Assembly (NCBI GenBank): GCA_006503475.1
Contig: RSEH01000115.1
Span: forward strand, 62,001 to 126,000
Length of the DNA stretch: 64,000 bases
Reading direction: 5' to 3'
Origin: Stentor roeselii
Lineage: Eukaryota > Ciliophora > Heterotrichea > Heterotrichida > Stentoridae
How positions within the stretch are numbered: the first letter of the stretch is position 1; each line of letters begins with the position of its first letter. Both the position numbers and the translations under genes were made by a program. The notes under the pieces are model-generated. The model did not search any database. It saw nothing but the letters and a program-made list of their open reading frames with translations, and was not told where the DNA came from. Shown piece by piece: positions 1 through 64,000 of this stretch.

Positions 1-3000
1 GTTGAACTTTGATCACATTCTCGACAGTCTTGATTTATATCACTTGAATTAAATCCACAAGTAGACAAACAGCTTCCATCCGTCAAACAATTAAAACAAG
101 GGTCTAAACAAGGACTTGTAATTTCAAATCTTGGGGAATTTACAATTTTTATCAAATAAATGAAGCCTGAAAAGAACATCTCAGAAATTCCAGTATTGCT
201 CAGCCTTGAGCCAATAATTAAAGCTCCATCTGCTGAATCATCAAAGAGAAAGTCCTGATCTTCGAAGGAAGACTGTTCTTGATTGACTTGCATTAATATC
301 TGAAAATTCGCTGGAGATAAAAATTTTTGACCGAGACTGAAATAGTACCAAGTTGAAAGACCCACGGAAATAAAGTTTGTGATGAAAAAGGTACCATTTG
401 AAATTTTTCCTGTTATAGTTAAAATGTTTGAAACCAAACAAACACTTAAAATAGTTGAAAAAGTTTCTGGGTTTTGTTTGGAAAAAAAGCAGCCTTCGGA
501 AGTGGTAGTTAAAAACCATATTTGGAATGAAAAGTCAGGGGAAAGGATAAAAGATGAGCTAAGTTTATAGCTTTTTTCACTTGAAAAATAACCCCCTCGT
601 TTATATAAAAATTCAGGTTGAGCCTCATTCCCTGAAAAATCCTTTAATCCAACTTCTTCGCTGCCATCAAATTTCAAATCGATAACAAAATCCTTCTTAA
701 AAGAACAAGTTTCATCCCTTTCAACATACCCAGTAGGACATAAAACACAAGCATTGTCCAAAAGAAAAAATCCTAACTGACAAGATGCACATCCAGCAAA
801 TTGACAATTATCACAAGACAAGCAATTCAAATAACATTCTCTATAAACACAAATCCTTTGACAAGCATTTTTAGTACTATTCCAAATATCTCCGTTACTA
901 CAGCTGCATACTCCTGAAACAATAATAAGATTCGAATAACAGTAAACGCACTGACTTTGTTCAGTACAAGTCAAACAATTCTCCTCACACTCTAGAACAT
1001 TGGAATTACTTGCATAGTGAAAAGGACTTAAACTGAGGCAGTTCTCTTCTTTCGGGCAAACTCCTAAAGTATTCGAGCAAGAACAACTGGTAAAATCATA
1101 TCCGGTTAAAGTAGCATCAAGATGCATGGAAATACTCCACAAGAAGCCTATAAACCCGGGTATTACAGAACCTCCATCAATAAACTGCCCGATGGTGAAA
1201 GTGCTTGAATCATCATTGAGGAAATACTGCTCGGGTAATGAAGAAGTTGCGACAATTACTCCATTATTGAAAATATTAAGACTTGTGAACTTGTTTTGTT
1301 CAATCATGACTTGCACTCCGAAGTGCATCCAATAAAAATACCCAAAACTGAAAGAAGTAAAAGTTGATTGATCTGAAATCCCAAAACCTATCATCAATGT
1401 GTTTGAAACAAACTGCGAGAAAAATCCAGGTTTACTGAAAAAAAGTCCATCATTTTCAATTTTTACCCAGAAAACTATTAGAAAAGTATTCGCGAGGATC
1501 ATGTTTCTACGAATAAAACTTTCTGTTTTGAAGTAAGCTCCTCGAGAATCTTGGTATAAAGGGTCGTTTGTATCACCTGCTGTATTATCACTTCCAAAAG
1601 AGAAACCATTAACAATATCATTTCTAAAAAATGTGCCAAACCGAATTTCCCAGACTGTAGTCTCTGAGCAAATGCAATGAGTTGAGTTTGATATGCAAGG
1701 ATCAGGGCAAAACTTCACACATCGATTATTATAAACTCGTCTGGAGGTATCGTCGCAAACACAGACATGGTTCACAGGTGAAGTCCCGACTGGACATACG
1801 CAATTTCCGTATTCTAGAAGAAAACCGGGAAAGCACTCAAAACATGATCCAGGCTCGAATTTAGAACATTTTAAACAGTTTTGATCCGAACATTTGTTGC
1901 AATCTGTGCTTCTTACACAGCCTGATTTGCACTCTGGTAGGCATGATGAACAAAGTCCAATATTAAAGAAATAGTTGAAGTCACAGTCTTCGACACAGGA
2001 TGTGAAAATCGATGATGTGCAAAAACTGAAAAAAATCATGGATGGGTCGGTGTTTCCTATGTATAAGTTTATATTGTGGATAAAACCTGGAAATGACTTT
2101 TGGCCATCGGATGATATATGGATTTCTTTTTGGTGCATTCGGAATATGCCTGTTGATGTCAAGGTTCCTAACTGGCTTGTGTCTTGGTACACGGTTAGTG
2201 ATGAGTCTAGTTGATTTGGTGTGACTATGATGCTGAAGTAGCTCCAGACATTCGGGTTTACAGTCCCTGACACAACTTCATATATAAAGTTTCCAACTGA
2301 ATCAACAATCACAATTTCCAAAATATTTGTTGTTGTTCTTAAAGTAAGAGTATCTGCTAAATAAAACAGAGGAAATTCTCCAACTCGAATACACTTAAAC
2401 AAAATCTCAATTGAAAATGAAACAGCAAGTACAAACTTCGATTTACTTACCAAATAACTATTTCCATCAAAGTAAAGTCCTCTTCCCTTAACAAAAACTG
2501 GTGACCCATTAGGTAAATAAAAAGAACTCAGCAAGTCATCAAAATTTCCCGAAGCAAAATTAACCTGAAAAACATTTTTCTGTACATCAACCGAGCCATC
2601 ATATCCAGTAGGTAATTCAAATACACAATAAACTGAAGTCAAATGAAACCCAGGGGAGCAAGTAATGCAATCAGTGATCGAATTGCAAGAACTGCATCCG
2701 AAATCACAGCAAACAGGAGGAATTTGACCATTATTACATTGAAGACAATCATTAAACCCATAGCCTTGACAACTATCGCAGTTAGAGCTTGCACAAGTAA
2801 TACAGTCAGTTGCTCTAACACAGGAAATTTGACAGCTTCCCATGCACGACTGACAGCTTGACCCATCCCAAAAGCTGAGAAAGTCACAGATATTCAAGTG
2901 GTAATCATTTAATGAAGTAAACACTATTGAGTTCGTTATTTTTAATTCATAGTAAAATCCTGAAACTGTGTCAAGATGAAGAGAGTCTCCCATGTAAAGA

Positions 3001-3719
3001 TATTCTAAGTTTCTTTTAACAAGCTCCAGTTTTTCACTTGTTTGGGTTGAAATTGAAACTGAATCTAGAATTGAACCGGAATTCATCAGTGATCCTGAAA
3101 CGGTCCATCCTGTATTTTGAATGAAATTAATGCTAAGATTATTCCAAAATCCTAAAGAGCACTTTATTGAACCGGTTCTTTTTACTTCAACATGGTTTAT
3201 CTCGTCTAGTAGAGAGATCTCAATTAAAATGTTTGAATTAGCGATAGATACTACAAATATTGTGCCATATTCAAAAATCTTACCAGTTGTCTGAGGTCTG
3301 AAAAAGAGTTGAAAGGTGAATGTTGGGGCTAAACTATGCTCAACGACACTCTTCAAAGAGCTGGTCTTATGCGCATAGAAGCCGCGGTCCTTAGTGGGTA
3401 TAAAGTTTTGAATGAAATTTGAAAGCATTTCTGATTCCCCTGCAAAACTTCCCGCATTTTGAGTATTATATGTCTGGTGGGAGTAAAATATTGACCAGAT
3501 AGATGAAGGGTTCGTCAAAAATTTGCATGTGAAGTCCGACTCTCTGGTGCTACCATCTGGACAGGTAATCAGGCAAATTCCATAAGCCAGATAGTAACCT
3601 CCTTGACAAGCTACACATTTTTCGGTGACTGAGTCAAAGGTTTGGCAATTCCAAGTCAAAGATTTGATTATGGGTAGCTGGATGATCAAGAGCATCAGGA
3701 TATTAATCCTAATCAACAT
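1..3719 (-). CDS. Large secreted LamG-like/furin-repeat cysteine-rich surface protein (5' part; runs off the left edge)
   Basis: One open frame runs from an ATG at 3719 to the window edge with no stop, so at least 1239 residues are seen and the C-terminus is missing. It opens with a signal peptide (MLIRINILMLLIIQLPIIKS). The rest alternates two module types. Cys-rich furin/EGF-receptor-like blocks (CxxC spaced, e.g. CITCASSNCDSC) lie near residues 25-60, 280-365, 575-685, 875-1005 and from 1200 on. Between them are about 180-residue blocks at roughly 75-275, 373-573, 685-870 and 1010-1197 that look like LamG/concanavalin-like sandwiches (pattern 'F..ILFK', 'W..F.I.V', 'I.ISSDGQ', 'PGFI..I.LY'). 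Proteins of this architecture are common cell-surface proteins in ciliates; a transmembrane C-terminus is expected but not visible. Exact function is unknown. I saw no in-frame stop needing an intron. Confidence 0.85.
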   Translation of the reverse strand, partial: MLIRINILMLLIIQLPIIKSLTWNCQTFDSVTEKCVACQGGYYLAYGICLITCPDGSTRESDFTCKFLTNPSSIWSIFYSHQTYNTQNAGSFAGESEMLSNFIQNFIPTKDRGFYAHKTSSLKSVVEHSLAPTFTFQLFFRPQTTGKIFEYGTIFVVSIANSNILIEISLLDEINHVEVKRTGSIKCSLGFWNNLSINFIQNTGWTVSGSLMNSGSILDSVSISTQTSEKLELVKRNLEYLYMGDSLHLDTVSGFYYELKITNSIVFTSLNDYHLNICDFLSFWDGSSCQSCMGSCQISCVRATDCITCASSNCDSCQGYGFNDCLQCNNGQIPPVCCDFGCSSCNSITDCITCSPGFHLTSVYCVFELPTGYDGSVDVQKNVFQVNFASGNFDDLLSSFYLPNGSPVFVKGRGLYFDGNSYLVSKSKFVLAVSFSIEILFKCIRVGEFPLFYLADTLTLRTTTNILEIVIVDSVGNFIYEVVSGTVNPNVWSYFSIIVTPNQLDSSLTVYQDTSQLGTLTSTGIFRMHQKEIHISSDGQKSFPGFIHNINLYIGNTDPSMIFFSFCTSSIFTSCVEDCDFNYFFNIGLCSSCLPECKSGCVRSTDCNKCSDQNCLKCSKFEPGSCFECFPGFLLEYGNCVCPVGTSPVNHVCVCDDTSRRVYNNRCVKFCPDPCISNSTHCICSETTVWEIRFGTFFRNDIVNGFSFGSDNTAGDTNDPLYQDSRGAYFKTESFIRRNMILANTFLIVFWVKIENDGLFFSKPGFFSQFVSNTLMIGFGISDQSTFTSFSFGYFYWMHFGVQVMIEQNKFTSLNIFNNGVIVATSSLPEQYFLNDDSSTFTIGQFIDGGSVIPGFIGFLWSISMHLDATLTGYDFTSCSCSNTLGVCPKEENCLSLSPFHYASNSNVLECEENCLTCTEQSQCVYCYSNLIIVSGVCSCSNGDIWNSTKNACQRICVYRECYLNCLSCDNCQFAGCASCQLGFFLLDNACVLCPTGYVERDETCSFKKDFVIDLKFDGSEEVGLKDFSGNEAQPEFLYKRGGYFSSEKSYKLSSSFILSPDFSFQIWFLTTTSEGCFFSKQNPETFSTILSVCLVSNILTITGKISNGTFFITNFISVGLSTWYYFSLGQKFLSPANFQILMQVNQEQSSFEDQDFLFDDSADGALIIGSRLSNTGISEMFFSGFIYLIKIVNSPRFEITSPCLDPCFNCLTDGSCLSTCGFNSSDINQDCRECDQSS

Positions 3720-5489
3720 TTATTAGAATTATTTAGTTTTATTATTGAAAAGGATAAATTTTAGCTAAATTCTTAAATTTTTGGAATTTTGTTTGATTTA
3801 GATGGGCACTGATTTAACTTTAGAGTTTTTTTTATGATTTTGATGTACTAGGATTGAGTTTTATTTGATATGTACTTTAAAAATGTTACTTTTTGGTTTT
3901 CAATGATAACACTTATAGCCCTAGGAATTATGAAGATTCGAATTGATTGATTTCCTTTAGTTGGAAAATTAGTGAAATATGATAAGATTTTATATAATTA
4001 CTATCACTATTGAAATAAAGATATCAAATTAATATGAGTTTATGTAGTATAAATTTAAATCTAATGATATTAGAATCATGAATACATAATATCGGAATAT
4101 TTATTATTCTTTATAATAAATTATAATCAATACACAAATGATGATATTTTTAACTAAAGCTTTTTAATATTTCGATTATTGTCAGCTATGTTAAATACTT
4201 TGGAGATAAGTAATTACAATTCAATATATCTGATTGTATTTATTATCGAAAGCTATATTAGTTAAATGCTACAAGGATATATTTATTTATCATCTAAATC
4301 TTGAAAAATTATGTAGTAATTTTTTAGATTATAGAAACTTGCGGGCAATTGTTAGAAATTTGACTCAGGTAATTATGTCTTCAAGTCACTCAAAATTAAT
4401 TCGAATTTTTTTTTTCAATTTTTTAATTCGGATGATTAAAGAGCACCAAAGTAACAATAATAATTTAAGTAGGCCAATTTGTTAAGTATGGGAATCAAAT
4501 TTCTTATCGGTCTTATTTTAGAATTTACTTAAATCTAATTGAATCTGATAATCAAGTTTACTCATAAAATATAATATTTATTTATATAAAAAACAATTCT
4601 AAATCCTGAATATTAATTAAAGATTATAATTTATTAATTACTACTTCCAATTTCATCTGGTGTGGCTCTAAGAGATTAAACAACTTTGAATCTGACATCT
4701 TCATAATATTTTTTCCAGCTCATAATACTTTTCGCAGAAAGATTTTCATATATATTATTTTGAAAATTTTGATTTGAATATATTATTTTGAAAATTTTGA
4801 TTTGAATTCATTTATAAGGCTTATTTTCCATAAACAAAATTACATTTAAATTGTACTGCTTGAATCTGGAATTACTCCATTAAATTTCAATTCTAAATAA
4901 AATCTCATTGGCAAGTATAGATTTTATCTTGATTACTAACTTTCTATTTTTTTGCATATTTTAGTTTTTAAGTGGATTTTGAAACTATTTCTTTTGACCA
5001 TATATGATTTTCCTTCTCATCTTTACTATTCAGATTCCTAGTGAATAACTTATCATCATAAAAGATATAATCACTTTATCACAATTTTAAACCCAGGATC
5101 AATAATCCCAATATCTTGAACAAAAAAATACTGTAATTTCAGTATGAATTTTTACAGACAGTTTAAAGGTTTATTCAATTCTGTATTAACTCAACGATTA
5201 TTATTATAAAATCATAATTTCATCTATAAATATCAAATCTTAATTTATAAAATTTTTACTATCATTCTAACTCTTCAATTATATATGATTAAAAAATATA
5301 TGATTTGAACTTAAAAGATAATGCTCCCTCCTCATCAAATTATGAAATGCTGAATCTTTGATTATAATATTTTTATCAATAATATTAAAATGGTTATGTG
5401 CAGAAATCAAAGAAATCTCAATCGAAATGAATTGTATTAAAAGTAATTATTAAATGCCTATTAAGTCCTGCAAAATGTGCTTTCTCACT
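3720..5489. other. AT-rich intergenic stretch, no supported gene
   Basis: About 1.8 kb of strongly AT-rich DNA upstream of the LamG/furin gene. All frames are cut by stops except one 83-codon frame at 4234-4485 whose product is low-complexity and resembles nothing I know. No tRNA-like cloverleaf or rRNA segment was recognised. The only clear structure is a two-copy 28-bp tandem repeat at 4750-4805. Confidence 0.7.
4750..4805. repeat. 28-bp perfect tandem duplication
   Basis: Two identical, directly adjacent 28-nt units (4750-4777 and 4778-4805), beginning ATATATTATTTTG and ending TTTGA, inside the AT-rich intergenic stretch. The copies look identical, so the duplication is probably recent or kept by slippage. 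Confidence 0.85.
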
Positions 5490-6038
5490 TCAACTAAATT
5501 CATTCAGTTGATATACTCCAGTGCTTCTAAAACCAGTATTGCTAGTTGAATTATGACTATTGTTTTCTGATTGAATTGGGTTAACTAGATGACTTTCAAT
5601 GTGTTCTTGAGAATTTATATTAAAACTTGATATAATAATGTTTAGTTCCTCTGAGTTAGCTTCACCGATATTCTTTTTGCTTTGAGTCCCATTGGAAAGT
5701 ATCTCATTACTCGATTTACAATCGATGATGTTTTCCGAAACAATTTCACTCATCTTAAATTCTTCAGCTTCTTTCATGATATTTTTGCTCTGAGTCCCAT
5801 TGGATAGCGCCTCATTACTCGATTCAAAATCGGTGAAATTTTTCAAAATAATTTCACTCATCTCAAATTCGTTGGCTTCTCTTGCTGACTGTGAACGTTT
5901 ATAACAAAAAGTTGCTTTATGGCCTAAATACTTATCGGCCCTCTTATCGTTAACTTCTTCACTTTTTTCATTGTAATGGGTAATGTGAATATACTTTGAG
6001 TCATCTATAATATGAGTATAACTAGCTACAAGGGGCAT
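5490..6038 (-). CDS. Unknown protein with 36-residue internal repeats
   Basis: A 182-residue frame starting at an ATG at 6038. I do not recognise a family. Residues 54-89 and 90-125 are two copies of a 36-residue unit sharing MSEI, SSNE, LSNGTQSK and an acidic start; a third, degenerate start follows at about 126. The rest is Ser/Asn/Glu-rich and predicted disordered, without membrane segments or Cys/His motifs. It sits alone between two AT-rich spacers, which makes it less certain than its neighbours, but the in-frame conservation of the repeat favours a real protein. The DNA copies are 5879-5772 and 5771-5664. Confidence 0.55.
   Translation of the reverse strand: MPLVASYTHIIDDSKYIHITHYNEKSEEVNDKRADKYLGHKATFCYKRSQSAREANEFEMSEIILKNFTDFESSNEALSNGTQSKNIMKEAEEFKMSEIVSENIIDCKSSNEILSNGTQSKKNIGEANSEELNIIISSFNINSQEHIESHLVNPIQSENNSHNSTSNTGFRSTGVYQLNEFS
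5664..5879 (-). repeat. 108-bp tandem repeat, two copies, coding 36-residue units
   Basis: Two in-frame copies of 108 nt inside the unknown gene, differing by several substitutions; the block coding SNGTQSK is the best kept part. Confidence 0.75.
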
Positions 6039-6465
6039 TTATAGCAAATGCTTATTTATATTGACCATAAACTTTAAGCTTTTTGTTCAAATTTGATGCA
6101 ACTAAGTAGTATAATTATAATATTAAAATCGTGATGAATTGACTTAAGAGTAAATCAGTGCAATATAGACGATTTGTTGACTTGGAACTAAAACTCAAGA
6201 TATCTCAAACTCTGGAGTCAGAAAAATAGCTGATTAATCAATTGAAAGAATTAAAAATTAAAAACTAAAACTCAAGATATGTAAAACTCTTTATATTATA
6301 AAAATAGATGCTTAATCTATAAGAAGAATCGACAAACTTAAGCCTTTCACCAAGCCTTACAATGCATCCTCAATCCCTACACTCTTATAAGCTAGCCTTC
6401 AAAATCACTTATATTTAAAACCTTTAAAAGTCTAATCCATATTCCTCTTTATATTTAAACAAATC
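6039..6465. other. Intergenic spacer with an imperfect direct repeat
   Basis: About 430 nt between a - strand and a + strand gene, so it should hold both promoters. It contains an imperfect direct repeat of about 67 nt (6186-6252 and 6263-6329) and an A/C-rich run just before the ATG at 6466. No RNA gene was seen. Confidence 0.6.
6186..6329. repeat. Imperfect direct repeat, period about 77 nt
   Basis: Both copies begin AACTAAAACTCAAGATAT and continue with similar text (AAACTCT, AAAAATAG, TTAATC). The first starts at 6186 and the second at 6263. Confidence 0.65.
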
Positions 6466-7740
6466 ATGAATGGTCCATACCTAGAAGTCCAAACCTCGAC
6501 CTGGGAGAAAGACACCCATGGTCTATTCGATTACGAGACGAAATCTCTTAAAAAATGCAATTTCAAGATCTTTTCACCTTCATCAATCTGCCGTCTAAGC
6601 TCAGACTGTTTCATAAAATCAGAAGAATCAAAAGAAGGTTCAGTCCCTCTAATCCGAATCGAGCAAAAATCAAATGAATATTCCGCGAACCTAATCACAG
6701 AAGAAGCCGGTGAAAAGATGTGGTTGGTGGTAAAGTACTTCAAAAGCAGTTCAGGGAACGGCTTCAAACTTCGCGAAGGCGACTGGATAAAACTAGGCCG
6801 TGTAAGACTCCGAGTCCAGAAAATCTCAGTAAGACCTGAAAAAACGTCAAACTCTTCAATTCCCGACATGTTTTTCCATGGAATCGACAACGAAGAAGTG
6901 GTAATAAAGCGCGAAAACGAGGAAAACCAAGAAAATTCTCCTTGTCGGATCTGTTTATTCGAGTCAGGTTCAGCAATAGACCCTTTGATCTGCCCTTGCA
7001 AGTGTTCAGGAACAATGAAATACGTTCATCTTAACTGTTTAAAAGAATGGATTAAAAGTAAAGTCAACTCTCGAGTGACTGATCGAGGAATGACAGTTTA
7101 CATAAAAGACCTATCTTGTGAATTATGCTCTTTTCAGCTTCCTTCTTTCATTTATTACCAAAATCAACAGATCAGTCTAGTGACTCTGACAATGCCCAGT
7201 AAGAACTTCGTGATGTTTGAAGAATACAGACCAGACCGAATGCAAAGATCTGGTCTTCACATTGTGGCTCTTGACGAGGGTCAACATGGGACAGTAGGAA
7301 GAGGCCACGACTGTGACATAAAGATCTCAGATATCTCAGTGAGTCGAAAGCACTGCCGGGTCCGTCTGACCGACGGTGAGTTTTTTTTAGAAGACACCAA
7401 GTCGAAATTCGGGACTTTAGTAAAACTGGGAAGTCAAATCATGTTAAAAAATAACTTGGACCTCACAGTTCAAGTAAATCGCACAGTTTTTCAGTTCTCT
7501 TACAAAGTGCCGTTTACTTTTAAAAGTCTTTGCTGCTGCGGAAGGAAAAGCAGGGTATCCAATGATAACAACTCTTACTTTACTCAACCAGACCTTCACT
7601 ATACTCCCAGTGAAGGTCTAAGTCACCGAGCGACAATGAACCCAATAAACCCTTTAAATCAAGGAAACATCTCAAATCCATCAAGTCCCCTTCCAGACCC
7701 TTCTTCACACCAGGTGCCTGCAGAGGTCCCTGAAGTGTAA
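6466..7740 (+). CDS. FHA / RING-CH (MARCH-type) zinc-finger protein, probable ubiquitin ligase
   Basis: 424 residues from the ATG at 6466. A C4HC3 RING-CH finger is clear: C160-x2-C163, C178-x-C180, H188-x2-C191, C218-x2-C221, with the typical W (EW at 194-195). MARCH proteins use this finger as E3 ligases. A canonical FHA phosphothreonine-binding domain follows at about 265-350 (VGRGHDCDIKISD, then SVSRKHC, then SKFGT). Residues 85-120 (LREGDWIKLGRVRLRVQKI) look like the end of a second, degenerate FHA domain before the finger. No transmembrane segment is visible, unlike most MARCH proteins, so it is probably soluble. The tail after 360 is Pro/Ser/Asn-rich and disordered. The FHA domain suggests recruitment to phosphorylated targets (inference). 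Confidence 0.9.
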   Translation: MNGPYLEVQTSTWEKDTHGLFDYETKSLKKCNFKIFSPSSICRLSSDCFIKSEESKEGSVPLIRIEQKSNEYSANLITEEAGEKMWLVVKYFKSSSGNGFKLREGDWIKLGRVRLRVQKISVRPEKTSNSSIPDMFFHGIDNEEVVIKRENEENQENSPCRICLFESGSAIDPLICPCKCSGTMKYVHLNCLKEWIKSKVNSRVTDRGMTVYIKDLSCELCSFQLPSFIYYQNQQISLVTLTMPSKNFVMFEEYRPDRMQRSGLHIVALDEGQHGTVGRGHDCDIKISDISVSRKHCRVRLTDGEFFLEDTKSKFGTLVKLGSQIMLKNNLDLTVQVNRTVFQFSYKVPFTFKSLCCCGRKSRVSNDNNSYFTQPDLHYTPSEGLSHRATMNPINPLNQGNISNPSSPLPDPSSHQVPAEVPEV

Positions 7741-7776
7741 AAACTATCCTAATCATTCAGTAAATCTAAACATTAT

Positions 7777-8334
7777 CTACCTCTTCTGCTTCTTGGGCAT
7801 ATTAGTAAGGTACCTTAAAACCGTGTCGATATTATTCTGACTTTTAGCACTGACACTGTAACAAGCAACATTTCTTCCTGTGATTGACTGTAAACTAAGT
7901 GCAGCAATCAATTCTTCCTCATTCAAAGCGCCTTCCAAGTCGTTTTTATTGCCGAGGACCAGCAAAGAAATGTTCTGAAGCGACGGCCAGGCCATGAGCT
8001 TATGAAGCTGGGCACTCGCCACTTCCAAGTTACCGTGATCAGCAGAGTCAACGATAAAAACAATGCAGTCAACGTCCCGACAGTACTTTTCCCAGCTTTC
8101 TCGGAACTTCGGTTGTCCGCCCAGGTCCCAAAGCCGCAACTCGACTCGACCTTTTTTAATGTGTCGCCTGTTGAAACCTATTGTTGGAATCGTGTCTTCG
8201 TCGAATTCAGAAGTCGCCAGAACGTTTACGAAGGTTGTTTTGCCAGCTCCTTGCAAACCGACTATTGACAGTTCGAGTTCTTGGTTCCAGAATAAAGAAC
8301 GAAGCCAGTTTACAAATCTTTTCCAGAGACTCAT
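7777..8334 (-). CDS. ARL8: ARL8-type small GTPase
   Basis: 185 residues, the normal ARL8 length. Seen: the P-loop GLQGAGKTT, switch I with PTIGFN, switch II WDLGGQPKFR, guanine-binding NKND and SAK. The amphipathic start (WKRFVNWLRSLFW) matches the N-terminal helix of ARL8, which uses an acetylated N-terminus rather than myristate for membrane binding; there is no Gly at position 2. In other eukaryotes ARL8 sits on lysosomes and couples them to kinesin. The P-loop has GAGKT where animals have YSGKT. It converges with the RING-CH gene (36 nt between stops) and diverges from the DCN1 gene. Confidence 0.95.
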   Translation of the reverse strand: MSLWKRFVNWLRSLFWNQELELSIVGLQGAGKTTFVNVLATSEFDEDTIPTIGFNRRHIKKGRVELRLWDLGGQPKFRESWEKYCRDVDCIVFIVDSADHGNLEVASAQLHKLMAWPSLQNISLLVLGNKNDLEGALNEEELIAALSLQSITGRNVACYSVSAKSQNNIDTVLRYLTNMPKKQKR

Positions 8335-8461
8335 TTTTTATGGAGTTGGTCTTGGTTGATGGAAATGTTGGAAATTTTAGGGATTTTGAAGATTTGAAGG
8401 AATTAAGTGAAAATTGGAGGTTTAAGGATTTTAATTTTATGTCTTTGTAAATAAAGATCTT

Positions 8462-9214
8462 ATGGTAACTTGTATTTAGTCACTTAACTCGAAACAACGA
8501 GAAAAACTTACCCAATTCCGGGAAATCACAGGGTTACCTGAAAAGGACGCGAAACAGATCCTGCAGAGTATTAACTGGAACCTTGAAAGAGCAATCGAGT
8601 TCTTCTTTGCTCAAGAGGCATCTGTCCCTGCCCAGTCTACTACGAAAGCTGAACTTATAGAAAGTTTGTTTAATAAGTACAAGTCTGCTTCTGGAGACAT
8701 CGAGTCTGAAGGGATCCAGTCCTTTTGTGATGATTTAGGAATCAACCCACTGGACTCAGTCATTCTCGTCATTTCTTTTCACTTTAAAGCAGAGACTATG
8801 GGAATCTTCAAAAAAAACGAGTTTACTTCAGGGCTTAAAAGTCTTGGATGTGATTCTATTCAAAAAATCAGGGAAAAAATACCTCAGTTAAGGCAACAAT
8901 TGAATGAATTCAGGACTTTTAAACAAATTTATAACTTTGTTTTCACTTTTTCTAGAGAAGTTGGATGCAGGAATCTTAATTTTGAAGTCGCTATTGAACT
9001 TTGGAGACTTTTACTTGCTGAGAAGTTTCAGATGGTTCATAGATGGATTGAGTTTTTGCAGGGAAGGGAAAAAAAACATGATATTTCGAAGGATACTTGG
9101 GAAATGCTTCTTGATTTCTTGGATAATGTTCAGAAAAATGGAATTGAAGCTCATGACCCGAATAGTTCTTGGCCGATTTTGATTGATGAGTTTGTGGAAA
9201 GTTTGAATAGTTAG
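8462..9214 (+). CDS. DCUN1D: DCN1-like protein (cullin neddylation co-E3), one 15-nt intron directly after the ATG
   Basis: The ATG (8462-8464) is followed at once by a 15-nt intron (8465-8479); splicing gives MSLNSKQREKLTQF and a 245-residue protein. Residues 1-45 form a UBA-like bundle (REITGLPEKDAKQILQSINW, then NLERAIEFFF), and 65-245 the potentiating-neddylation (PONY) domain, with AETMGIFKKNEFTSGLKSLG and the C-terminal block WEMLLDFLDNV...WPILIDEFVE. DCN1 proteins bring the NEDD8 E2 to cullins. A start at an internal ATG would remove the UBA, so the spliced model is preferred. The cullin at 50328 and NAE1 at 54996 are partners in the same pathway. Confidence 0.93.
8465..8479 (+). other. 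15-nt spliceosomal intron in the DCN1 gene (phase 0)
   Basis: Sequence gtaacttgtatttag. It separates the start codon from the rest of the gene. Read through, it would place TAG in frame at codon 6; removal restores the UBA domain. Confidence 0.92.
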
Positions 9215-9594
9215 TTTAGGTTATTAATGTGGCTTAGCCTGAAGTAGATATGATTAATTCTTGATGATTATTATATGAGATGAAGGTTTAATATTGAATA
9301 TCGGATCCATTAGTGAAGGCTAAGAATAAAAGTTTATATGATTTTTTTCGAAATTTTTGTAATAATAATTCAAAATTTCACTTCTACCCAGAATAAAGTT
9401 TCAGTTTTTTGACAATAATCAAAATTTCATGTTTAAAAAACCACTTAAAAATCCAAACCTCTAACATTAAGCCTAATTTAAAGGTAAAATAAATAATTAT
9501 AATATTTTATACTTCTATTGAATTTTAATAGATTTAAATAAAATACAATATTTCTTGATTTTCTAGCTAGGAGTTCTCTTAATACCTTATATTA
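9215..9594. other. AT-rich intergenic spacer
   Basis: 380 nt between two + strand genes. G+T-rich just after the DCN1 stop, then A+C-rich toward the next ATG. No RNA gene or repeat was recognised. Confidence 0.6.
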
Positions 9595-10038
9595 ATGGAA
9601 GAAATAGACCTAAGCTCAAGGAACAGTTTTTTAAACGAGACCAAAAGAAATGAAGACATATCCAGCGACATTCGTAGAGAAATAGATCATCGATTTAACA
9701 ACTCTTCAGTAAACAAAAACTATATTTTTCCAAGAACTAAAGAATATTCAAAAGACTTCCTCAAACATGACTGCATTCTGGTCAAAAAGAAACTGAAACG
9801 ACTAGTTCTTAAAAAAGATCAAAGCCTGGCTTCGGTCTATCAAAACAGTCAGCCTTTTTTGAGGCTTCCAGAGATTAGACAAAAAATAAGAATGAAGTCT
9901 TGTTTCAAGAACTCAACTCAGAGTTTGAGCTCTTCTTATGTATTTGCCCCGAAGGCCTTAAATGATTGTCAGCCACGAAAAATTAGCTTATCGAAGAAAA
10001 GTTTCAAGTTACGAATAAAATCGATTCTTATAAAGTAA
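9595..10038 (+). CDS. Unknown small basic protein
   Basis: 147 residues from an ATG at 9595. No family recognised. It is rich in Lys, Ser and Asn and strongly basic in the second half (LVKKKLKRLVLKK; ISLSKKSFKLRIKSILIK), with no membrane segment, coiled coil or Cys/His motif. It lies in AT-rich flanks and runs the same way as the intron-bearing gene 220 nt downstream. The A+C-rich codon use after the start matches neighbouring real genes. Confidence 0.5.
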   Translation: MEEIDLSSRNSFLNETKRNEDISSDIRREIDHRFNNSSVNKNYIFPRTKEYSKDFLKHDCILVKKKLKRLVLKKDQSLASVYQNSQPFLRLPEIRQKIRMKSCFKNSTQSLSSSYVFAPKALNDCQPRKISLSKKSFKLRIKSILIK

Positions 10039-10257
10039 TGATTAATATTTATCTAATTTAAACTGGGTTAATTGAGTTATTTTTCGGGAATTATAATTTG
10101 AACCAAAAAATAAGTTGTTCATTCAGGACTTATCCTTTAACAGCTAATAAACCATTAAAATTTATAAATAATCTTCCAATTCTTATCTAATCAATTAAAT
10201 CAATAGAATAAATTCACCAGATATGTCCCTTAATAATAACTCTAATCCTATCGGTAC

Positions 10258-11205
10258 ATGATAGATACACTCACCCGTTTACTAAAGCACCGAGAAGATA
10301 CCCAAGACTTAATCAAGCAACTCAAAAAACAAAAATACTTAGATGAACTCTCTACTTTAACCGATCGGCCAACGATTAGTCCTAACTCCAAAAGAATCGT
10401 AACCCTTACAAAGATTTCTTATTCAAACTCTCCTCTTTACACTCGATACACCCAAGAGCTCAAAGCGAAGCAGTCAAGATTAAATAAACTCGTCCAAAAA
10501 AAATCCAACCAAGACGATGAAATATTTTCCAAAACCTGCACATTTTTCCCAAGCTGCTCAGAACATCTGCAACGAACTCCAGAAGAACTAATCGAAAGAT
10601 GTTTAAAATGGAAAGAAAGGAAAAGAAAAAACCTTCAAATCTACCAAGAAAAGAGAATCAAGCAAGAAATGAGCGGAATGCAGTCAAAGCCAGACATCAG
10701 CGAAAATTCAAAGAAACTCTCAGAAAAAGTAAAAAAAAAATAGAGAAGTCTAACTCCAGTCCTTTCAAGACTAACTCAATCCAAGGCAGCTCCATGTTTG
10801 ACCCCAGTGAAATCATCTCTTCTTCGAAGCAACATCAGCGAAAACTCAAAAAAAATCCTTGCAAATAAAACTTCAAAACTTTCAAGTCCTTCAAAACTTT
10901 CAAGTCCTTCAAAACTTTCAAGTCCTTCAAAATTTTCAAGTCCTTCAAAGCCTTCAAGTCCTTCAAAACTTTTAAGTCCTTCAAAACCTTCAGAATTTCA
11001 TCAAATTAAAAGAAGCAAGTCAAGAATAGAAAGAAAACACGAAGTGAGACTAAATGAAAGTTTTTTGAAATTTCATCAACTTTCCGACTTTTCCAAGTCC
11101 TTCAAAATTAACTCGAGTCGGTCGCCAGTGAATCGAGTGGACGTGAACCTGATAAATTTCGAAGAGCTGAGAAAAATCATCAGTCCAAGTAAGGCTAAAG
11201 ATTGA
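10258..11205 (+). CDS. Unknown protein with SSPSK repeats, one 15-nt intron
   Basis: The first frame ends in LSEKVKKK-stop, but removing the 15 nt at 10729-10743 joins it in phase to a second frame through 11205, giving 310 residues. No family is recognised. Around residues 97-125, 'TFFPSCSEHLQRTPEELIERCLKWKERKRK' positions hold a motif common in ciliate cytoskeletal proteins (TF.P, then an E..ER..W segment). A six-copy hexapeptide repeat [LFP]-S/L-SPSK follows at about residues 203-238, a likely target for proline-directed kinases or a microtubule-binding tail (inference). Its 3' end overlaps the convergent gene at 11195 by 11 nt. Confidence 0.72.
10729..10743 (+). other. 15-nt intron made of GT, ten A and TAG (phase 0)
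   Basis: Sequence gtaaaaaaaaaatag. It is in phase 0 after codon 157 and would add an in-frame TAG if retained. Removing it opens a further 153 codons containing the SPSK repeat. Confidence 0.8.
10879..10986 (+). repeat. 18-bp tandem repeat, six copies, coding SSPSK hexapeptides
   Basis: Unit close to CTTTCAAGTCCTTCAAAA; the first three copies are identical, later ones vary at the first residue (L, F, P, L). A partial seventh unit follows. Perfect copies suggest ongoing slippage. Confidence 0.9.
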
Positions 11206-11620
11206 ATTTTTCTTTTAGGATACCAGGATAGTAATACAAGTACCTTCGGTGATAACGGTTGTAGCATTCCCAGATGTGGTCCACTTCATAAGTCAGGCTC
11301 ATTTTTAATCTTCGTGTCCAGCTCTTCTTTGAAGTGATACAACGATCGACTTTGATCCTGGCATGTTTGTTGGTGTCTTCGATATGATGAAAAATACTGT
11401 CTAGCTTCATTTTACATCTTAGGATTTCTTTATCTGCTTCACTGTTTTCATATGATGGGTTGTTTAAAACTGAATTCACGCATTTGTAGTAGACTAGTCT
11501 TAGTTCTCGGTCATCAGAATAAGACTCTTTCGCTTTTTGAAAGAGAATTTTCTTGATTTTAAGACGTTCTAAAGCTTGTTGATGAGACTTATCAAATAGA
11601 AACTGAGAGTTCTCAAACAT
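11195..11620 (-). CDS. Unknown small protein
   Basis: 141 residues from the ATG at 11620. No family recognised. The first 90 residues are helical and charged (LERLKIKKILFQKAKESY), and the C-terminus is rich in Tyr, Trp and Arg (WECYNRYHRRYLYYYPG), which is unusual. It starts only 17 nt downstream of the stop of the same-strand gene 11638-12666, and its stop lies inside the last codons of the convergent gene (overlap 11195-11205). I looked for a 15-nt intron that would fuse it to the upstream gene and found none. Confidence 0.65.
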   Translation of the reverse strand: MFENSQFLFDKSHQQALERLKIKKILFQKAKESYSDDRELRLVYYKCVNSVLNNPSYENSEADKEILRCKMKLDSIFHHIEDTNKHARIKVDRCITSKKSWTRRLKMSLTYEVDHIWECYNRYHRRYLYYYPGILKEKFNL

Positions 11621-11637
11621 TTATAACAATATGAGAC

Positions 11638-12666
11638 CTAGTCAAAATACGAGTTAATTAATTCACTAGGGTTACAAGTTGGCAGAAGGTTTACCTTGTC
11701 AACAGCATATCGAACAATATCCCGTTCCCATCCTTTTTCCTTTTGTTTCATTTTCCTGATCCTTCTAAAGATGATTTTATTGAGTTCTAATATTTCTTCA
11801 TTGCTTGCCTTGACGTTTTGTTTCTCATCTCTCATGATCTGCAGTAGTAGTTTTCCTCCGTCATGTCCAAGCAAAGCCGGGTTTTTCAAGTAATCAAGTC
11901 TGATGGCTTTCTTAGTCCCAAACTTCAAAACTTTCATCTTTCCTTGATTTTCGCCTTCAGTCTTAATCTGGAAAAACTTGCTGTTCTCCGGTGTAGAAGT
12001 GACAAGAGGAATTTCAGGTTTTTCCCAAGGAAGATGAGACGTCATGATTCTCCTTTCAGTCAACAACGGATGCTCTTCATAAAACTCTAACTTCTGCTCA
12101 AATGTCAAGTTTCGATGACTGTCAATCAACTTCTTCCGATGACTGCGATTTGGACTTTCAGATTGATTCTGAACGATGAAGCTATTTGAAGACTCTTTCG
12201 TTATTTGCTGACTTTCATTTGAATTTCCAGCTTTTGAGAGTTTTACTCTTCGAGTCGATGACTGGATCCGTGACTTGATGTCTTTTATTTGAGAGTCTTT
12301 CACGGCTTGCATTGATTTTAGTTTTAAATGAAGAGTCGCTTGCTGCTTTTTAGGAGTTCTTTTGGAAAGCGTTTGTTCTTCGTCTCGTAGCTTTAAAGCT
12401 CCTGGGTGGAGGGACTCGTCGAAGAAGCTTCGGGAAATCTCGTCGTAGATTCGGTCAACTTCGACTAACTCACTTGTGCCCAGATGGGATGAATTTAAGG
12501 ACTTGTGTCTTGAGTTTTCGTATGAAGTCTTTAGACGACGTGAATTGTCGAAGTAGACTACGCAGTTACGGGTTCGGTGAACTGCTAGTTCACCGTTTTT
12601 TAGGTCTTTTTCTGGCCTTAAGGCTGGAATTTCAGGAATTTGACGGTAGAACATTGAGTATTTCAT
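11638..12666 (-). CDS. Unknown basic protein
   Basis: 342 residues from the ATG at 12666. No domain recognised. It is basic and Ser-rich in the first half (SKRTPKKQQATLHLKLKS), with a more ordered C-terminal third (LDYLKNPALLGHDGGKLLLQ, then EEILELNKIIFRRIRKMK), probably helical. No signal peptide or membrane segment. It may be a ciliate cytoskeletal protein, but that is a guess from composition only. It diverges from the BRCT gene across a 355-nt spacer and is followed after 17 nt by the small gene 11195-11620. Confidence 0.7.
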   Translation of the reverse strand: MKYSMFYRQIPEIPALRPEKDLKNGELAVHRTRNCVVYFDNSRRLKTSYENSRHKSLNSSHLGTSELVEVDRIYDEISRSFFDESLHPGALKLRDEEQTLSKRTPKKQQATLHLKLKSMQAVKDSQIKDIKSRIQSSTRRVKLSKAGNSNESQQITKESSNSFIVQNQSESPNRSHRKKLIDSHRNLTFEQKLEFYEEHPLLTERRIMTSHLPWEKPEIPLVTSTPENSKFFQIKTEGENQGKMKVLKFGTKKAIRLDYLKNPALLGHDGGKLLLQIMRDEKQNVKASNEEILELNKIIFRRIRKMKQKEKGWERDIVRYAVDKVNLLPTCNPSELINSYFD

Positions 12667-13021
12667 TTACGTTATTGTTTATTGTTTGAAATTGGATGAT
12701 ATCTGTGTGGATGGGTTTTGGATGAAGAATGAATGGCGTAGGTAAGGTTTTAGGAATGGGAAAATGATGTGATTGGTTATTAAAGGTTAATTTCATTAGA
12801 TATAGTGGGTTATTAGATTATCATTGAAACATCATTAAAATAATCAATAAAGAATTCAAGTCTTCATTTTCTCTTTATCTGTTTTCCATCATCATCCATT
12901 GTAAATAATCCAATATGTAAAAATTCTAAATATTAAATCATTCTCATTCCTAAAAATGATTCAAACTCGTTCTAAACCTAAAATCAAAACTTTTAAAACA
13001 CTTTCTTCTTCCCTCCAATAA
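12667..13021. other. Divergent intergenic spacer
   Basis: 355 nt between divergent genes. The left half is G+T-rich and the right half A+C-rich on the + strand, with the change near 12830. No RNA gene or repeat recognised. It should hold both promoters. Confidence 0.55.
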
Positions 13022-13780
13022 ATGTCTCAAGTGGTAGTTTGCGCAACAGGTTTCTCACCTTCAGAAAAACATGGAATCGAGTCGATGGTGCACGAGTTAG
13101 GAGGAAGATTCATCGACGACCTGACAACCATAGCAACAGTATTAATAGCGAAGCATCAAGGAACATTAAAATCTCGAACTTCAACAGACGTGTTAAAAAT
13201 CCCAGTAGTAAGCGAGAAGTGGTTATACGACTCCTTCAAAAAGAAGACTTTCACTAAATTCTACGAAAGATACAAACTTCCTGTCCTCGGCGGTTTAAAG
13301 ATCTGGACTTACAAGATTGACACGAACCGCAAGTCAAAAATCAGAAAGTTAGGAGGAATCTTGGCAACTCATCAGTCCCAAGAATGCTTTTGCATCTTGA
13401 CTGACCCTGAGTATCAAAAAATGCTGCAACTTTGTGTGCCTGGAATGAAAGTTGTCACTTCTCTTTGGCTTGATAGGATCATTGAAGAGGGAAAGTGGAT
13501 AGAACCTGAGGATTATGCTGTTCAAACTACTGAACCTACTACTCAGGAGCTTTATTTGGCCAGATGTGTGTTTTTTATTGATGATTTGGCCGAGGAGGAG
13601 GGGAAAGTTATTAGAGAAATTATTATTTTAGGGGGAGGGACTTATGTGAATTCGCAGCATCCTTGTATCACTCATGTTATTTCTGCTGAAGGGAGGAAAG
13701 CTATTCCTAATACTATTAAACTAACACCCAATTCCTTTATGCAAGCCTGCTTGAATAAGTCTTTGTACTCGATAAGGTAA
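13022..13780 (+). CDS. Triple-BRCT protein (TopBP1/Dpb11-like)
   Basis: 252 residues, nearly all BRCT. Repeat 1 spans about 1-80 (GFSPSEKHGIESMVHELGG, ending VVSEKWLYDSFKKK). Repeat 2 spans about 85-165 and ends with KVVTSLWLDRIIEEGKWIEP, which carries the conserved W of BRCT helix 3. Repeat 3 spans 175-250 (LARCVFFIDD, VIREIIILGGGTYV, CITHVIS). BRCT repeats bind phosphoproteins in DNA-damage and replication control; tandem arrays like this are typical of TopBP1, Dpb11 and ECT2. The protein is far shorter than TopBP1 and has no other domain, so orthology is not claimed. Confidence 0.85.
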   Translation: MSQVVVCATGFSPSEKHGIESMVHELGGRFIDDLTTIATVLIAKHQGTLKSRTSTDVLKIPVVSEKWLYDSFKKKTFTKFYERYKLPVLGGLKIWTYKIDTNRKSKIRKLGGILATHQSQECFCILTDPEYQKMLQLCVPGMKVVTSLWLDRIIEEGKWIEPEDYAVQTTEPTTQELYLARCVFFIDDLAEEEGKVIREIIILGGGTYVNSQHPCITHVISAEGRKAIPNTIKLTPNSFMQACLNKSLYSIR

Positions 13781-13998
13781 TCAGCAAGTTCTAAAACTCG
13801 AATTTGAGTTTAGAATAATTGGTTTTTATTAGATAGTTTGAATGGAATCATAATCTCAATGGCTTTTGTATGAGATTTACCTCTTGGATAATTGAAGAAA
13901 CTATTATCTTTCTTGTTTAATTTATCTATTCAAGACTTTTAAAATAATCCAACAGGTGAAAAAAGCATTTGAATAATAGATTCATTATAAATCACAAA

Positions 13999-15510
13999 AT
14001 GGAACTTATTTCAAGCATCTGCTCATATCCAGAATGTTCTGAAATTCCAGAATACTGGAAAACATCAGAAAAGCCCCTGAAGTTCTTTTGCTTTCATCAC
14101 ATACCAGACTCTAGTGACAATACAGACCCAGCAATGGCCATCTCTAAACCCGAAGACAAAAATTCTTACTTTAACCAGCTAAAATCACTGAAAGAAAACC
14201 TAAAGAAACTAAAAAAAAATACAATCGAATCTTATCAGAAGTTAATAAAAGTCATTAATACCCACCTACAAAAAAGTTTAGAAAAAATAGAAAAAGACTT
14301 TAAGGCAATTGAAATAAACTTGAACTACATTCTAAAGCAAAACAAGATTTTTGAACCTGTCATTCATGACATTGAAAAAAAACTAAAAAAACAGTTGGAT
14401 GAATCAACTTTTTTCATCGAACCGATTATTCCTATTATTGAATCTTTCTTTACAAAAAATTTGAATCTTGAAGCCAAAGCAGATGTCAGTGCTCTCATCG
14501 ACAGTCGACTTATCAACAACAAGACCCCTCTCGAAAAAAAGTTATCGATTTTATCAAAATCTTTAGGCTTCAGCAAAAGTTTAGACCCAGAACTTTATAT
14601 TTCACCTTCAAGCATTTCAAAGATGGACTTGAATTTCTTTAAAAACCCTTCAAAATTAATTGTTTCTCCTGAAAATCAACTAATTTTCACAATAAACAAC
14701 AAAGAAGAAAACCTAATTATCTGGAAAATTGCTGAAAAAATTACTTTAAACGACTTAATCAGTTTCAATCGAAGCAAAATCAAAGACTTTTACCTGATCA
14801 ACAAGTCAAAAACTTTGCTAATTTTATTTGAAGACCTGTCACAAAGTGGCGTTGTTGACGCTATCCCTCAGTTTTACTTCGGAAAAATAAAAATCCAAAA
14901 CCCGCTCGCAGACCGAACTCGAAGTGAGGAGACTGGAACTGTCACTATTTTTAAACTTTTCGAACTTGACCAGTTCATTGCCACAGCTACTTTCGATGGA
15001 AAGTTGAAAATTTGGAGGGTTAAAGACTTGAAACTTCAGAGAGAATTTCAAATGCATACGGCTTATTATCATGGGTCTATCAGCAGTTTTGATATCAGCA
15101 GTGATGGAAAGTTTGTTGTTTCGGGATGTGTCAATGGAAAAATGTGCTTGCGTAGTATTTTTAATGATTCTCAAATTCATAAAACTAGCGCGCATAGTGG
15201 AGGAGTCACTGCTGTCGCTTTTAGTCCTGAAGGTGAAATTATTGTCTCTGGTGGGGAGGATAAAACTTTTAAAATTTGGAAAAGAAATGAGTTTAGAGTA
15301 CCTTTTTTGAAAAAAGATGCGAAATATATGAAAATTAAGGAAATTTCTTTTGGGGTTACTCCTCAGCTTATTCTTACTGGATGTCCTAAGTCAGTAATAA
15401 TCTGGAAATATGGCCAATCCTTAGAAAAAACCGAAATCAAATCAAAATCCGCTCTTCTAAACCTCACCCAAATCTTCCCAGACGCATCAAACTTCATGCG
15501 ATTTATATAA
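13999..15510 (+). CDS. WD40 protein with N-terminal Cys/His cluster and coiled coil
   Basis: 503 residues from the ATG at 13999 (the frame is open a little upstream, but with no ATG). The N-terminus has C8, C13, C31, H33 and H34, a possible zinc-binding box. Residues 60-130 form a Lys-rich coiled coil. WD repeats are clear at about 314-470: GKLKIWRV, then SSDGKFVVSG, then VTAVAFSPEGEIIVSGGEDKTFKIW. Repeats before 314 are diverged (LIIWKI near 240), so a seven-blade propeller is plausible but not shown. The order of zinc box, coiled coil and propeller suggests a scaffold. No specific function is assigned. The stop is 9 nt from the stop of the convergent CFAP97 gene. Confidence 0.82.
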   Translation: MELISSICSYPECSEIPEYWKTSEKPLKFFCFHHIPDSSDNTDPAMAISKPEDKNSYFNQLKSLKENLKKLKKNTIESYQKLIKVINTHLQKSLEKIEKDFKAIEINLNYILKQNKIFEPVIHDIEKKLKKQLDESTFFIEPIIPIIESFFTKNLNLEAKADVSALIDSRLINNKTPLEKKLSILSKSLGFSKSLDPELYISPSSISKMDLNFFKNPSKLIVSPENQLIFTINNKEENLIIWKIAEKITLNDLISFNRSKIKDFYLINKSKTLLILFEDLSQSGVVDAIPQFYFGKIKIQNPLADRTRSEETGTVTIFKLFELDQFIATATFDGKLKIWRVKDLKLQREFQMHTAYYHGSISSFDISSDGKFVVSGCVNGKMCLRSIFNDSQIHKTSAHSGGVTAVAFSPEGEIIVSGGEDKTFKIWKRNEFRVPFLKKDAKYMKIKEISFGVTPQLILTGCPKSVIIWKYGQSLEKTEIKSKSALLNLTQIFPDASNFMRFI

Positions 15511-15519
15511 ATACCATAA

Positions 15520-16107
15520 TTAAAGTTCTAAATAGCTGACCTTTCCACGAACGCCATTCGACGACCCAGGCCGTGCATTCCTTGCATGAGCAGTATCAGG
15601 TCGAGACAAGGGCGATTTAGTCGAGTCAAAACTGGTGCATCCTCCAATGCTAGAAACTCTTGGAATTCGTCGAGAGTTCTCTGAAAGTTTCTGCGAAAGA
15701 TACTTTTTGAACTTGAATTCTTTATTCCACTTTCTGAAGTTGTAACTCGACTTCACTTCCTGAAGACGGTTAAGAATGTTAAGGTTTTCTTCTGTTATCT
15801 TTGAAAGCTGCTGGGCTCTTGCAAATTCGTTTAAAGATCGCGAACTTGAGTTCTCGTGAAGCTTTTTTGAGTTTGAACCTCTTGTGTTTATTTCCATCAT
15901 TTTTTGAAGAAGGATCTGGTTTTCTGCGTGAATTGTTGAAATGTGGCTTTGCTTTAAAGCCTTTGATTTCAGCTTTTGTTTCACGTGGAGAAGCTCTTTT
16001 GGGGCTTGGGTGTCTACCCGGGATTTTATTAGGTTGAGACGGTTTTTGTGGGAGATGTGCTCTTTTGATACTTGCAGGTCTTCATTTTTCTTGATGCCGG
16101 ACCACAT
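15520..16107 (-). CDS. CFAP97-domain protein (hemingway/KIAA1430 family)
   Basis: 195 residues from the ATG at 16107. The CFAP97 domain pattern is visible in two parts: an HxxxIHAENQILLQKMMEI segment at about 54-73 and TEENLNILNRLQEVKSSYN with FRKWNKEFKFKKYLSQKLS at 108-145. Family members are axonemal or sperm-tail proteins in animals and flagellar in protists. The Ser/Arg-rich tail (SRPDTAHARNARPGSS) is likely disordered. A heavily ciliated cell would be expected to have several such paralogs. Confidence 0.78.
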   Translation of the reverse strand: MWSGIKKNEDLQVSKEHISHKNRLNLIKSRVDTQAPKELLHVKQKLKSKALKQSHISTIHAENQILLQKMMEINTRGSNSKKLHENSSSRSLNEFARAQQLSKITEENLNILNRLQEVKSSYNFRKWNKEFKFKKYLSQKLSENSRRIPRVSSIGGCTSFDSTKSPLSRPDTAHARNARPGSSNGVRGKVSYLEL

Positions 16108-16308
16108 TATAAGGAAATCGTTGATTTTTCCAATGGAAGTATTCAGAAAAATGAATGTTTAAGATGGACTCAAGCCCGGTACTAAAAATTCAAGATAAAG
16201 TTTTTGAAATAATATCCAACTTTTACGAAAAGTTTCTTCGTTCTGTCAAGTTTTAATCGAATTTTTAGTAATTTCTTAACTTTCTAAGTGATAAAGTTAA
16301 AAACGCAT

Positions 16309-17736
16309 ATGTCCTTTACCTTATTAGCCCTCTTTTCCATCACTCAAGCTTATCCTCTGTTTTTACAGAACTTTGACACAGTCCAAGAGACCAGTCTAGG
16401 AACTTTAGGCCAAGGAATAGAACAGTTGGGATCCGATCTTGCTGAAATATCTTCCAGTCTCAATAAAACTACCAACGCTCTTGATGACCAGGTAGATACT
16501 TCAGTTAGTATTGTTTCGATACTTGGAAATTCTCTTTTAACTGCTGAAGAAAGCGACTTGAAGAGAGAACTTGACTCGGTTAATGCGAAAATTGAATATA
16601 ATCAGGCTTTACTTGACACTATGGAGTATTGTGAGGACTTCTCCACTTGCTCTGGATGCACTTCTAATTATAATTGTGTTTGGTGTATTAGTTTGGAATC
16701 TTGCTATGCTGGGGATAGTTCAGGACCTGATAACTCTGAATGCTCTGACTTTGAATATGACGGCTGTTCAGTCACCGGCTGTGAGGTATACACTCAATGC
16801 AGCACGTGTATAAGCGACTCTCTATGCTCTTGGTGCGGTAACGGCAACTACTGTTCCGAAGACACCAGTTCCTGCGAGTCAGCCTACGTTTTCTCCCTAA
16901 GCGGAAATTCAGACTGCCCGACCTCATCAAACAAAGGATCATCGAGCGATGTCTTCATCACAACAAGCAGCGACACAAGGACCAAAGAAGAAATCGAAGC
17001 CGAGCAACAAGAACTCTACAAAGAAAAAGACGATCTCGAAGAAGACATCGAAGAAATAAACTCAGACCAGCAGGACATCGACGAAGAAGCAGAAAAAGCT
17101 CAGAAAATTGAACCTGATGATATGACTGTTTCTAATTCACTCTCTGGACTTGGAGATGAAACTGATCGACTTATGAAGGAAGAAACAGAAGCTGAAAGAG
17201 AATATCAGAAACAACTTGCTCAAGAAACTCGAGAAACTGTTGTCAGTGAAGTTGGGGAAATTATTGATGAGGATACTGATAAGATTATTGAAGAGATTCA
17301 TAAAAGTTATAATCAGATTGAACAAGATATCGCTGCTCTTGAAAGTGAAATTGATAATCAGTTGGAACAGACTAGTAATAGTACTCAGGCGATTGAAGAG
17401 GATACTGATAATGGAAGTATTGATGTTAGTAATAGTACTGAACAGACTAATGAGACTAGCTCGACTGAAACTACTGCAACGCAAGCTGAATCAACAACTG
17501 AAACTAATCAGGATGAGACTTCGACTGAAACATCAACAAATGCTTCTGAAAACCAAGAAGTGCAGTCTGAAGATACTTCAACTACTGAAACAAATGTGAA
17601 TGATTCAAGTACCACTGATAGTTCTTCAACTAACTCAACCAGTACTGAAAACCAGGAAAGTGTCGATACCTCTACAGAAACAAGCAGTGAGGAAACTTTA
17701 AGTGACTCAACATCAACTGATGCTCAAATAGATTAA
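16309..17736 (+). CDS. Secreted PSI-domain protein with acidic coiled coil and Ser/Thr-rich tail
   Basis: 475 residues from the ATG at 16309; the signal peptide MSFTLLALFSITQAYP begins exactly there. Two plexin-semaphorin-integrin (PSI)-like cysteine knots follow: about 105-150 (CSGCTSNYNCVWC, SCY) and 158-205 (CSTCISDSLCSWCGNGNYC). Residues 225-360 are a Glu-rich coiled coil and 360-475 are almost entirely Ser/Thr/Glu/Asn with many N-x-S/T sites, like a glycosylated stalk. No transmembrane segment or GPI signal is evident, so it is probably secreted or stored in a granule. No partner can be named. Confidence 0.8.
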   Translation: MSFTLLALFSITQAYPLFLQNFDTVQETSLGTLGQGIEQLGSDLAEISSSLNKTTNALDDQVDTSVSIVSILGNSLLTAEESDLKRELDSVNAKIEYNQALLDTMEYCEDFSTCSGCTSNYNCVWCISLESCYAGDSSGPDNSECSDFEYDGCSVTGCEVYTQCSTCISDSLCSWCGNGNYCSEDTSSCESAYVFSLSGNSDCPTSSNKGSSSDVFITTSSDTRTKEEIEAEQQELYKEKDDLEEDIEEINSDQQDIDEEAEKAQKIEPDDMTVSNSLSGLGDETDRLMKEETEAEREYQKQLAQETRETVVSEVGEIIDEDTDKIIEEIHKSYNQIEQDIAALESEIDNQLEQTSNSTQAIEEDTDNGSIDVSNSTEQTNETSSTETTATQAESTTETNQDETSTETSTNASENQEVQSEDTSTTETNVNDSSTTDSSSTNSTSTENQESVDTSTETSSEETLSDSTSTDAQID

Positions 17737-18057
17737 ATAATATTATGACTAGATCTATGTGATACTTTCATAATCATTGGAAATCTCTAAATAATTCATT
17801 CTTTACACATCTTCCATATTTTTCTTAATCTTCAAAAAGTTCCTAATCTTAAAAACTTCAGGAAATTTCTTCTTTCCTATTTCTCTAAACCTAAAAAATC
17901 TTAAAGAAACATAATTTCTTCAGTTACTTTTCTTAAATTAATAAAAAAACTTAATTCATATCCAGAAGCCTATAAAATTCCCAAAACAATAAAATACCCC
18001 TAAATTCACAACCCCATTCCCTCTAAACACCAAAAAAAGTAACTATCAACATAATAA
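17737..18057. other. A+C-rich spacer upstream of the cyclase gene
   Basis: 321 nt with very little G on the + strand, ending at the ATG at 18058. It should contain the promoter and 5' leader of the 7-gene + strand run. No RNA gene recognised. Confidence 0.55.
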
Positions 18058-21000
18058 ATGAAATCAAAAGTGTTTCCATCACACCAAGAATCCCGAGAAA
18101 TCTACTTTTCAGGCAAAAAACAAAGAAAAACCCAATCAAACTCAAATTCAGTCTCTCACTCTCAATACAGATTCCATAATATCATGTTTTCCTTTTCCAA
18201 ATCTTTTTTGACTCGACCTCTGCACATCTGGTTGATCATCCTTTCTCTAATCCTGTTAATATCGAATCACGAAGAAAGTGAGTACTTGTTAATCACATTA
18301 CTTCCTTTGTGCCTCTTGTTCACTTTAGCTGTCTTCAAGGAAGTCTTAGAAATTCTTGGAAAATATTCATACGACGTTCGAATCAACCATGCCCCTTGCA
18401 AGGTCTGGGACGGAAAAATGATTGAAGAAATCAGCACCGCTGATCTGGCCGTTGGGGACTTCGTTGTTTTATATGATAAAGAAATCGTTCCTGCTGATGC
18501 AATTTTACTTTGTGTTGGAGCTCAAGAGGGAAGCTGCTTTGTTGATACTTCGGCAATCCTTGATAGTCGAGGATTACTTTGTAAGTATCCTGTTGATTCT
18601 TTAAAGTACCAGCTGAGTTTCAGTTCTTTGGCTGAAGTGACTTATAAACTGAAAAGTATTAAAGGAACGGCTACTGTACCAACCCCCAACGCTGATTTTT
18701 CCTCATTTGAAGGTAAAATAAAACTAAAAGTCTCACCAGCAGCCTCTACAGTAAAAATGAAGAACCTTTTACTCAGAGATTCTATAGTAATGAACTCACC
18801 CTGGGTCTTGGGACTAGTTGTTTATGTAGGAAACGAAACAAAAACCTGGATCAGTTCTAGAAACGGGAAAAAAAAACCATGCCTTAATGACAGGAAATTG
18901 AATATCTTTACTTTATCAATTTTAGCCATAATCCTCTCTGCTAGCATTCTTTGTTTTCTTCTCAGTAAATACCAAGCATCACTTCAAACCTTTGAAAGTT
19001 CTTCAAAGTCTTTTTTTCATTTTGTTTTGCTTTTTTCCTTCCTCGCACCTTCACCAGTTTTCATCGTGATTGACTTGGCGAAGATAGTGAAAGTTATTCA
19101 AATACAGAGAAGACTTGGAGTGACTTTCCGAAATACTAATGTTTTAGATGATATCGGAAAAATTGAGTATGTTTTAACTGATAAGACTGGAACTGTGACT
19201 GAAAAAGATGTGACTCTTTGCATGGCTATCTTCAAAAATCAATATTTTCCTAATGTGGAGGATTTAAAGGAAAAAGTAGTCAGTCCTAATGACAGTTTTG
19301 AAACAAAAAATGAAGAATTTAATGAAAAAGAACATTTTTTTATGTGTCTGGCTGTTTGTAACAAGGGCTATACTAACAACTACGGAGAATCATATCTAAC
19401 GAAATCTGCTGATGAAAGAATTTTAATCTCAACAGCCACGATCTTAGGAATAAAACTTGTGAAAAGAGAACTTAAAACTTTAACTGTTTTAAAAGATTCC
19501 GAAGAGATCTCCTTTCATATCTTAGGCTGCCAGTCAATGTCTGAAGCCCGTAAAAAGTGCCACATTGTTCTTAAAAGTAATTCAGGGACCTTTCTCTACA
19601 TAATCGGCAGTTTTGAAGCAATGGACGAAGCAGTGGGCTTTACCCAGACCTCAGACAATGAGACCTTAGAATTAACGACTTCCAACAAAAAACAAGGAAT
19701 CCGCCAACTGATCCTTGCCTACAAGGTCCTTAATCCTTCTGCAACAGAAGCTTTTCAGTCAGCTTATTCAAAAGCGAGTCGATCTCCAGTGAACCGTCAG
19801 GGTCGCATTGAAAGTTTATTTGATGAACTAGAAGCAGGATGCACTTATTTAGGACTCGTTGGACTTGAAGAGTCAGTTGAAGAAGACACAAAACTCACGG
19901 TCAAAGCTCTTCAGGAAGCTGGGGTCAGGTTCTGGATGCTCTCTGGGGATTCTTTTGAAGGAAGTCTTAGTGCTGGGATCAGCTCGGGTATTGTCCAGGA
20001 GTCTACACCTGTTGTTAGTGTTCATGATATTCGATCTCAAGATGAATTTTTTCAGGTCACTGATACGATTTTTGATAAATATCTTTCACCGGCTGCGAAA
20101 GGTTCTAAAATGAGAAGATCCTCTTTATCAATTTTCAACGAGCCTCTAGCATGTTTCGTAACCGAAAAGAATTCATTTATCCCTGCATCAAAAGAATCCC
20201 CTGAAGTAGAAAACACAATTTGCGGGGGTTCAGAAAGATTCATATCCCAAATATCACTAGGAGAAAAAAGATCCCTAAATCCAAAAACAGAAGACCAATC
20301 AACCCAACGAGCAACAGCTCAAGACCTGACATCAATGTTATCATCAAAGTTAAGCCACGGAAACGACCTGACAAGAGGCAAGCAAATTCACCCTCTAGTG
20401 AAAAAACTGACTTTTTCCTCTAAACTAGAAAAAGACTTCCTTCCCGTCCTTCCAAGCAAGTTCACGCTGATAATGGACAGCAAAAGCCTTGACTTTGCCT
20501 TTAAATCAGAAGAAAACTTAAAAAACTTAGTCCTGATCCTCTTCTCCGCAAGTTCAGTCCTCATCACTTCAGTCCTTCCAAGTCACAAAACGCGAATCGC
20601 TGACGTTTTAAAGCACAACTTCAAGACCAGTCCTTTATTTCTCGCTGCTGGAGACGGTGGAAGTGACGTCGGAATGATCACCTCTGCATCTGTCGGCTGT
20701 GGCATTGTTAATTATCAAGGAAATCAAGCTGCTTGTGCCTGTGACGTCGTTGTTAACGACTTTGCTGATCTACAGACTCTGATGATTGAAGGGAAATTGT
20801 TTCAGCATTGTTGGAATAAAGCGATTGAGATGAGTTTTTACCCTCTTGCTTTAATTGCAATGGTTTTAATATGGGTCGATTTGAATTCTGATTACTCAGG
20901 ACCTGTGATGGTTCCTTTTGATTGGATGGTTTTTTATTATTTTTTTGTTTCGGCTTTTATGACTTTCGTGCTTTGGATGTTTCAGGCGCCGAAATCTGGG

Positions 21001-24000
21001 AAATTTAAAAGGGCAAAAATTGGGAAAAAATCAGAGAAGGTAGTTTTTTTGAAAATCGGTGCACTTGCTGCATGTCAGTCAGGGTCTATCGTGGCTTCTA
21101 TGAAATATGGATTGATTTGTAGCAGTTGTTTAGAATCGCCTTCTGAGGCTTTGTTGGTTTTTATTTGTTTGGTTGTTTCAGTGTTTTTTACGTTAAGTCT
21201 TTTTGCTTTCAAATTTGCGAGAAAAAGCGTTTTTGTTGCGTTTTTTGGAGTTTTTTTATCTGTGATGGTTGTTGTTGTTGACAGTGAAACTAATGAAAAC
21301 TCAGGTGTTTATCAGGTACTTTTTATTTATAGTGAAAGTCCTGTGCTCGTTATTCATTGTTTGATGCTTATTCTGTTTAACTGTGAAATTCCGTTGTTTT
21401 TTTACCTTTGGACTAAAATTTTCAAGAAAAGAAAGGCGAGTTTATTCAAGTCTAGATTCAACAAAAGGAAAAAAACTACTATAAAGGAAGTTTTTAAACT
21501 TAAAGGACACGAATTTGAAAAATGTTCTTGTAATGGAGGAGAATTCAGTAAATTTACCTTGAAATTCGATTCAGAAGACCGAAAACTGAAGTTCTCTCAA
21601 AGTATTCTTCCCTTTCAAATGAAAATCTTGCAGAACTTTTCATATGCTGTGTTAATTCTAGTCCTTACTTTATTTCTCCTCGAAATAACATCCTCAAATA
21701 CAAACTACACAAACCTTTCCTTTTACAGTTCCAATCTTTTCATATTCATTCTATCTCTAGGATACTCCAGGTATTTTTTTCAAAGATTTCATTCAGAAAA
21801 ACTAGAAACCTCAAGAAAAAGACTATTCTCTAAACTAAAGCTTTCCTCTCTCCTACAATTCTTTTACCAGACATTGAATCTTCTTCTATTATCATTCAGT
21901 TTTTTCTGGAACATTCGTATAAGTTTAACCCTATTATTCCCAAGCAGTCTCTCTCAGTACTTCACAGACGACTGGGTGTTAGTCCAGTCGAATTCAATAA
22001 TAATTTCAATAGCCTTACTACGATTCAGCATTTCTTCAATAATAACTCAAAGTTCATTTCCAGTTCCTGAAGCCATTCAATTCCTGTCAATTTACCTTTT
22101 TTCCCTGACCCTATGCCTAATCAACACCTACAAGTCAAAATCATCCTGCCTAACCCAATTTAACACCCTACAACAAATGAGCGACGATTATGAAAAAGGC
22201 ACAAGTGTCTTGGACTTCCTCCTTCCCGCCTTCGTCCGTAAGCGTGTAAAAGAAGGCGCCCGATACATCGCTGAAGACCAAGGCGAGGTCTCAGTCCTCT
22301 TCTGCTACATCATGAATTTCGACCAGATCACCAACGAGTACTCAATCGAAGAACTCACAGGCCTTCTCGACGAGATCTTCGGCAAAATCGACAGTCTCTG
22401 TGAAATGGTCGGAGTTACTAAAATCGAAACTGTCGCCAACACTTACATGGCCTGCGCAGGCCTAAAAGATGGAGACTCTGAACTTAAACCCTTTCTTAGA
22501 AACCTGCCACATGCAAGACGCGCTGTGGAACTGGCCTTCGCTATTTTACGTGCGAAAGACCAGATCTTGTTGAAAAATGGAGAAAGGGTTAATTTGAAAG
22601 TCGGAATTCATAGTGGAACTGTTACTGCTGGAGTCGTCGGGTTTCATAAACCGCAATTTTCACTTGTTGGAGATACGGTTAATACTGCCAGTAGGATGGC
22701 GTCGAATGGAGAAAAAAATACTATTCATATTTCTAGGAAAACTTTTGAGTTAATTGGCGAACCGAAGAATTTCAGCTTTAAGGCGAATCAGATGGAGATT
22801 AAAGGGAAGGGGATTATGGAGACTTTTACTATTTATTTGCATCAGATGGTTCAGGGGTCTTTTAAGGAAAATCGTGTTAGTGGAAGCTGGACCAGCAGCT
22901 TTCATGGAATTAGTCTTCCTGTTGAACATAGTGTTGAATCAGCAGATGAAAAAAGTGACTTGATTCAGGATTTGAGACTTTTGAATTCTACTGAGTTTTT
23001 TAATAAGGCGGAAAGGAATGGGAAGTGGGTTAGGTTTTCATTGAGTGATCAGGAAAAAGAACTGGTTAAGTGGAAACAAAGAGACTCTGCAGTTTTTTTT
23101 AAAGTTTTGGTTGGTCTCAAGATTTTCTTGTCTTTGGTTTTGGTTGTGACTGTTTTTTTTATGAGTGGATTTTTGAGGCCGTTGATGATTGCTGGACTGC
23201 TCTTGGATTTGGCTTGTGCTGGTTTGATGGCTTTAGTGGTTTGCAGGTATCAATCTAGTCTTTTTTTCACAGTTGGGTACTCTTTGTGGATGGGGCTTGT
23301 GATACTCACGTCTATTGTTGCGTATTTTTTGTACTCGGGCTCGGATGTTTTAGTGATGTTTATTTGGTTGCATTTTCAGCTACTTGTTTTAAGTCCTTTG
23401 TTTCTGTCACATCTTATACTGCCAGTTACACTACTTCTTATTTTTCTTGTTGCTGCTCTCTCAAGTCAATACCAGACCACATCCCAAGGTTCCATAATCG
23501 CCGGAAGTATTTTTTTCACACTCTTACAAACAATGCAAAAGTATTCAACAGAGTCAAAAGCCCGTCGAGACGAAAGTCTATCAACCTTAGCATCAAGAGA
23601 ATACGAAAAGATAACCAAGCTTCTAACCCAGATGATTCCAGAGCACGTATTCAACCACTTAAAAGACGAGAACTCAGTGACCGACAATTTCGTGCAAGTG
23701 ACTGTGATATACGCCGACATCGTAGGATTCACTCCCTGGTCATCAGGTCGTGAATCCGCAGAGATAGTGAACATGTTATCCAGTCTTTTCACCAAATTCG
23801 ACAAAAGCAGCGTAAAAAACAACGTCTACAAAGTCCACACAATTGGAGACTGCTACGTCGCCATGGGCTTTCGAGGAGGTCAATCACGAGACCCAGTCGA
23901 AGAGTGCATCAATGTAGTGAACTTCGCATATTCAATGTTAAAAATCATTAAAAAAGTACAGAAACTCAATCATGAACTTAACATGAGAATTGGAATTCAT

Positions 24001-24249
24001 ACAGGAGATATCATCGGAGGAGTCATGGGAACTAACATTGTTAGATATGATATCTATGGAATAGACGTGCTTTTCGCTAATTCCATGGAAAGTAACGGAA
24101 TTCCAGGGAAAATCATCGTCAGTGAGTCAACGAAAAACTTCTTGGAAAAAGGAATTCCGAAGAAATTTCAGTTTAATTTCCATACACAGGTGAAAATACT
24201 TGAAAGGACTTACAAGGCTTTTGAACTTGTTCTTGATGAAGGGTTGTAA
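18058..24249 (+). CDS. P4-ATPase / double guanylyl cyclase fusion (alveolate-type GC)
   Basis: 2063 residues. Residues 1-1150 are P4-ATPase (flippase)-like with TM pairs, DKTGTVTEKD (phospho-Asp D375) and GDGGSD at 865-870. The second half has two six-TM bundles, each followed by a class III cyclase domain (about 1400-1580 and 1875-2055). Alveolate guanylyl cyclases are known to have this order, with the two catalytic halves inverted relative to animal adenylyl cyclase. The halves here are complementary: C1 lacks both metal Asp (FCYIMNF, N1461) but keeps E1457 and the N1542/R1546 pair (VNTASRM); C2 keeps D1887 and D1931 but has L2005 and S2009 instead of N/R. So one composite active site is expected. 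The ATPase has lost the DGET motif (LDSR, 168-171) and KGA (GSF, 517-519), so pumping is doubtful. Confidence 0.95.
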   Translation: MKSKVFPSHQESREIYFSGKKQRKTQSNSNSVSHSQYRFHNIMFSFSKSFLTRPLHIWLIILSLILLISNHEESEYLLITLLPLCLLFTLAVFKEVLEILGKYSYDVRINHAPCKVWDGKMIEEISTADLAVGDFVVLYDKEIVPADAILLCVGAQEGSCFVDTSAILDSRGLLCKYPVDSLKYQLSFSSLAEVTYKLKSIKGTATVPTPNADFSSFEGKIKLKVSPAASTVKMKNLLLRDSIVMNSPWVLGLVVYVGNETKTWISSRNGKKKPCLNDRKLNIFTLSILAIILSASILCFLLSKYQASLQTFESSSKSFFHFVLLFSFLAPSPVFIVIDLAKIVKVIQIQRRLGVTFRNTNVLDDIGKIEYVLTDKTGTVTEKDVTLCMAIFKNQYFPNVEDLKEKVVSPNDSFETKNEEFNEKEHFFMCLAVCNKGYTNNYGESYLTKSADERILISTATILGIKLVKRELKTLTVLKDSEEISFHILGCQSMSEARKKCHIVLKSNSGTFLYIIGSFEAMDEAVGFTQTSDNETLELTTSNKKQGIRQLILAYKVLNPSATEAFQSAYSKASRSPVNRQGRIESLFDELEAGCTYLGLVGLEESVEEDTKLTVKALQEAGVRFWMLSGDSFEGSLSAGISSGIVQESTPVVSVHDIRSQDEFFQVTDTIFDKYLSPAAKGSKMRRSSLSIFNEPLACFVTEKNSFIPASKESPEVENTICGGSERFISQISLGEKRSLNPKTEDQSTQRATAQDLTSMLSSKLSHGNDLTRGKQIHPLVKKLTFSSKLEKDFLPVLPSKFTLIMDSKSLDFAFKSEENLKNLVLILFSASSVLITSVLPSHKTRIADVLKHNFKTSPLFLAAGDGGSDVGMITSASVGCGIVNYQGNQAACACDVVVNDFADLQTLMIEGKLFQHCWNKAIEMSFYPLALIAMVLIWVDLNSDYSGPVMVPFDWMVFYYFFVSAFMTFVLWMFQAPKSGKFKRAKIGKKSEKVVFLKIGALAACQSGSIVASMKYGLICSSCLESPSEALLVFICLVVSVFFTLSLFAFKFARKSVFVAFFGVFLSVMVVVVDSETNENSGVYQVLFIYSESPVLVIHCLMLILFNCEIPLFFYLWTKIFKKRKASLFKSRFNKRKKTTIKEVFKLKGHEFEKCSCNGGEFSKFTLKFDSEDRKLKFSQSILPFQMKILQNFSYAVLILVLTLFLLEITSSNTNYTNLSFYSSNLFIFILSLGYSRYFFQRFHSEKLETSRKRLFSKLKLSSLLQFFYQTLNLLLLSFSFFWNIRISLTLLFPSSLSQYFTDDWVLVQSNSIIISIALLRFSISSIITQSSFPVPEAIQFLSIYLFSLTLCLINTYKSKSSCLTQFNTLQQMSDDYEKGTSVLDFLLPAFVRKRVKEGARYIAEDQGEVSVLFCYIMNFDQITNEYSIEELTGLLDEIFGKIDSLCEMVGVTKIETVANTYMACAGLKDGDSELKPFLRNLPHARRAVELAFAILRAKDQILLKNGERVNLKVGIHSGTVTAGVVGFHKPQFSLVGDTVNTASRMASNGEKNTIHISRKTFELIGEPKNFSFKANQMEIKGKGIMETFTIYLHQMVQGSFKENRVSGSWTSSFHGISLPVEHSVESADEKSDLIQDLRLLNSTEFFNKAERNGKWVRFSLSDQEKELVKWKQRDSAVFFKVLVGLKIFLSLVLVVTVFFMSGFLRPLMIAGLLLDLACAGLMALVVCRYQSSLFFTVGYSLWMGLVILTSIVAYFLYSGSDVLVMFIWLHFQLLVLSPLFLSHLILPVTLLLIFLVAALSSQYQTTSQGSIIAGSIFFTLLQTMQKYSTESKARRDESLSTLASREYEKITKLLTQMIPEHVFNHLKDENSVTDNFVQVTVIYADIVGFTPWSSGRESAEIVNMLSSLFTKFDKSSVKNNVYKVHTIGDCYVAMGFRGGQSRDPVEECINVVNFAYSMLKIIKKVQKLNHELNMRIGIHTGDIIGGVMGTNIVRYDIYGIDVLFANSMESNGIPGKIIVSESTKNFLEKGIPKKFQFNFHTQVKILERTYKAFELVLDEGL

Positions 24250-24260
24250 AGTTAATAATT

Positions 24261-25025
24261 ATGAACTATGTGCAAAATCGTGTACTCTCCACAGATGATG
24301 AAGAATGGTTCTTGGAAAAGCTTAGAAAATTAGGAGTTGATAGAGAGTCGATTTTTGAATGCATGGTTTTTTGTATTGATCACTCAGAGTGCTCGACTCA
24401 GGTGTTAGGTTTGATTAAAGATAATGTTGTGTCTATTGCAGGACTTTATTTGATCTCTGATGTGCTTTTTAATTGTAATAAGGTCGATGTGCAGTTTTCT
24501 TGGAGTTATTTGCCTCAGCTTGAAAGTTTAATGCCGGAGTATCTTGAAGGGTTTCATGGGGATGATAAGGCTTTGAAGGTCGTCATGGTTTGGAGCACTT
24601 GGGGAGTTTTTGATAAAAAGTACTTGAAAGGACTGCAGTGTATTATTGCTAATCGACCTACTCCGGATACTAGACTTATTAAGGTTTATGTCAAGATGCT
24701 TCGGCTTTGTGATGAATACTTTATTAAAAAACTTTGTAAGGAATCTGGTCAGTCTGTTCAGGGTGATAGGAATAAACAGATTGAAAGAATTACTTGTTTT
24801 ATGGACTTTGTGTTACAAAGCAATGGGATTAATGAACAGTGGGTCTTAATCGACCTATCCTCCTCAGGCGAGCGCGTCGACATAGTATTAGAAAAGTTCC
24901 ACAAAGCAGTAGACCAACTGTCATCGCCCTCTCTTCTCGGTCACGAAATCGAGTCCTCAGGTCGTAAATCCCTTAAAAAGCTTCTAAGCAAGTACCCATC
25001 CACCTACATCTGCAGTCATTCCTAA
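24261..25025 (+). CDS. CID-domain protein, U2SURP (SR140)-like
   Basis: 254 residues, starting 11 nt after the cyclase stop. Residues 12-125 match the CTD-interacting domain of the U2 snRNP protein SR140/U2SURP: MVFCIDHSECSTQVLGLIKD, then GLYLISDVLFNC, then ALKVVMVWSTWGVFDKKYL. The RRM and SURP modules that precede the CID in animal U2SURP are absent. The C-terminal 120 residues are helical and unassigned. A role linking RNA polymerase II or U2 snRNP to splicing is inferred from the family; a splicing factor in a genome with 15-nt introns is notable. Confidence 0.72.
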   Translation: MNYVQNRVLSTDDEEWFLEKLRKLGVDRESIFECMVFCIDHSECSTQVLGLIKDNVVSIAGLYLISDVLFNCNKVDVQFSWSYLPQLESLMPEYLEGFHGDDKALKVVMVWSTWGVFDKKYLKGLQCIIANRPTPDTRLIKVYVKMLRLCDEYFIKKLCKESGQSVQGDRNKQIERITCFMDFVLQSNGINEQWVLIDLSSSGERVDIVLEKFHKAVDQLSSPSLLGHEIESSGRKSLKKLLSKYPSTYICSHS

Positions 25026-25036
25026 TAATTTAAATA

Positions 25037-26653
25037 ATGAACGAGAAGCCTGAAGACTACCTGAAAAACTCTGAGTTTCTCGCTGCTGAAGCCTTGAACT
25101 TGATAATCGCCCAAGGTGCAGAACAACTCTATGAAAGATATATTTCAACTAAATGCGTTCCTTATTCAGTCGATTTCCTCGTCTCAGCTTTCGCATCGGT
25201 CTTCGAATTGCGCAGTATTCGACATGAACCGTCAGGTTTTGAAGTCTGGGAAGAAGACTCAGAGCCAAGAGCAAGTCCGATTGATAACTGGGCGCGAAAT
25301 ACAGTCCCGGTCATTACAAAAGTCAAACTTCCGAAGTCAGAGCCAGCCACTACTTTCGCCCCAGACACGAAATCAGTAAAAAGTTACAGTTCAAGACGAT
25401 CCATGGCTCGTCTTCCAAAGTCCAGCAGCATCAAAGCGAAAGTAAACGAAACTGTAAGCATCGAAGAAGGAATCCTGCCAGTGCCCATCCCTCAAGACAA
25501 GACAGAAGTGAACGAAGAGGAAGAGTTTCTCAGGCAAAGAAAGGAAAGAGAGATGAAAAAACGCAAGGAAGACTCAGAAAGACTGAAAAAGATGAAAGAT
25601 GAAGAAGCTGATCGCGAAAAAAAACTTCAGAAGGAAGCTGAAGATATGAAAAAGAAAGTTTTTACCTACGACCATCGAGGAAAGATCATTTATGTAAATC
25701 CAGTCAAATGTGAAAGTTTACCTGAAAACTTCGCTGAGTGCAGATTTATCTCACAGGAACCTCCTGTCGAGGAAAAAAAACCGAAAAGTCGCAAAAAGTC
25801 GACTAATGATTTTTCGGCGGTTAAAAGGGTTAAAACTGCTCCGGCTCATGAAAGAGAATGGGTGAAAAATGTCACATCGATACAGCCTTCGCTTATTGAA
25901 GCTATTTCTCTTAATCATAATGTCACTTTCATTGAAGGCAATAGGACTAAGTATCCTCCTGTTGAAAAGGCGGAGGATGGAAGGACTATGACTAGAAAAG
26001 AGTATTTGATGAATTATCAGAGTAAGCAGGAAGCGCATGTTGTTATTGATAAAAATGAGAAAAATGAAAAAAAATCATCTTCGATTAGTAGTATTGACTC
26101 AGCTCGGAAAGGGATGGATAGTAAAAAGGATATATTTGAAATAATTCCTGATTATGAAGATATACCTGCTGACCGTCCAGACCCATCAAGAGGAAATCGA
26201 AGTGTGCCCCCAGCACGTTCAATGACCCACGGACGTATAGTTCAATACGGTTCAGGCGCCAAGCTAGACTCCAGCATGGGCCCAATGGACAAGTTCAACT
26301 CAGAGATCATGAACAACCGGAACTGGGGAGTGAACCCTCCCTTAAAAGAGCCAACAATAATCGACCGTCGGCCATTAAAGCCCGACATAAAGCAACTACG
26401 AGACGTTTACGGCAACATCTTAAAAAAGCCTAAAGACGTTCCCTTTATTTCAGCAAACGAACTCTGGAGTGAAAACGAAAAAAAGCTGAAAAAACCCAGA
26501 GACCGTCCTTTTATTGAAAGAATTGAGAAAAAAACACGAATGCCGCCACCGCCTTATGGTTTCACTATGATCAACGCCTTGCCTGAACTTAACCCTTTAG
26601 CGGCAAGTGGAGTGAGCAACAAGAGTTTGAACCGGTCAGAGAATAATAAATAG
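25037..26653 (+). CDS. C2orf81-like protein
   Basis: 538 residues, 11 nt after the previous stop. The N-terminus matches what I remember of vertebrate C2orf81 (DUF4639): a helical segment ending [15 protein letters not shown] and then [20 protein letters not shown] followed by TVPV. Residues 160-210 are a Lys/Glu-rich single helix or coiled coil, and the rest is basic with short conserved-looking bits ([20 protein letters not shown]). The function of C2orf81 is not established; its phylogenetic spread in ciliated organisms suggests a ciliary role (inference). Confidence 0.7.
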
Positions 26654-26663
26654 AGTGATAAAT

Positions 26664-26867
26664 ATGAACTCTGAATGGGAAGAAGCGAAAGAAACTATTG
26701 AGATCTTGTATGAAATCTCACAGATTCTCAACACTGGACTTGATAGGACTAGTCTTTCTATACTCGTCTCGCTTTGTGAAAATGGAGTCAACCCGGAAGC
26801 TTTGGCGGCTGTTGTTAAAGAACTTAGAAGAGAAGCATCGGCTTTGAAACAGTCTGGAGTGAGTTAA
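26664..26867 (+). CDS. MZT1: MOZART1 (gamma-tubulin complex subunit)
   Basis: 67 residues from the ATG at 26664, the usual MZT1 size. Nearly the whole length matches: [20 protein letters not shown], then [20 protein letters not shown] and [15 protein letters not shown]1 binds the N-termini of gamma-tubulin complex proteins and recruits or activates the ring complex at spindle poles and basal bodies. The start is set by homology and by the 10-nt spacing from the previous stop. Such small genes are easily missed by automated annotation. Confidence 0.95.
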
Positions 26868-26886
26868 ATAGATTAGATGTAATTTA

Positions 26887-27558
26887 ATGGGATGCGCCAT
26901 GCCTAGGGCTGATATGACTGCAGAAGAAGCCACCAGCCATAATCTTGACCTCCTGCTTGGATACTCTTCTGTCCCTATAACCCGTTACTTCGAAGCACAT
27001 CACAACAACACCCAAACCAACCTCGTGAACGAAGAGCAGTTTCAAAAAATCAAGTCAAAATCTGGAATTTTCATAAAAAACCCTGAACACGCTCAACAAA
27101 TCTCAAATTTTTACTCACGTCTCAAAGAAGACCTCTTATTTTACAATTCTAAAAAACTCTCAGATCTCGCAATTTTGCTCTGTGCAGGAAGTGATGATCA
27201 AAAAGCCAGTTTTCTCTTCAAAAATCACAAAAAAGCCGAGCGAGAAACTCTTGAAAAAAACGAGTTAATTGAAATATTTGAAGGAATTTTAGAGATTCCT
27301 GTGTTGATAGTCACTGTGATTCAAGTCAAAGATGAAGTCAATCAACTGACTCAAGCTGACTTAAGACGATTCGCTTTAAAGCTGAAGTCAGGAAAGGAAA
27401 ATGCTTTGAAGATGATAGTCGACAAGATCCTGGCAGGACGAGATGAAATTGATGAGCAAGGATTTGTAGAGGGTGTTAAAAATGAATTACCAAGTCAAAC
27501 TCTCACTGCTGTAGGAATCAGAAAGATTTTAAAGAACCACCCAGTAATAGACGAGTGA
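26887..27558 (+). CDS. Unknown protein, probably N-myristoylated/palmitoylated
   Basis: 223 residues, 19 nt after MZT1. It begins MGCAMPRADMT, where G2 and C3 suggest lipid attachment, although position 6 is Pro rather than the preferred Ser. No domain is firmly recognised. The middle (LSDLAILLCAGSDDQKASFLFK, then LEKNELIEIFEGILE) has the rhythm of an EF-hand-superfamily helix pair without calcium loops, which is only a weak suggestion. The C-terminus (RDEIDEQGFVEGVKNELPS) again resembles a degenerate EF-hand. Membrane-tethered adaptor is the best guess. Confidence 0.65.
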   Translation: MGCAMPRADMTAEEATSHNLDLLLGYSSVPITRYFEAHHNNTQTNLVNEEQFQKIKSKSGIFIKNPEHAQQISNFYSRLKEDLLFYNSKKLSDLAILLCAGSDDQKASFLFKNHKKAERETLEKNELIEIFEGILEIPVLIVTVIQVKDEVNQLTQADLRRFALKLKSGKENALKMIVDKILAGRDEIDEQGFVEGVKNELPSQTLTAVGIRKILKNHPVIDE

Positions 27559-27609
27559 GGAGAAAACCTAAAAATTAAACTAATCTTAAAGTTAATTCTC
27601 TGCAGATAA

Positions 27610-28131
27610 ATGGATACCTTATCCGAGCTTCAAAGACTAAAACAAGGGTACCAGTCCGCCCTTTCTCTGTTAAAAAAGTACAACTCAGACCCTTCCTCCA
27701 CAATAAACATTCCGATCACTTCTGTCGCCTTCGTTCAAGGCAAGTTAAAAAACCCTAACTCGATTTTCATCTACCTCTCTCCAGAGCTCACTTTAAAGTC
27801 AGACTTGCAAGGCTGTGAAACAATAATAAATCAAAAACTTTCAGGTACTTTTCACTCAGGTCTCGAAAAAAGCATTCAAGACCTTCAGCCACCCGAGCAG
27901 CAGCCAATTGAAAAGCTTTTCGAAAAGCTAAAAATTCTAGAAGAACAAGAAAATTCCACCCTTTGTCTGGGCAGCATAGTTGAAAAGCAAATCAAAGCAT
28001 CAAGCGAAAACTCAAAAGAAACAATAAAACCAAAAGAAACGATAGAAACGATAGAAAAAACTGAAGAAGCAAAACTTTCACTGAAACCATCAAGATTCAA
28101 GCAAGAAATGCTTGAAAAGCGTAGAAATTAA
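27610..28131 (+). CDS. URI1-like prefoldin-family protein
   Basis: 173 residues. The N-terminal coiled coil followed by INIPITSVAFVQGKLKNPNS and IFIYLSPELTLKSDLQGCET is the beta-hairpin core of an alpha-type prefoldin and matches URI1 (VPFGPLAFMPGKL in animals). The end, KPSRFKQEMLEKRRN, resembles the conserved C-terminal SRFK box of URI proteins. URI forms R2TP-associated prefoldin-like complexes and binds RPB5 during RNA polymerase assembly. The protein is much shorter than animal URI1 (over 500 residues), so a generic prefoldin-like assignment remains possible. Confidence 0.65.
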   Translation: MDTLSELQRLKQGYQSALSLLKKYNSDPSSTINIPITSVAFVQGKLKNPNSIFIYLSPELTLKSDLQGCETIINQKLSGTFHSGLEKSIQDLQPPEQQPIEKLFEKLKILEEQENSTLCLGSIVEKQIKASSENSKETIKPKETIETIEKTEEAKLSLKPSRFKQEMLEKRRN

Positions 28132-28170
28132 AGTGTTTCCAATGAATCCGTTTTCTCAGAATAGATTAAC

Positions 28171-29487
28171 ATGAGTTATATAATGATTTCTCTTGATAAA
28201 TACAAAAGCTCGATAAACACGGTGGTCATCGCTTTAATCGCCTTGTCACAAGGACTGCTGTGCATGGCTGATCTTGCCTTGAGCTACATGTACAAAGACG
28301 ACTTCAAGTTAAGTCCAGCGCAGGTGGCTCTGTTCACCTCGTTGATGACGATTCCCTGGATAATAAAACCGCTTTGGGGCTTTATTTCGGACTGTTGCCC
28401 GATACTCGGAAAGCGCAGGTCACCTTATTTGATGATTTTTGGAATCACTGGAGCAACTTGTTGGATCTTGCTTGGAACTTCAAGTCCTTCACTTTTACTT
28501 ACTTTCGTTATTTTACTCGTAATTCAAACCAGTGTCTGCTTTTGTAATGTGATTGGAGAGGCACTTGTAGTTGAAGAAAGCAAAAAAGTGCATAAATTTC
28601 AAGAAAGTCTTGAAAAACAAGAAAATCATGAAAATGCTTCGAATTTTGTGACGTTGTTCTTTGGGGCAAGGGCTGCGGGTACTGTTTTAACTGCTTATTT
28701 TGGAGGGATTTTGTTAGATTTGACTAGCAAAGAATTTGTGTTTACATTGACTGCTGCTTGTCCTGTGCTTTTGATGCTTTCTTCTATGTTGCTTTATGAG
28801 GAGAAGATCGTTTCTGATATCAAAATGACTGACCAAGCTCAGCAGATTTACAGGTTTATCTCGAGAAAAGAGGTCTTTTTACCGATTTTTTTTATTCTTG
28901 CTTTTACGTCTGTTCCTAGTTGTGCCGACGCCATGTTTTTCTTTTACACGAATCAACTTGGGTTTTCTCCTCAGTTCATGGGAAAGATGAAACTTGCTTA
29001 TGGCATCGGGACTATCATTGGCATGGTCATTTACTCAAATTTCTTGAAAAATATCAGCTTTAAAAAATTGCTTGTTTTTAACTCGATTTTTTGCATTTTA
29101 ATATCACTTTCTCAACTGCTTTTAGTTACTCGGGTTAATCTTAGGATTCATGTTCCTGATGGGGTTTTTGCGGTTTTGTGTAGTTTTGTTGTACAACTCA
29201 CTGCGGAACTTAGCATGATTCCTTTACTTGTTTTGTGTTGTAAGATATGTCCGGAGAATATTGAAGGGTCTTTGTATGCCTTGCTCATGTCTACTATGAA
29301 CTTCGGGTCAATGATTTCCAGTCAATCAGGGGGCCTTCTGATGATTTTACTACAAATAACTCAAACCGAGTTCAGCAACCTCTGGGCCTTAATAATGATC
29401 ACAAGTCTTTCAATGTTCCTTCCATTGCCAATTCTCTACTGGGTTGAAGACACGAAGTCTTCTAAAGATGACTACGAGTTAGTTTAG
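28171..29487 (+). CDS. Folate-biopterin transporter (FBT/BT1) family, MFS membrane protein
   Basis: 438 residues with about 12 hydrophobic segments. The family signature is clear near the start: LSPAQVALFTSLMTIPWIIK followed by PLWGFISDCCPILGKRRSPY. BT1 proteins carry folates or pterins in Leishmania, plants and apicomplexans, but some members move amino acids, so the substrate is inferred only. No signal peptide is expected. It is the last gene of the + strand run and converges with TM9SF, with 7 nt between stops. Confidence 0.88.
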   Translation: MSYIMISLDKYKSSINTVVIALIALSQGLLCMADLALSYMYKDDFKLSPAQVALFTSLMTIPWIIKPLWGFISDCCPILGKRRSPYLMIFGITGATCWILLGTSSPSLLLTFVILLVIQTSVCFCNVIGEALVVEESKKVHKFQESLEKQENHENASNFVTLFFGARAAGTVLTAYFGGILLDLTSKEFVFTLTAACPVLLMLSSMLLYEEKIVSDIKMTDQAQQIYRFISRKEVFLPIFFILAFTSVPSCADAMFFFYTNQLGFSPQFMGKMKLAYGIGTIIGMVIYSNFLKNISFKKLLVFNSIFCILISLSQLLLVTRVNLRIHVPDGVFAVLCSFVVQLTAELSMIPLLVLCCKICPENIEGSLYALLMSTMNFGSMISSQSGGLLMILLQITQTEFSNLWALIMITSLSMFLPLPILYWVEDTKSSKDDYELV

Positions 29488-29494
29488 CTATTTA

Positions 29495-31402
29495 CTACTC
29501 CGACTTAATCATGGAATAAATCTTTCTCACAAAAAGATAAGTAGAAAGGAACCCAATAGTCCCAGTGACCAAGGTGTAAGCAATGCTAATAAGTCCCATA
29601 TACCCAAAGTAAAGCACAGACGACGAGAACCTAGTGATATCCAATTTGATAAAGTAATAAATCATCGAATAAGCAAAAAGATATCCTCCAGAAGACCCCG
29701 AGACCCAAAACGAGAGCCACCACCATCGATAGTCTTCTCGACACAGCACAATATAAGTCATTAAAATAGAAACCTCAGCAGAAGTGATAGTAAGAACAAT
29801 AAGACTCAAAAACAAAAATCCAAAAAGATAGTAAAACAAATTCGAGTACCACATCGAGTTCATTATATAGTTCAACTCAATGAACATGCACCCGAAAGGC
29901 AAAGACCCTGACAACAAGCAAACAAAGTAAACCACGATGTTTTGACTTGAAGGAATCGGCTTCGGAATGCGAGTGACTCTGCTCGGGTTGAGTATCGACT
30001 GCTTCTTATGTCCGAGACCTGCGCCGATAAAGACCAGCGGGACTGAAATGGTGAACCAAATGAGTAAAAGTTCAGCTAATGACCAAAAATCAACTGCTCC
30101 TGAAGACTCTTCTTCCCAGATCAAGAAGTTGATTATAAAAAACACTGAAAAACAGATACCAGGGAATAAAAAAGCGACTGTCATTGAATTCCACTTCCAG
30201 TTACCCCCACCTAAAGTCTTGTAAAGCCGTGCTGAGCTGTACCCGGCGAAGATCCCCATGAAGGCGAACATGAAAATCATTATTGTTAGAAGAGAACCGC
30301 GATGTTCTGGGTTTAAAAAGCCGACACATGCGAAGGCGACTGTGAAAAGAGTCATTAAAATCAACTGGATCCCTGTTCCGATGACTACTGAGAAGAAGTT
30401 GATGTGGGCGGGAGGCCTGAACACGTCTCCTCTCAACTGCTTCCAGCCTGAGTCAGCTTCTGGGTCGTTGTCGATTGTTTCATTGTAAACCGATATGTCT
30501 TTACTCACAGTTCTTCGAAATAAATGCGCGACCATCACTGATAAAAAGATGACCATTCCAAAAGAGTTTAGAATTGAAAGCCAGTGAATTTCGCCTCCGT
30601 CGTGGTAAAGATAGTTGTCCCATCTTGAACTCCAAGGAATTGGAGAATCTTCGAAAGTGACTGAATAAGTGTACATGATTTCTTTTTCTAGCTCTTGAGC
30701 TGAACTTTCTCTGTTAAAATCATGTAAAAACTGAATGTCTTCATTTTCAGTTAACTTCTGCTCAGTAAATTCAGAGTATTTCATGAGTAAGTCTCGTAAG
30801 TTCATGCTCTGACAAATCGAATCTCCATGATTTTGGATTGAAAAAGGTTGAATTTGGAAGCCAACAATTTTCCAGGCTTCTTTTTTCGCTTCTTTGTGAA
30901 CTTTGATGATAAAATGAAGATGATTGTAAACATAAACCTTGTCGTTTACTTCAAAGCCAATTGGGATACCCTTTTGATAAATGATGTAATTTTTTTCATT
31001 CTGTTCAACAGTCACCCTATAAGCAGCTGGAAGATTGTCAAGTACCCAGTTCGACGTGTATTGATTTTTGATCATCCATTCAAAAGCTTTGAGTTCAACT
31101 CGATTACTGCTTTTATGGCAAAGATCTTCACAATATAAAGTTTTCTGCATTTGAAGGGTATAAGGAGTGTTTTCTATCAACTCCCCTGCAAGATGCTCTG
31201 CAAGATTTTCATCTGCCTTGATGAGTGACTCAGGAGGGCAGAAGTTGAGGTAGTAATACTCGAATGGAAGCTGAGTCAGGGTCGACTCAAGGTTATTCAC
31301 GAATAGTTTAATTTTATCGTCTTTTTTGTAACCTTTAGGGTTCGTCCCTGGCAGGTAGGAAGAATGTGTGACGCTGATTAACGAGATGAACGTAATCAAC
31401 AT
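29495..31402 (-). CDS. TM9SF: Transmembrane 9 superfamily (nonaspanin) protein
   Basis: 635 residues from the ATG at 31402 (open upstream only to a TTG). Signal peptide MLITFISLISVTHSSY, then a lumenal domain of about 240 residues with DNLPAAYR and YVYNHLHFIIKVHKE, then nine membrane segments. Family marks include WSSRWDNYL before TM1, DVFRPP between TM1 and TM2, and the final TM pair ending in a short basic tail (VRKIYSMIKSE); the tail lacks the exact KxD ending of animal TM9SF. Nonaspanins act in endomembrane sorting of other membrane proteins and in phagocytosis in Dictyostelium. Confidence 0.93.
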   Translation of the reverse strand: MLITFISLISVTHSSYLPGTNPKGYKKDDKIKLFVNNLESTLTQLPFEYYYLNFCPPESLIKADENLAEHLAGELIENTPYTLQMQKTLYCEDLCHKSSNRVELKAFEWMIKNQYTSNWVLDNLPAAYRVTVEQNEKNYIIYQKGIPIGFEVNDKVYVYNHLHFIIKVHKEAKKEAWKIVGFQIQPFSIQNHGDSICQSMNLRDLLMKYSEFTEQKLTENEDIQFLHDFNRESSAQELEKEIMYTYSVTFEDSPIPWSSRWDNYLYHDGGEIHWLSILNSFGMVIFLSVMVAHLFRRTVSKDISVYNETIDNDPEADSGWKQLRGDVFRPPAHINFFSVVIGTGIQLILMTLFTVAFACVGFLNPEHRGSLLTIMIFMFAFMGIFAGYSSARLYKTLGGGNWKWNSMTVAFLFPGICFSVFFIINFLIWEEESSGAVDFWSLAELLLIWFTISVPLVFIGAGLGHKKQSILNPSRVTRIPKPIPSSQNIVVYFVCLLSGSLPFGCMFIELNYIMNSMWYSNLFYYLFGFLFLSLIVLTITSAEVSILMTYIVLCREDYRWWWLSFWVSGSSGGYLFAYSMIYYFIKLDITRFSSSVLYFGYMGLISIAYTLVTGTIGFLSTYLFVRKIYSMIKSE

Positions 31403-31590
31403 ATTTATTATCAACCATAGATGAGAACTAGTTGTGAGGGAAGATCTTAATGGATTTTAGGATTTGAATTAATTTTAAAGGAATTCTTGGATTTGAGTTT
31501 TGAAGATTTCTGGATTTTCGGGTTTTTTTACTTGGAATATCGAAAGGGTCTGTGATGTTCAAAGTTAATTTGAAGATTTTTCCTATATTT

Positions 31591-32454
31591 ATGTCACATA
31601 ATGAATCATACAAATCCAATCACTCTCTCGGGGAAGACGAAGGTCAAAGCGATCCAACTTCATTCCGAACAGAGTCCCTTCGATATGACAATGCAGTAGA
31701 GAGAGAATACCAGATACTTCTAGACCAATTCGATGGTGTGAAGATGTTAGAAGCTTTTCAAATCACCCAAAAGTCAATCTTGAAACTAACAGAAGATGAA
31801 TTAAAAGACAGTTACAGAAAGATAAGAAAATCTCTTTTGAAATCAGACTCTTCAATGGTGAGTAAAATTGGAGAAGATCTTTCGATAAGTTTTATAAAAC
31901 ACGCGCATTATATTTACTCCTTTCGCCTCAGTGCAAGTCAAGAAGACAACCTTTTACTTGAAACTCGTCTTCGTCAGTTCGAAGAACATGACTACCCCCA
32001 AGAAAAGATTTACTTGAGAACTCTAAAAATATTAAAATTTCTCTCAAATCTGATGATCAAATGGAACATCTTCAAACTAAGCGAGTACTGTTATCGCTTC
32101 AAAGGAAGGGGCTTGACAGTAAAAATGCTTAATATGGATAAAATCAATGAACAGTGCTTGGCGCCTGATATCATTTGGTTTAGCTTTGCAATTGAAAATC
32201 AACCCTTCGACGGTAAAATCGACCGAGTTCTCAACAGTTACGCGAAAATTCTACAAGATGAAATCAATTCAGTTTTCGCTTTTATTCGAAAAAATGACCT
32301 GGAAAACTGCAACTTTCGAAGACCTTTCAAGTGGTTTATTTTTAAAAGCAAAGATAATCAAATTTTTGAATTTTTTAATATACTTCAAAGTGTTGAAGTG
32401 GCTTACAGGTACTTTGAGAAGGGTTTAATCCAAGAGTTATTAAAAAATGCTTAA
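31591..32454 (+). CDS. Unknown protein
   Basis: 287 residues if the ATG at 31591 is used (MSHNESYKSNHS); an in-frame ATG at 31555 would add 12 mostly hydrophobic residues of AT-rich, non-coding appearance, so I prefer the later one. No domain recognised. It is helical and charged, with a Ser-rich N-terminus and ordered-looking blocks such as YLRTLKILKFLSNLMIKWNI and APDIIWFSFAIENQPFDGKI. No signal peptide or membrane segment. It ends 5 nt before the ATG of the ORP gene. Confidence 0.65.
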   Translation: MSHNESYKSNHSLGEDEGQSDPTSFRTESLRYDNAVEREYQILLDQFDGVKMLEAFQITQKSILKLTEDELKDSYRKIRKSLLKSDSSMVSKIGEDLSISFIKHAHYIYSFRLSASQEDNLLLETRLRQFEEHDYPQEKIYLRTLKILKFLSNLMIKWNIFKLSEYCYRFKGRGLTVKMLNMDKINEQCLAPDIIWFSFAIENQPFDGKIDRVLNSYAKILQDEINSVFAFIRKNDLENCNFRRPFKWFIFKSKDNQIFEFFNILQSVEVAYRYFEKGLIQELLKNA

Positions 32455-32459
32455 TAATA

Positions 32460-34196
32460 ATGGAAGGGTACTTGCTGAAGTGGACTAACTATGTTTTTGG
32501 ATGGCAGAAAAGGTTTTTTACTCTTAAAAGTGGAGTGCTTTCATACAGCAAGGCCAAGGGAAGCAGTGAACTTGGAGCCATTCAACTCGAGATTTGTCAG
32601 GTTTTTAAACATGAGACGAATGATAAACGACTTTACATTGATTCAGGACTTACGATGTTTCATTTAAAAGCATCGAGCAAAGAAGAGCGCGATCAATGGT
32701 TCGACACTTTGACAGTCACTAAAAATACCGGTCATCACTATTCACAAAAAAACGACATGATTAACTTAATATCAGAAAAAATCGCTGAAATCAATAGTGT
32801 CCATGCACAGGTCCTTGCAGAAGCAGACATTTTGCCCTTGTCCACCATTAAAACAACTCCAGGGCTAGAAAGAGCAATTGCTTTATGTGAAGAAATGAAA
32901 GAAATGGCTTCTGAGACTTTAGGATACATTGAAAGTCAAGAAGATTTAATTGTGCAAAGTGACTATTTTGTTCAAGAAGGAAGAAAAATACAAGAAGCAG
33001 AAGTCGACTTTGATGAATCTGGAACTTTTGTTGATGCGCAAAGTCATGTTTCTGAAGAGTTTCAATGCGAAAATCAGGCTGTTTTTAGAAGATCTCTGCC
33101 GTTTCTTAGGGACCCGAATCAGAGGATTAATGTATGGAGAGTGATTAAGGACTCGATAGGACTGGAACTTAGTCGCATTGCGGTCCCTGTTTATTTTAAT
33201 GAGCCTTTGAGCTTCTTGCAGAGGTTCAGTGAGGACTTGTCTTATAATTCAATTATTTTAAACGCTTGCAGTACTGATGACCCAACTTTGAGACTTGCAC
33301 TTGTTGCGAGTTTTGTTGTGAGTACTTATGCCAGTAGTGATTGTAGGACTATGAAACCGTTTAATCCTTTGTTAGGGGAAACTTTTGAATTGCAGAGAGA
33401 TGGATTTAGGCTGGTTTCTGAACAGGTTAGTCATCATCCTCCGGTTTCTGCTTTGCATTGTGACCATCCAAGTTACCAATTCTACGCAAGTACAGAAGTA
33501 AGATCCAGTTTCAAAATGACCTACCTAAACGTTCATCCAGAAGGTAAAAACCACCTAATCCTAAAAGAATTCGGTGACCACTTCATCTGGGAAAAGCCCT
33601 ACACAAACGTGCACAACATAATCGTCGGGAAAATCTACGTCGAGCACTACGGCAAAGTAGAAATCCTAAACGACCGGACAGGTGACAAAGCAATTTTAGA
33701 CTTCAAGAAGCGCGGATGGTTCGACCGTTCAAGCAACGACGTGACAGGAGAAGTCCTAGACTCATTCGGTGTAAAGAAATGGAAACTCGAGGGCAAATGG
33801 AACAAAGGGATGAAAATAACGAGTCAAGTAAACAATCAAGAAATCCAAGCATGGGAACTATTTCCATTTCCCGAGAAATACGAATTCAATTATTTCTTCA
33901 GTGAATACGCTCTTCAACTCAACGTCACTCCAGACCTCGTCGGGCGAGTCGCAGCGACTGACTCTAGATGGAGACCTGATCAACGACTATTGGAAAACGG
34001 CGAAATCAAACTAGCCACTCAAGAAAAACTGCGACTTGAAGAAAAACAAAGAGCTGTTCGAAGAGAAAAGGAAAAAAAACAAGAACAACATGAAGCTCGA
34101 TGGTTTCGAATGGAGAATAACGAGTGGAAGTACCAGGGCGAGTACTGGAAAGCGAGAGATTCAGGACATTTTGATCAGGTTCCTGATATTTACTAG
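32460..34196 (+). CDS. Oxysterol-binding-protein-related protein with PH domain
   Basis: 578 residues. Residues 1-90 form a PH domain starting at once (MEGYLLKWTNYVFGWQKRFF, SGVLSYSKA, ERDQWFDTL). A linker follows, and the lipid-exchange ORD domain spans about 215-570, with the hallmark EQVSHHPP at 321-328 and NPLLGETFE just before it. ORPs move sterols or PI4P between membranes at contact sites. There is no FFAT motif that I can see. The C-terminal helix (RLEEKQRAVRREKEKK) and the closing WFRMENNEWKYQGEYWKARD are typical of the family. Spacing is 5 nt from the upstream gene and 7 nt to the next ATG. Confidence 0.95.
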   Translation: MEGYLLKWTNYVFGWQKRFFTLKSGVLSYSKAKGSSELGAIQLEICQVFKHETNDKRLYIDSGLTMFHLKASSKEERDQWFDTLTVTKNTGHHYSQKNDMINLISEKIAEINSVHAQVLAEADILPLSTIKTTPGLERAIALCEEMKEMASETLGYIESQEDLIVQSDYFVQEGRKIQEAEVDFDESGTFVDAQSHVSEEFQCENQAVFRRSLPFLRDPNQRINVWRVIKDSIGLELSRIAVPVYFNEPLSFLQRFSEDLSYNSIILNACSTDDPTLRLALVASFVVSTYASSDCRTMKPFNPLLGETFELQRDGFRLVSEQVSHHPPVSALHCDHPSYQFYASTEVRSSFKMTYLNVHPEGKNHLILKEFGDHFIWEKPYTNVHNIIVGKIYVEHYGKVEILNDRTGDKAILDFKKRGWFDRSSNDVTGEVLDSFGVKKWKLEGKWNKGMKITSQVNNQEIQAWELFPFPEKYEFNYFFSEYALQLNVTPDLVGRVAATDSRWRPDQRLLENGEIKLATQEKLRLEEKQRAVRREKEKKQEQHEARWFRMENNEWKYQGEYWKARDSGHFDQVPDIY

Positions 34197-34203
34197 ATAA
34201 TAA

Positions 34204-35496
34204 ATGATGAGACTTTTTCATTCGACTCGAGGAACTCTGATCAAGTCTCTTTCGAATAGGACCTTGAAGCAGACGGTTCAAGAAAAAATCATGAAAAACG
34301 GGCCTATCAGCTTCGCGGATTACATGGAAATGAGTCTTTTTGATGAGGACTTCGGGTATTATAATAAAGGGAAAATCTTTGGAAAACAAGGCGATTTCAT
34401 CACTTCTCCTGAAATTTCACAAGTTTTTGGAGAACTCATTGCAGTTTGGTGCGCAATGGTCCATAGTTCTCTTCAGTCTCCTGCAAAGTGGCATATTGTC
34501 GAGCTGGGTCCTGGGAAAGGAACTCTTGCAGCTGACGTGTTAAGAACCCTGAAAAATCTCAAGCTTCATTCAGGGCTTTCAATGCATTTAATTGACTTAA
34601 GCAAGCATTTAAAAGACCAACAAAAGCAAAGTATTATCTCAGCTGCTGGAGGGTCTCTTCAATACGAGAAGTTCAAAGGAACTGACAGGTACTTCGACAA
34701 GGACTTCAGCGCTTATTGGTATTCTTCACTTCCTGAAATGACTCAAAAGTACATCATTGAGCACCAAGGTCAACCTGTTATTTTAATAGGACATGAAATC
34801 TTCGATGCTCTTCCTGTTCACATCTTTGAATACTCTTCAGACCATGGATGGTGCGAAAGACTCGTCGATTTAAATGACCTCAGCCAGTTCGAACTAGTTT
34901 TATCAGAAGGACCCAACAACAACGTGAAAAAAATCCTTAACCCCACAAAACTCTTCCCGAAAACAAAACTTCACTCGTTGCAAGACGGAGATCGCGTTGA
35001 GATCTCCCCAGCAAGTCAAAAGTTAACACAAGATATTTGCTCACTTTTAAAACTTGCTCCAAGTTGCAGCTTGTTGGTCGACTATGGAGATGAAAGAGCT
35101 TTCAGTGACTCAGTTAGGGTACTTTTCACTTAGGGAATCAAAAATCATGAAAAGTTAAATGCGGAGACTTGGCTTCAAATGCCTGGAGATGTTGATTTAA
35201 GTGCTTATGTTGATTTCGCTGCTGTTAAAAATGTGACTCAAGGGTTTCAAGAACTTCAGAGTTCTAAGTTATTGCCTCAGGGGTTGTTTTTAGAAGCTAT
35301 GGGAATTTCAGAGAGGATTCAGATATTGATTCAGAAAAACCCTGCGAAAAGAGAAAAACTTATCAGTGAATATGAAAGACTTGCAAGTCCTGAGCATATG
35401 GGCGAGATTTATAAGGTTTTGTTTATTGGGAATAAGAGTTTGGGTAATGTTTATCCTTTTGGAGAAGACCTGGTATTTGAAAAAGCTGAAAATTGA
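34204..35496 (+). CDS. NDUFAF7: NDUFAF7 (MidA) mitochondrial complex I assembly methyltransferase, one 15-nt intron
   Basis: 425 residues after removing the 15-nt intron at 35119-35133; the join gives DYGDERAFSDSVRGIKNHEK, restoring the family's conserved RG-x-x-x-H block that the intron splits. The N-terminus (MMRLFHSTRGTLIKSLSNR) looks like a mitochondrial presequence. SAM-binding is at WHIVELGPGKGTLAADVLR. NDUFAF7 symmetrically dimethylates an arginine of the 49-kDa subunit NDUFS2. The gene ends in TGA after a complete family-like C-terminus, which supports TGA as a stop here. Distance to the convergent stop at 35507 is 10 nt. Confidence 0.95.
35119..35133 (+). other. 15-nt intron in NDUFAF7 (phase 0)
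   Basis: Sequence gtacttttcacttag, after codon 305. Retention would give an in-frame TAG. The exon junction falls inside the conserved R-G pair of MidA proteins, which makes this the best proven intron of the window. Confidence 0.97.
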
Positions 35497-35506
35497 AAGG
35501 TGTTAA

Positions 35507-38500
35507 TTATATATAAGGCAGGTTTAAATCAGTCTTGACAATATCATGAACTTCTTTTATGTAATTCGCAGGACTTACCCCTCCTTTAATAAGACTTCTC
35601 AAGGTGTTATCATTCGCGTTTTTTTGGAAAGAAGCGGAGTTATAAGCAAGTCTCTCCATCATTTTCTTCGGAATGTAAGAATAGTCGATTCTATTGAGGT
35701 CTAGAGGTTTATTAAAATGTCCTTCTCGCTGAGCGTCGATAAGTCGACAGAGCAAAGAAGCATTTTGAAAGAACTTAGGTCCTCCATTCTTTTCACTAGT
35801 TTTCAACAGGTACTCCCAAGTGTCCTGCGAAGCGAGGTCATCCAACAACCCAGAAGGCACCTTTCCAGCAAAAAGAGGAATTTGATAAATTCCTGATTTC
35901 ACATACCCATCACTAAAAAACACCGGAATGACCGTCCATGCCAAAGGTTTTAAAGTTCTAGTTTGCAAGTCCACTTGTCTCACATCAATAATAACATTCA
36001 GAAACTCGCTAAAATCAACATTTTTAAACGTTTGAAATCCATCTAAAAATCCAGGAGTGTCAATTGCTGAGTTCCAGTCATACTTGTCAACAACATGAAT
36101 ATCTTGACTGATCACTGACTGAGAATAAAGACTCGCTGGAGGGTTAAGTGAAACTAAAGCCACAACTGGCATGACTCCTGAAAAATGATGCAAAGCGTCA
36201 ACAGAAACCTTGAAACCTAATTTCTTGCTGTAGACTGCCAAGTACTTCAAATCGATTATCGGCGTATTGGGACTAAACTGAAGAGTTTCATCAATCCACT
36301 CTAAAGCTTCATCTTCATCAATGTCCAACTTCGCTCCTCGGGCTTTCATCATGTTGAACGTGGCCTGAGCCACTGAAAGACTTTTACGATTCGCTCTTTC
36401 TGAATAAATCTCTCGCTCTGCAGGGTTCGGCATGCAAAAAGATGTGTTGTAAGCTCGAGTCTCGTATTTCGGCGCAGGGACTATCACGTTGCGAATGTAC
36501 CACTCGTTCTTAGGAACATCGGCGATGTTTAACACCTGGTTGCCTTGTTTTGACTTCGCTGCATATCGGATCCTTACTAGAAGAGTAGCGCAAGGAATCA
36601 CTTCTAAGCTTGTGAAACTTTCAAGGGTGAAGGGAATTGTTCTATAAGGCTCTTGACAGTAAATTGGAAGCTGGAAACACCCGGAGTTGAGGATTATGTC
36701 TTCTTCGTTTGTGTCTTTTGGCTGGATTTTGCGATATTTATTTAAAAAAAGGTTGATTGCTGAGTACCCGATGAGGTTCACAGAGTTATGAGCTGCATCA
36801 ATAGTTAAAATCGAGAAGACTATAGTCAAAGTAGGGTCAAAAACAGGTGTTCTTAATTCCGTTCTAAATCCAAAAACAGGACTGAAAGCAGAAGACTCCA
36901 GATCAGAAAGACCTGCAACAGTATTTCCAAGAGATTCTAAATTTTTATTGTAAGTCTTGAAAAATATCTTGCAACAAGTTGTATTATCAGGTAAAAACCT
37001 TGCCTGATCCACATAAACATCGATTCCATCACCTTTCTGGAAAAGTCTTCCATCATCCCATTGTGGTTGGTTATTTTCTAGAAAAGGTTCTAACTTTGAA
37101 GGAGTCTTTGAAATTCGAAGTTGCCCGGCGATGTCTGCAGTCATGTCCTTCACTGTTAACTTCAAAGTTCCTGATACTCGGTCAGCGGAATCGATCAGGC
37201 TCAAGTCATTCGGAAGAGGCGGTTTAAATAAATCCAGTTCAATTGTTCCGTATAAAAGTCTTCGTTGATCCGCGTCGCTCATCACGAATAAAGTCCATGC
37301 AACTGGAAAATAATCGTCGACAGGGCTTGTAAGTCCTCCTTGAACAACACTTATTCTTCGAGGGTTGCGTTCAAGGATTTCTATTGTTAATATCAAGTCA
37401 TCTGACCAGTTGTTGTCTTGTTGGAACTTTGGAAAGTCTTTTAGAAATTGAGTGGAACGGTTTATGTGGACTTCTGGGTTGAAGTTGTTACTTGATCTGG
37501 ATATTTCTCTTGAGTTTAACATGCTGACGTCAGCGGTTTGGGTGTTCACTGGGTCTGATGTCCAGAGACAGAAACCTCCTCGGTCTTCGATCACTTTTTC
37601 TGAGTTTCTTAAGATTGATAGTTTGAATTGTAAGAAAGAACGACTTTTGAAGTTGTTTAAGGTTTCGAGAATGATTATTATTCCTGGTTTTTCTCCTCTC
37701 AAAGACTGTCTGCTCCCAAGTTGACTACCCACACCAATATCCATATTTCTTTTCCCAGCATTACTAGAAATCCGACTAGGAATGACAGATCCAGGTTGAA
37801 AAATAATATCAGGCTGCAAAGACCTATGACTCTCCCTAGTATCATTAAGCCGATGTCCATCCTTCAAATGAACAATAGGTACTCGAAACCTAGTCAAATC
37901 AGAAATCTGAGGAAATTTCGGTGCATTATCCGCTGAAAATATCCTAATAAACAAAAAAGCATTTGGCAGAGTGTTAAATTTATTGATTTCGCCCATAAAA
38001 AGTCCATCAACCCTGGGCGGTAGATAAACAGGAAGTTTCCAATACCCTTCCGCGACAGTTTTTTCATGAGTAAAAAGTTCAAAAGCAGTCCATCCAATAA
38101 TCAAGAGTCGTCCAGCAGAGTCAATTCCCTGAACTTCCAAGACACAAATAATAGGAACAGAAGGAGGCAGTTGTTTAAAATCATGGACTTCTAGAAACTG
38201 CCCTCGAAGTGCCAAAGAATTGATAGGGTCTGACTGGGTGTTCCTCGGCGCTACCAGGCGTGGTTCAAGTCTGACCTGGTCTCTTTCTTGCACGGCGTAA
38301 GCCAGTTGGACCTTCATGAACTTCTGAGGAACTCCTGTCACCTGCTCCCAGGCCACTTTCAGTCCTTTTTCAGGAGAGTATTCCTTGTTCAGCTGCTCAG
38401 GTCGTAGATGGGTGAGAATTTCTTTTCTTCTCTGTTCTTCTCTGTAAAGTTCTTCGTCTAGTTGCTTTTTATGAAGAATTTCTTCTTTGTTGAACTCCTT

Positions 38501-40498
38501 TCGTAGTCTTTGTAAGGCTAACTCTTGAAGACTCGCCTCCATTCTTGATCTTATTGAGGCCATCTGGTTGTAATGGTCCATCTTCGCCCGGTATAGGTCT
38601 GGGTCTTGCCCGATTGTTGAAAGAACTTTCAGGTCTTCTTGTTCTTGATTTAATAGGTTTGCAAGAAGCTTTTCTTCTGGAAGACCTGAGACTTCGAACT
38701 TTGGAAGGTCGTTTTCGTTCAGGTTGAAAGGTTTAGGATATTTTTGAACTTCGAGTTGTTTTTTCAGTGATTTTAGCTCTTTTTTTAGTTTTAAGGTCTC
38801 TGGGTTTTTTTCTGTGTTTTTTGTTGACTGTTGGGGGAAGTATGGGTTGAGGTTGTTGAATGGGTCGTAAGGATTCGCAGGGTATCCTGGGGGGTACCCT
38901 TGGGGGTACGGTTGGGGGTATGGTTGGGGGTATCCTTGCGGGTATCCTTGGGGGTTCCCTTGGGGGTTCCCTTGGGGGTTCCCTTGGGGGTTCCCTTGGG
39001 GGTACCCTTGAGAGTAACCTGGAGGATATCCTTGAGGGTATCCTTGAATGTATCCTGAAGCATGCCCTGGGTTGTAAGGGTCAGACTGTCCAGGAAATAT
39101 TGGATTATTTGTATTATTTCTCGCAGATTGTCCGAAATTTCTAGAAGGCTCTCGATTCAAGTTTTTTCCACCCTGTGGATTCGGAGTCTGGTTCAATGCC
39201 CTGTTAACTCCATTTTCATTCACGAATTTTTCCTGAGCTTCACTTTTGTACTTATCAAAAGTCTGAGCCGAAAACAAGTTATTAAAAGGATCCTGAGGTT
39301 TTTCCTGTACTCCAAAGGGTTCACTTGACAATTTATACTGTGCAAGGTTATGTCTTGCCGGGTGACTCGATTCCAAAGCAGGAGGATTAAAACTCTTCTG
39401 GGGAGATTTTTGGAGGTCTTTAACTTCAACGTCTTCCTTGATATACCCTAGCACCCTGGCTCGATCAGCAGGTTTCAGGTCAGAAGTGTTTTTAATCATT
39501 TCCTGCATTTCATCGTAAAACTTCGGCTTGAACTCAGGAGCAGGTTTAACGTCATATCCAGGTTCATTATTAACGTAGTCCTGGTAAGCTTGCTTCATTC
39601 GATTAAGCTTCTGCAGGTCTTCCTTCCACTTCTCATTATCCTTTATAATATCAGAGGGCAAGTTTCTTCTATCTTCCAAGTTCAAAGGTGTTAAAATGCT
39701 GTTTCCTGCTAAGATACCTGAGTTGTTTTTTCTTCCCATGTCGCCTCTTTGAACAGCCCTGATTTCATTTTCTAGTTTTTGCTTTTGAAGTTCAAGTTCT
39801 TCGCGCTTTTCGCGCGCTTGCATCACTTCCTTGCCCCTGATATTAGAAAGTTCTTCGATCTTCATCTGCGTGATGGCTTCATCTGGGTCTTTGATGGTGA
39901 CGACTCCAGCTTTAATATCATTTTTAGCCTTTTTAATATTTTCCTCGTCATCTAAAAGCCTCGAGTTGAGTCTTTCAAGTTCCAAAAACAAATCATCTTC
40001 CTTCCTCTGAAGCAAATCTCTTTCTTCCTTAAGCGCCTTCATCTGCATTTTTTTCTGAAATTCAAGAGCGTTTAAATTTTTCTTGTCAAAGTCCTTCAAA
40101 GCTCTTGAAACGAGTTCTTTTTCCTTCAAGGCTTTAGTTTCTGCAAGTCTTTTGCTTTCCAGGTCAGTCATGATAAGTAGCAGGTCAGATTCATTCGCGT
40201 TTTTCGCTTTGGCGATTTTTGCAAGTTCAGCTTTTAGACTATCTTCACGTTCTGAGACTTTTAAAGCGGCTTTTTGGAAATCGCCGTGTTTTGACTGGAT
40301 CTCGTTTCTTAGACGGTCGAGGTTCATGGGGTTTGAAGCGTTTGGGTCTTTGGATAAAAGGTTTTTACTTGTCACAATCGCTGAGTCCAGGTCCAGCGGG
40401 TGATTCGCTTTTTCTTGCAGGCGATGATTGAGGAACATTTGAAGTTTGGTGTAGTCGTCATGGTCATTTGTTACTTTAAAGTGGTCAAAATTACTCAT
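35507..40498 (-). CDS. Giant CCDC17-like protein: coiled coils, Gln-Gly-Tyr-Pro repeat and C2-like domains
   Basis: 1663 residues from the ATG at 40498 (MSNFDHFKV); upstream codons overlap the preceding gene and lack a sensible start. Residues 60-300 and 600-720 are Lys/Glu-rich coiled coils. Residues about 480-545 are a PQG[YN]/PQP tandem repeat. From about 720 to the end there are three or four beta-rich, C2-like units, with recurring text such as IDVYVDQARFLPDNTT, CKIFF, IGWTAFELF / IGYSAINLF, and LPVYLPP / QLPIYCQ. This pattern resembles animal CCDC17, a protein of unknown role; the match is from memory of the family. Calcium-binding Asp clusters are not obvious in the C2-like units. Probably cytoskeletal or membrane-associated (inference). 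Confidence 0.75.
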   Translation of the reverse strand: MSNFDHFKVTNDHDDYTKLQMFLNHRLQEKANHPLDLDSAIVTSKNLLSKDPNASNPMNLDRLRNEIQSKHGDFQKAALKVSEREDSLKAELAKIAKAKNANESDLLLIMTDLESKRLAETKALKEKELVSRALKDFDKKNLNALEFQKKMQMKALKEERDLLQRKEDDLFLELERLNSRLLDDEENIKKAKNDIKAGVVTIKDPDEAITQMKIEELSNIRGKEVMQAREKREELELQKQKLENEIRAVQRGDMGRKNNSGILAGNSILTPLNLEDRRNLPSDIIKDNEKWKEDLQKLNRMKQAYQDYVNNEPGYDVKPAPEFKPKFYDEMQEMIKNTSDLKPADRARVLGYIKEDVEVKDLQKSPQKSFNPPALESSHPARHNLAQYKLSSEPFGVQEKPQDPFNNLFSAQTFDKYKSEAQEKFVNENGVNRALNQTPNPQGGKNLNREPSRNFGQSARNNTNNPIFPGQSDPYNPGHASGYIQGYPQGYPPGYSQGYPQGNPQGNPQGNPQGNPQGYPQGYPQPYPQPYPQGYPPGYPANPYDPFNNLNPYFPQQSTKNTEKNPETLKLKKELKSLKKQLEVQKYPKPFNLNENDLPKFEVSGLPEEKLLANLLNQEQEDLKVLSTIGQDPDLYRAKMDHYNQMASIRSRMEASLQELALQRLRKEFNKEEILHKKQLDEELYREEQRRKEILTHLRPEQLNKEYSPEKGLKVAWEQVTGVPQKFMKVQLAYAVQERDQVRLEPRLVAPRNTQSDPINSLALRGQFLEVHDFKQLPPSVPIICVLEVQGIDSAGRLLIIGWTAFELFTHEKTVAEGYWKLPVYLPPRVDGLFMGEINKFNTLPNAFLFIRIFSADNAPKFPQISDLTRFRVPIVHLKDGHRLNDTRESHRSLQPDIIFQPGSVIPSRISSNAGKRNMDIGVGSQLGSRQSLRGEKPGIIIILETLNNFKSRSFLQFKLSILRNSEKVIEDRGGFCLWTSDPVNTQTADVSMLNSREISRSSNNFNPEVHINRSTQFLKDFPKFQQDNNWSDDLILTIEILERNPRRISVVQGGLTSPVDDYFPVAWTLFVMSDADQRRLLYGTIELDLFKPPLPNDLSLIDSADRVSGTLKLTVKDMTADIAGQLRISKTPSKLEPFLENNQPQWDDGRLFQKGDGIDVYVDQARFLPDNTTCCKIFFKTYNKNLESLGNTVAGLSDLESSAFSPVFGFRTELRTPVFDPTLTIVFSILTIDAAHNSVNLIGYSAINLFLNKYRKIQPKDTNEEDIILNSGCFQLPIYCQEPYRTIPFTLESFTSLEVIPCATLLVRIRYAAKSKQGNQVLNIADVPKNEWYIRNVIVPAPKYETRAYNTSFCMPNPAEREIYSERANRKSLSVAQATFNMMKARGAKLDIDEDEALEWIDETLQFSPNTPIIDLKYLAVYSKKLGFKVSVDALHHFSGVMPVVALVSLNPPASLYSQSVISQDIHVVDKYDWNSAIDTPGFLDGFQTFKNVDFSEFLNVIIDVRQVDLQTRTLKPLAWTVIPVFFSDGYVKSGIYQIPLFAGKVPSGLLDDLASQDTWEYLLKTSEKNGGPKFFQNASLLCRLIDAQREGHFNKPLDLNRIDYSYIPKKMMERLAYNSASFQKNANDNTLRSLIKGGVSPANYIKEVHDIVKTDLNLPYI
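38873..39062 (-). repeat. Tandem repeat coding QG[YN]P / QPYP units; G-run-rich on the + strand
   Basis: Units of 12-15 nt code QGYP, QGNP and PQPYP. On the + strand there are at least ten G3-G5 runs separated by about 7 nt, mostly TTCCCTT or TACCCTT spacers. Four consecutive QGNP units are nearly identical at the DNA level. Confidence 0.9.
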
Positions 40499-40502
40499 TT
40501 TA

Positions 40503-42677
40503 TTAAAAATCAGAAAAAAAATGACAACATTCATGAAGAAGAAGCTCCAAGAAGTGAGGATTGTCAATCATCTCAATGTGAGCTGCCCTGCCCAGGACTT
40601 TATCAATTTTTTTCCCTTCTAGTTGAAATTTCGCATCGATTCTTATCAACTCATGTGCAGTGATCAGGCGAAGAATGTTAAAAGCGATTTCGCTCTGAAT
40701 GTTTTCTTTCGAACTTTTCAAATTTTCATTCTCGCTTTCGAAGCTTTTTGAAATTCTTGGTTCTTGAGATTCTTTAAAGTTTTTAAAGGTGTTGAAGTTT
40801 TTTTGATATTTTGCTTTCACCACACATAAGGAACTATCAATCGGCGAGTACTTGTCTTGCCAGCTGCTCACGAATGCCAGGTGATTGAAATGTTGAATTT
40901 CTGGACTTTGGCTTAATTTGTAAATGAAACTTGAGTGAACTTGTTTTGAGTCAGTCATTGAAAGCTGTCCGAGACTTTTACATCTTTTGAATTTTTTGAT
41001 TATCCAGATGCCTGCCTCGACGAGTTTTGATGTGCTGATAGAACATCCTAGATGTGGAGTTGATAAAGAAATGAAGAAGTTAAGACGAGGGTGGTACTCA
41101 GAAAGATGCTGCAAAGACGCTCGGACAATCAGACCTCCCAGCGAGTACCCGATGAACGATAAGGACTTAAGCGAGTCAGAGTAAAAATTATCTGCTAAGA
41201 ACTTTTTCACTTCTTTCGCAAGTCGTTCTCCCATTTTTAAAATGTTTCCTTCAGTTTTCTGTTCGTTGAAATAAGAGCACATTACACTTGTGCAGGGAAA
41301 GTACTTTGATATCAGGTTTCTTAAAACTCGCATGTCTTGAGAACTGCCATAAAGACCGTGGACTAGGACTACTAAGTGGCTATTTTTCCTGATTTTACTC
41401 AGGATTTGAATTGATAATAATTGACGAGGCCAGATGTTGTTTGATTTGCTTAGAATGTCTACGAAAATAAAAGGAATTTCTTTGTCTTCTGGATGGAACT
41501 TTGGAAAAATGAACAAGTTTTTTATTTCTAATGACTTGGATTTCGACTCGGATTCGAAATTTATAAAAGAATGTCGAAGTGAATAGTCTTCTGATGGAGC
41601 CTCTGGAAAAGAACTGCAGATTAAATGAGTTTTTAGTTTATTTGAGGAAAACACCTCGCTTTGAGCTAGGTTGAATAGGTCTATCAGATGCCTTATCAGT
41701 TTTTTTGATTGAAATTGCATTGTTTTGATGAAAAAGTCTTGAAGATGAGATAAGTTCTTTGATATCGACCAGAGTCCTCTTCCGATTATCTTTGAAGCTT
41801 GGTCAGAACTGAGAAAAGTAAAAGAATCATTTGGATGAAATGAATTTTCTTCAAATCCTATTTGAAACTTGCTGATCTCTTCAGATAAGTCAAGTAATTT
41901 CACTGAACAAGCAGTTAAATCTTGCACTTCCCAGAACTCTAAAAGAAAAATCCTGTTTTTTTCATAATATTTTAAAAATTTCAGAATAACTTTTTCGTAA
42001 ACTTGAAAAATCTGCCTTTTCGAAACTTTTTCTGAGTCTTGAAAAAACTTCTTAAAAACTGCTTCAATAAATAACTGGCTTTCAATGTCTTTGAATTTTA
42101 TCTTGGAATATGATGGGAAGTTTTGAGTGTTTCTGTCAAGTGAGTATCCTGAAAGAATTGAGTGAACTGAAAGATTTATTAGCAGAAAGGAATTTTGAGA
42201 AAAGTAAACCGGGAGGAAAGAATGGAAGCCCCGGTTCGGGTTAATAATAAAAAATTCTTTTTCGATTTTCACTGAGAAGTCCTGTGAATGGCTGATATTT
42301 TCTAATATCTGGGTGTTAGAATAAGAAAAACATTGAAGACCTAAAAGTTTGCATTGAAAAGTCACTTGAAAGTCCTCATCAGTAACATCATGGTCAATGC
42401 GAAAAAAGCAGATTTCATTCAAAGGAATGATTTCATCAAAAAACTTTACCATAAAAATCTGCGAATTGTAAACATCATTGTCAATACTTGAAGGTGCAAG
42501 AATAGAAGCTGATCTCTGACCTCCAATGATAATATTATAAGGAACTGCAGGTATTTTCTCATTTTCCCTGTTGAAAAACGCTTCAAACTTCAGGTAATAA
42601 CATCCTTGAGCCATGACTTCAATGCTTCTGACAGTCTCAACATGCACAGCCAGGTCTAAACTAGAAGTGATTTTCAT
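40503..42677 (-). CDS. FAM135-type alpha/beta-hydrolase (DUF676 serine esterase/lipase-like)
   Basis: 724 residues from the ATG at 42677. The C-terminal third is an alpha/beta-hydrolase of the DUF676 kind: LVVLVHGLYGSSQDM (oxyanion region), nucleophile elbow GYSLGG with S512, SLSTPHLGC, a likely acid in WQDKYSPIDSS and a likely His near the end (RAAHIEMIDNPHFLEL). The N-terminal 150 residues match the FAM135 N-terminal domain (YYLKFEAFF.., then FMVKFFDEIIPLNE). FAM135 proteins are widespread but their substrates are unknown. The stop lies only 4 nt before the ATG of the next gene on the same strand, and the start is 32 nt from the divergent PDI ATG. Confidence 0.88.
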   Translation of the reverse strand: MKITSSLDLAVHVETVRSIEVMAQGCYYLKFEAFFNRENEKIPAVPYNIIIGGQRSASILAPSSIDNDVYNSQIFMVKFFDEIIPLNEICFFRIDHDVTDEDFQVTFQCKLLGLQCFSYSNTQILENISHSQDFSVKIEKEFFIINPNRGFHSFLPVYFSQNSFLLINLSVHSILSGYSLDRNTQNFPSYSKIKFKDIESQLFIEAVFKKFFQDSEKVSKRQIFQVYEKVILKFLKYYEKNRIFLLEFWEVQDLTACSVKLLDLSEEISKFQIGFEENSFHPNDSFTFLSSDQASKIIGRGLWSISKNLSHLQDFFIKTMQFQSKKLIRHLIDLFNLAQSEVFSSNKLKTHLICSSFPEAPSEDYSLRHSFINFESESKSKSLEIKNLFIFPKFHPEDKEIPFIFVDILSKSNNIWPRQLLSIQILSKIRKNSHLVVLVHGLYGSSQDMRVLRNLISKYFPCTSVMCSYFNEQKTEGNILKMGERLAKEVKKFLADNFYSDSLKSLSFIGYSLGGLIVRASLQHLSEYHPRLNFFISLSTPHLGCSISTSKLVEAGIWIIKKFKRCKSLGQLSMTDSKQVHSSFIYKLSQSPEIQHFNHLAFVSSWQDKYSPIDSSLCVVKAKYQKNFNTFKNFKESQEPRISKSFESENENLKSSKENIQSEIAFNILRLITAHELIRIDAKFQLEGKKIDKVLGRAAHIEMIDNPHFLELLLHECCHFFSDF

Positions 42678-42709
42678 TCTTTATTTAAAATCAACTTAAC
42701 ACTTATTAA
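42678..42709. promoter_or_regulatory. 32-nt divergent intergenic region (shared promoter)
   Basis: Only 32 nt, all AT-rich except a few bases, separate the ATGs of the FAM135 gene (-) and the PDI gene (+). Core promoter elements for both genes must overlap here or lie inside the opposite gene. No known motif is recognised. Confidence 0.6.
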
Positions 42710-44122
42710 ATGGCTTCTAGAGTTTTCTTTCTTCTGATCCTCAGCACCCTGGCAGCGATTCAAGAGGAAGAAAGCGTCTGGGTGTTAAAAGACGACAACA
42801 TCCAAGAAGCTTTAAAAAAACAAAGCGAAATTTTAGTCCACTTTTACACACCCGACTGTCGGTACTGTCAAAAGCTCTCAAAACCCTTTTCCCAGGCAGC
42901 AAGACGATTAAAGGACCAGGCGCCTCCGATTCGCATTGGAAAAGTTGACGTGTCTTCTTCTCCAAAACTAGCAGAAAAGTACCAAATTCAGCATTTTCCC
43001 ACTTTTCGTTACATCACCAAAGAAAAAGCTGAAGAGTTCTCAGGTAGTCGCTCAGATGACGGCTTCACCAGTTGGGTGTTAAAAAAAAACAACAAGCCTT
43101 TCATGATAGTCAATGATTTATCTAGTTTAAAAGCGAGAATTGAGAAAAGTCGTGTTAGTGTTGTTTATTTTGGAGAACTTGATACGAATGAATATCGTGT
43201 TTTTTCAGTGGTTTCGAAAACTGTTGATGATCCTGCTTTTTTTATTTGTCCTGATGTTGCTGCTCGTAGTCATTTTCAGGTTTTATCTCCAGCGATTGTC
43301 ATGTTTAAGCAGTTTGACGAACGTCGGGTCAACTATGAAGGGAATTTTTTAACAGGTGAAGTTGTAGAATTTGTAGAAAAAAACAAAAATCCTCTGATAG
43401 TTGAATTTAATGAAGTTGTCGATGATTTCATTTTTATCAAGAAAAAAATCTGCCTACTTCTTTTAAGACACAATACAGAAGGGAAGGAATACGACAAGAT
43501 ACTAAAAAAAATCAGCAAACAACTTGAAGGAAAAATCGTTTTTTCTTATCTCGACATTTCTGTTGAAGAGTTCAGGTCAATCGCTGCCAACTTCGGAGTC
43601 CTTGGAAAAAAACAGCCACTTGCCCTGATCCTCGACCCTGCGAACGACCTTCGATATCTCTACGAAGGGCCAGTCACTGAAGAGACCTTGAAACAGTTTC
43701 TAAAGAACTGGAAACAAAAAAAACTAGAACCTCTTGTAAGGTCTCAAGAACTTCCTGAGAAAGAATATGAAAATTTCGTCAGGGTGTTAGTGACTAAAAA
43801 CTTCAATGAAGTCGTCAACAACAGAAGTCTTGATGTTCTTGTCCAGTTTTATGTTCCTGGAAATGAAAAATTCCAGAGATTCAAAATGCGCTATGAAAGA
43901 CTCGCCAGGAGCTTTAAAGACGATTTGAATTTGCAAGTCTGCAAAATTGACATGTCTTTGAATGAACTAAAGGGAATGAGATTTGAGGATTACCCGGTTT
44001 TTATCTTTTATCCGAATAATAACAAAAAGGGAGTCAGGTTCGAAGAAGAGCCAGATGAAGAAAAGTTGAAAGAGTTTCTTGGAAAACATGTCAGAAGCTA
44101 TGCGAAGAAGAGCGACTTGTAA
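42710..44122 (+). CDS. Protein disulfide isomerase-like, one active thioredoxin domain
   Basis: 470 residues. Signal peptide MASRVFFLLILSTLAAIQ, then a thioredoxin domain (about 24-130) with the active site C50-R-Y-C53 in YTPDCRYCQKL. Two middle domains resemble the redox-inactive b and b' folds. The C-terminal domain (about 360-460) is thioredoxin-like (VLVQFYVPGNEKFQRFKMRY, YPVFIFYPNN) but has no CxxC. The protein ends in KSDL, a possible variant of the KDEL retrieval signal. Family role: oxidative folding in the ER. CRYC is an uncommon active site; CGHC is usual. Confidence 0.9.
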   Translation: MASRVFFLLILSTLAAIQEEESVWVLKDDNIQEALKKQSEILVHFYTPDCRYCQKLSKPFSQAARRLKDQAPPIRIGKVDVSSSPKLAEKYQIQHFPTFRYITKEKAEEFSGSRSDDGFTSWVLKKNNKPFMIVNDLSSLKARIEKSRVSVVYFGELDTNEYRVFSVVSKTVDDPAFFICPDVAARSHFQVLSPAIVMFKQFDERRVNYEGNFLTGEVVEFVEKNKNPLIVEFNEVVDDFIFIKKKICLLLLRHNTEGKEYDKILKKISKQLEGKIVFSYLDISVEEFRSIAANFGVLGKKQPLALILDPANDLRYLYEGPVTEETLKQFLKNWKQKKLEPLVRSQELPEKEYENFVRVLVTKNFNEVVNNRSLDVLVQFYVPGNEKFQRFKMRYERLARSFKDDLNLQVCKIDMSLNELKGMRFEDYPVFIFYPNNNKKGVRFEEEPDEEKLKEFLGKHVRSYAKKSDL

Positions 44123-44143
44123 GAATTAGTTAAGCTAGTCTTT

Positions 44144-45103
44144 CTATGCTAGTTGGTTTATTGAGTTTATCATACTCGGCGATACCATCATACTGCAGCT
44201 GATACATTTTTGGGTTTTCGCTATTAACTTCGCACAATAACTGCAAAAACCGTGAGAACAATCTAGTCTTACTTTTATCTTCATATTTTTACAGTTCAAA
44301 CAAGCTTCAGAGTGAGGTGGATAATTTAATAGTAACTGAATTTCTGAAGAAAATGGCCAAATGTCACCGGTTTTTTCTATTAGTTGATCATTTGACTTTT
44401 TTATTTCGTTTATCTGGGATTTTTCGAGAATGTGGTCGTTTAGTTCTGTTATTAAAATCTTCGCAGCTTGAACAGGGATGAAATTTCCAGTAATTCTGAG
44501 GTTTTCAGTTGAAAAATGAGTGGAAATATTGTGGTTTTCTACAGATAATTCATCATATTTCTGTACGTAAATAGGGCTATACTTAGAATCTGACTTAAAA
44601 ATATTGATTACCAAGGCATCAGTAAGTCGATTGTTCATAATTCTTATAACATTATCAGTACATGCAATGTGAAAGTGAATCTGGACATTAAACTTCCTTG
44701 AAAATTTTTCTAATAATGCAAAGTTCTGATTTTCACTGTTTTTTTCGTCAAGTCCAGTTAAAATTTGTGCAATCCTTACAAGAAGTTCCCTTTTTTCCGG
44801 TTTTTTGCATTCTAGGGCAAATCCTCGAATATCAAACTTTAAGGAAGTTTCTAAAAATTCATAGCATTCCAAGTCCTGACGTTCAAGCTGTTTCAAGCTG
44901 AATAAGTCTTACAAGGGCTGAATAAAGGTACTATTGTAATATTGAGTGTTTTTAGATATCACCCAGGCATCAAAATATCCAATAGTCACAGATAGCATAA
45001 ACGATATGTTTTCTTCTCCGATTTCTTTCAAGATATAAAAACCTTTTTTATGAATGCTGTTCATTTCTAAATTCTCTACTACTCTGAAATTTTTAGAAAC
45101 CAT
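44144..45103 (-). CDS. RING-finger protein with one 15-nt intron
   Basis: 314 residues when the intron at 44898-44912 is removed, joining MVSKNFRVVENLEMN... to a second frame (junction ...TFIQPFLKQLERQ). The C-terminus is a C3HC4-like RING: CLNCKNMKIKVRLDCSHGFC, SYC, KCISC. Without splicing the RING half would have no ATG. The N-terminal 200 residues are unassigned; the layout (a short helical start, LVRIAQILTG, FSRKFNVQIHFHI, then KYSPIY) faintly resembles an OTU-type fold but no catalytic Cys is evident. Likely an E3 ligase. The ATG is 9 nt from the upstream stop of the coiled-coil gene, and it converges with PDI. Confidence 0.82.
44898..44912 (-). other. 15-nt intron in the RING gene (phase 2)
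   Basis: Read on the - strand: gtaagacttattcag. It splits a Phe codon (TT|C). Retention would give TAA at the second intron triplet. It is the only one of the five on the - strand. Confidence 0.88.
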
Positions 45104-45112
45104 TTATAAGCC

Positions 45113-46300
45113 TTAGATTGATATAAGAGTATGAGGTCTATAAAAAGGACGATTTATTGGCCGAGGCGGCGAGTCTCCAATCGGGTTAGTAATCGGGTTA
45201 TGATAAGAAACAAATGAAACCCCTGAACTCTGACTGTCTTTGGGACTACCCGGGTAACCCCTCGGAGCAATTGAACTGCTTCTGCCATGATAAGAACTCG
45301 GTGAAATCTGCTCAAAAGACCCACTCGAGTTTCTTCTTGCACTTCCAGATTGATTATTCAAGAAATCTCTATAATTAGTCTGCAAGTCTCTTTTCTGAGC
45401 ATCTCTTAAAAGGTCAGCCTTGCGACTTTCCAAGACCTGATTTTGAATATTATGGAAAATATTGATCTGTTCTTCCTTCATTTTCTTAAGTCTCTCGTTT
45501 TTCTCTTGAATTTGGTAATTCCAAACGAGTTTCATGTTTTTCATTGTTTCTTTTCGGATTCTTTCTTCGTAAGTTTCCTTTGCTTGAAGAGCTTTGCCTT
45601 GATCTTCAACACTTTTTTGAACCCACATGTCGATTTTCCGGCTTTTTTCAGATAACTGAGGAGAAACATGCGAAAGGTACATCTTTTGAAGCGAATCTTG
45701 CTGGTCTTCTTTTTTCTTTAAAAATTCTCTCTGCTTCACATCACGCTGCACGTCTTGCTCTGCTCGAAGGTTTAGAAAGTGAAGGTCTTTTATTTTTTCT
45801 TGGGTAAGACTTTCACTTTCTTTTTTTTTTAGGAATTCTTTGAACTTCAGGCTTTCCTGCGCTTGTTTCATTAGTTTTAACTTCTGTTCTTTACGGGATT
45901 CTGAGTCTTTTAACAGTTGAGACTCGATTTGAGTTAGTTTTCGTTTTTCTTCTTCAATTTTAGAGAGATTTTCAAGCTTTTGCTTGTTTTTCAGGTAGTT
46001 TGACTGGAATTCGTATTGCTTTGCAAGGAATTTCTGCATTTCGAACTTTTCTTGACGTTTTTTTGACTCTTCTGATTGGATTTGCTTGGATTTTAAGTCG
46101 ATTAGAAGGTGTTCGTTTTTTTTTTGCTCGTTTTGAAGGAGTTTTTCTTGGGTTTTTAAAGAACTTTGAAGATCGAGTTCTTGTTTGTAGGCTTTTTTGT
46201 TTTCTTGGCTTTTGCGGTTTAGTTGTTGGTCGAGAAGTTTATTCGTTTCTTCCTTTTTTCTGAGGTAGAGACCCCAGTCGTTTTTTTCATCACCTTCCAT
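45113..46300 (-). CDS. Coiled-coil protein
   Basis: 395 residues from the ATG at 46300. Residues 10-305 are an almost unbroken Lys/Glu/Gln-rich coiled coil, with a conserved-looking interruption (MYLSHVSPQLSEKSRKIDMW, about 205-225). The C-terminal 90 residues are Ser/Pro/Arg-rich and disordered (SPPRPINRPFYRPHT). No specific family is recognised; trichoplein- or CCDC-type ciliary and centrosomal proteins have similar composition. It is followed after 9 nt by the RING gene on the same strand. Confidence 0.8.
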   Translation of the reverse strand: MEGDEKNDWGLYLRKKEETNKLLDQQLNRKSQENKKAYKQELDLQSSLKTQEKLLQNEQKKNEHLLIDLKSKQIQSEESKKRQEKFEMQKFLAKQYEFQSNYLKNKQKLENLSKIEEEKRKLTQIESQLLKDSESRKEQKLKLMKQAQESLKFKEFLKKKESESLTQEKIKDLHFLNLRAEQDVQRDVKQREFLKKKEDQQDSLQKMYLSHVSPQLSEKSRKIDMWVQKSVEDQGKALQAKETYEERIRKETMKNMKLVWNYQIQEKNERLKKMKEEQINIFHNIQNQVLESRKADLLRDAQKRDLQTNYRDFLNNQSGSARRNSSGSFEQISPSSYHGRSSSIAPRGYPGSPKDSQSSGVSFVSYHNPITNPIGDSPPRPINRPFYRPHTLISI

Positions 46301-46620
46301 TTCAGATGTTTTTTTATAATAAGAGGGAAGAGATTATTTGGTTTGTTTGAAGAGAGAAGTTTTTGATTTTTTGTTTTGATTGGAATACTTTTTATTATAT
46401 TTTTCAATCATAATGTGGAAGATGTTAGATTCGAAAAATGATACTTTTAACATAATCTCCATTCTTTTAATTTCCATAAATATTTGAAGATTTATAAAAC
46501 TGAATAGAATACAAAATCTTAACTTTTAATTAAATTTTAAAACATTTCGAATATTCTGGAATTTGAATTATTGGATTCCTTGATCTTAAAAACCACGAAT
46601 TAATAAACCCGATAATCTAA
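46301..46620. other. AT-rich spacer
   Basis: 320 nt upstream of the coiled-coil gene. G+T-rich at the left, then A-rich; no frame, RNA gene or repeat recognised. Confidence 0.5.
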
Positions 46621-47031
46621 ATGTTAATCTTGCTATTACTACACCTAACCAGCTCCTTTACCCTATCAGACTGCTTAGCTCTCTTTATTCCACAACTTCC
46701 ACTTTACTAAAATCTTCAGAGCTGCCAAAAAGTCTAAATTTATTTGAATTTGATAACAACAAGTCCAAAATATTAGAAAAGTTTCAACAAAAAATATTAA
46801 AATTTTTGATAGATTTCACATACCAGACTTTTAATTACCCACCACTTGACTCAATCTCGAAAGGCCTTGCATGTTTTAAATAACTCCACTGAAACCTATC
46901 CAAAGATATTTTCAAGTCATTGCAATCATAGCCATTTAACCCTAGAGTCAGAAGTTAAAGCTTTTCACCTGACGCTGGAGTTCTTCAGCTGGAAAACTTT
47001 CATCATCGCTTCATCGAATTCTGGCTCATGA
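46621..47031 (+). pseudogene. Remnant of a secreted or receptor-type protein gene
   Basis: An ATG at 46621 opens a convincing signal peptide (MLILLLLHLTSSFTLSDC) that stops after 29 codons. Two other frames continue with protein-like text: LLKSSELPKSLNLFEFDNNK... up to about 46880 and STETYPKIFSSHCNHSHLTL... with EFFSWKTFIIASSNSGS to 47031. At least two frame changes separate the pieces and no 15-nt GT..AG segment explains them. The pattern of signal peptide, helix, then 'FSWKTFIIASS' recalls the start of a periplasmic-binding-protein-like (ANF receptor/class C GPCR) domain, a weak inference. Best read as a decayed host gene fragment. Confidence 0.4.
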
Positions 47032-47163
47032 GTAAAAATAGATTTTATAAAGATTTTCACTAAATTTGTTCGGCTCATGAGTTTAAATAGATTGATAAAG
47101 ATCATTTAATTCTTTTAGCTCATGAGTTAAAATAGATTAATAAAGATCTTTAAATAAAACCAG
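47023..47163. repeat. Three-copy degenerate tandem repeat, period 46-49 nt
   Basis: Copies start at about 47023, 47072 and 47118, each with GCTCATGAGT, then AAATAGATT, then ATAAAGAT. Spacers between the conserved blocks are AT-rich and vary. It directly follows the decayed gene remnant. Confidence 0.75.
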
Positions 47164-47483
47164 TTATTGTATGTCTTGTTACAAGACGAGAATTTAAATA
47201 AGATAAATAATCCAAATTTAGAATTTTTTAATGATTATAATCATAAATTATAAACTTAATCAATCACAATAATAATTTAATTTGACTATCTCAAGTCACC
47301 CGACTGATAAACAACCACTTCTCAATAATAAATCAACCAAATCAATAATAAATCTATCAACTCAATCATAAAATCTAAAAAAATCAAATCTCAACTAAAA
47401 CACTTTCCAGTTCTTTCTCTCCTCGCATATCCAACTCCATGTTCCTATCGATTTATTCAAATTTCCCTCAATAACATAAAAGT
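47164..47483. other. A+C-rich spacer upstream of the acylated protein gene
   Basis: About 320 nt, strongly A+C-rich from 47280 on, with repeated AATCAATAATAAATC-type text (for example near 47325 and 47340). No RNA gene recognised. Confidence 0.5.
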
Positions 47484-47957
47484 ATGGGAATAAAACTTTC
47501 CTCTGTCTGCTGTGCATATTGCAACGCCCGTCTGCCGACCGAAGAAGACGAATTCACAGGAATCCGTTCAGAGGTGAAGCAAAAACACAAAAAAGAAATG
47601 ATTCCCCTTCCGTTTCAAGACTACCTCAACCGAAAAAAGTCAGAATCAGAAAACGACTTAAGTCTTCATTTTCTGGAAAGTAGGAAATTCGACTACTTTA
47701 ACTCAGACAACAGGACTATGAACTTGTCAGCTATTCTGAAAATTCAGGAGATTCCGCAAATTCCTAGTCCTTCAGATGGATTTTTAAACGATTTTCATAT
47801 CAAGGAAAGAAGAAGTTTCAGCTTGCATGAAAGGAAAAAGGAAAAAAAGGAAAAACAGGAAAAGTTACAGTTATTTTTACCGAATCAAAGGAAATCTTTG
47901 GATCCGAGGAACTTGAAAGGATTGAATATGAGGAAGAATGTGAATATTAGTAAATAA
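47484..47957 (+). CDS. Unknown small protein with a probable dual-acylated N-terminus
   Basis: 157 residues. The start MGIKLSSVCC has G2, a Ser at position 6 and Cys 9-10, a good N-myristoylation plus palmitoylation signal; C9/C10 with C13 (CCAYC) might instead bind metal. The rest is polar and basic with a Lys/Glu stretch (ERKKEKKEKQEKLQLF). No domain recognised. Likely a membrane-tethered peripheral protein. Confidence 0.6.
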   Translation: MGIKLSSVCCAYCNARLPTEEDEFTGIRSEVKQKHKKEMIPLPFQDYLNRKKSESENDLSLHFLESRKFDYFNSDNRTMNLSAILKIQEIPQIPSPSDGFLNDFHIKERRSFSLHERKKEKKEKQEKLQLFLPNQRKSLDPRNLKGLNMRKNVNISK

Positions 47958-48295
47958 GTGATTTCAAAGTGAATAAATGGATTTCTTTGCTTTTTTGGAA
48001 GGATATTGTTTAAGTCTAGTGATTTTTGTGTTTAGAAGTTTTGGTTATTATATTTATGTAGTAAATATTTAAAAATAAGTAAATTTTTTAGGAATAATGT
48101 TCTCGAACAAGCAATATATTAGTAAAACTATAAAATGATAGATTCTTAAAGCTATTAAATGATAGAATCGTAAGTTTTAATATCTTAAAATCAAAGCTTA
48201 TTAGAATGCTTATACTTCATCTTTAAATTATCTTCTCATATCCATTCATAGAAACTTCAAGACATATTTCAAAAAATTTATCTATTTACAGTCTG
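47958..48295. other. Convergent AT-rich spacer
   Basis: 338 nt between the stops of two convergent genes, G+T-rich on the left and A+T-rich on the right. A short near-repeat (ATGATAGAATCGTAAG type text around 48136 and 48165) is present. No RNA gene recognised. It is long for this window, where convergent stops are often about 10 nt apart. Confidence 0.5.
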
Positions 48296-49858
48296 CTACC
48301 TAGATACTTCTATAGTTTTCCCTAAAGTTCCAGCCTTCAGCATCTGTACCCTAAAGTCAGTGGTCATTCTCTTGACAAGAGTGATATGTGCTAAATTCGA
48401 GTTCAAGACTTCACTTTCCTCTTCAAAGCAACTCATAAAAACCTTAAAATTCTCATAGTCAATATCAGCATTCATTTCAAGTTGCGCTTCTCTAATAATC
48501 TCTTCAAATTCCCCATCCTTGAATTCACATCCAGCCCTTTCAAGTGCAGTTTTTAAGTCCTTTCCAAGTATTTTCCCTTCATTTTTCTTATCAAAATAAG
48601 TGAAAGCCTCCCACATGAGTTCTTCATTCATAAGTGCTTTTTTATTCATAGTAGCGACGAGAAATTCAGTGAAGTTAATTTTTCCATTATGAATATAAGA
48701 GCAGTTATCAATGATCTTCTCGATTTCGTCTGAAGCGATGTTGAACCCGCTGTTTTTCATCGCTTTTTGAAGTTCATTTGCTGTGATGAAGCCTTTTTTT
48801 TCAGTGTCGATGGCGATGAAGGCTTCTCTCAACCCGTTGATCTGAGAGTTTGACATGCTTTTAACAGCGATTTTAATGGCTTCTTGCCAGAGTTTGTTCT
48901 TGGCTTTGTATTTGCAAAGAGCTTTTAGAACATCTTCAGGAATGATTTGTTTTTTTGAGTCGAAAGTTTCAAACCATCGATGTTTCAATGCTTCTTTCAT
49001 TGTTATTCTTCTGGATGAGTTTACATTTAGCATTAGTCTTATCAGCTCTTTGGCGTTTGTTGATATTCGCTCCATGCTCTCTATGTCAAGACTTGATCGT
49101 GCTTTGGATGCTTTTTGGTAAATGCTCTCGAGACTGGCACCTTTGAAGGGATGTCTTCCGAGAAGGATGAAGTATAAAAACACTCCTAGCGACCATACAT
49201 CGCATGATTTTGTGTAACTTCCTCGGAGTACTTCTGGTGCTAGATAATAAGGAGTCCCGGCTAAGGACTTTAACTTAAAATTGTTGTCGGTTTTTATTGA
49301 CATTCCAAAGTCACAAATTTTAATCACATCCGACGTTTCAGACTCATAAATGAAATTTTCCGGTTTAAGATCTCGATGAGTAATTCCATTCAAATGAAGA
49401 TAATTAACAGCACTTAGTAATTGCTTCATTATATTAGCAGCTTCTTCCTCAGAAAAAAACCCTTTAGTAATAAGTCTTTCACAAACATCTCCTCCAGTGC
49501 AAAGTTCCATAACAAGATGAAGATAAAGCTGGTCTTCATAAGTTTCATAGAGTTTGATAATGTTAGGATGGTCAACATACATCAAAATTTCGAGTTCCCG
49601 TTTCATGATAGTCCGATGTTTGGCGATTTTCTGCTTAAGTATCGACTTTATTGCAAACCTTTGAGAAGAATACTGCGACTTCCGAATTGCCTCTCGCACT
49701 GTGCCGTACTGACCATGTCCCAAAACTCTTATGAATTGGAAGGAATCGTGTATGCCTGAATAGTTCTTACTTGTGAGTTTCACTGCATTTGAAATGGTAG
49801 AACTCAAAATTGGTTTGCACTTTTGAGGCTTTACTTGCCTTGATATGCATATTCCCAT
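48296..49858 (-). CDS. Calcium-dependent protein kinase (CDPK) with degenerate EF-hands
   Basis: 520 residues. N-terminus MGICISRQ fits myristoylation (G2, S6) and palmitoylation (C4). The kinase domain, about 38-296, is complete: Gly loop GHGQYGTV, FAIKSI, HRDLKPEN, CDFG, APE. A junction helix and four EF-hand positions follow. Loop 1 (D351, DTEKKGFITANE) keeps D1, E3 and E12 but has Lys at 5. Loop 2 (SYIHNGKINFTE) has Ser/Ile at 1/3. Loop 3 (DKKNEGKILGKD) has Lys at 3. Loop 4 (QLEMNADIDYEN) lacks acid at 1 and 12. So the kinase looks active but calcium binding looks weak or partly lost. CDPKs are typical of plants, ciliates and apicomplexans. Confidence 0.93.
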   Translation of the reverse strand: MGICISRQVKPQKCKPILSSTISNAVKLTSKNYSGIHDSFQFIRVLGHGQYGTVREAIRKSQYSSQRFAIKSILKQKIAKHRTIMKRELEILMYVDHPNIIKLYETYEDQLYLHLVMELCTGGDVCERLITKGFFSEEEAANIMKQLLSAVNYLHLNGITHRDLKPENFIYESETSDVIKICDFGMSIKTDNNFKLKSLAGTPYYLAPEVLRGSYTKSCDVWSLGVFLYFILLGRHPFKGASLESIYQKASKARSSLDIESMERISTNAKELIRLMLNVNSSRRITMKEALKHRWFETFDSKKQIIPEDVLKALCKYKAKNKLWQEAIKIAVKSMSNSQINGLREAFIAIDTEKKGFITANELQKAMKNSGFNIASDEIEKIIDNCSYIHNGKINFTEFLVATMNKKALMNEELMWEAFTYFDKKNEGKILGKDLKTALERAGCEFKDGEFEEIIREAQLEMNADIDYENFKVFMSCFEEESEVLNSNLAHITLVKRMTTDFRVQMLKAGTLGKTIEVSR

Positions 49859-50327
49859 TATTTATTAGATGGTGGTGTTTTGTTCATTTGATTTGACCTA
49901 TTTTTTAGTTTGATATAGGATTGTGTGAAGAAAAAGCTTGGGTTTAGAGAGGTTTTGATGATGGTTTAGGATTTTTTGTTTTTTAGGGTCAGGGTGGGAA
50001 TAGGACAGGAGTAAAATATGGAGCCGAAATTTTTTGGGTGATGAATTTTGGTTTGGATCTAGAGAATAGAGGAGATATCAGCAAGATCAAGTGGGAATAT
50101 TAGAAGAGTTTAGGTTCGGGTAAGGATTATGAGAAGGTGCGTCTTGATAAGAGCTGGTAGGGATTTATAATTACAAACCAAGATTCATTATATATGAAGA
50201 TAAATTAAGGAAGTTTAAGAATTCGATTTTTTTTAGATATGATAAAAAAACCATCATCTCTTCTAGTTTTCACCTTGTTATATACATGACTGATAATCTG
50301 AATTATAAATGGAGCTAAACTAATCAA
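49859..50327. other. Intergenic spacer with a very G+T-rich block
   Basis: 469 nt between two - strand genes. From 49861 to about 50150 the + strand is extremely poor in C (1 C in 49921-49980, against 19 G and 26 T), then from 50230 it becomes A+C-rich. No frame or RNA gene recognised. Confidence 0.55.
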
Positions 50328-52457
50328 TTAAGCTATATAATTGTAAACATCAGATTTTTCACTACTCCTTTCCAAATAATCCTTCTGAATCAGCATTTCA
50401 ATGCGAGATTTAATCAACTTGACATCAGGATCAAACCTTCCAACAGTAAACTTAAAGACTTCATTGATAAGGTCCTTATGTTCAAGAGTACGCCTCATTT
50501 TCATAATTTTGACAATAACTGCATCCAAATAAAACTTCCTTTCATCTAAAACAGCTTTATCAAGTGCATTATCATCAGCCTTCTCCTCAAATTTTTCCCC
50601 AATAACTTCCAAGTAAACCCTAATCGAGTTGCCACTAAAATTTTCATTAAAACTTAAAACATCAGTCTCCATTAAAACTTTTCCCTTAGAAGTCTTATTC
50701 AAAATTTTCGCTTTAACAAGTCCAAGCAAATGTCTTTTCATTTCATTTGAAGAGCCTCCAATAGTTTCAAGCAATTCCGTGATCGAAAACGAGTTTCTAT
50801 TATTAAACAATAAAAGAAGACATCCTTGATAAATACTTCCAATTAAAGTCCTTTTCCTTTTCCAATAAAAATCGATTTCACATGAGCCGTAGTTGAAGCG
50901 ATAAGAAAGTCTTCTTCCAGAGTGATTCGAAATGTATTGTTTCGAGAAAGTCGAGCAGAAACTCGCTAAACTTTCAGGAAGGTTAAACTGAAGAAACTGC
51001 TCCGGAGGCCAGTTGTTTGCAGTTAAGACCTTGAGTGAAAACTCTTCTGATTCAATGTCTGAAGAGTTTCTGATGTCGTTAACCATTCCTTGAATTTTCG
51101 ATACAAACTTCAACCCGCACTCTTGTTTTAAGTACTTGATGATGATCTCTTCTTCCTCTAGTTTTCTCTTTGTTTTATCTAAAAGTCGCTGTGCAAGGAA
51201 CTGCCGATGTTTTAGTTCAAATATGTCTTTATCTCGAATAAAAGGAAAGATTGATAAAATTTTCTGAAGTTTTACCTCGTTTTCAGCTTCTAGGTTAGTA
51301 TTTAAGAATTTTTTTAGGAAGGAATCGATGTAAATTGCGATGAAAGTTGGAATTACGCTGTTTTGTGATAAAGCTGTTTCAAGTGCCAGGTTTGACTCGG
51401 TTTCAAAGAACTGGTTTCGGTTGAAACATTTGACTTTCACGTTGTTGAATGATTCGAATAGCTTGAAAACCTCTTCAATGAGAAAAACAGGTTTTTTCAT
51501 CAGGTCTTTGTTGGAATAAATTTCATCGACAAGAGCCTTTAAAGCACTTTTGAACTCTATTCTTAATCGATCGATGAAAAAGCGATTAGAAGAAGGGATT
51601 TCGTAAAGTCTTTTAATAGTTGATAGGTCTGCTTCTTTGATCAGTTTGAAAAGTGACTGATTTGTGAAGATATCTTCGATGTGGTCAGAGATGTACTCTT
51701 GTTGAATGACTTCGAGGATACCTTTCAAGGAATGACTCCCGATGACTGTGTTGCAGAAAAGCTTTTCTTGAATTATTTTTTCATTTATATAGATGAAGTA
51801 GTTTGAAAGGGAAAGTTGTTTTATCTTCTCCTCGGCATCTTGTTTGTAGAACTTCTGAGATGCTTGGAAAAAGTGAATTTGGAACACTTCTTCATAGACT
51901 TCGAAACTACCAAGGCCTAACTCGATAAACATTCCAAGGATTGACTTAAGGATGTCTTTTTCGTAGACTTCTCCTGTTTTGTTTTTCATTGATTCGGTTA
52001 TCAGCCAGGTTTTGATCTTTTCAGCGAGTTTTCCTTCAATGAAGATTTTTTCTTTGAATAAAGATAAACCGGTTTGGTTTAGTTTGGGTTTTAGCTTTTC
52101 TTTGATGTAAGTGTTTTCCATGTAGGATGATGACCCACATATTGAGAGTAAAGATGCCTTGAAGTTTTCCCAGATTCGGAAAAGAGAATCTATTAAAACT
52201 ACTGAATCTTGAAGACTCGATGAAATTTTTAGGATGAAGTCTTCTAAGAGACTTGTGATCATAGTGTAGAGTTCTTCACCTCCATCATCCATGTGGACTA
52301 ATGAGTATACAGCTTGGTAATTTTTTTCGTATTCTGAAATCGCTTGATGGTGAAGAATACTGGTGAAGTTTTTTCGAATAGTTTCCAAATGCTCCTCTTT
52401 ACTTCCAGTATTCTTAAAGGGTCTAGTCATAGAAGTGATTCTAATTTTCTTAGACAT
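50328..52457 (-). CDS. CUL3: Cullin (CUL3-like)
   Basis: 709 residues, close to CUL3 length. N-terminus like CUL3 (EYEKNYQAVYSLV, then GGEELYTMITSLLE). Long helical cullin repeats, then the cullin homology region and the C-terminal winged helix with the neddylation motif IVKIMKMRRTLEHKDLINEV; K653 is the expected NEDD8 site. The end is VYNYIA, as in other cullins (VYTYVA). CUL3 forms E3 ligases with BTB adaptors and RBX1. DCN1 (8462) and NAE1 (54996), both needed to modify it, are in the same window. The assignment to CUL3 rather than another cullin rests on the N-terminus. Confidence 0.92.
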   Translation of the reverse strand: MSKKIRITSMTRPFKNTGSKEEHLETIRKNFTSILHHQAISEYEKNYQAVYSLVHMDDGGEELYTMITSLLEDFILKISSSLQDSVVLIDSLFRIWENFKASLLSICGSSSYMENTYIKEKLKPKLNQTGLSLFKEKIFIEGKLAEKIKTWLITESMKNKTGEVYEKDILKSILGMFIELGLGSFEVYEEVFQIHFFQASQKFYKQDAEEKIKQLSLSNYFIYINEKIIQEKLFCNTVIGSHSLKGILEVIQQEYISDHIEDIFTNQSLFKLIKEADLSTIKRLYEIPSSNRFFIDRLRIEFKSALKALVDEIYSNKDLMKKPVFLIEEVFKLFESFNNVKVKCFNRNQFFETESNLALETALSQNSVIPTFIAIYIDSFLKKFLNTNLEAENEVKLQKILSIFPFIRDKDIFELKHRQFLAQRLLDKTKRKLEEEEIIIKYLKQECGLKFVSKIQGMVNDIRNSSDIESEEFSLKVLTANNWPPEQFLQFNLPESLASFCSTFSKQYISNHSGRRLSYRFNYGSCEIDFYWKRKRTLIGSIYQGCLLLLFNNRNSFSITELLETIGGSSNEMKRHLLGLVKAKILNKTSKGKVLMETDVLSFNENFSGNSIRVYLEVIGEKFEEKADDNALDKAVLDERKFYLDAVIVKIMKMRRTLEHKDLINEVFKFTVGRFDPDVKLIKSRIEMLIQKDYLERSSEKSDVYNYIA

Positions 52458-52483
52458 AATTATTCTACATTGTAATTTTAAAA

Positions 52484-53653
52484 TTAAACCTTATTAACCT
52501 TAATAAAAATCTCTCCGAAAAAGCCTTTTTGTTCCAAACTAACTTTTCCTTTATTAGCAAGCATCATCAATTCATAGAACTTCTGAGCAGTATCAAGTCT
52601 TTCATTAGAATGAATCATAGAAAATTTAACTTTTCCTTTCTTTTTCCTGATGGTTTCCAACAACCTTCCAGATCTCTGAATCAAAAGACTTTCATCATTT
52701 TCCCCCCTCTCAAATATTTCCTCATTCTTGTTATTTTCAAGGTCTTGTTCATCAATTCGCTGAACTTCATGATTATTTTCCTGAACCTCAAGATTCATTC
52801 CAACCTGTTCAAAGTCCTGATCCATCCTTTCAGGACTTTCCAAATTTCCAAATTCAAAAGTTTCTTCTTTAACTTCTTTTAACTTTTCCTGTACCTCATT
52901 CGGCAAGAAGATGATATTTTTATGAAAAAGTTCAAAAGAATCAAGCCCGATCATATCAACAGCGATTTTCAAATGTTCTTTAACAATATTTTCATTTTTT
53001 TTGTTTTTTTTAATCAAAGTTTTCTTATCAACCGGTATTCTTTTGAGAACTCTTGTTTTACGAGCAGGAGTTTGCTGAGCAGTTGTGATTTTAGGAGTGT
53101 CGATTTGAATGAGGTCAGGGTCCTGGTATTCAAGATTAGGGGAGTCTTCTTGCATCATACTTGCAGCGTCGTCTAACTCAACAATAGGCTGAACACTTTT
53201 CGGAGTATAGTTCACGTCGTTCAAGGTAATCGCGTTGAGATCCGCCAAGTTCCTTCCGATTTCAATGCTACCTCGGGTAGAAGCTCCGTACGACCCGACT
53301 GAAATCGAGTCTTCAATTGCCAATAAAGCTTTTTTCGGGTTTAATGTAATCATTTGTGTCATTTTCACGTTTTTCTTGTATTTCTGTTCTTTTTTCGGCG
53401 TCATTGCGAAACTCTGAAGAAACTCTTCCAGTTCATTCAAGATGAGCAGGGACTTCTGGAATAAAATCTTGAGAAGTCCAATTAACATCTGCCCGCTTTG
53501 CCTTAAACTGACAGTTTTACAAGTTTCTGCCAGGTCCGAAGCGACAGAGGAAATATCAGTCGAGTTGATGACGGCCTTTGAGAGTTTTTTTTCATTGTAG
53601 TAAGCTTTAAAGAGTTTTGAAAATTCCGGCTTGTCGTAAAGACTAACTTCCAT
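52484..53653 (-). CDS. RAD21/REC8-type cohesin kleisin
   Basis: 389 residues, short for RAD21. The N-terminal Rad21/Rec8 domain is clear: FKAYYNEKKLSKAVINSTDI, then TVSLRQSGQMLIGLLKILFQ and KSLLILNELEE. The middle is acidic and disordered. The C-terminus is the winged helix that binds the SMC1 head: DTAQKFYELMMLANKGKVSL, then EQKGFFGEIFIKVN. A separase site (ExxR) could be any of several, such as EIGR near 127-130. It could be the mitotic or the meiotic kleisin. The ATG is 27 nt from the divergent gene. Confidence 0.85.
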   Translation of the reverse strand: MEVSLYDKPEFSKLFKAYYNEKKLSKAVINSTDISSVASDLAETCKTVSLRQSGQMLIGLLKILFQKSLLILNELEEFLQSFAMTPKKEQKYKKNVKMTQMITLNPKKALLAIEDSISVGSYGASTRGSIEIGRNLADLNAITLNDVNYTPKSVQPIVELDDAASMMQEDSPNLEYQDPDLIQIDTPKITTAQQTPARKTRVLKRIPVDKKTLIKKNKKNENIVKEHLKIAVDMIGLDSFELFHKNIIFLPNEVQEKLKEVKEETFEFGNLESPERMDQDFEQVGMNLEVQENNHEVQRIDEQDLENNKNEEIFERGENDESLLIQRSGRLLETIRKKKGKVKFSMIHSNERLDTAQKFYELMMLANKGKVSLEQKGFFGEIFIKVNKV

Positions 53654-53680
53654 TTACAATCCCCTTGAAAATTATTCTGA
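53654..53680. promoter_or_regulatory. 27-nt divergent intergenic region (shared promoter)
   Basis: Only 27 nt separate the ATGs of the kleisin gene (-) and the unknown gene (+). Both transcription starts must lie within it or inside a gene. No motif recognised. Confidence 0.6.
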
Positions 53681-54958
53681 ATGGCCGATGAGCGGATTCT
53701 GTTGAACTGCATTGTTCCGATCTCTGAGATGAACTTTCGCTGCAGTGTCGAAGTCACTGAGAAGATTTTGAGAGACGTGTTGCGAGTAAGTTTTAAACAG
53801 CTCAGTTGCTTTATTCCCCAGTTTTCCTCGATGATTAAACAAGAAGTTGACAGTCACAATGAAAACTTCTCGTATTCCAGGTCAGCTCAAATTATCCCTT
53901 GCGAGGTTTTATTTGATTTGATTGAAGAACCGAAGTTTTGGAGATGTTTAAGAAATGTAAGAGATGAGTAGCTGGCGAATGGGTATGAAACTTGTGTTAA
54001 CTTGCATTTGGTGAAGGTTTGTCTTTACTTGCATTATGTGAAAAGAGTGGCGATTAACCTTTTGACGACTTTTTTCAATTCTTATGTGATTTTAGATACG
54101 GAGTCTATGCAAAATGGTGCTTCTCAGAATATCAATGTTTTATTTCGAAGTTTCAACCTGGCCGGGCGGTACCTGCACAAAAATCTGATCACTGTCTGGC
54201 TGAACCACAATAAAGACCTGCTGAGTGACAGCAAAACCTTGGCACCTGATGAGTACTTGATACTCGCTTCTAATACTTTTGATAAACAACGACTTATCCT
54301 TGAGAAGGTCCCTCAAGTCCGCATGAATAATAATCGAGACCCGAGGACTGGAGTCTTCTTGATCGAGGATGTATCAAAAAAACCTGATTTTGACTTCAAA
54401 CTTGAACAGATCATGGCAGGGCTTAAGTCAGACCAAATTGATTTTGACTACTCGCATAAGAAAAACTCGTTGATTTATGATAAAAACCCGCAAGGTCGCA
54501 AAAAGATGCTGAAAATGCTGGAAACTAAGAATATTAAAGACTTTCAAGGGTATCTACGGGACCCAGAATTGATGGTCAAGCTTAGGGAAACTTTGAATAG
54601 TGCAAGCACTTTGCTTGTGAGGACGAAAATTAATTCGGAAAATTTCAGCTATTTGAACTACCGTGACTCGACTGGGTTGATTCAGAATGTCGCTAATTTG
54701 ATTAAGCCGAATAGGTCTGAAAGTGGATTTGCTAGGCCTGAAACTGCGTCGACCTGCAGGCCTAAGACTCGCCCACAAACCAGCAGGACCCGATTTTTCA
54801 GGCCGTTGTCAGGTGTCTCCTCAACGGTCAAACTAGTCAGGCCGATGACTTCAGTTCCCAAGCTAAAGAAGCCCAACGCATTAAGCCTAGGAGGTAAAAG
54901 CGAGCCTTTCCACGTGATGACTTTGAGAGAGTCTGTTTCTTTAAGTTCTCTAGTTTAA
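53681..54958 (+). CDS. Unknown protein with one 15-nt intron
   Basis: 420 residues after removing the intron at 53957-53971, which joins ...FWRCLRN to LANGYETCVN. The second frame has no ATG near its start, so the spliced model is needed. No family recognised. The first 250 residues look ordered and helical (LRDVLRVSFKQLSCFIPQFS; NINVLFRSFNLAGRYLHKNL). The C-terminal 100 residues are Arg/Pro/Ser/Thr-rich (RPETASTCRPKTRPQTSRTR), a composition frequent in ciliate basal-body and axonemal proteins. Head-to-head with the kleisin and 37 nt before NAE1. Confidence 0.78.
53957..53971 (+). other. 15-nt intron in the unknown gene (phase 0)
   Basis: Sequence gtaagagatgagtag, after codon 92. Retention gives an in-frame TAG. 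Unlike the other four it has G at position 10 and A at 8 and 11. Confidence 0.88.
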
Positions 54959-54995
54959 CTATCTAACCTAAGTTTATTCCAAAAACTTTAATATA

Positions 54996-56492
54996 ATGGC
55001 AACAGACAACAAATATGACCGACAACTTCGCTTATGGGGAAGTCACGGACAGAATCTTTTATCAAGTTCTCGCATTTTGATGATAGGGTCTTCTGCCGTC
55101 AGTTCAGAGATCTTGAAGAACCTGGTCCTTCCAGGAGTAGGATTTTTTTCTATCGTTGATGATCAACTTGTCAGTGAGTCTGACTTGGGTGAGAACTTTT
55201 TTGTCCATGCTTCGAAAGTAGGACAGAGCAGAAGTGAAATAGTGAAAAATTTTCTTCTAGAATTGAACCCTGACGTCCAAGGCGAGTCACAGCAGAAGTC
55301 TTTTGACTCGCTTCTGTCCTCACCCGAAGCCTTCCAATCATTTTCTCTGATAATCGCCTGCCAGTTGTCATTTAATCAAATCGCATCTTTATCGAAAATC
55401 AGTGAATCACTGCATATTCCGCTGATAGTCTGCAAGTCAGTCGGCCTTGTCGGGTACCTGCGGATTTTCACTGAGGAACACCCTGTGATTGAGTCGAAGC
55501 CTGATAGGGAACTATTCGATTTAAGGATTCACAAACCTTTTGAAGAACTGAAAAAGTACTGCCAGGGTGTTGACCTCGACAGTTTAGAACTCGTTTATCA
55601 TTCCCATGTTCCTTTCATCGTCATCCTCGTCAAACTCATGGAAGAGTGGCTTACTAGAGAGCCTAGACCTGCAACTTTCAATGAAAAGCAGAAATTTAAA
55701 GAATTTATCAAAGCCCGAAGCAAAGATTTCAATGTTGAAGACAATTTTCGAGAAGCTGTTCAAAAGTCATTTCTGGCCTACCTTGATGAAGACCTGCCTG
55801 AAGAAATCATGAAGGTCCTCAATGATGAAAAAGCGACTCAAGCTGACCAAGGGAGTTCTTTATTCTGGAAATGTGCGAAAGCTGTGAATTCTTTCATTTC
55901 TTTAAAAGGTGTACCTCCTGTGACAGGTCTTTTTTCTGACATGACAAGTGACACAAGCAGTTATGTAAAGCTTCAAACGATTTACAACAATAAAGCGAAA
56001 AGTGACTTGGAGTCAACATCTGAGATCTTTCAAAGTCTTTTCCCAGAAACGCCTGTTCCCGAGCTGTTGAGTGACTTTTGTAAGAATTTACTGACGTTAG
56101 AAGTGACTCGAATGCGAACGATAAGCGAAGAACTAATCGAAATGAACAAGGCGGTACTAGAAGACCCAGACGAAGTAGAATATAAACTGGTTGACTGGTA
56201 CCTGGTACTTCGGGCAATCGACCATCACTTGACAAGCGAAAGTGAATGGCCTGAAACTAAAGACTTGCCAAGTCTTCAGTCTTTTACCGAGTCTCTCGCG
56301 AAGCAAGCTGACCTAGAAGTACTTGAAGAGATGCTTCGTTACAAAGACTCAGAACTTCACACAGTGAGTGCCTTATTAGCAGGAGTTGCAAGTCAAGAAG
56401 CAGTAAAGTTGATAACCAAACAATACACCCCGATAAACAACACCTTTATCTACACCGGGGCCAGTTCACAAGCAGGTGTAATCGAGCTTTAG
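54996..56492 (+). CDS. NAE1: NEDD8-activating enzyme E1 regulatory subunit (APPBP1)
   Basis: 498 residues (animals about 534). Starts with the E1 signature KYDRQLRLWGSHGQ, then a Rossmann segment RILMIGSSAV and SSEILKNLVLPGVGFFSIVD. Family-typical blocks include VCKSVGLVGYLRI, LVYHSHVPFIVILVKLMEEW and the C-terminal VSALLAGVASQEAVKLITKQ with YTPINNTFIYTG. As in APPBP1 there is no catalytic cysteine domain of the UBA3 kind; it works as a heterodimer with UBA3 to activate NEDD8 for cullins. UBA3 is not in the window. It converges with cathepsin C with 13 nt between stops. Confidence 0.95.
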   Translation: MATDNKYDRQLRLWGSHGQNLLSSSRILMIGSSAVSSEILKNLVLPGVGFFSIVDDQLVSESDLGENFFVHASKVGQSRSEIVKNFLLELNPDVQGESQQKSFDSLLSSPEAFQSFSLIIACQLSFNQIASLSKISESLHIPLIVCKSVGLVGYLRIFTEEHPVIESKPDRELFDLRIHKPFEELKKYCQGVDLDSLELVYHSHVPFIVILVKLMEEWLTREPRPATFNEKQKFKEFIKARSKDFNVEDNFREAVQKSFLAYLDEDLPEEIMKVLNDEKATQADQGSSLFWKCAKAVNSFISLKGVPPVTGLFSDMTSDTSSYVKLQTIYNNKAKSDLESTSEIFQSLFPETPVPELLSDFCKNLLTLEVTRMRTISEELIEMNKAVLEDPDEVEYKLVDWYLVLRAIDHHLTSESEWPETKDLPSLQSFTESLAKQADLEVLEEMLRYKDSELHTVSALLAGVASQEAVKLITKQYTPINNTFIYTGASSQAGVIEL

Positions 56493-56505
56493 CTTAAGGT
56501 AATAT

Positions 56506-58110
56506 TCACTTGCTTTTGATGAAAGGTGTCGCAGCTTCCGCCATGCTTTCAATATGAAAATCATCAACTCCTCTTATAACTCTAAAGAATCCGTCTTCGC
56601 CCCATTGTTTTCCCCAGCTGTTAAGACACTTCCAGAACTTAACACCGTTTTCTTCTCCCCAGCCTACAAGAAGGACAGAATGCGTGACTTCTTCCCATTC
56701 AATTGACAGTTCTCGCAGAGAAGACGTGGAAACTGAAGAGTCCGACGAGTGAGAAGACGTCTGTGAGTAAATCCCTGACTTATAATAAAAGAAACTCGAG
56801 TCAGGGATGAGGTCGACGATGACAGGTCCTCGGGCACGTAGTTCTTTCATGATGTTCTCTTCACTCACAGCGCCGTAGTAACCGCCGACCATTGAATACT
56901 CAGAAATTCCGATGATAATCCCGTCGTCGCAGTGAAAGGAGCACTCAGTTGTTTTTTCTTTGTAAGGCATGCAAGTTTCAGTCACCAGTCCGAACTCTTG
57001 AATGAACTTGTGAAGCAAAGTCGGGAAGCCACCACTGCAGCCTTCTGTGTAAAAAGAACAACTTATCAGGTACTCAATGCTCAGACCTGCTTTGAAGTCC
57101 ATGTCGGTCAACAGCCTCAGTCGTGACTCAAGCATTTCAGTTGAAGTCACCGCGTAGCAAGAACCGCAGTCGCCTTGGTTTCTGACGATGTCTGAAACGT
57201 ATGACACTCCATTTATGTCAGTCCAGTCCCAGTTTAAAGGTAATGCACTTCCGTCTATTTTGTCAAGAGTTGAATTCCAATAAAATATCAGACTTTCTCG
57301 GTCTTTTTTACTCATCGCGGTTGAGTCTAAGTAAGTTTTTGATTCACTTTTAGATTCTTGAGGGTTTGAATTTTGTTGGGATTGTTTTGATTGGAGGAGG
57401 ATTGAAGAAAGAGGAGTTTCTGGAAAATCTTGTTTTGCTTTTCTTCTGAACTGACTGTTTATTTCAGAGAAGGATAGACCTGAAAATCTTGGAGAAATTT
57501 CAGCTTTCCAGGACTTTTGAATCGTGTTTAATTGAGATACTCGTTCTTCGTCGTTGTACTGGGCTCGTTGAAGAAAACTGGTGGCTGTAGTGCTTGGATT
57601 TTCAGAGGTTTTTGAAGAGTCCTGCTCTTCTGAAGAATCGATTTTTTCCTTTTCACCGAAGAAGCATCCCCAGGTCTGAAGAGGATCAAGTAAATCGTAT
57701 CGATACCATCCAAGCATCGTTCTAGAACAATCAGATTTATGTCGTTTCCCAGAAACATAGTAAAAAAAGAAGTTTGTAAAAATGACATCATCGAAATAAA
57801 CAATGAAACCCTCATCATAAATTAAAGTCCATGTTCCTTCACCATACTCTTCACTTTTCGCAATATTAGGCAAAGAGAACTCAACCGTGGCAGTAACGCT
57901 GTTTTCAAATTCAAATCTGTGACTCTTCTTAAAGTTCTGAACCGTGTTAGGCTTCCCATGTCCACAAGTGGTTTGATCATTATTCAGGTCAGCAGTGAAA
58001 GTATTAGTGTTAAGAGTAAAAGTCCATTTTCCAAGGAAGCTGGAGTAAGTGCAATGAACAGGCAAGTCAGCTTGTGCCAGGCAAATGAAAGTTGTAAGGA
58101 TAATCAGCAT
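56506..58110 (-). CDS. CTSC: Cathepsin C (dipeptidyl peptidase 1)-like papain-family protease
   Basis: 534 residues. Signal peptide MLIILTTFICLAQA, then the exclusion domain that defines cathepsin C (DLPVHCTYSSFLGKWTF, CGHGKPNTV, the end near DPLQTWGCF). A variable propeptide follows, then the papain domain: GDCGSCYAV with catalytic C318, THSVLLVGWG with H477 and CLNSWG with N497. The exclusion domain turns the enzyme into a dipeptidyl aminopeptidase. It is lysosomal or phagosomal in other eukaryotes, which suits a feeding ciliate. A Ser-rich insertion in the papain domain (SSHSSDSSVSTSS, about 450) is unusual. Confidence 0.94.
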   Translation of the reverse strand: MLIILTTFICLAQADLPVHCTYSSFLGKWTFTLNTNTFTADLNNDQTTCGHGKPNTVQNFKKSHRFEFENSVTATVEFSLPNIAKSEEYGEGTWTLIYDEGFIVYFDDVIFTNFFFYYVSGKRHKSDCSRTMLGWYRYDLLDPLQTWGCFFGEKEKIDSSEEQDSSKTSENPSTTATSFLQRAQYNDEERVSQLNTIQKSWKAEISPRFSGLSFSEINSQFRRKAKQDFPETPLSSILLQSKQSQQNSNPQESKSESKTYLDSTAMSKKDRESLIFYWNSTLDKIDGSALPLNWDWTDINGVSYVSDIVRNQGDCGSCYAVTSTEMLESRLRLLTDMDFKAGLSIEYLISCSFYTEGCSGGFPTLLHKFIQEFGLVTETCMPYKEKTTECSFHCDDGIIIGISEYSMVGGYYGAVSEENIMKELRARGPVIVDLIPDSSFFYYKSGIYSQTSSHSSDSSVSTSSLRELSIEWEEVTHSVLLVGWGEENGVKFWKCLNSWGKQWGEDGFFRVIRGVDDFHIESMAEAATPFIKSK

Positions 58111-58333
58111 TATTTATTTACTTAAATTCTAATTACCTGCAGGGAATGTAGAGAAACGTATAGATTAATAAATCTTTTTTTTCATTGAAATCTTAGGAAA
58201 AACACAGGGAATCTAAAGGTAAATAGAATAATTATCTTAAAAAATCAATAAAAACTGGGGAAATTTCAGCTGAATCCCCAGCTCAGTCCAATCCCAATAC
58301 TTCATTTCCCTTCCATCCAGATATAAAAAAACA

Positions 58334-58726
58334 ATGGTGCGAATGAACGTGCTAGCCGATACCTTGAAAAGCATAATCAACGCAGAAAAGCGAGGAAAGC
58401 GTCAAGTCCTGATTCGCCCTAGCTCTAAAGTCGTGCTCAAGTTTTTGAGATTGATGCAGAAACACGGGTACATCGGAGAATTCGAAGTTGTTGACGACCA
58501 CAGGTCGAATAAAATCGTAGTTGATTTGAATGGAAGACTAAACAAGTGTGGAGTGATCTCGCCAAGGTTTGATATCTCAGTTAATGGACTTGAACAGGTT
58601 GCTTCTACTTTGCTTCCTTCCAGACAGTTTGGGTTCGTGGTACTTACTACCACTTATGGTATTTTAGACCATGAAGAGGCAAGAAAAAGACATGTTGGAG
58701 GAAAACTTTTGGGCTTTTTCTATTAA
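58334..58726 (+). CDS. RPS15A: Ribosomal protein uS8 (RPS15A)
   Basis: 130 residues, exactly the eukaryotic length. Begins [20 protein letters not shown] and ends [32 protein letters not shown] and [13 protein letters not shown] are conserved. A component of the 40S body. A TATA-like ATATAAAAAA lies at 58321-58330, immediately before the ATG, though with such short leaders it may be leader rather than promoter. No intron. Confidence 0.98.
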
Positions 58727-58958
58727 GTTAGCTTTATTTACAAATAAGACTGGAATTCTTTAGCCCTTTAGTGTTTTGATAAAGAAGGCTTAATATTCAG
58801 AGCTTTCTAAATAGTGAGTCTTGAATTATTGAAAGGGTGAACTTCGGGTATTGTTGAGTATTTGATTAAAAGTAAGACCATTTGAAAATCCAGTATTCAT
58901 GATTCATCTTAATTAAAGTCAATGGTATTCAAGATTACTGATGCAATTATTAGTTTCC

Positions 58959-59780
58959 TTACAACCTAGACAATTTCGCAAATTGCTGATTGACTTTCCT
59001 TTTCTTTCCACTATTTTGCCCGATATACCTTTGAATCTTGAGTGAATTATCAACGTCTCCTATATATTTAATATATTCAGGAGCAAAGTAATCCTCATCA
59101 TTGAAAAATACTTCTTCTTTCGTACTCTGAAAAGTATTTAAAGCGTTATTCATCTTATTTCTCACTTCAGAATATTTCTTCTTTTTTTCCTTCACCTCAT
59201 GTTCTTCTTTATACTTGATTCCTAAATTTTTTACCATCAACTTCGTGATTAATTTCGAGAGTCTTACGTTTCTTGGACTCTTTTCCTGCACTTTTTTCGT
59301 AAAACCTGAAGAAAGTTCTGGAAGCTTCATTGAAAGTGATAATTTCGGAGTGATTTCCCAGGCTTCTCCAAATTTACGCTTGTTGTTCTTGATGACGTCT
59401 TCGACTTGTCCTATCGAGTCGAAGAGAAGTTTTTGAGAAGGTTTGTAAAAAGTTGTCAAAGGGCGATTTTGAAGAATTTCAACCATTCTTTTAGTGTCTT
59501 TCACAGGACCTTTGCTGTATTTTGTATCGATGTATGTTTTTATTTTGTCTTTTGACATTTGGTAGTTGTGGTGTGCTTGGAAGTTCACTGAATTTAGGTC
59601 TTGTTTCTTTATTTTTTCAGTCAAAGTGCCTAGCTGACGGAAAGTTTGGGTCATTTGCTTGTTAATTACTCTTGGAGAAGGGGACTCCAACGTTTCGAGG
59701 TCTTCGACGACTCTGTCTATTGCTAGAGTCAACCTTTTGAATGAAGTTCGGCGAAATTCCACAGGGCTTGGTGAGTCCAT
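58959..59780 (-). CDS. Unknown basic protein
   Basis: 273 residues from the ATG at 59780. No family recognised. Basic, helical, with a short ordered-looking start (FKRLTLAIDRVVEDLETLES), a middle block (FYKPSQKLLFDSIGQVEDVI) and a Lys-rich helix (EEHEVKEKKKKYSEVRNKMN). A near-terminal stretch FNDEDYFAPEYIKYIGDVDN is acidic and aromatic. No signal peptide, membrane segment or metal motif. Probably cytoskeletal by composition, not shown. Confidence 0.7.
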   Translation of the reverse strand: MDSPSPVEFRRTSFKRLTLAIDRVVEDLETLESPSPRVINKQMTQTFRQLGTLTEKIKKQDLNSVNFQAHHNYQMSKDKIKTYIDTKYSKGPVKDTKRMVEILQNRPLTTFYKPSQKLLFDSIGQVEDVIKNNKRKFGEAWEITPKLSLSMKLPELSSGFTKKVQEKSPRNVRLSKLITKLMVKNLGIKYKEEHEVKEKKKKYSEVRNKMNNALNTFQSTKEEVFFNDEDYFAPEYIKYIGDVDNSLKIQRYIGQNSGKKRKVNQQFAKLSRL

Positions 59781-60051
59781 TAAAGAACTTATGGATTGAA
59801 TCCCAATTTGCTGTAAAAAGTAGGCTTATTAAAAGGGGAAAAATTTAGGATTGACTGTTAAACTTTTATCACTATGAAACGCTATTTTAATAACTTCTAG
59901 GTAAAAAATTTGAAATATTCAACTAATTTTAAATATTGAACAAATAGTGGTAGTCATCAAGAAAATGATTTACAAGAAAAGAATCATTTTTCTTTACCTA
60001 AAATTTTAGATTGATTACACTAAGGCTAAAATATTCTAAGCCATAAAAATA

Positions 60052-61092
60052 ATGGACGAAATTAGGTCTAATGTCTTGCATGCTTCGAATGCAACTGTGG
60101 ATGCAGGTGAGGTCAAAGGATATGACTTCAATCTCGGCATTGACTACGCAGCCCTTTTAGCATCCTACACTAATACAGGGCTTCAGGCATCGAATCTCGC
60201 AAGAGTAATTGAAAATGTGAATTCCATGCTGAACTGGCGTCCATCAGAAGAAGACATAAGCTCGGGAATTCCAGCAGATGCACGATGCACCATCTTCTTA
60301 GCCTTCACTTCAAACATGATATCCTGCGGTATTCGAGAGACAATCCGATACCTAGTCCAGCATAAACTCGTTTCAATAATAACCACAACTGCAGGAGGCA
60401 TCGAAGAAGACTTCATCAAGTGTCTCGCTCCAAGCTACATGGGCGACTTCCACTTGAAAGGCAGCGACCTAAGGGCAAAGGGTCTGAACCGCATCGGAAA
60501 CATGATTGTGCCAAACAACAACTACTGCCTCTTCGAGACTTGGATCATGCCGATTCTTGATAAAATGCGAGAAGAGCAGAAAGCTGGCACTGTCTGGACT
60601 CCAAGCAAGATGATTAGAAGACTTGGACTGGAGATCAACAACGAGGAAAGCGTTTATTACTGGGCAGCGAAAAATGATATTCCAATCATGTGCCCTGGAA
60701 TCACTGACGGGTCCATTGGAGACATGCTTTATATGCACGGGTATAACACTGAAAGCATTGTTCTTGATATTGTTCAGGACTTGAGGGTTATTAATGACTT
60801 GGCTTTTAATGCGAAGAGAAGTGGAATGATTATTTTAGGAGGAGGACTACCTAAACATCATACCTGCAATGCGAATATGATTAGGAATGGAGCTGATTAT
60901 GCTGTTTATATTAATACTGGAATTGAACATGAAGGAAGTGACTCTGGAGCTTCACCTGATGAAGCTGTTTCTTGGGGGAAAATCAAGGGAACCTGTGTGC
61001 CTGTCAAGCTTTATTCTGAAGCTTCTTTGGTCTTTCCTTTGGTTGTGGCTGAGTCTTTCGTTAAGTATAAGCTAAGACAGGATAAAGCTTAA
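60052..61092 (+). CDS. DHPS: Deoxyhypusine synthase
   Basis: 346 residues, compared with about 369 in animals. Transfers aminobutyl from spermidine to eIF5A using NAD. Clear blocks: [90 protein letters not shown], and the active-site region SWGKI with the catalytic Lys at 310, followed by [13 protein letters not shown]. No gaps or lost residues seen. Cytosolic tetramer in other eukaryotes. Confidence 0.98.
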
Positions 61093-61167
61093 ATCGTTTT
61101 CTTTTAAATGGATTCAGGTACTTTAAGATTGGTATTTTTGAATTTTTGTTGAAACACTTCTATAAAA

Positions 61168-63033
61168 ATGCAAAAAAACTATTCTGCATCAGTTAAACCT
61201 TTTCAATCAGAAAGTCGAAGAAAGGCTTCGAATGAAGGGATTTTTGAGAAGGTTAAAAGTTTTTTTTCATGCAATGATAAAAAGTACGTTGATTCTAATG
61301 AAATATCCTTAGAGAGTAGTTTAAATTTGAAGAATAATCCTCTTCATGCTCGTCCTAATAGTTTTCTTGAGGAAGAATCTAAAAATAGTAGCAGAGGTAA
61401 ACCTAAAAAGCTCACTGTCCGCCAATATGAGACTGTTATTGAAGATCTTCAAGTCCAAACTGAATACTTGAAAAAAGAACTACGAGACTCAAAATCTCAG
61501 GAAGAAAAAAACAATAAAATTATAGCAGATCTTAAACACTCTTTGAATACTACCCAAGAAAAGAATAAAAGAACCATCGACGATTTGCAAAAGTCTTTAA
61601 AGTCTTATGAAGATAAATCGAGAGCTCTTAACAAAGATATGAATTCTCTTGAACTCAAGTATCGAGAAAGTGAGGCTGAAAAGAATAAGCTTGGAACACT
61701 TCTAACAAGAAAAGAAACTGAATACAATGACCTCATAAACAGCTTCAAATCTAATGAAAACAAACTTAAAGAATATAAAAAAAAATTTGAAGAGGCTTCT
61801 TCAAGAGCGAGCACATATGAAAAGAAATGTAATGATTTAAATGAAGAAATTCAAAAGAAAGAAATTTTATTCGAAAGAAGAAAAAATAAACTCGAAAATA
61901 AGTGCAATTCTTTAAAATGCTCAATCGAATCAGAACAATCAAAAATAAAGGATTTTGAAATACTCCTAAATGAAAAAGATATATCTATCAGAAACTTAAG
62001 TAACGAACTTAATTCAAAAAATCAAAAAATGAAATCAAATGAGGATGAAACAGGAATTTTAAAAAAACAGCAAAATTCGGAAACCTTTAATGCGTCTCAA
62101 CCAAAATCAAACTTTAATCCGATGAGCCACAGAAGAATTAATAGTTCAAGCAAATATGAAAAATTTGTTCATGATTCTTCAAATTCTCAGTTCAGTTCAA
62201 CCATCATTCATGATCAAGCATCTTCTTATACAAATGCCTCTTCATTCACACAAACTAACCTGATAGATAAGAACTCTTTCAATGAAGGCCAAGATTTTCT
62301 AAACCCTAAAAAATTTTGTGAAGATTGTAAAAAATTAAAACAAAAGCTGATTACTTCGAAGAAAAGAAATCAAGAAATATCAAGAACAATGAAAGAAGAA
62401 CTTTTAGCCAAAGATCAAATTTTATTTGATCTGCAAAATCAAATGTTATTCAAAGAGAAAGATTTTAAAGCAAAACTAGAAATTTGCCAACAAGAAAATA
62501 AAACTTTGAATGAAAATATTGAAATGTTGGCTCAATCACTTAATCAGAATTACTTAGAAGAAAGAGATATCGATGACTTTAATATTCAAAGCATGAGTCT
62601 TGAAAACTATAAGTTGAAAATAACTGATCTTAACAAGAAAACTCAACTTTTAATGAAGAATAATTCCAATCTGTCAAAAACTTTGCAAAATGTTTGTGAA
62701 AAAAATAAGAAAATTGAAGAAAAATTAAGAAATTTAGAAAATGATTTAGAAAACACTAAAAAGATCTCTGAAAATAAAATTAAACAATTGGAACAAGCAA
62801 TTGATGAAAAAGTAATCGAAAATAATTATAAATCGGAAATCAAGAGACTTCAAAGCGAACTTCAACAAGCCCATCATAATAATGTTGAATTAGAACAGTC
62901 ATTAAAAATTATTTCGGATGAAAAACTTGAAAAAGATAAAAACGATTTATTGAATTTATCAGAAAAAATGATTTTAGCTGATGAGGAAATTCTAGATTTA
63001 AGGAATAAACTTGAAATGATATGCTTTGCATAA
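61168..63033 (+). CDS. Long coiled-coil protein
   Basis: 621 residues. Residues 1-75 are polar and basic with C-rich FFSCND; a helical motif (LTVRQYETVIEDLQVQTEYL) starts the coiled coil at about 80, which runs to 300, breaks at a Ser/Asn-rich linker (about 300-385, with CEDCKKLKQ at 386-394) and resumes to the end. No specific family recognised; SMC-like hits are expected only by composition. Codon use is markedly A+T-rich compared with its neighbours, and the gene lies at the edge of an AT-rich zone. Confidence 0.75.
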   Translation: MQKNYSASVKPFQSESRRKASNEGIFEKVKSFFSCNDKKYVDSNEISLESSLNLKNNPLHARPNSFLEEESKNSSRGKPKKLTVRQYETVIEDLQVQTEYLKKELRDSKSQEEKNNKIIADLKHSLNTTQEKNKRTIDDLQKSLKSYEDKSRALNKDMNSLELKYRESEAEKNKLGTLLTRKETEYNDLINSFKSNENKLKEYKKKFEEASSRASTYEKKCNDLNEEIQKKEILFERRKNKLENKCNSLKCSIESEQSKIKDFEILLNEKDISIRNLSNELNSKNQKMKSNEDETGILKKQQNSETFNASQPKSNFNPMSHRRINSSSKYEKFVHDSSNSQFSSTIIHDQASSYTNASSFTQTNLIDKNSFNEGQDFLNPKKFCEDCKKLKQKLITSKKRNQEISRTMKEELLAKDQILFDLQNQMLFKEKDFKAKLEICQQENKTLNENIEMLAQSLNQNYLEERDIDDFNIQSMSLENYKLKITDLNKKTQLLMKNNSNLSKTLQNVCEKNKKIEEKLRNLENDLENTKKISENKIKQLEQAIDEKVIENNYKSEIKRLQSELQQAHHNNVELEQSLKIISDEKLEKDKNDLLNLSEKMILADEEILDLRNKLEMICFA

Positions 63034-64000
63034 TTATAGATAATATTGTAGGATTTTTAATGACTTTATCTAAAATAGGATAATTTTCTTTATAAGTTTG
63101 ATTTTTATCTAGTTACTTTGATAGATAGTTGTAATACTCTGTTAATATTCTTATTATATTATTTATTTAGATTTGGGAAAAGTACTTAATTTATATGGAA
63201 TCATCTTTAAGTATTGCTGTTATATAGTTAAATAAACCCAGAAAAAGAGTTTTAATTAAAAAGAATTATGGATTCATAAACTAATTTTACAGGAAATAAC
63301 TAAATCTCATAAATTTTCAATATTAAAAATTATATCAAGCATCTATCAAAACTATGATTTTTTAAACTTATTGTTAAGATCTTAAATAAACTTCTTGTGT
63401 TATTATCTAAGTTAAATTTATATTCAGATGAAAGTTCTCTAACTTTACAGCTTTATCTGTCAGCTATGAGATTATCACTGAGATATTTTCAATACGAAAA
63501 ATTTGTTATCATTAAGTTTATAATTCAGAGAACTCTAATGTTTCTGCGACCATCATTTACCTATTCTCATTTGATTACAAATCTTCTTTGGTCAGATTTA
63601 ATGTAGATAATTTGAATTTACAAATCTTATTTGGTCAGATTTAATGTAAATGAGACAAGCTCTATGTTGAAAATTCTTATCTATTCGAAAGGAATAAATT
63701 TTAGTTTGTCTTTAGTGACTCCGAATACAGGGAAATGGGGTTGTTGAGTTTTATTGTGAAATAGCATGTCTTTATCTTTTGATGATACCACATAATTATA
63801 AAGATTATGAGTTAAGATCTCAGTAAGAATACTCGAGCTATTACTTTGGAGGAAAGATTGGCCTGAGTTTCGAAGGATTTGTATAATGCCCAAATGGTTA
63901 ATAACTTGGATAATAATTACAGCTTCAATTATTTACTTAAAAACATCTGCGAACCAAATCAATACTAGAATGATGCTATTCGTTTAGAAAATAGTCAGAA
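63034..64000. other. AT-rich terminal stretch, no supported gene
   Basis: About 970 nt. The 69-codon frame at 63397-63606 lacks an ATG start and is low-complexity. A - strand frame ending at 63681 (last residues DKLKFIPFE) is open for about 80 codons but has no ATG before an upstream stop; it might be the last exon of a gene entering from the right or a remnant. A short tandem repeat lies at 63576-63651. No RNA gene recognised. Confidence 0.55.
63576..63651. repeat. Two-copy tandem repeat, period 43 nt
   Basis: Both copies begin TACAAATCTT and continue TTTGGTCAGATTTAATGTA; 33 matching positions with two mismatches. Copies start at 63576 and 63619. Confidence 0.8.

What the first reader, a model, noticed from the sequence alone, without database searches (positions are those of the whole stretch)
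8000..54000. Repeated sawtooth of G+T / A+C strand asymmetry, independent of gene boundaries and strand
On the + strand the composition drifts from A+C-rich to G+T-rich, then drops back sharply, many times. Hand counts: 23341-23400 has 44 G+T of 60, 23461-23520 has 24, 23521-23580 has 21, all inside one gene. At 26101-26160 there are 4 C, at 26161-26220 there are 20 C. At 24781-24840 versus 24901-24960 G+T falls from about 38 to 23. Other sharp drops by eye: about 13715, 15385, 16140, 16780, 18675, 19370, 20110, 24840, 29300, 33465, 37700, 39080. Drops occur within + genes, within - genes and between genes (49.9-50.25 kb: 1 C in 49921-49980). Within one gene it changes synonymous codon choice. 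A sawtooth of this shape is unchanged by reverse-complementing, so each unit has A+C-rich 5' and G+T-rich 3' halves on both strands. Many spacings look like 0.65-0.75 kb or about twice that. I know of no description of this in heterotrichs. Possible causes: replication or repair asymmetry on a small scale, nucleosome-linked mutation, or traces of how macronuclear DNA is processed or joined.
Basis: seen in the sequence. Interest (0 to 1): 0.8.

Follow-up and report, generated by a model that had tools for sequence, protein, structure and literature searches.

The report
Point-centred DNA strand asymmetry sawtooth
In a ciliate genome, both DNA strands switch base preference abruptly at random-looking points and recover over about half a kilobase on each side, as if the DNA had been broken and repaired at those same points again and again over evolution.

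Summary
Synonymous sites flip sharply from G/T-ending to A/C-ending (+ strand) and recover gradually, far beyond codon-shuffled controls. It holds over 245 kb of two contigs, window included, in genes on both strands, and between C/T-ending and A/G-ending codons used as independent data. Each drop is point-like (pooled transition SD about 25 bp or less) with tracts reaching about 450-500 bp on both sides, whatever its strength. Spacing is roughly random (mean 2.4 kb); a 0.7-kb unit is not supported. Drops ignore gene boundaries. The change is a GC-neutral excess of C-to-T and A-to-G on the strand whose 3' end points at the drop. Human meiotic break flanks show strand-asymmetric C and A mutations of the same polarity (passages). 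Best explanation: recurrent germline double-strand breaks at fixed points, with about 0.45 kb of 5' resection and mutagenic 3' single strands. No positioning motif was established; TA-anchored germline inserts are disfavoured, not excluded. The pattern is shown; the mechanism is inferred.

The parts
134..1034 (.). Drop at 584 with +-450 bp asymmetric flanks
   Evidence: gain 15.0 (for gain >10, about 5 of 81 over 245 kb expected false from shuffles)
1811..2711 (.). Drop at 2261 with flanks
   Evidence: gain 20.9
8910..9810 (.). Drop at 9360 with flanks
   Evidence: gain 20.3
9650..10550 (.). Drop at 10100 with flanks
   Evidence: gain 11.8
12376..13276 (.). Drop at 12826 with flanks
   Evidence: gain 16.3
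13480..14380 (.). Drop at 13930 with flanks
   Evidence: gain 21.8
14942..15842 (.). Drop at 15392 with flanks
   Evidence: gain 19.4
15685..16585 (.). Drop at 16135 with flanks
   Evidence: gain 11.1
16281..17181 (.). Drop at 16731 with flanks
   Evidence: gain 13.9
17318..18218 (.). Drop at 17768 with flanks
   Evidence: gain 14.7
21086..21986 (.). Drop at 21536 with flanks
   Evidence: gain 11.3
23007..23907 (.). Drop at 23457 inside the adenylate/guanylate cyclase gene, with flanks
   Evidence: gain 27.8; paralogues
24389..25289 (.). Drop at 24839 with flanks
   Evidence: gain 18.5; codon switch visible
25720..26620 (.). Drop at 26170 with flanks
   Evidence: gain 19.1
28827..29727 (.). 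Drop at 29277 with flanks
   Evidence: gain 11.8
33025..33925 (.). Drop at 33475 inside the oxysterol-binding protein gene, with flanks
   Evidence: gain 34.1; no fitted drop within 250 bp in 3 of 4 paralogues, a weak one (gain 4.0) about 70 bp off in the fourth
37249..38149 (.). Drop at 37699 inside a minus-strand gene, with flanks
   Evidence: gain 34.7
38632..39532 (.). Drop at 39082 with flanks; left flank includes a 12-bp G+T-rich coding minisatellite (38880-39046), so this one may be partly repeat composition
   Evidence: gain 17.5
45954..46854 (.). Drop at 46404 with flanks
   Evidence: gain 14.8
48860..49760 (.). Drop at 49310 with flanks
   Evidence: gain 12.8
49791..50691 (.). Drop at 50241 between genes, with flanks
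   Evidence: gain 23.6
51926..52826 (.). Drop at 52376 inside the minus-strand cullin gene, with flanks
   Evidence: gain 21.5

Best explanation
Each drop marks a fixed point where germline DNA has been opened again and again over evolutionary time, most likely by a double-strand break. The 5' ends are resected by about 450 bp on both sides, leaving 3' single strands whose ends face the break. Damage or error-prone refilling of those strands causes C-to-T and A-to-G changes on them. On the + strand this enriches G+T to the left of the break and A+C to its right, so the sign flips at the break and fades where resection ends. Selection removes the changes at coding positions 1 and 2, so synonymous and non-coding sites carry the imprint. 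SHOWN: the sharp point-like centre, equal flanks of fixed reach, transition-dominated GC-neutral differences, both gene strands, no gene-boundary preference, occurrence on other contigs. SUGGESTED: that the two flanks of a drop are coupled. INFERRED: that the opening is a double-strand break, that it is germline (heritable), that it recurs, that Spo11 or another nuclease makes it, and the chemistry.
For: Drop-centred profile with fixed reach: third-position flank signal 0.20-0.35 for weak drops and up to 0.46 for strong ones within 400 bp, fading to 0 by about 550 bp in all three strength classes (26, 36 and 32 drops); best reach 350-400 bp plus taper (49 drops of gain >15). Left and right amplitudes of a drop correlate 0.03 (all) and 0.06 (70 isolated), where a crude simulation of independent flanks under the same selection gives -0.61. 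Transition SD fits equally well at 1-25 bp and worse from 40 bp when pooled (68 drops). Substitution classes: at third positions on the strand pointing to the drop, C falls from about 0.18 to 0.07 and A from about 0.33 to 0.22, G and T rise, and GC3 stays 0.34-0.37 out to 1.5 kb. The effect concentrates at silent sites: 0.36 at position 3 and 0.26 in non-coding, against 0.044 and 0.047 at positions 1 and 2. Precedent of the same polarity and base classes: C>N and A>N on the forward strand left of human meiotic breaks, with C>T and A>G among the types discussed (passages of PMC7615360); C-then-G switch clusters at bidirectionally resected breaks in yeast (passages of PMC6786661). A TP6A_N (Spo11/Topo VI-A family) domain in a 385-aa frame is in this genome.
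Against: No convincing motif at the drops. Pooled centres are tighter than the about 100 bp given for human SPO11 sites, although 13 of 68 drops individually prefer the broadest transition tried. The fit also needs 45 rise elements (shuffles 10.8), so drops with one fixed kernel do not describe everything; and amplitudes facing each other across an interval correlate 0.10 (51 intervals), no less than the two sides of one drop. Near-saturated asymmetry needs sites that persist far longer than self-destroying PRDM9-type hotspots. GC3 is flat around drops, so the GC-biased conversion expected at crossover hotspots is absent. A-to-G is nearly as strong as C-to-T, so simple cytosine deamination is not enough. 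Coding context effects are unexplained: GAR, GGY and CGY codons barely respond while TCR and TCY respond most, and non-coding sites lack this context dependence. Fourfold sites are less purine-rich toward the drop (0.39 vs 0.51 away), so it is not purely transitions. Three telomeric ends (3 of 3 looked at) show no such flank. No break map, germline sequence or polymorphism data could be examined.
Confidence: 0.45

Rival explanations
1. Each drop is the junction left by a germline-limited insert (an internal eliminated sequence, or a boundary of macronuclear-destined segments). The insert, absent from this somatic genome, makes its two flanks mutate asymmetrically, for example by mobilisation and gap repair or by stalling replication. 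This can combine with the break model: the insert would be what fixes the break.
For: Point-like centres, random spacing, gene-independent placement and apparent turnover between old paralogues suit insertions. Blepharisma stoltei has 39,799 such inserts on a 41-Mb somatic genome, about 70% intragenic (Results part 1 of PMC9942856).
Against: About three quarters of B. stoltei inserts are bounded by repeats containing TA, but in 51 coding drops the posterior TA weight is 2.92; simulation (25 sets of 51) expects 3.72+-0.24 if all sit at TA and 2.80+-0.24 if placed at random. No PiggyBac-domain match in the genome, though no control genome rang either. In this model the flank asymmetry itself still needs a mechanism.
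Confidence: 0.22
2. Each drop is a two-way replication-fork barrier or a sharp termination point. Forks arriving from either side stall and expose the lagging-strand template, the strand pointing to the drop, which gains G+T.
For: Same GC-neutral G+T sign as replication skews in other genomes (recalled); sharp centre and symmetric flanks.
Against: Reach is about 450 bp in all strength classes, and spacing is random with mean 2.4 kb, far below known replicon sizes (recalled). No convincing barrier motif.
Confidence: 0.14
3. Short converging germline transcripts end at each drop, and transcription-linked repair enriches G+T on the non-template strand.
For: Transcription-associated asymmetry in mammals has the same G+T sign (recalled).
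Against: Requires thousands of paired 450-bp transcripts ending within tens of bases of each other; drops behave alike in + and - genes; genes show only weak overall trends (5' third-position residual about -0.1, 3' about +0.1).
Confidence: 0.06
4. Protein sequence, domain structure or translational codon choice produces the pattern.
For: Response differs strongly between codons; in the cyclase family two paralogues share a drop upstream of the first catalytic domain and others drop before the second; the third-position signal correlates 0.165 with G/T at position 1.
Against: Exceeds within-gene synonymous shuffles; also present in non-coding DNA (0.26); correlation with hydropathy only 0.085; 3 of 4 oxysterol-binding paralogues have no fitted drop within 250 bp of the window gene's, and the fourth only a weak one about 70 bp off.
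Confidence: 0.04

Closest known systems
Mutational strand asymmetry at human meiotic (PRDM9/SPO11) hotspots (PMC7615360, passages read)
   Same: Point-centred; C and A mutated on the forward strand to the left of the break and the reverse complement to the right; flanks set by resection; C>T and A>G among the mutation types discussed.
   Different: There it is an excess of new mutations over flanks of 1-2 kb. Here it is a near-saturated composition imprint with about 0.45 kb reach, fixed points, no GC bias and no known motif.
Single-switch hypermutation clusters at bidirectionally resected breaks in yeast (PMC6786661, passages read)
   Same: C-mutated on the left, G-mutated on the right of the break, as predicted for 3' overhangs.
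   Different: One-off events with an APOBEC acting on ssDNA, cytosines only, tracts up to dozens of kilobases.
Replication 'N-domain' sawtooth skews of mammalian genomes (recalled)
   Same: Combined GC and TA skew; sawtooth shape.
   Different: Scale of hundreds of kilobases to megabases, sharp upward steps at origins and slow declines. Here the sharp step is downward, at 0.5 kb scale, with reach not tied to the next step.
Internal eliminated sequence junctions of Blepharisma (PMC9942856, Results part 1 read)
   Same: Dense, mostly intragenic, point-like.
   Different: Mostly TA-bound there; coding drops here show no TA anchoring. The words skew, asymmetr and base composition do not occur in that paper's main text.
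Subtelomeric composition bias of hypotrich nanochromosomes (recalled)
   Same: A ciliate strand asymmetry.
   Different: Confined to chromosome ends; here internal, and the 3 ends looked at lack it.

Membership tests
Imprint of recurrent germline double-strand breaks with resection | Opposite, mirror-image strand asymmetry on the two sides of a point | tested here: met
Imprint of recurrent germline double-strand breaks with resection | Polarity: C and A depleted on the strand whose 3' end faces the point | tested here: met
   polarity of precedent
Imprint of recurrent germline double-strand breaks with resection | Limited reach, alike for weak and strong points | tested here: met
Imprint of recurrent germline double-strand breaks with resection | GC-biased gene conversion around crossover hotspots | tested here: not met
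   GC3 0.34-0.37 at all distances to 1.5 kb; a usual companion of hotspots (recalled), not a requirement of breaks
Imprint of recurrent germline double-strand breaks with resection | Physical breaks at the points | not testable with these tools
   no break map
TA-bound IES junction (Blepharisma type) | TA at the junction | tested here: not met
   observed 2.92; 3.72+-0.24 expected if all at TA; 2.80+-0.24 if random (51 coding drops). A part of the drops at TA is not excluded
TA-bound IES junction (Blepharisma type) | Insert present in the germline copy | not testable with these tools
   no germline sequence held
TA-bound IES junction (Blepharisma type) | PiggyBac-type excisase encoded | tested here: inconclusive
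   no match, but no control genome rang either
Replication-domain skew | Skew spans the interval between neighbouring switch points | tested here: not met
   mean profile fades by about 550 bp although mean spacing is 2.4 kb
Transcription-associated skew | Sign follows gene orientation and boundaries | tested here: not met
   only a weak gene-end trend

The most novel reading that the evidence does not exclude
This ciliate's germline is opened at roughly 15,000 fixed, near-base-precise points (extrapolated from 94 fitted drops in 245 kb, less about 13% false). They recur so persistently that each has written a near-saturating half-kilobase mutational shadow on both sides into the codons of ordinary genes. 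The somatic genome alone would then be a readable map of a programmed germline break or insertion system that is not of the known TA-bound type.
Probability: 0.35. Interest if true: 0.9.

Novelty: new variant of a known kind. Interest (0 to 1): 0.78.

Why it matters
If right, the sequence alone maps sites of recurrent germline DNA opening at near-base resolution in an organism where such sites are hard to assay, and it gives an estimate of single-strand tract length (about 450 bp). It would show that break-associated mutation can dominate synonymous codon choice. It also warns that codon-usage, selection and phylogenetic models assuming uniform silent mutation along a gene will fail in such genomes. 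Whatever the cause, a strand asymmetry this strong, fine-scaled and gene-blind needs an explanation. No description of it appeared among the titles listed by five literature searches (20 of 78, 5 of 5, 0, 10 of 48 and 10 of 80 papers listed; open-licence PMC library only).

Tried and rejected
(1) TA or IES-like motif: a first k-mer count showed TA and TATA enriched at drops, but this came from AT-rich non-coding drops and from the rule that a fitted optimum lies between a G/T and an A/C base. With those removed TA is not enriched in coding drops. (2) Intergenic enrichment of drops (67% of 36 and 64% of 28 drops in coding vs 83-84% of bases) vanished with third-position-only detection, so it was my weighting. 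(3) Spacing periodicity: none seen. (4) Shared oriented words in the flanks: mostly composition. (5) Words at the centres: TATNTA-like words beat a shifted-window control, but that control was not matched for coding. With matched controls several words remain nominally high, all picked after the fact and none claimed: TTATNTA (5 of 48 coding intervals vs 1.2 expected, 10 of 34 mixed vs 5.0), GGTCA (11 of 48 coding vs 2.8), ATAATTC (7 of 34 mixed vs 1.0), CAGTGA (5 of 48 coding vs 2.1). (6) Recent duplicates to polarise mutations: a 911-bp and a 1209-bp aligned pair show no strong drop that differs between copies. (7) Protein-domain link in cyclases: suggestive in one family, mostly contradicted in another. 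(8) UGA as tryptophan (Blepharisma-like code): rejected; 22 in-frame TGA against 455 TGG in frames of 300 codons or more, 15 of the 22 within about 31 codons of a frame end and 6 of the other 7 in one doubtful frame. (9) ADAR and PiggyBac domains: no match, uninformative.
Full report
WHAT WAS CHECKED. The window is bases 62001-126000 of contig C21 in a 44.4-Mb, 522-contig assembly. CCCTAACA telomere repeats occur at contig ends (three right ends read, C5, C9 and C11), the unit reported for Blepharisma; C21's own ends are not telomeric. The code looks standard: TGA is rare and 15 of 22 in-frame cases sit near frame ends. A heterotrich with the standard code is therefore plausible; the species was not identified.

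IS IT MORE THAN CHANCE? I scored each third codon position by whether it ends in G/T or A/C within its C/T or A/G synonymous pair, turned to the + strand. Shuffling within gene and pair (200 shuffles) destroys the signal: skewness of increments is -0.595 observed against 0.048+-0.082; steep falls 24 against 0.2; steep rises 1 against 0.55. In contig C21 and the first 100 kb of C29 the skewness is -0.40 to -0.62 for 100-200 bp windows and fades to about zero at 1 kb (no shuffles there). A greedy fit of point elements found 94 drops and 45 rises (gain >7), and 81 and 35 (gain >10), in 245 kb. Twelve shuffled sets gave means of 12.6 drops and 10.8 rises (>7), 4.8 and 3.7 (>10). Drops located only from C/T-ending codons (77) predict the shift of A/G-ending codons, and the reverse holds with 23 drops. 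Drops inside + genes (42) and - genes (26) give the same profile.

GEOMETRY. With position set on a random half of the sites and profile read on the other half (10 splits, about 59 drops and 44 rises each), drops change from +0.31 at -90 bp to -0.37 at +60 bp. Rises climb almost linearly over about 500 bp, so sharp-down, slow-up is real. The profile fades to zero by about 550 bp on each side for weak, medium and strong drops alike. The best-fitting reach is 350-400 bp plus taper (49 drops), and the pooled transition SD is about 25 bp or less (68 drops; 13 of 68 individually prefer the broadest width tried). Left and right amplitudes of one drop correlate 0.03-0.06 where independent flanks would be driven to about -0.6 by selection in a crude simulation, which suggests coupling; amplitudes facing each other across an interval correlate 0.10 over 51 intervals. 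Spacing over 92 intervals has mean 2.43 kb and CV 0.97, with no 0.7-kb peak. The object is best described as a point with two fixed-length tracts, not a repeating unit, although the need for rise elements shows that this description is not complete.

PLACEMENT. Using coding third positions alone, 11 of 77 drops fall between genes against 15.4 expected. Genes show only a weak average trend (5' about -0.1, 3' about +0.1), and hydropathy correlates at 0.085. The oxysterol-binding gene's strong drop at 33475 (codon 339) has no fitted counterpart within 250 bp in 3 of 4 paralogues (43-47% amino-acid identity); L003 has a weak one (gain 4.0) at codon 362, about 70 bp off, and L005 a strong one at codon 241, about 300 bp off. 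In adenylate cyclase paralogues, L039 and L040 both drop strongly just before the first catalytic domain, while the window gene drops about 400 bp earlier. Near the second domain the window gene and L040 drop strongly, L039 weakly (gain 6.4), and L038 shows a slight change without a fitted element. With two families this may be chance or partial conservation. Strong drops thus seem mostly to turn over on the time scale of old duplications.

SUBSTITUTIONS. On the strand whose 3' end points to the drop, third-position C falls from about 0.18 to 0.07 and A from about 0.33 to 0.22, while G and T rise and GC3 stays at 0.34-0.37 out to 1.5 kb. Positions 1 and 2 barely move (0.044, 0.047) while position 3 moves 0.36 and non-coding 0.26, as expected for neutral change filtered by selection. 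Codon context matters in genes: TCR 3.1 and TCY 2.9 log-odds, but GAR 0.04, GGY -0.01, CGY -0.28 (81 drops; regression). Non-coding sites show about 0.8-1.8 in all 16 contexts. I cannot explain this difference.

MECHANISM. A point with mirror-image single-strand-type mutation on both 3'-facing strands is what resected double-strand breaks should leave. In human meiotic hotspots the flanks carry C>N and A>N on the forward strand, with C>T and A>G discussed (passages only). In yeast, bidirectional resection gives C-then-G switch clusters (passages only). The polarity here is the same. A TP6A_N (Spo11/Topo VI-A family) domain is encoded, which is necessary for a Spo11 version but not telling. What this model lacks is a reason why breaks should recur at near-base-precise, gene-blind points long enough to nearly saturate synonymous sites. 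A germline insert at each drop would supply that. Blepharisma stoltei has about one insert per kilobase, but those are mostly TA-bound, and TA anchoring of coding drops is disfavoured here. Fork barriers would give the same flanks. I put 0.45 on recurrent breaks, 0.22 on inserts as the primary cause, 0.14 on fork barriers; the rest is transcription, coding effects and unknowns.

NOVELTY. Five searches aimed at this (titles and abstract starts only, 20 of 78, 5 of 5, 0, 10 of 48 and 10 of 80 papers listed, open-licence PMC only) listed no paper that describes kilobase-scale, point-centred strand asymmetry in a ciliate or elsewhere. The words skew and base composition do not occur in the main text of the two Blepharisma genome papers. 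I file it as a new variant of a known kind (break-associated mutational asymmetry), because the polarity and anatomy match a known process while strength, permanence, precision and density do not.

LIMITS. About 0.25 Mb of 44.4 Mb was read. Gene models are open frames without introns. Motif statistics are weak at 82-86 drops. No germline, break, replication, RNA or polymorphism data were available.

Noticed in passing
window 38880-39046: A 12-bp minisatellite (GGGTACCCTTGG, 13.9 copies) lies inside the 1686-codon minus-strand frame; G+T-rich on the + strand and just left of the drop at 39082.
   Followed up: no
window 18058-24249: 2063-codon frame with two matched stretches of the adenylate/guanylate cyclase catalytic domain; places of 67-77% DNA identity elsewhere in the genome.
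   Followed up: partly
G000 C21 123160-124077 and 126946-128116: Recent tandem gene duplicate (about 87-95% identical by stretch) at the right edge of the window; one copy carries 252 extra bases that belong to an internal repeat with 84-bp offset.
   Followed up: partly
window 10871-10992: 18-bp tandem repeat (6.8 copies, 91% match) CTTCAAAACTTTCAAGTC, A+C-rich.
   Followed up: no
coding third positions in the flanks of 81 drops (C21, C29): GAR, GGY and CGY codons hardly respond to the asymmetry, AAR and GGR weakly, while TCR, TCY and CAY respond most; non-coding DNA shows no such context rule.
   Followed up: partly
L039 928 and L040 992: Two diverged cyclase paralogues on different contigs have very strong drops (gain 36.7 and 36.5) at nearly the same aligned place; chance or shared ancestry not settled.
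   Followed up: partly
frames of 300 codons or more in C21 and C29 1-100 kb: TGA looks like a rare stop (22 in-frame TGA vs 455 TGG, 15 of 22 near frame ends): standard code, unlike Blepharisma.
   Followed up: yes
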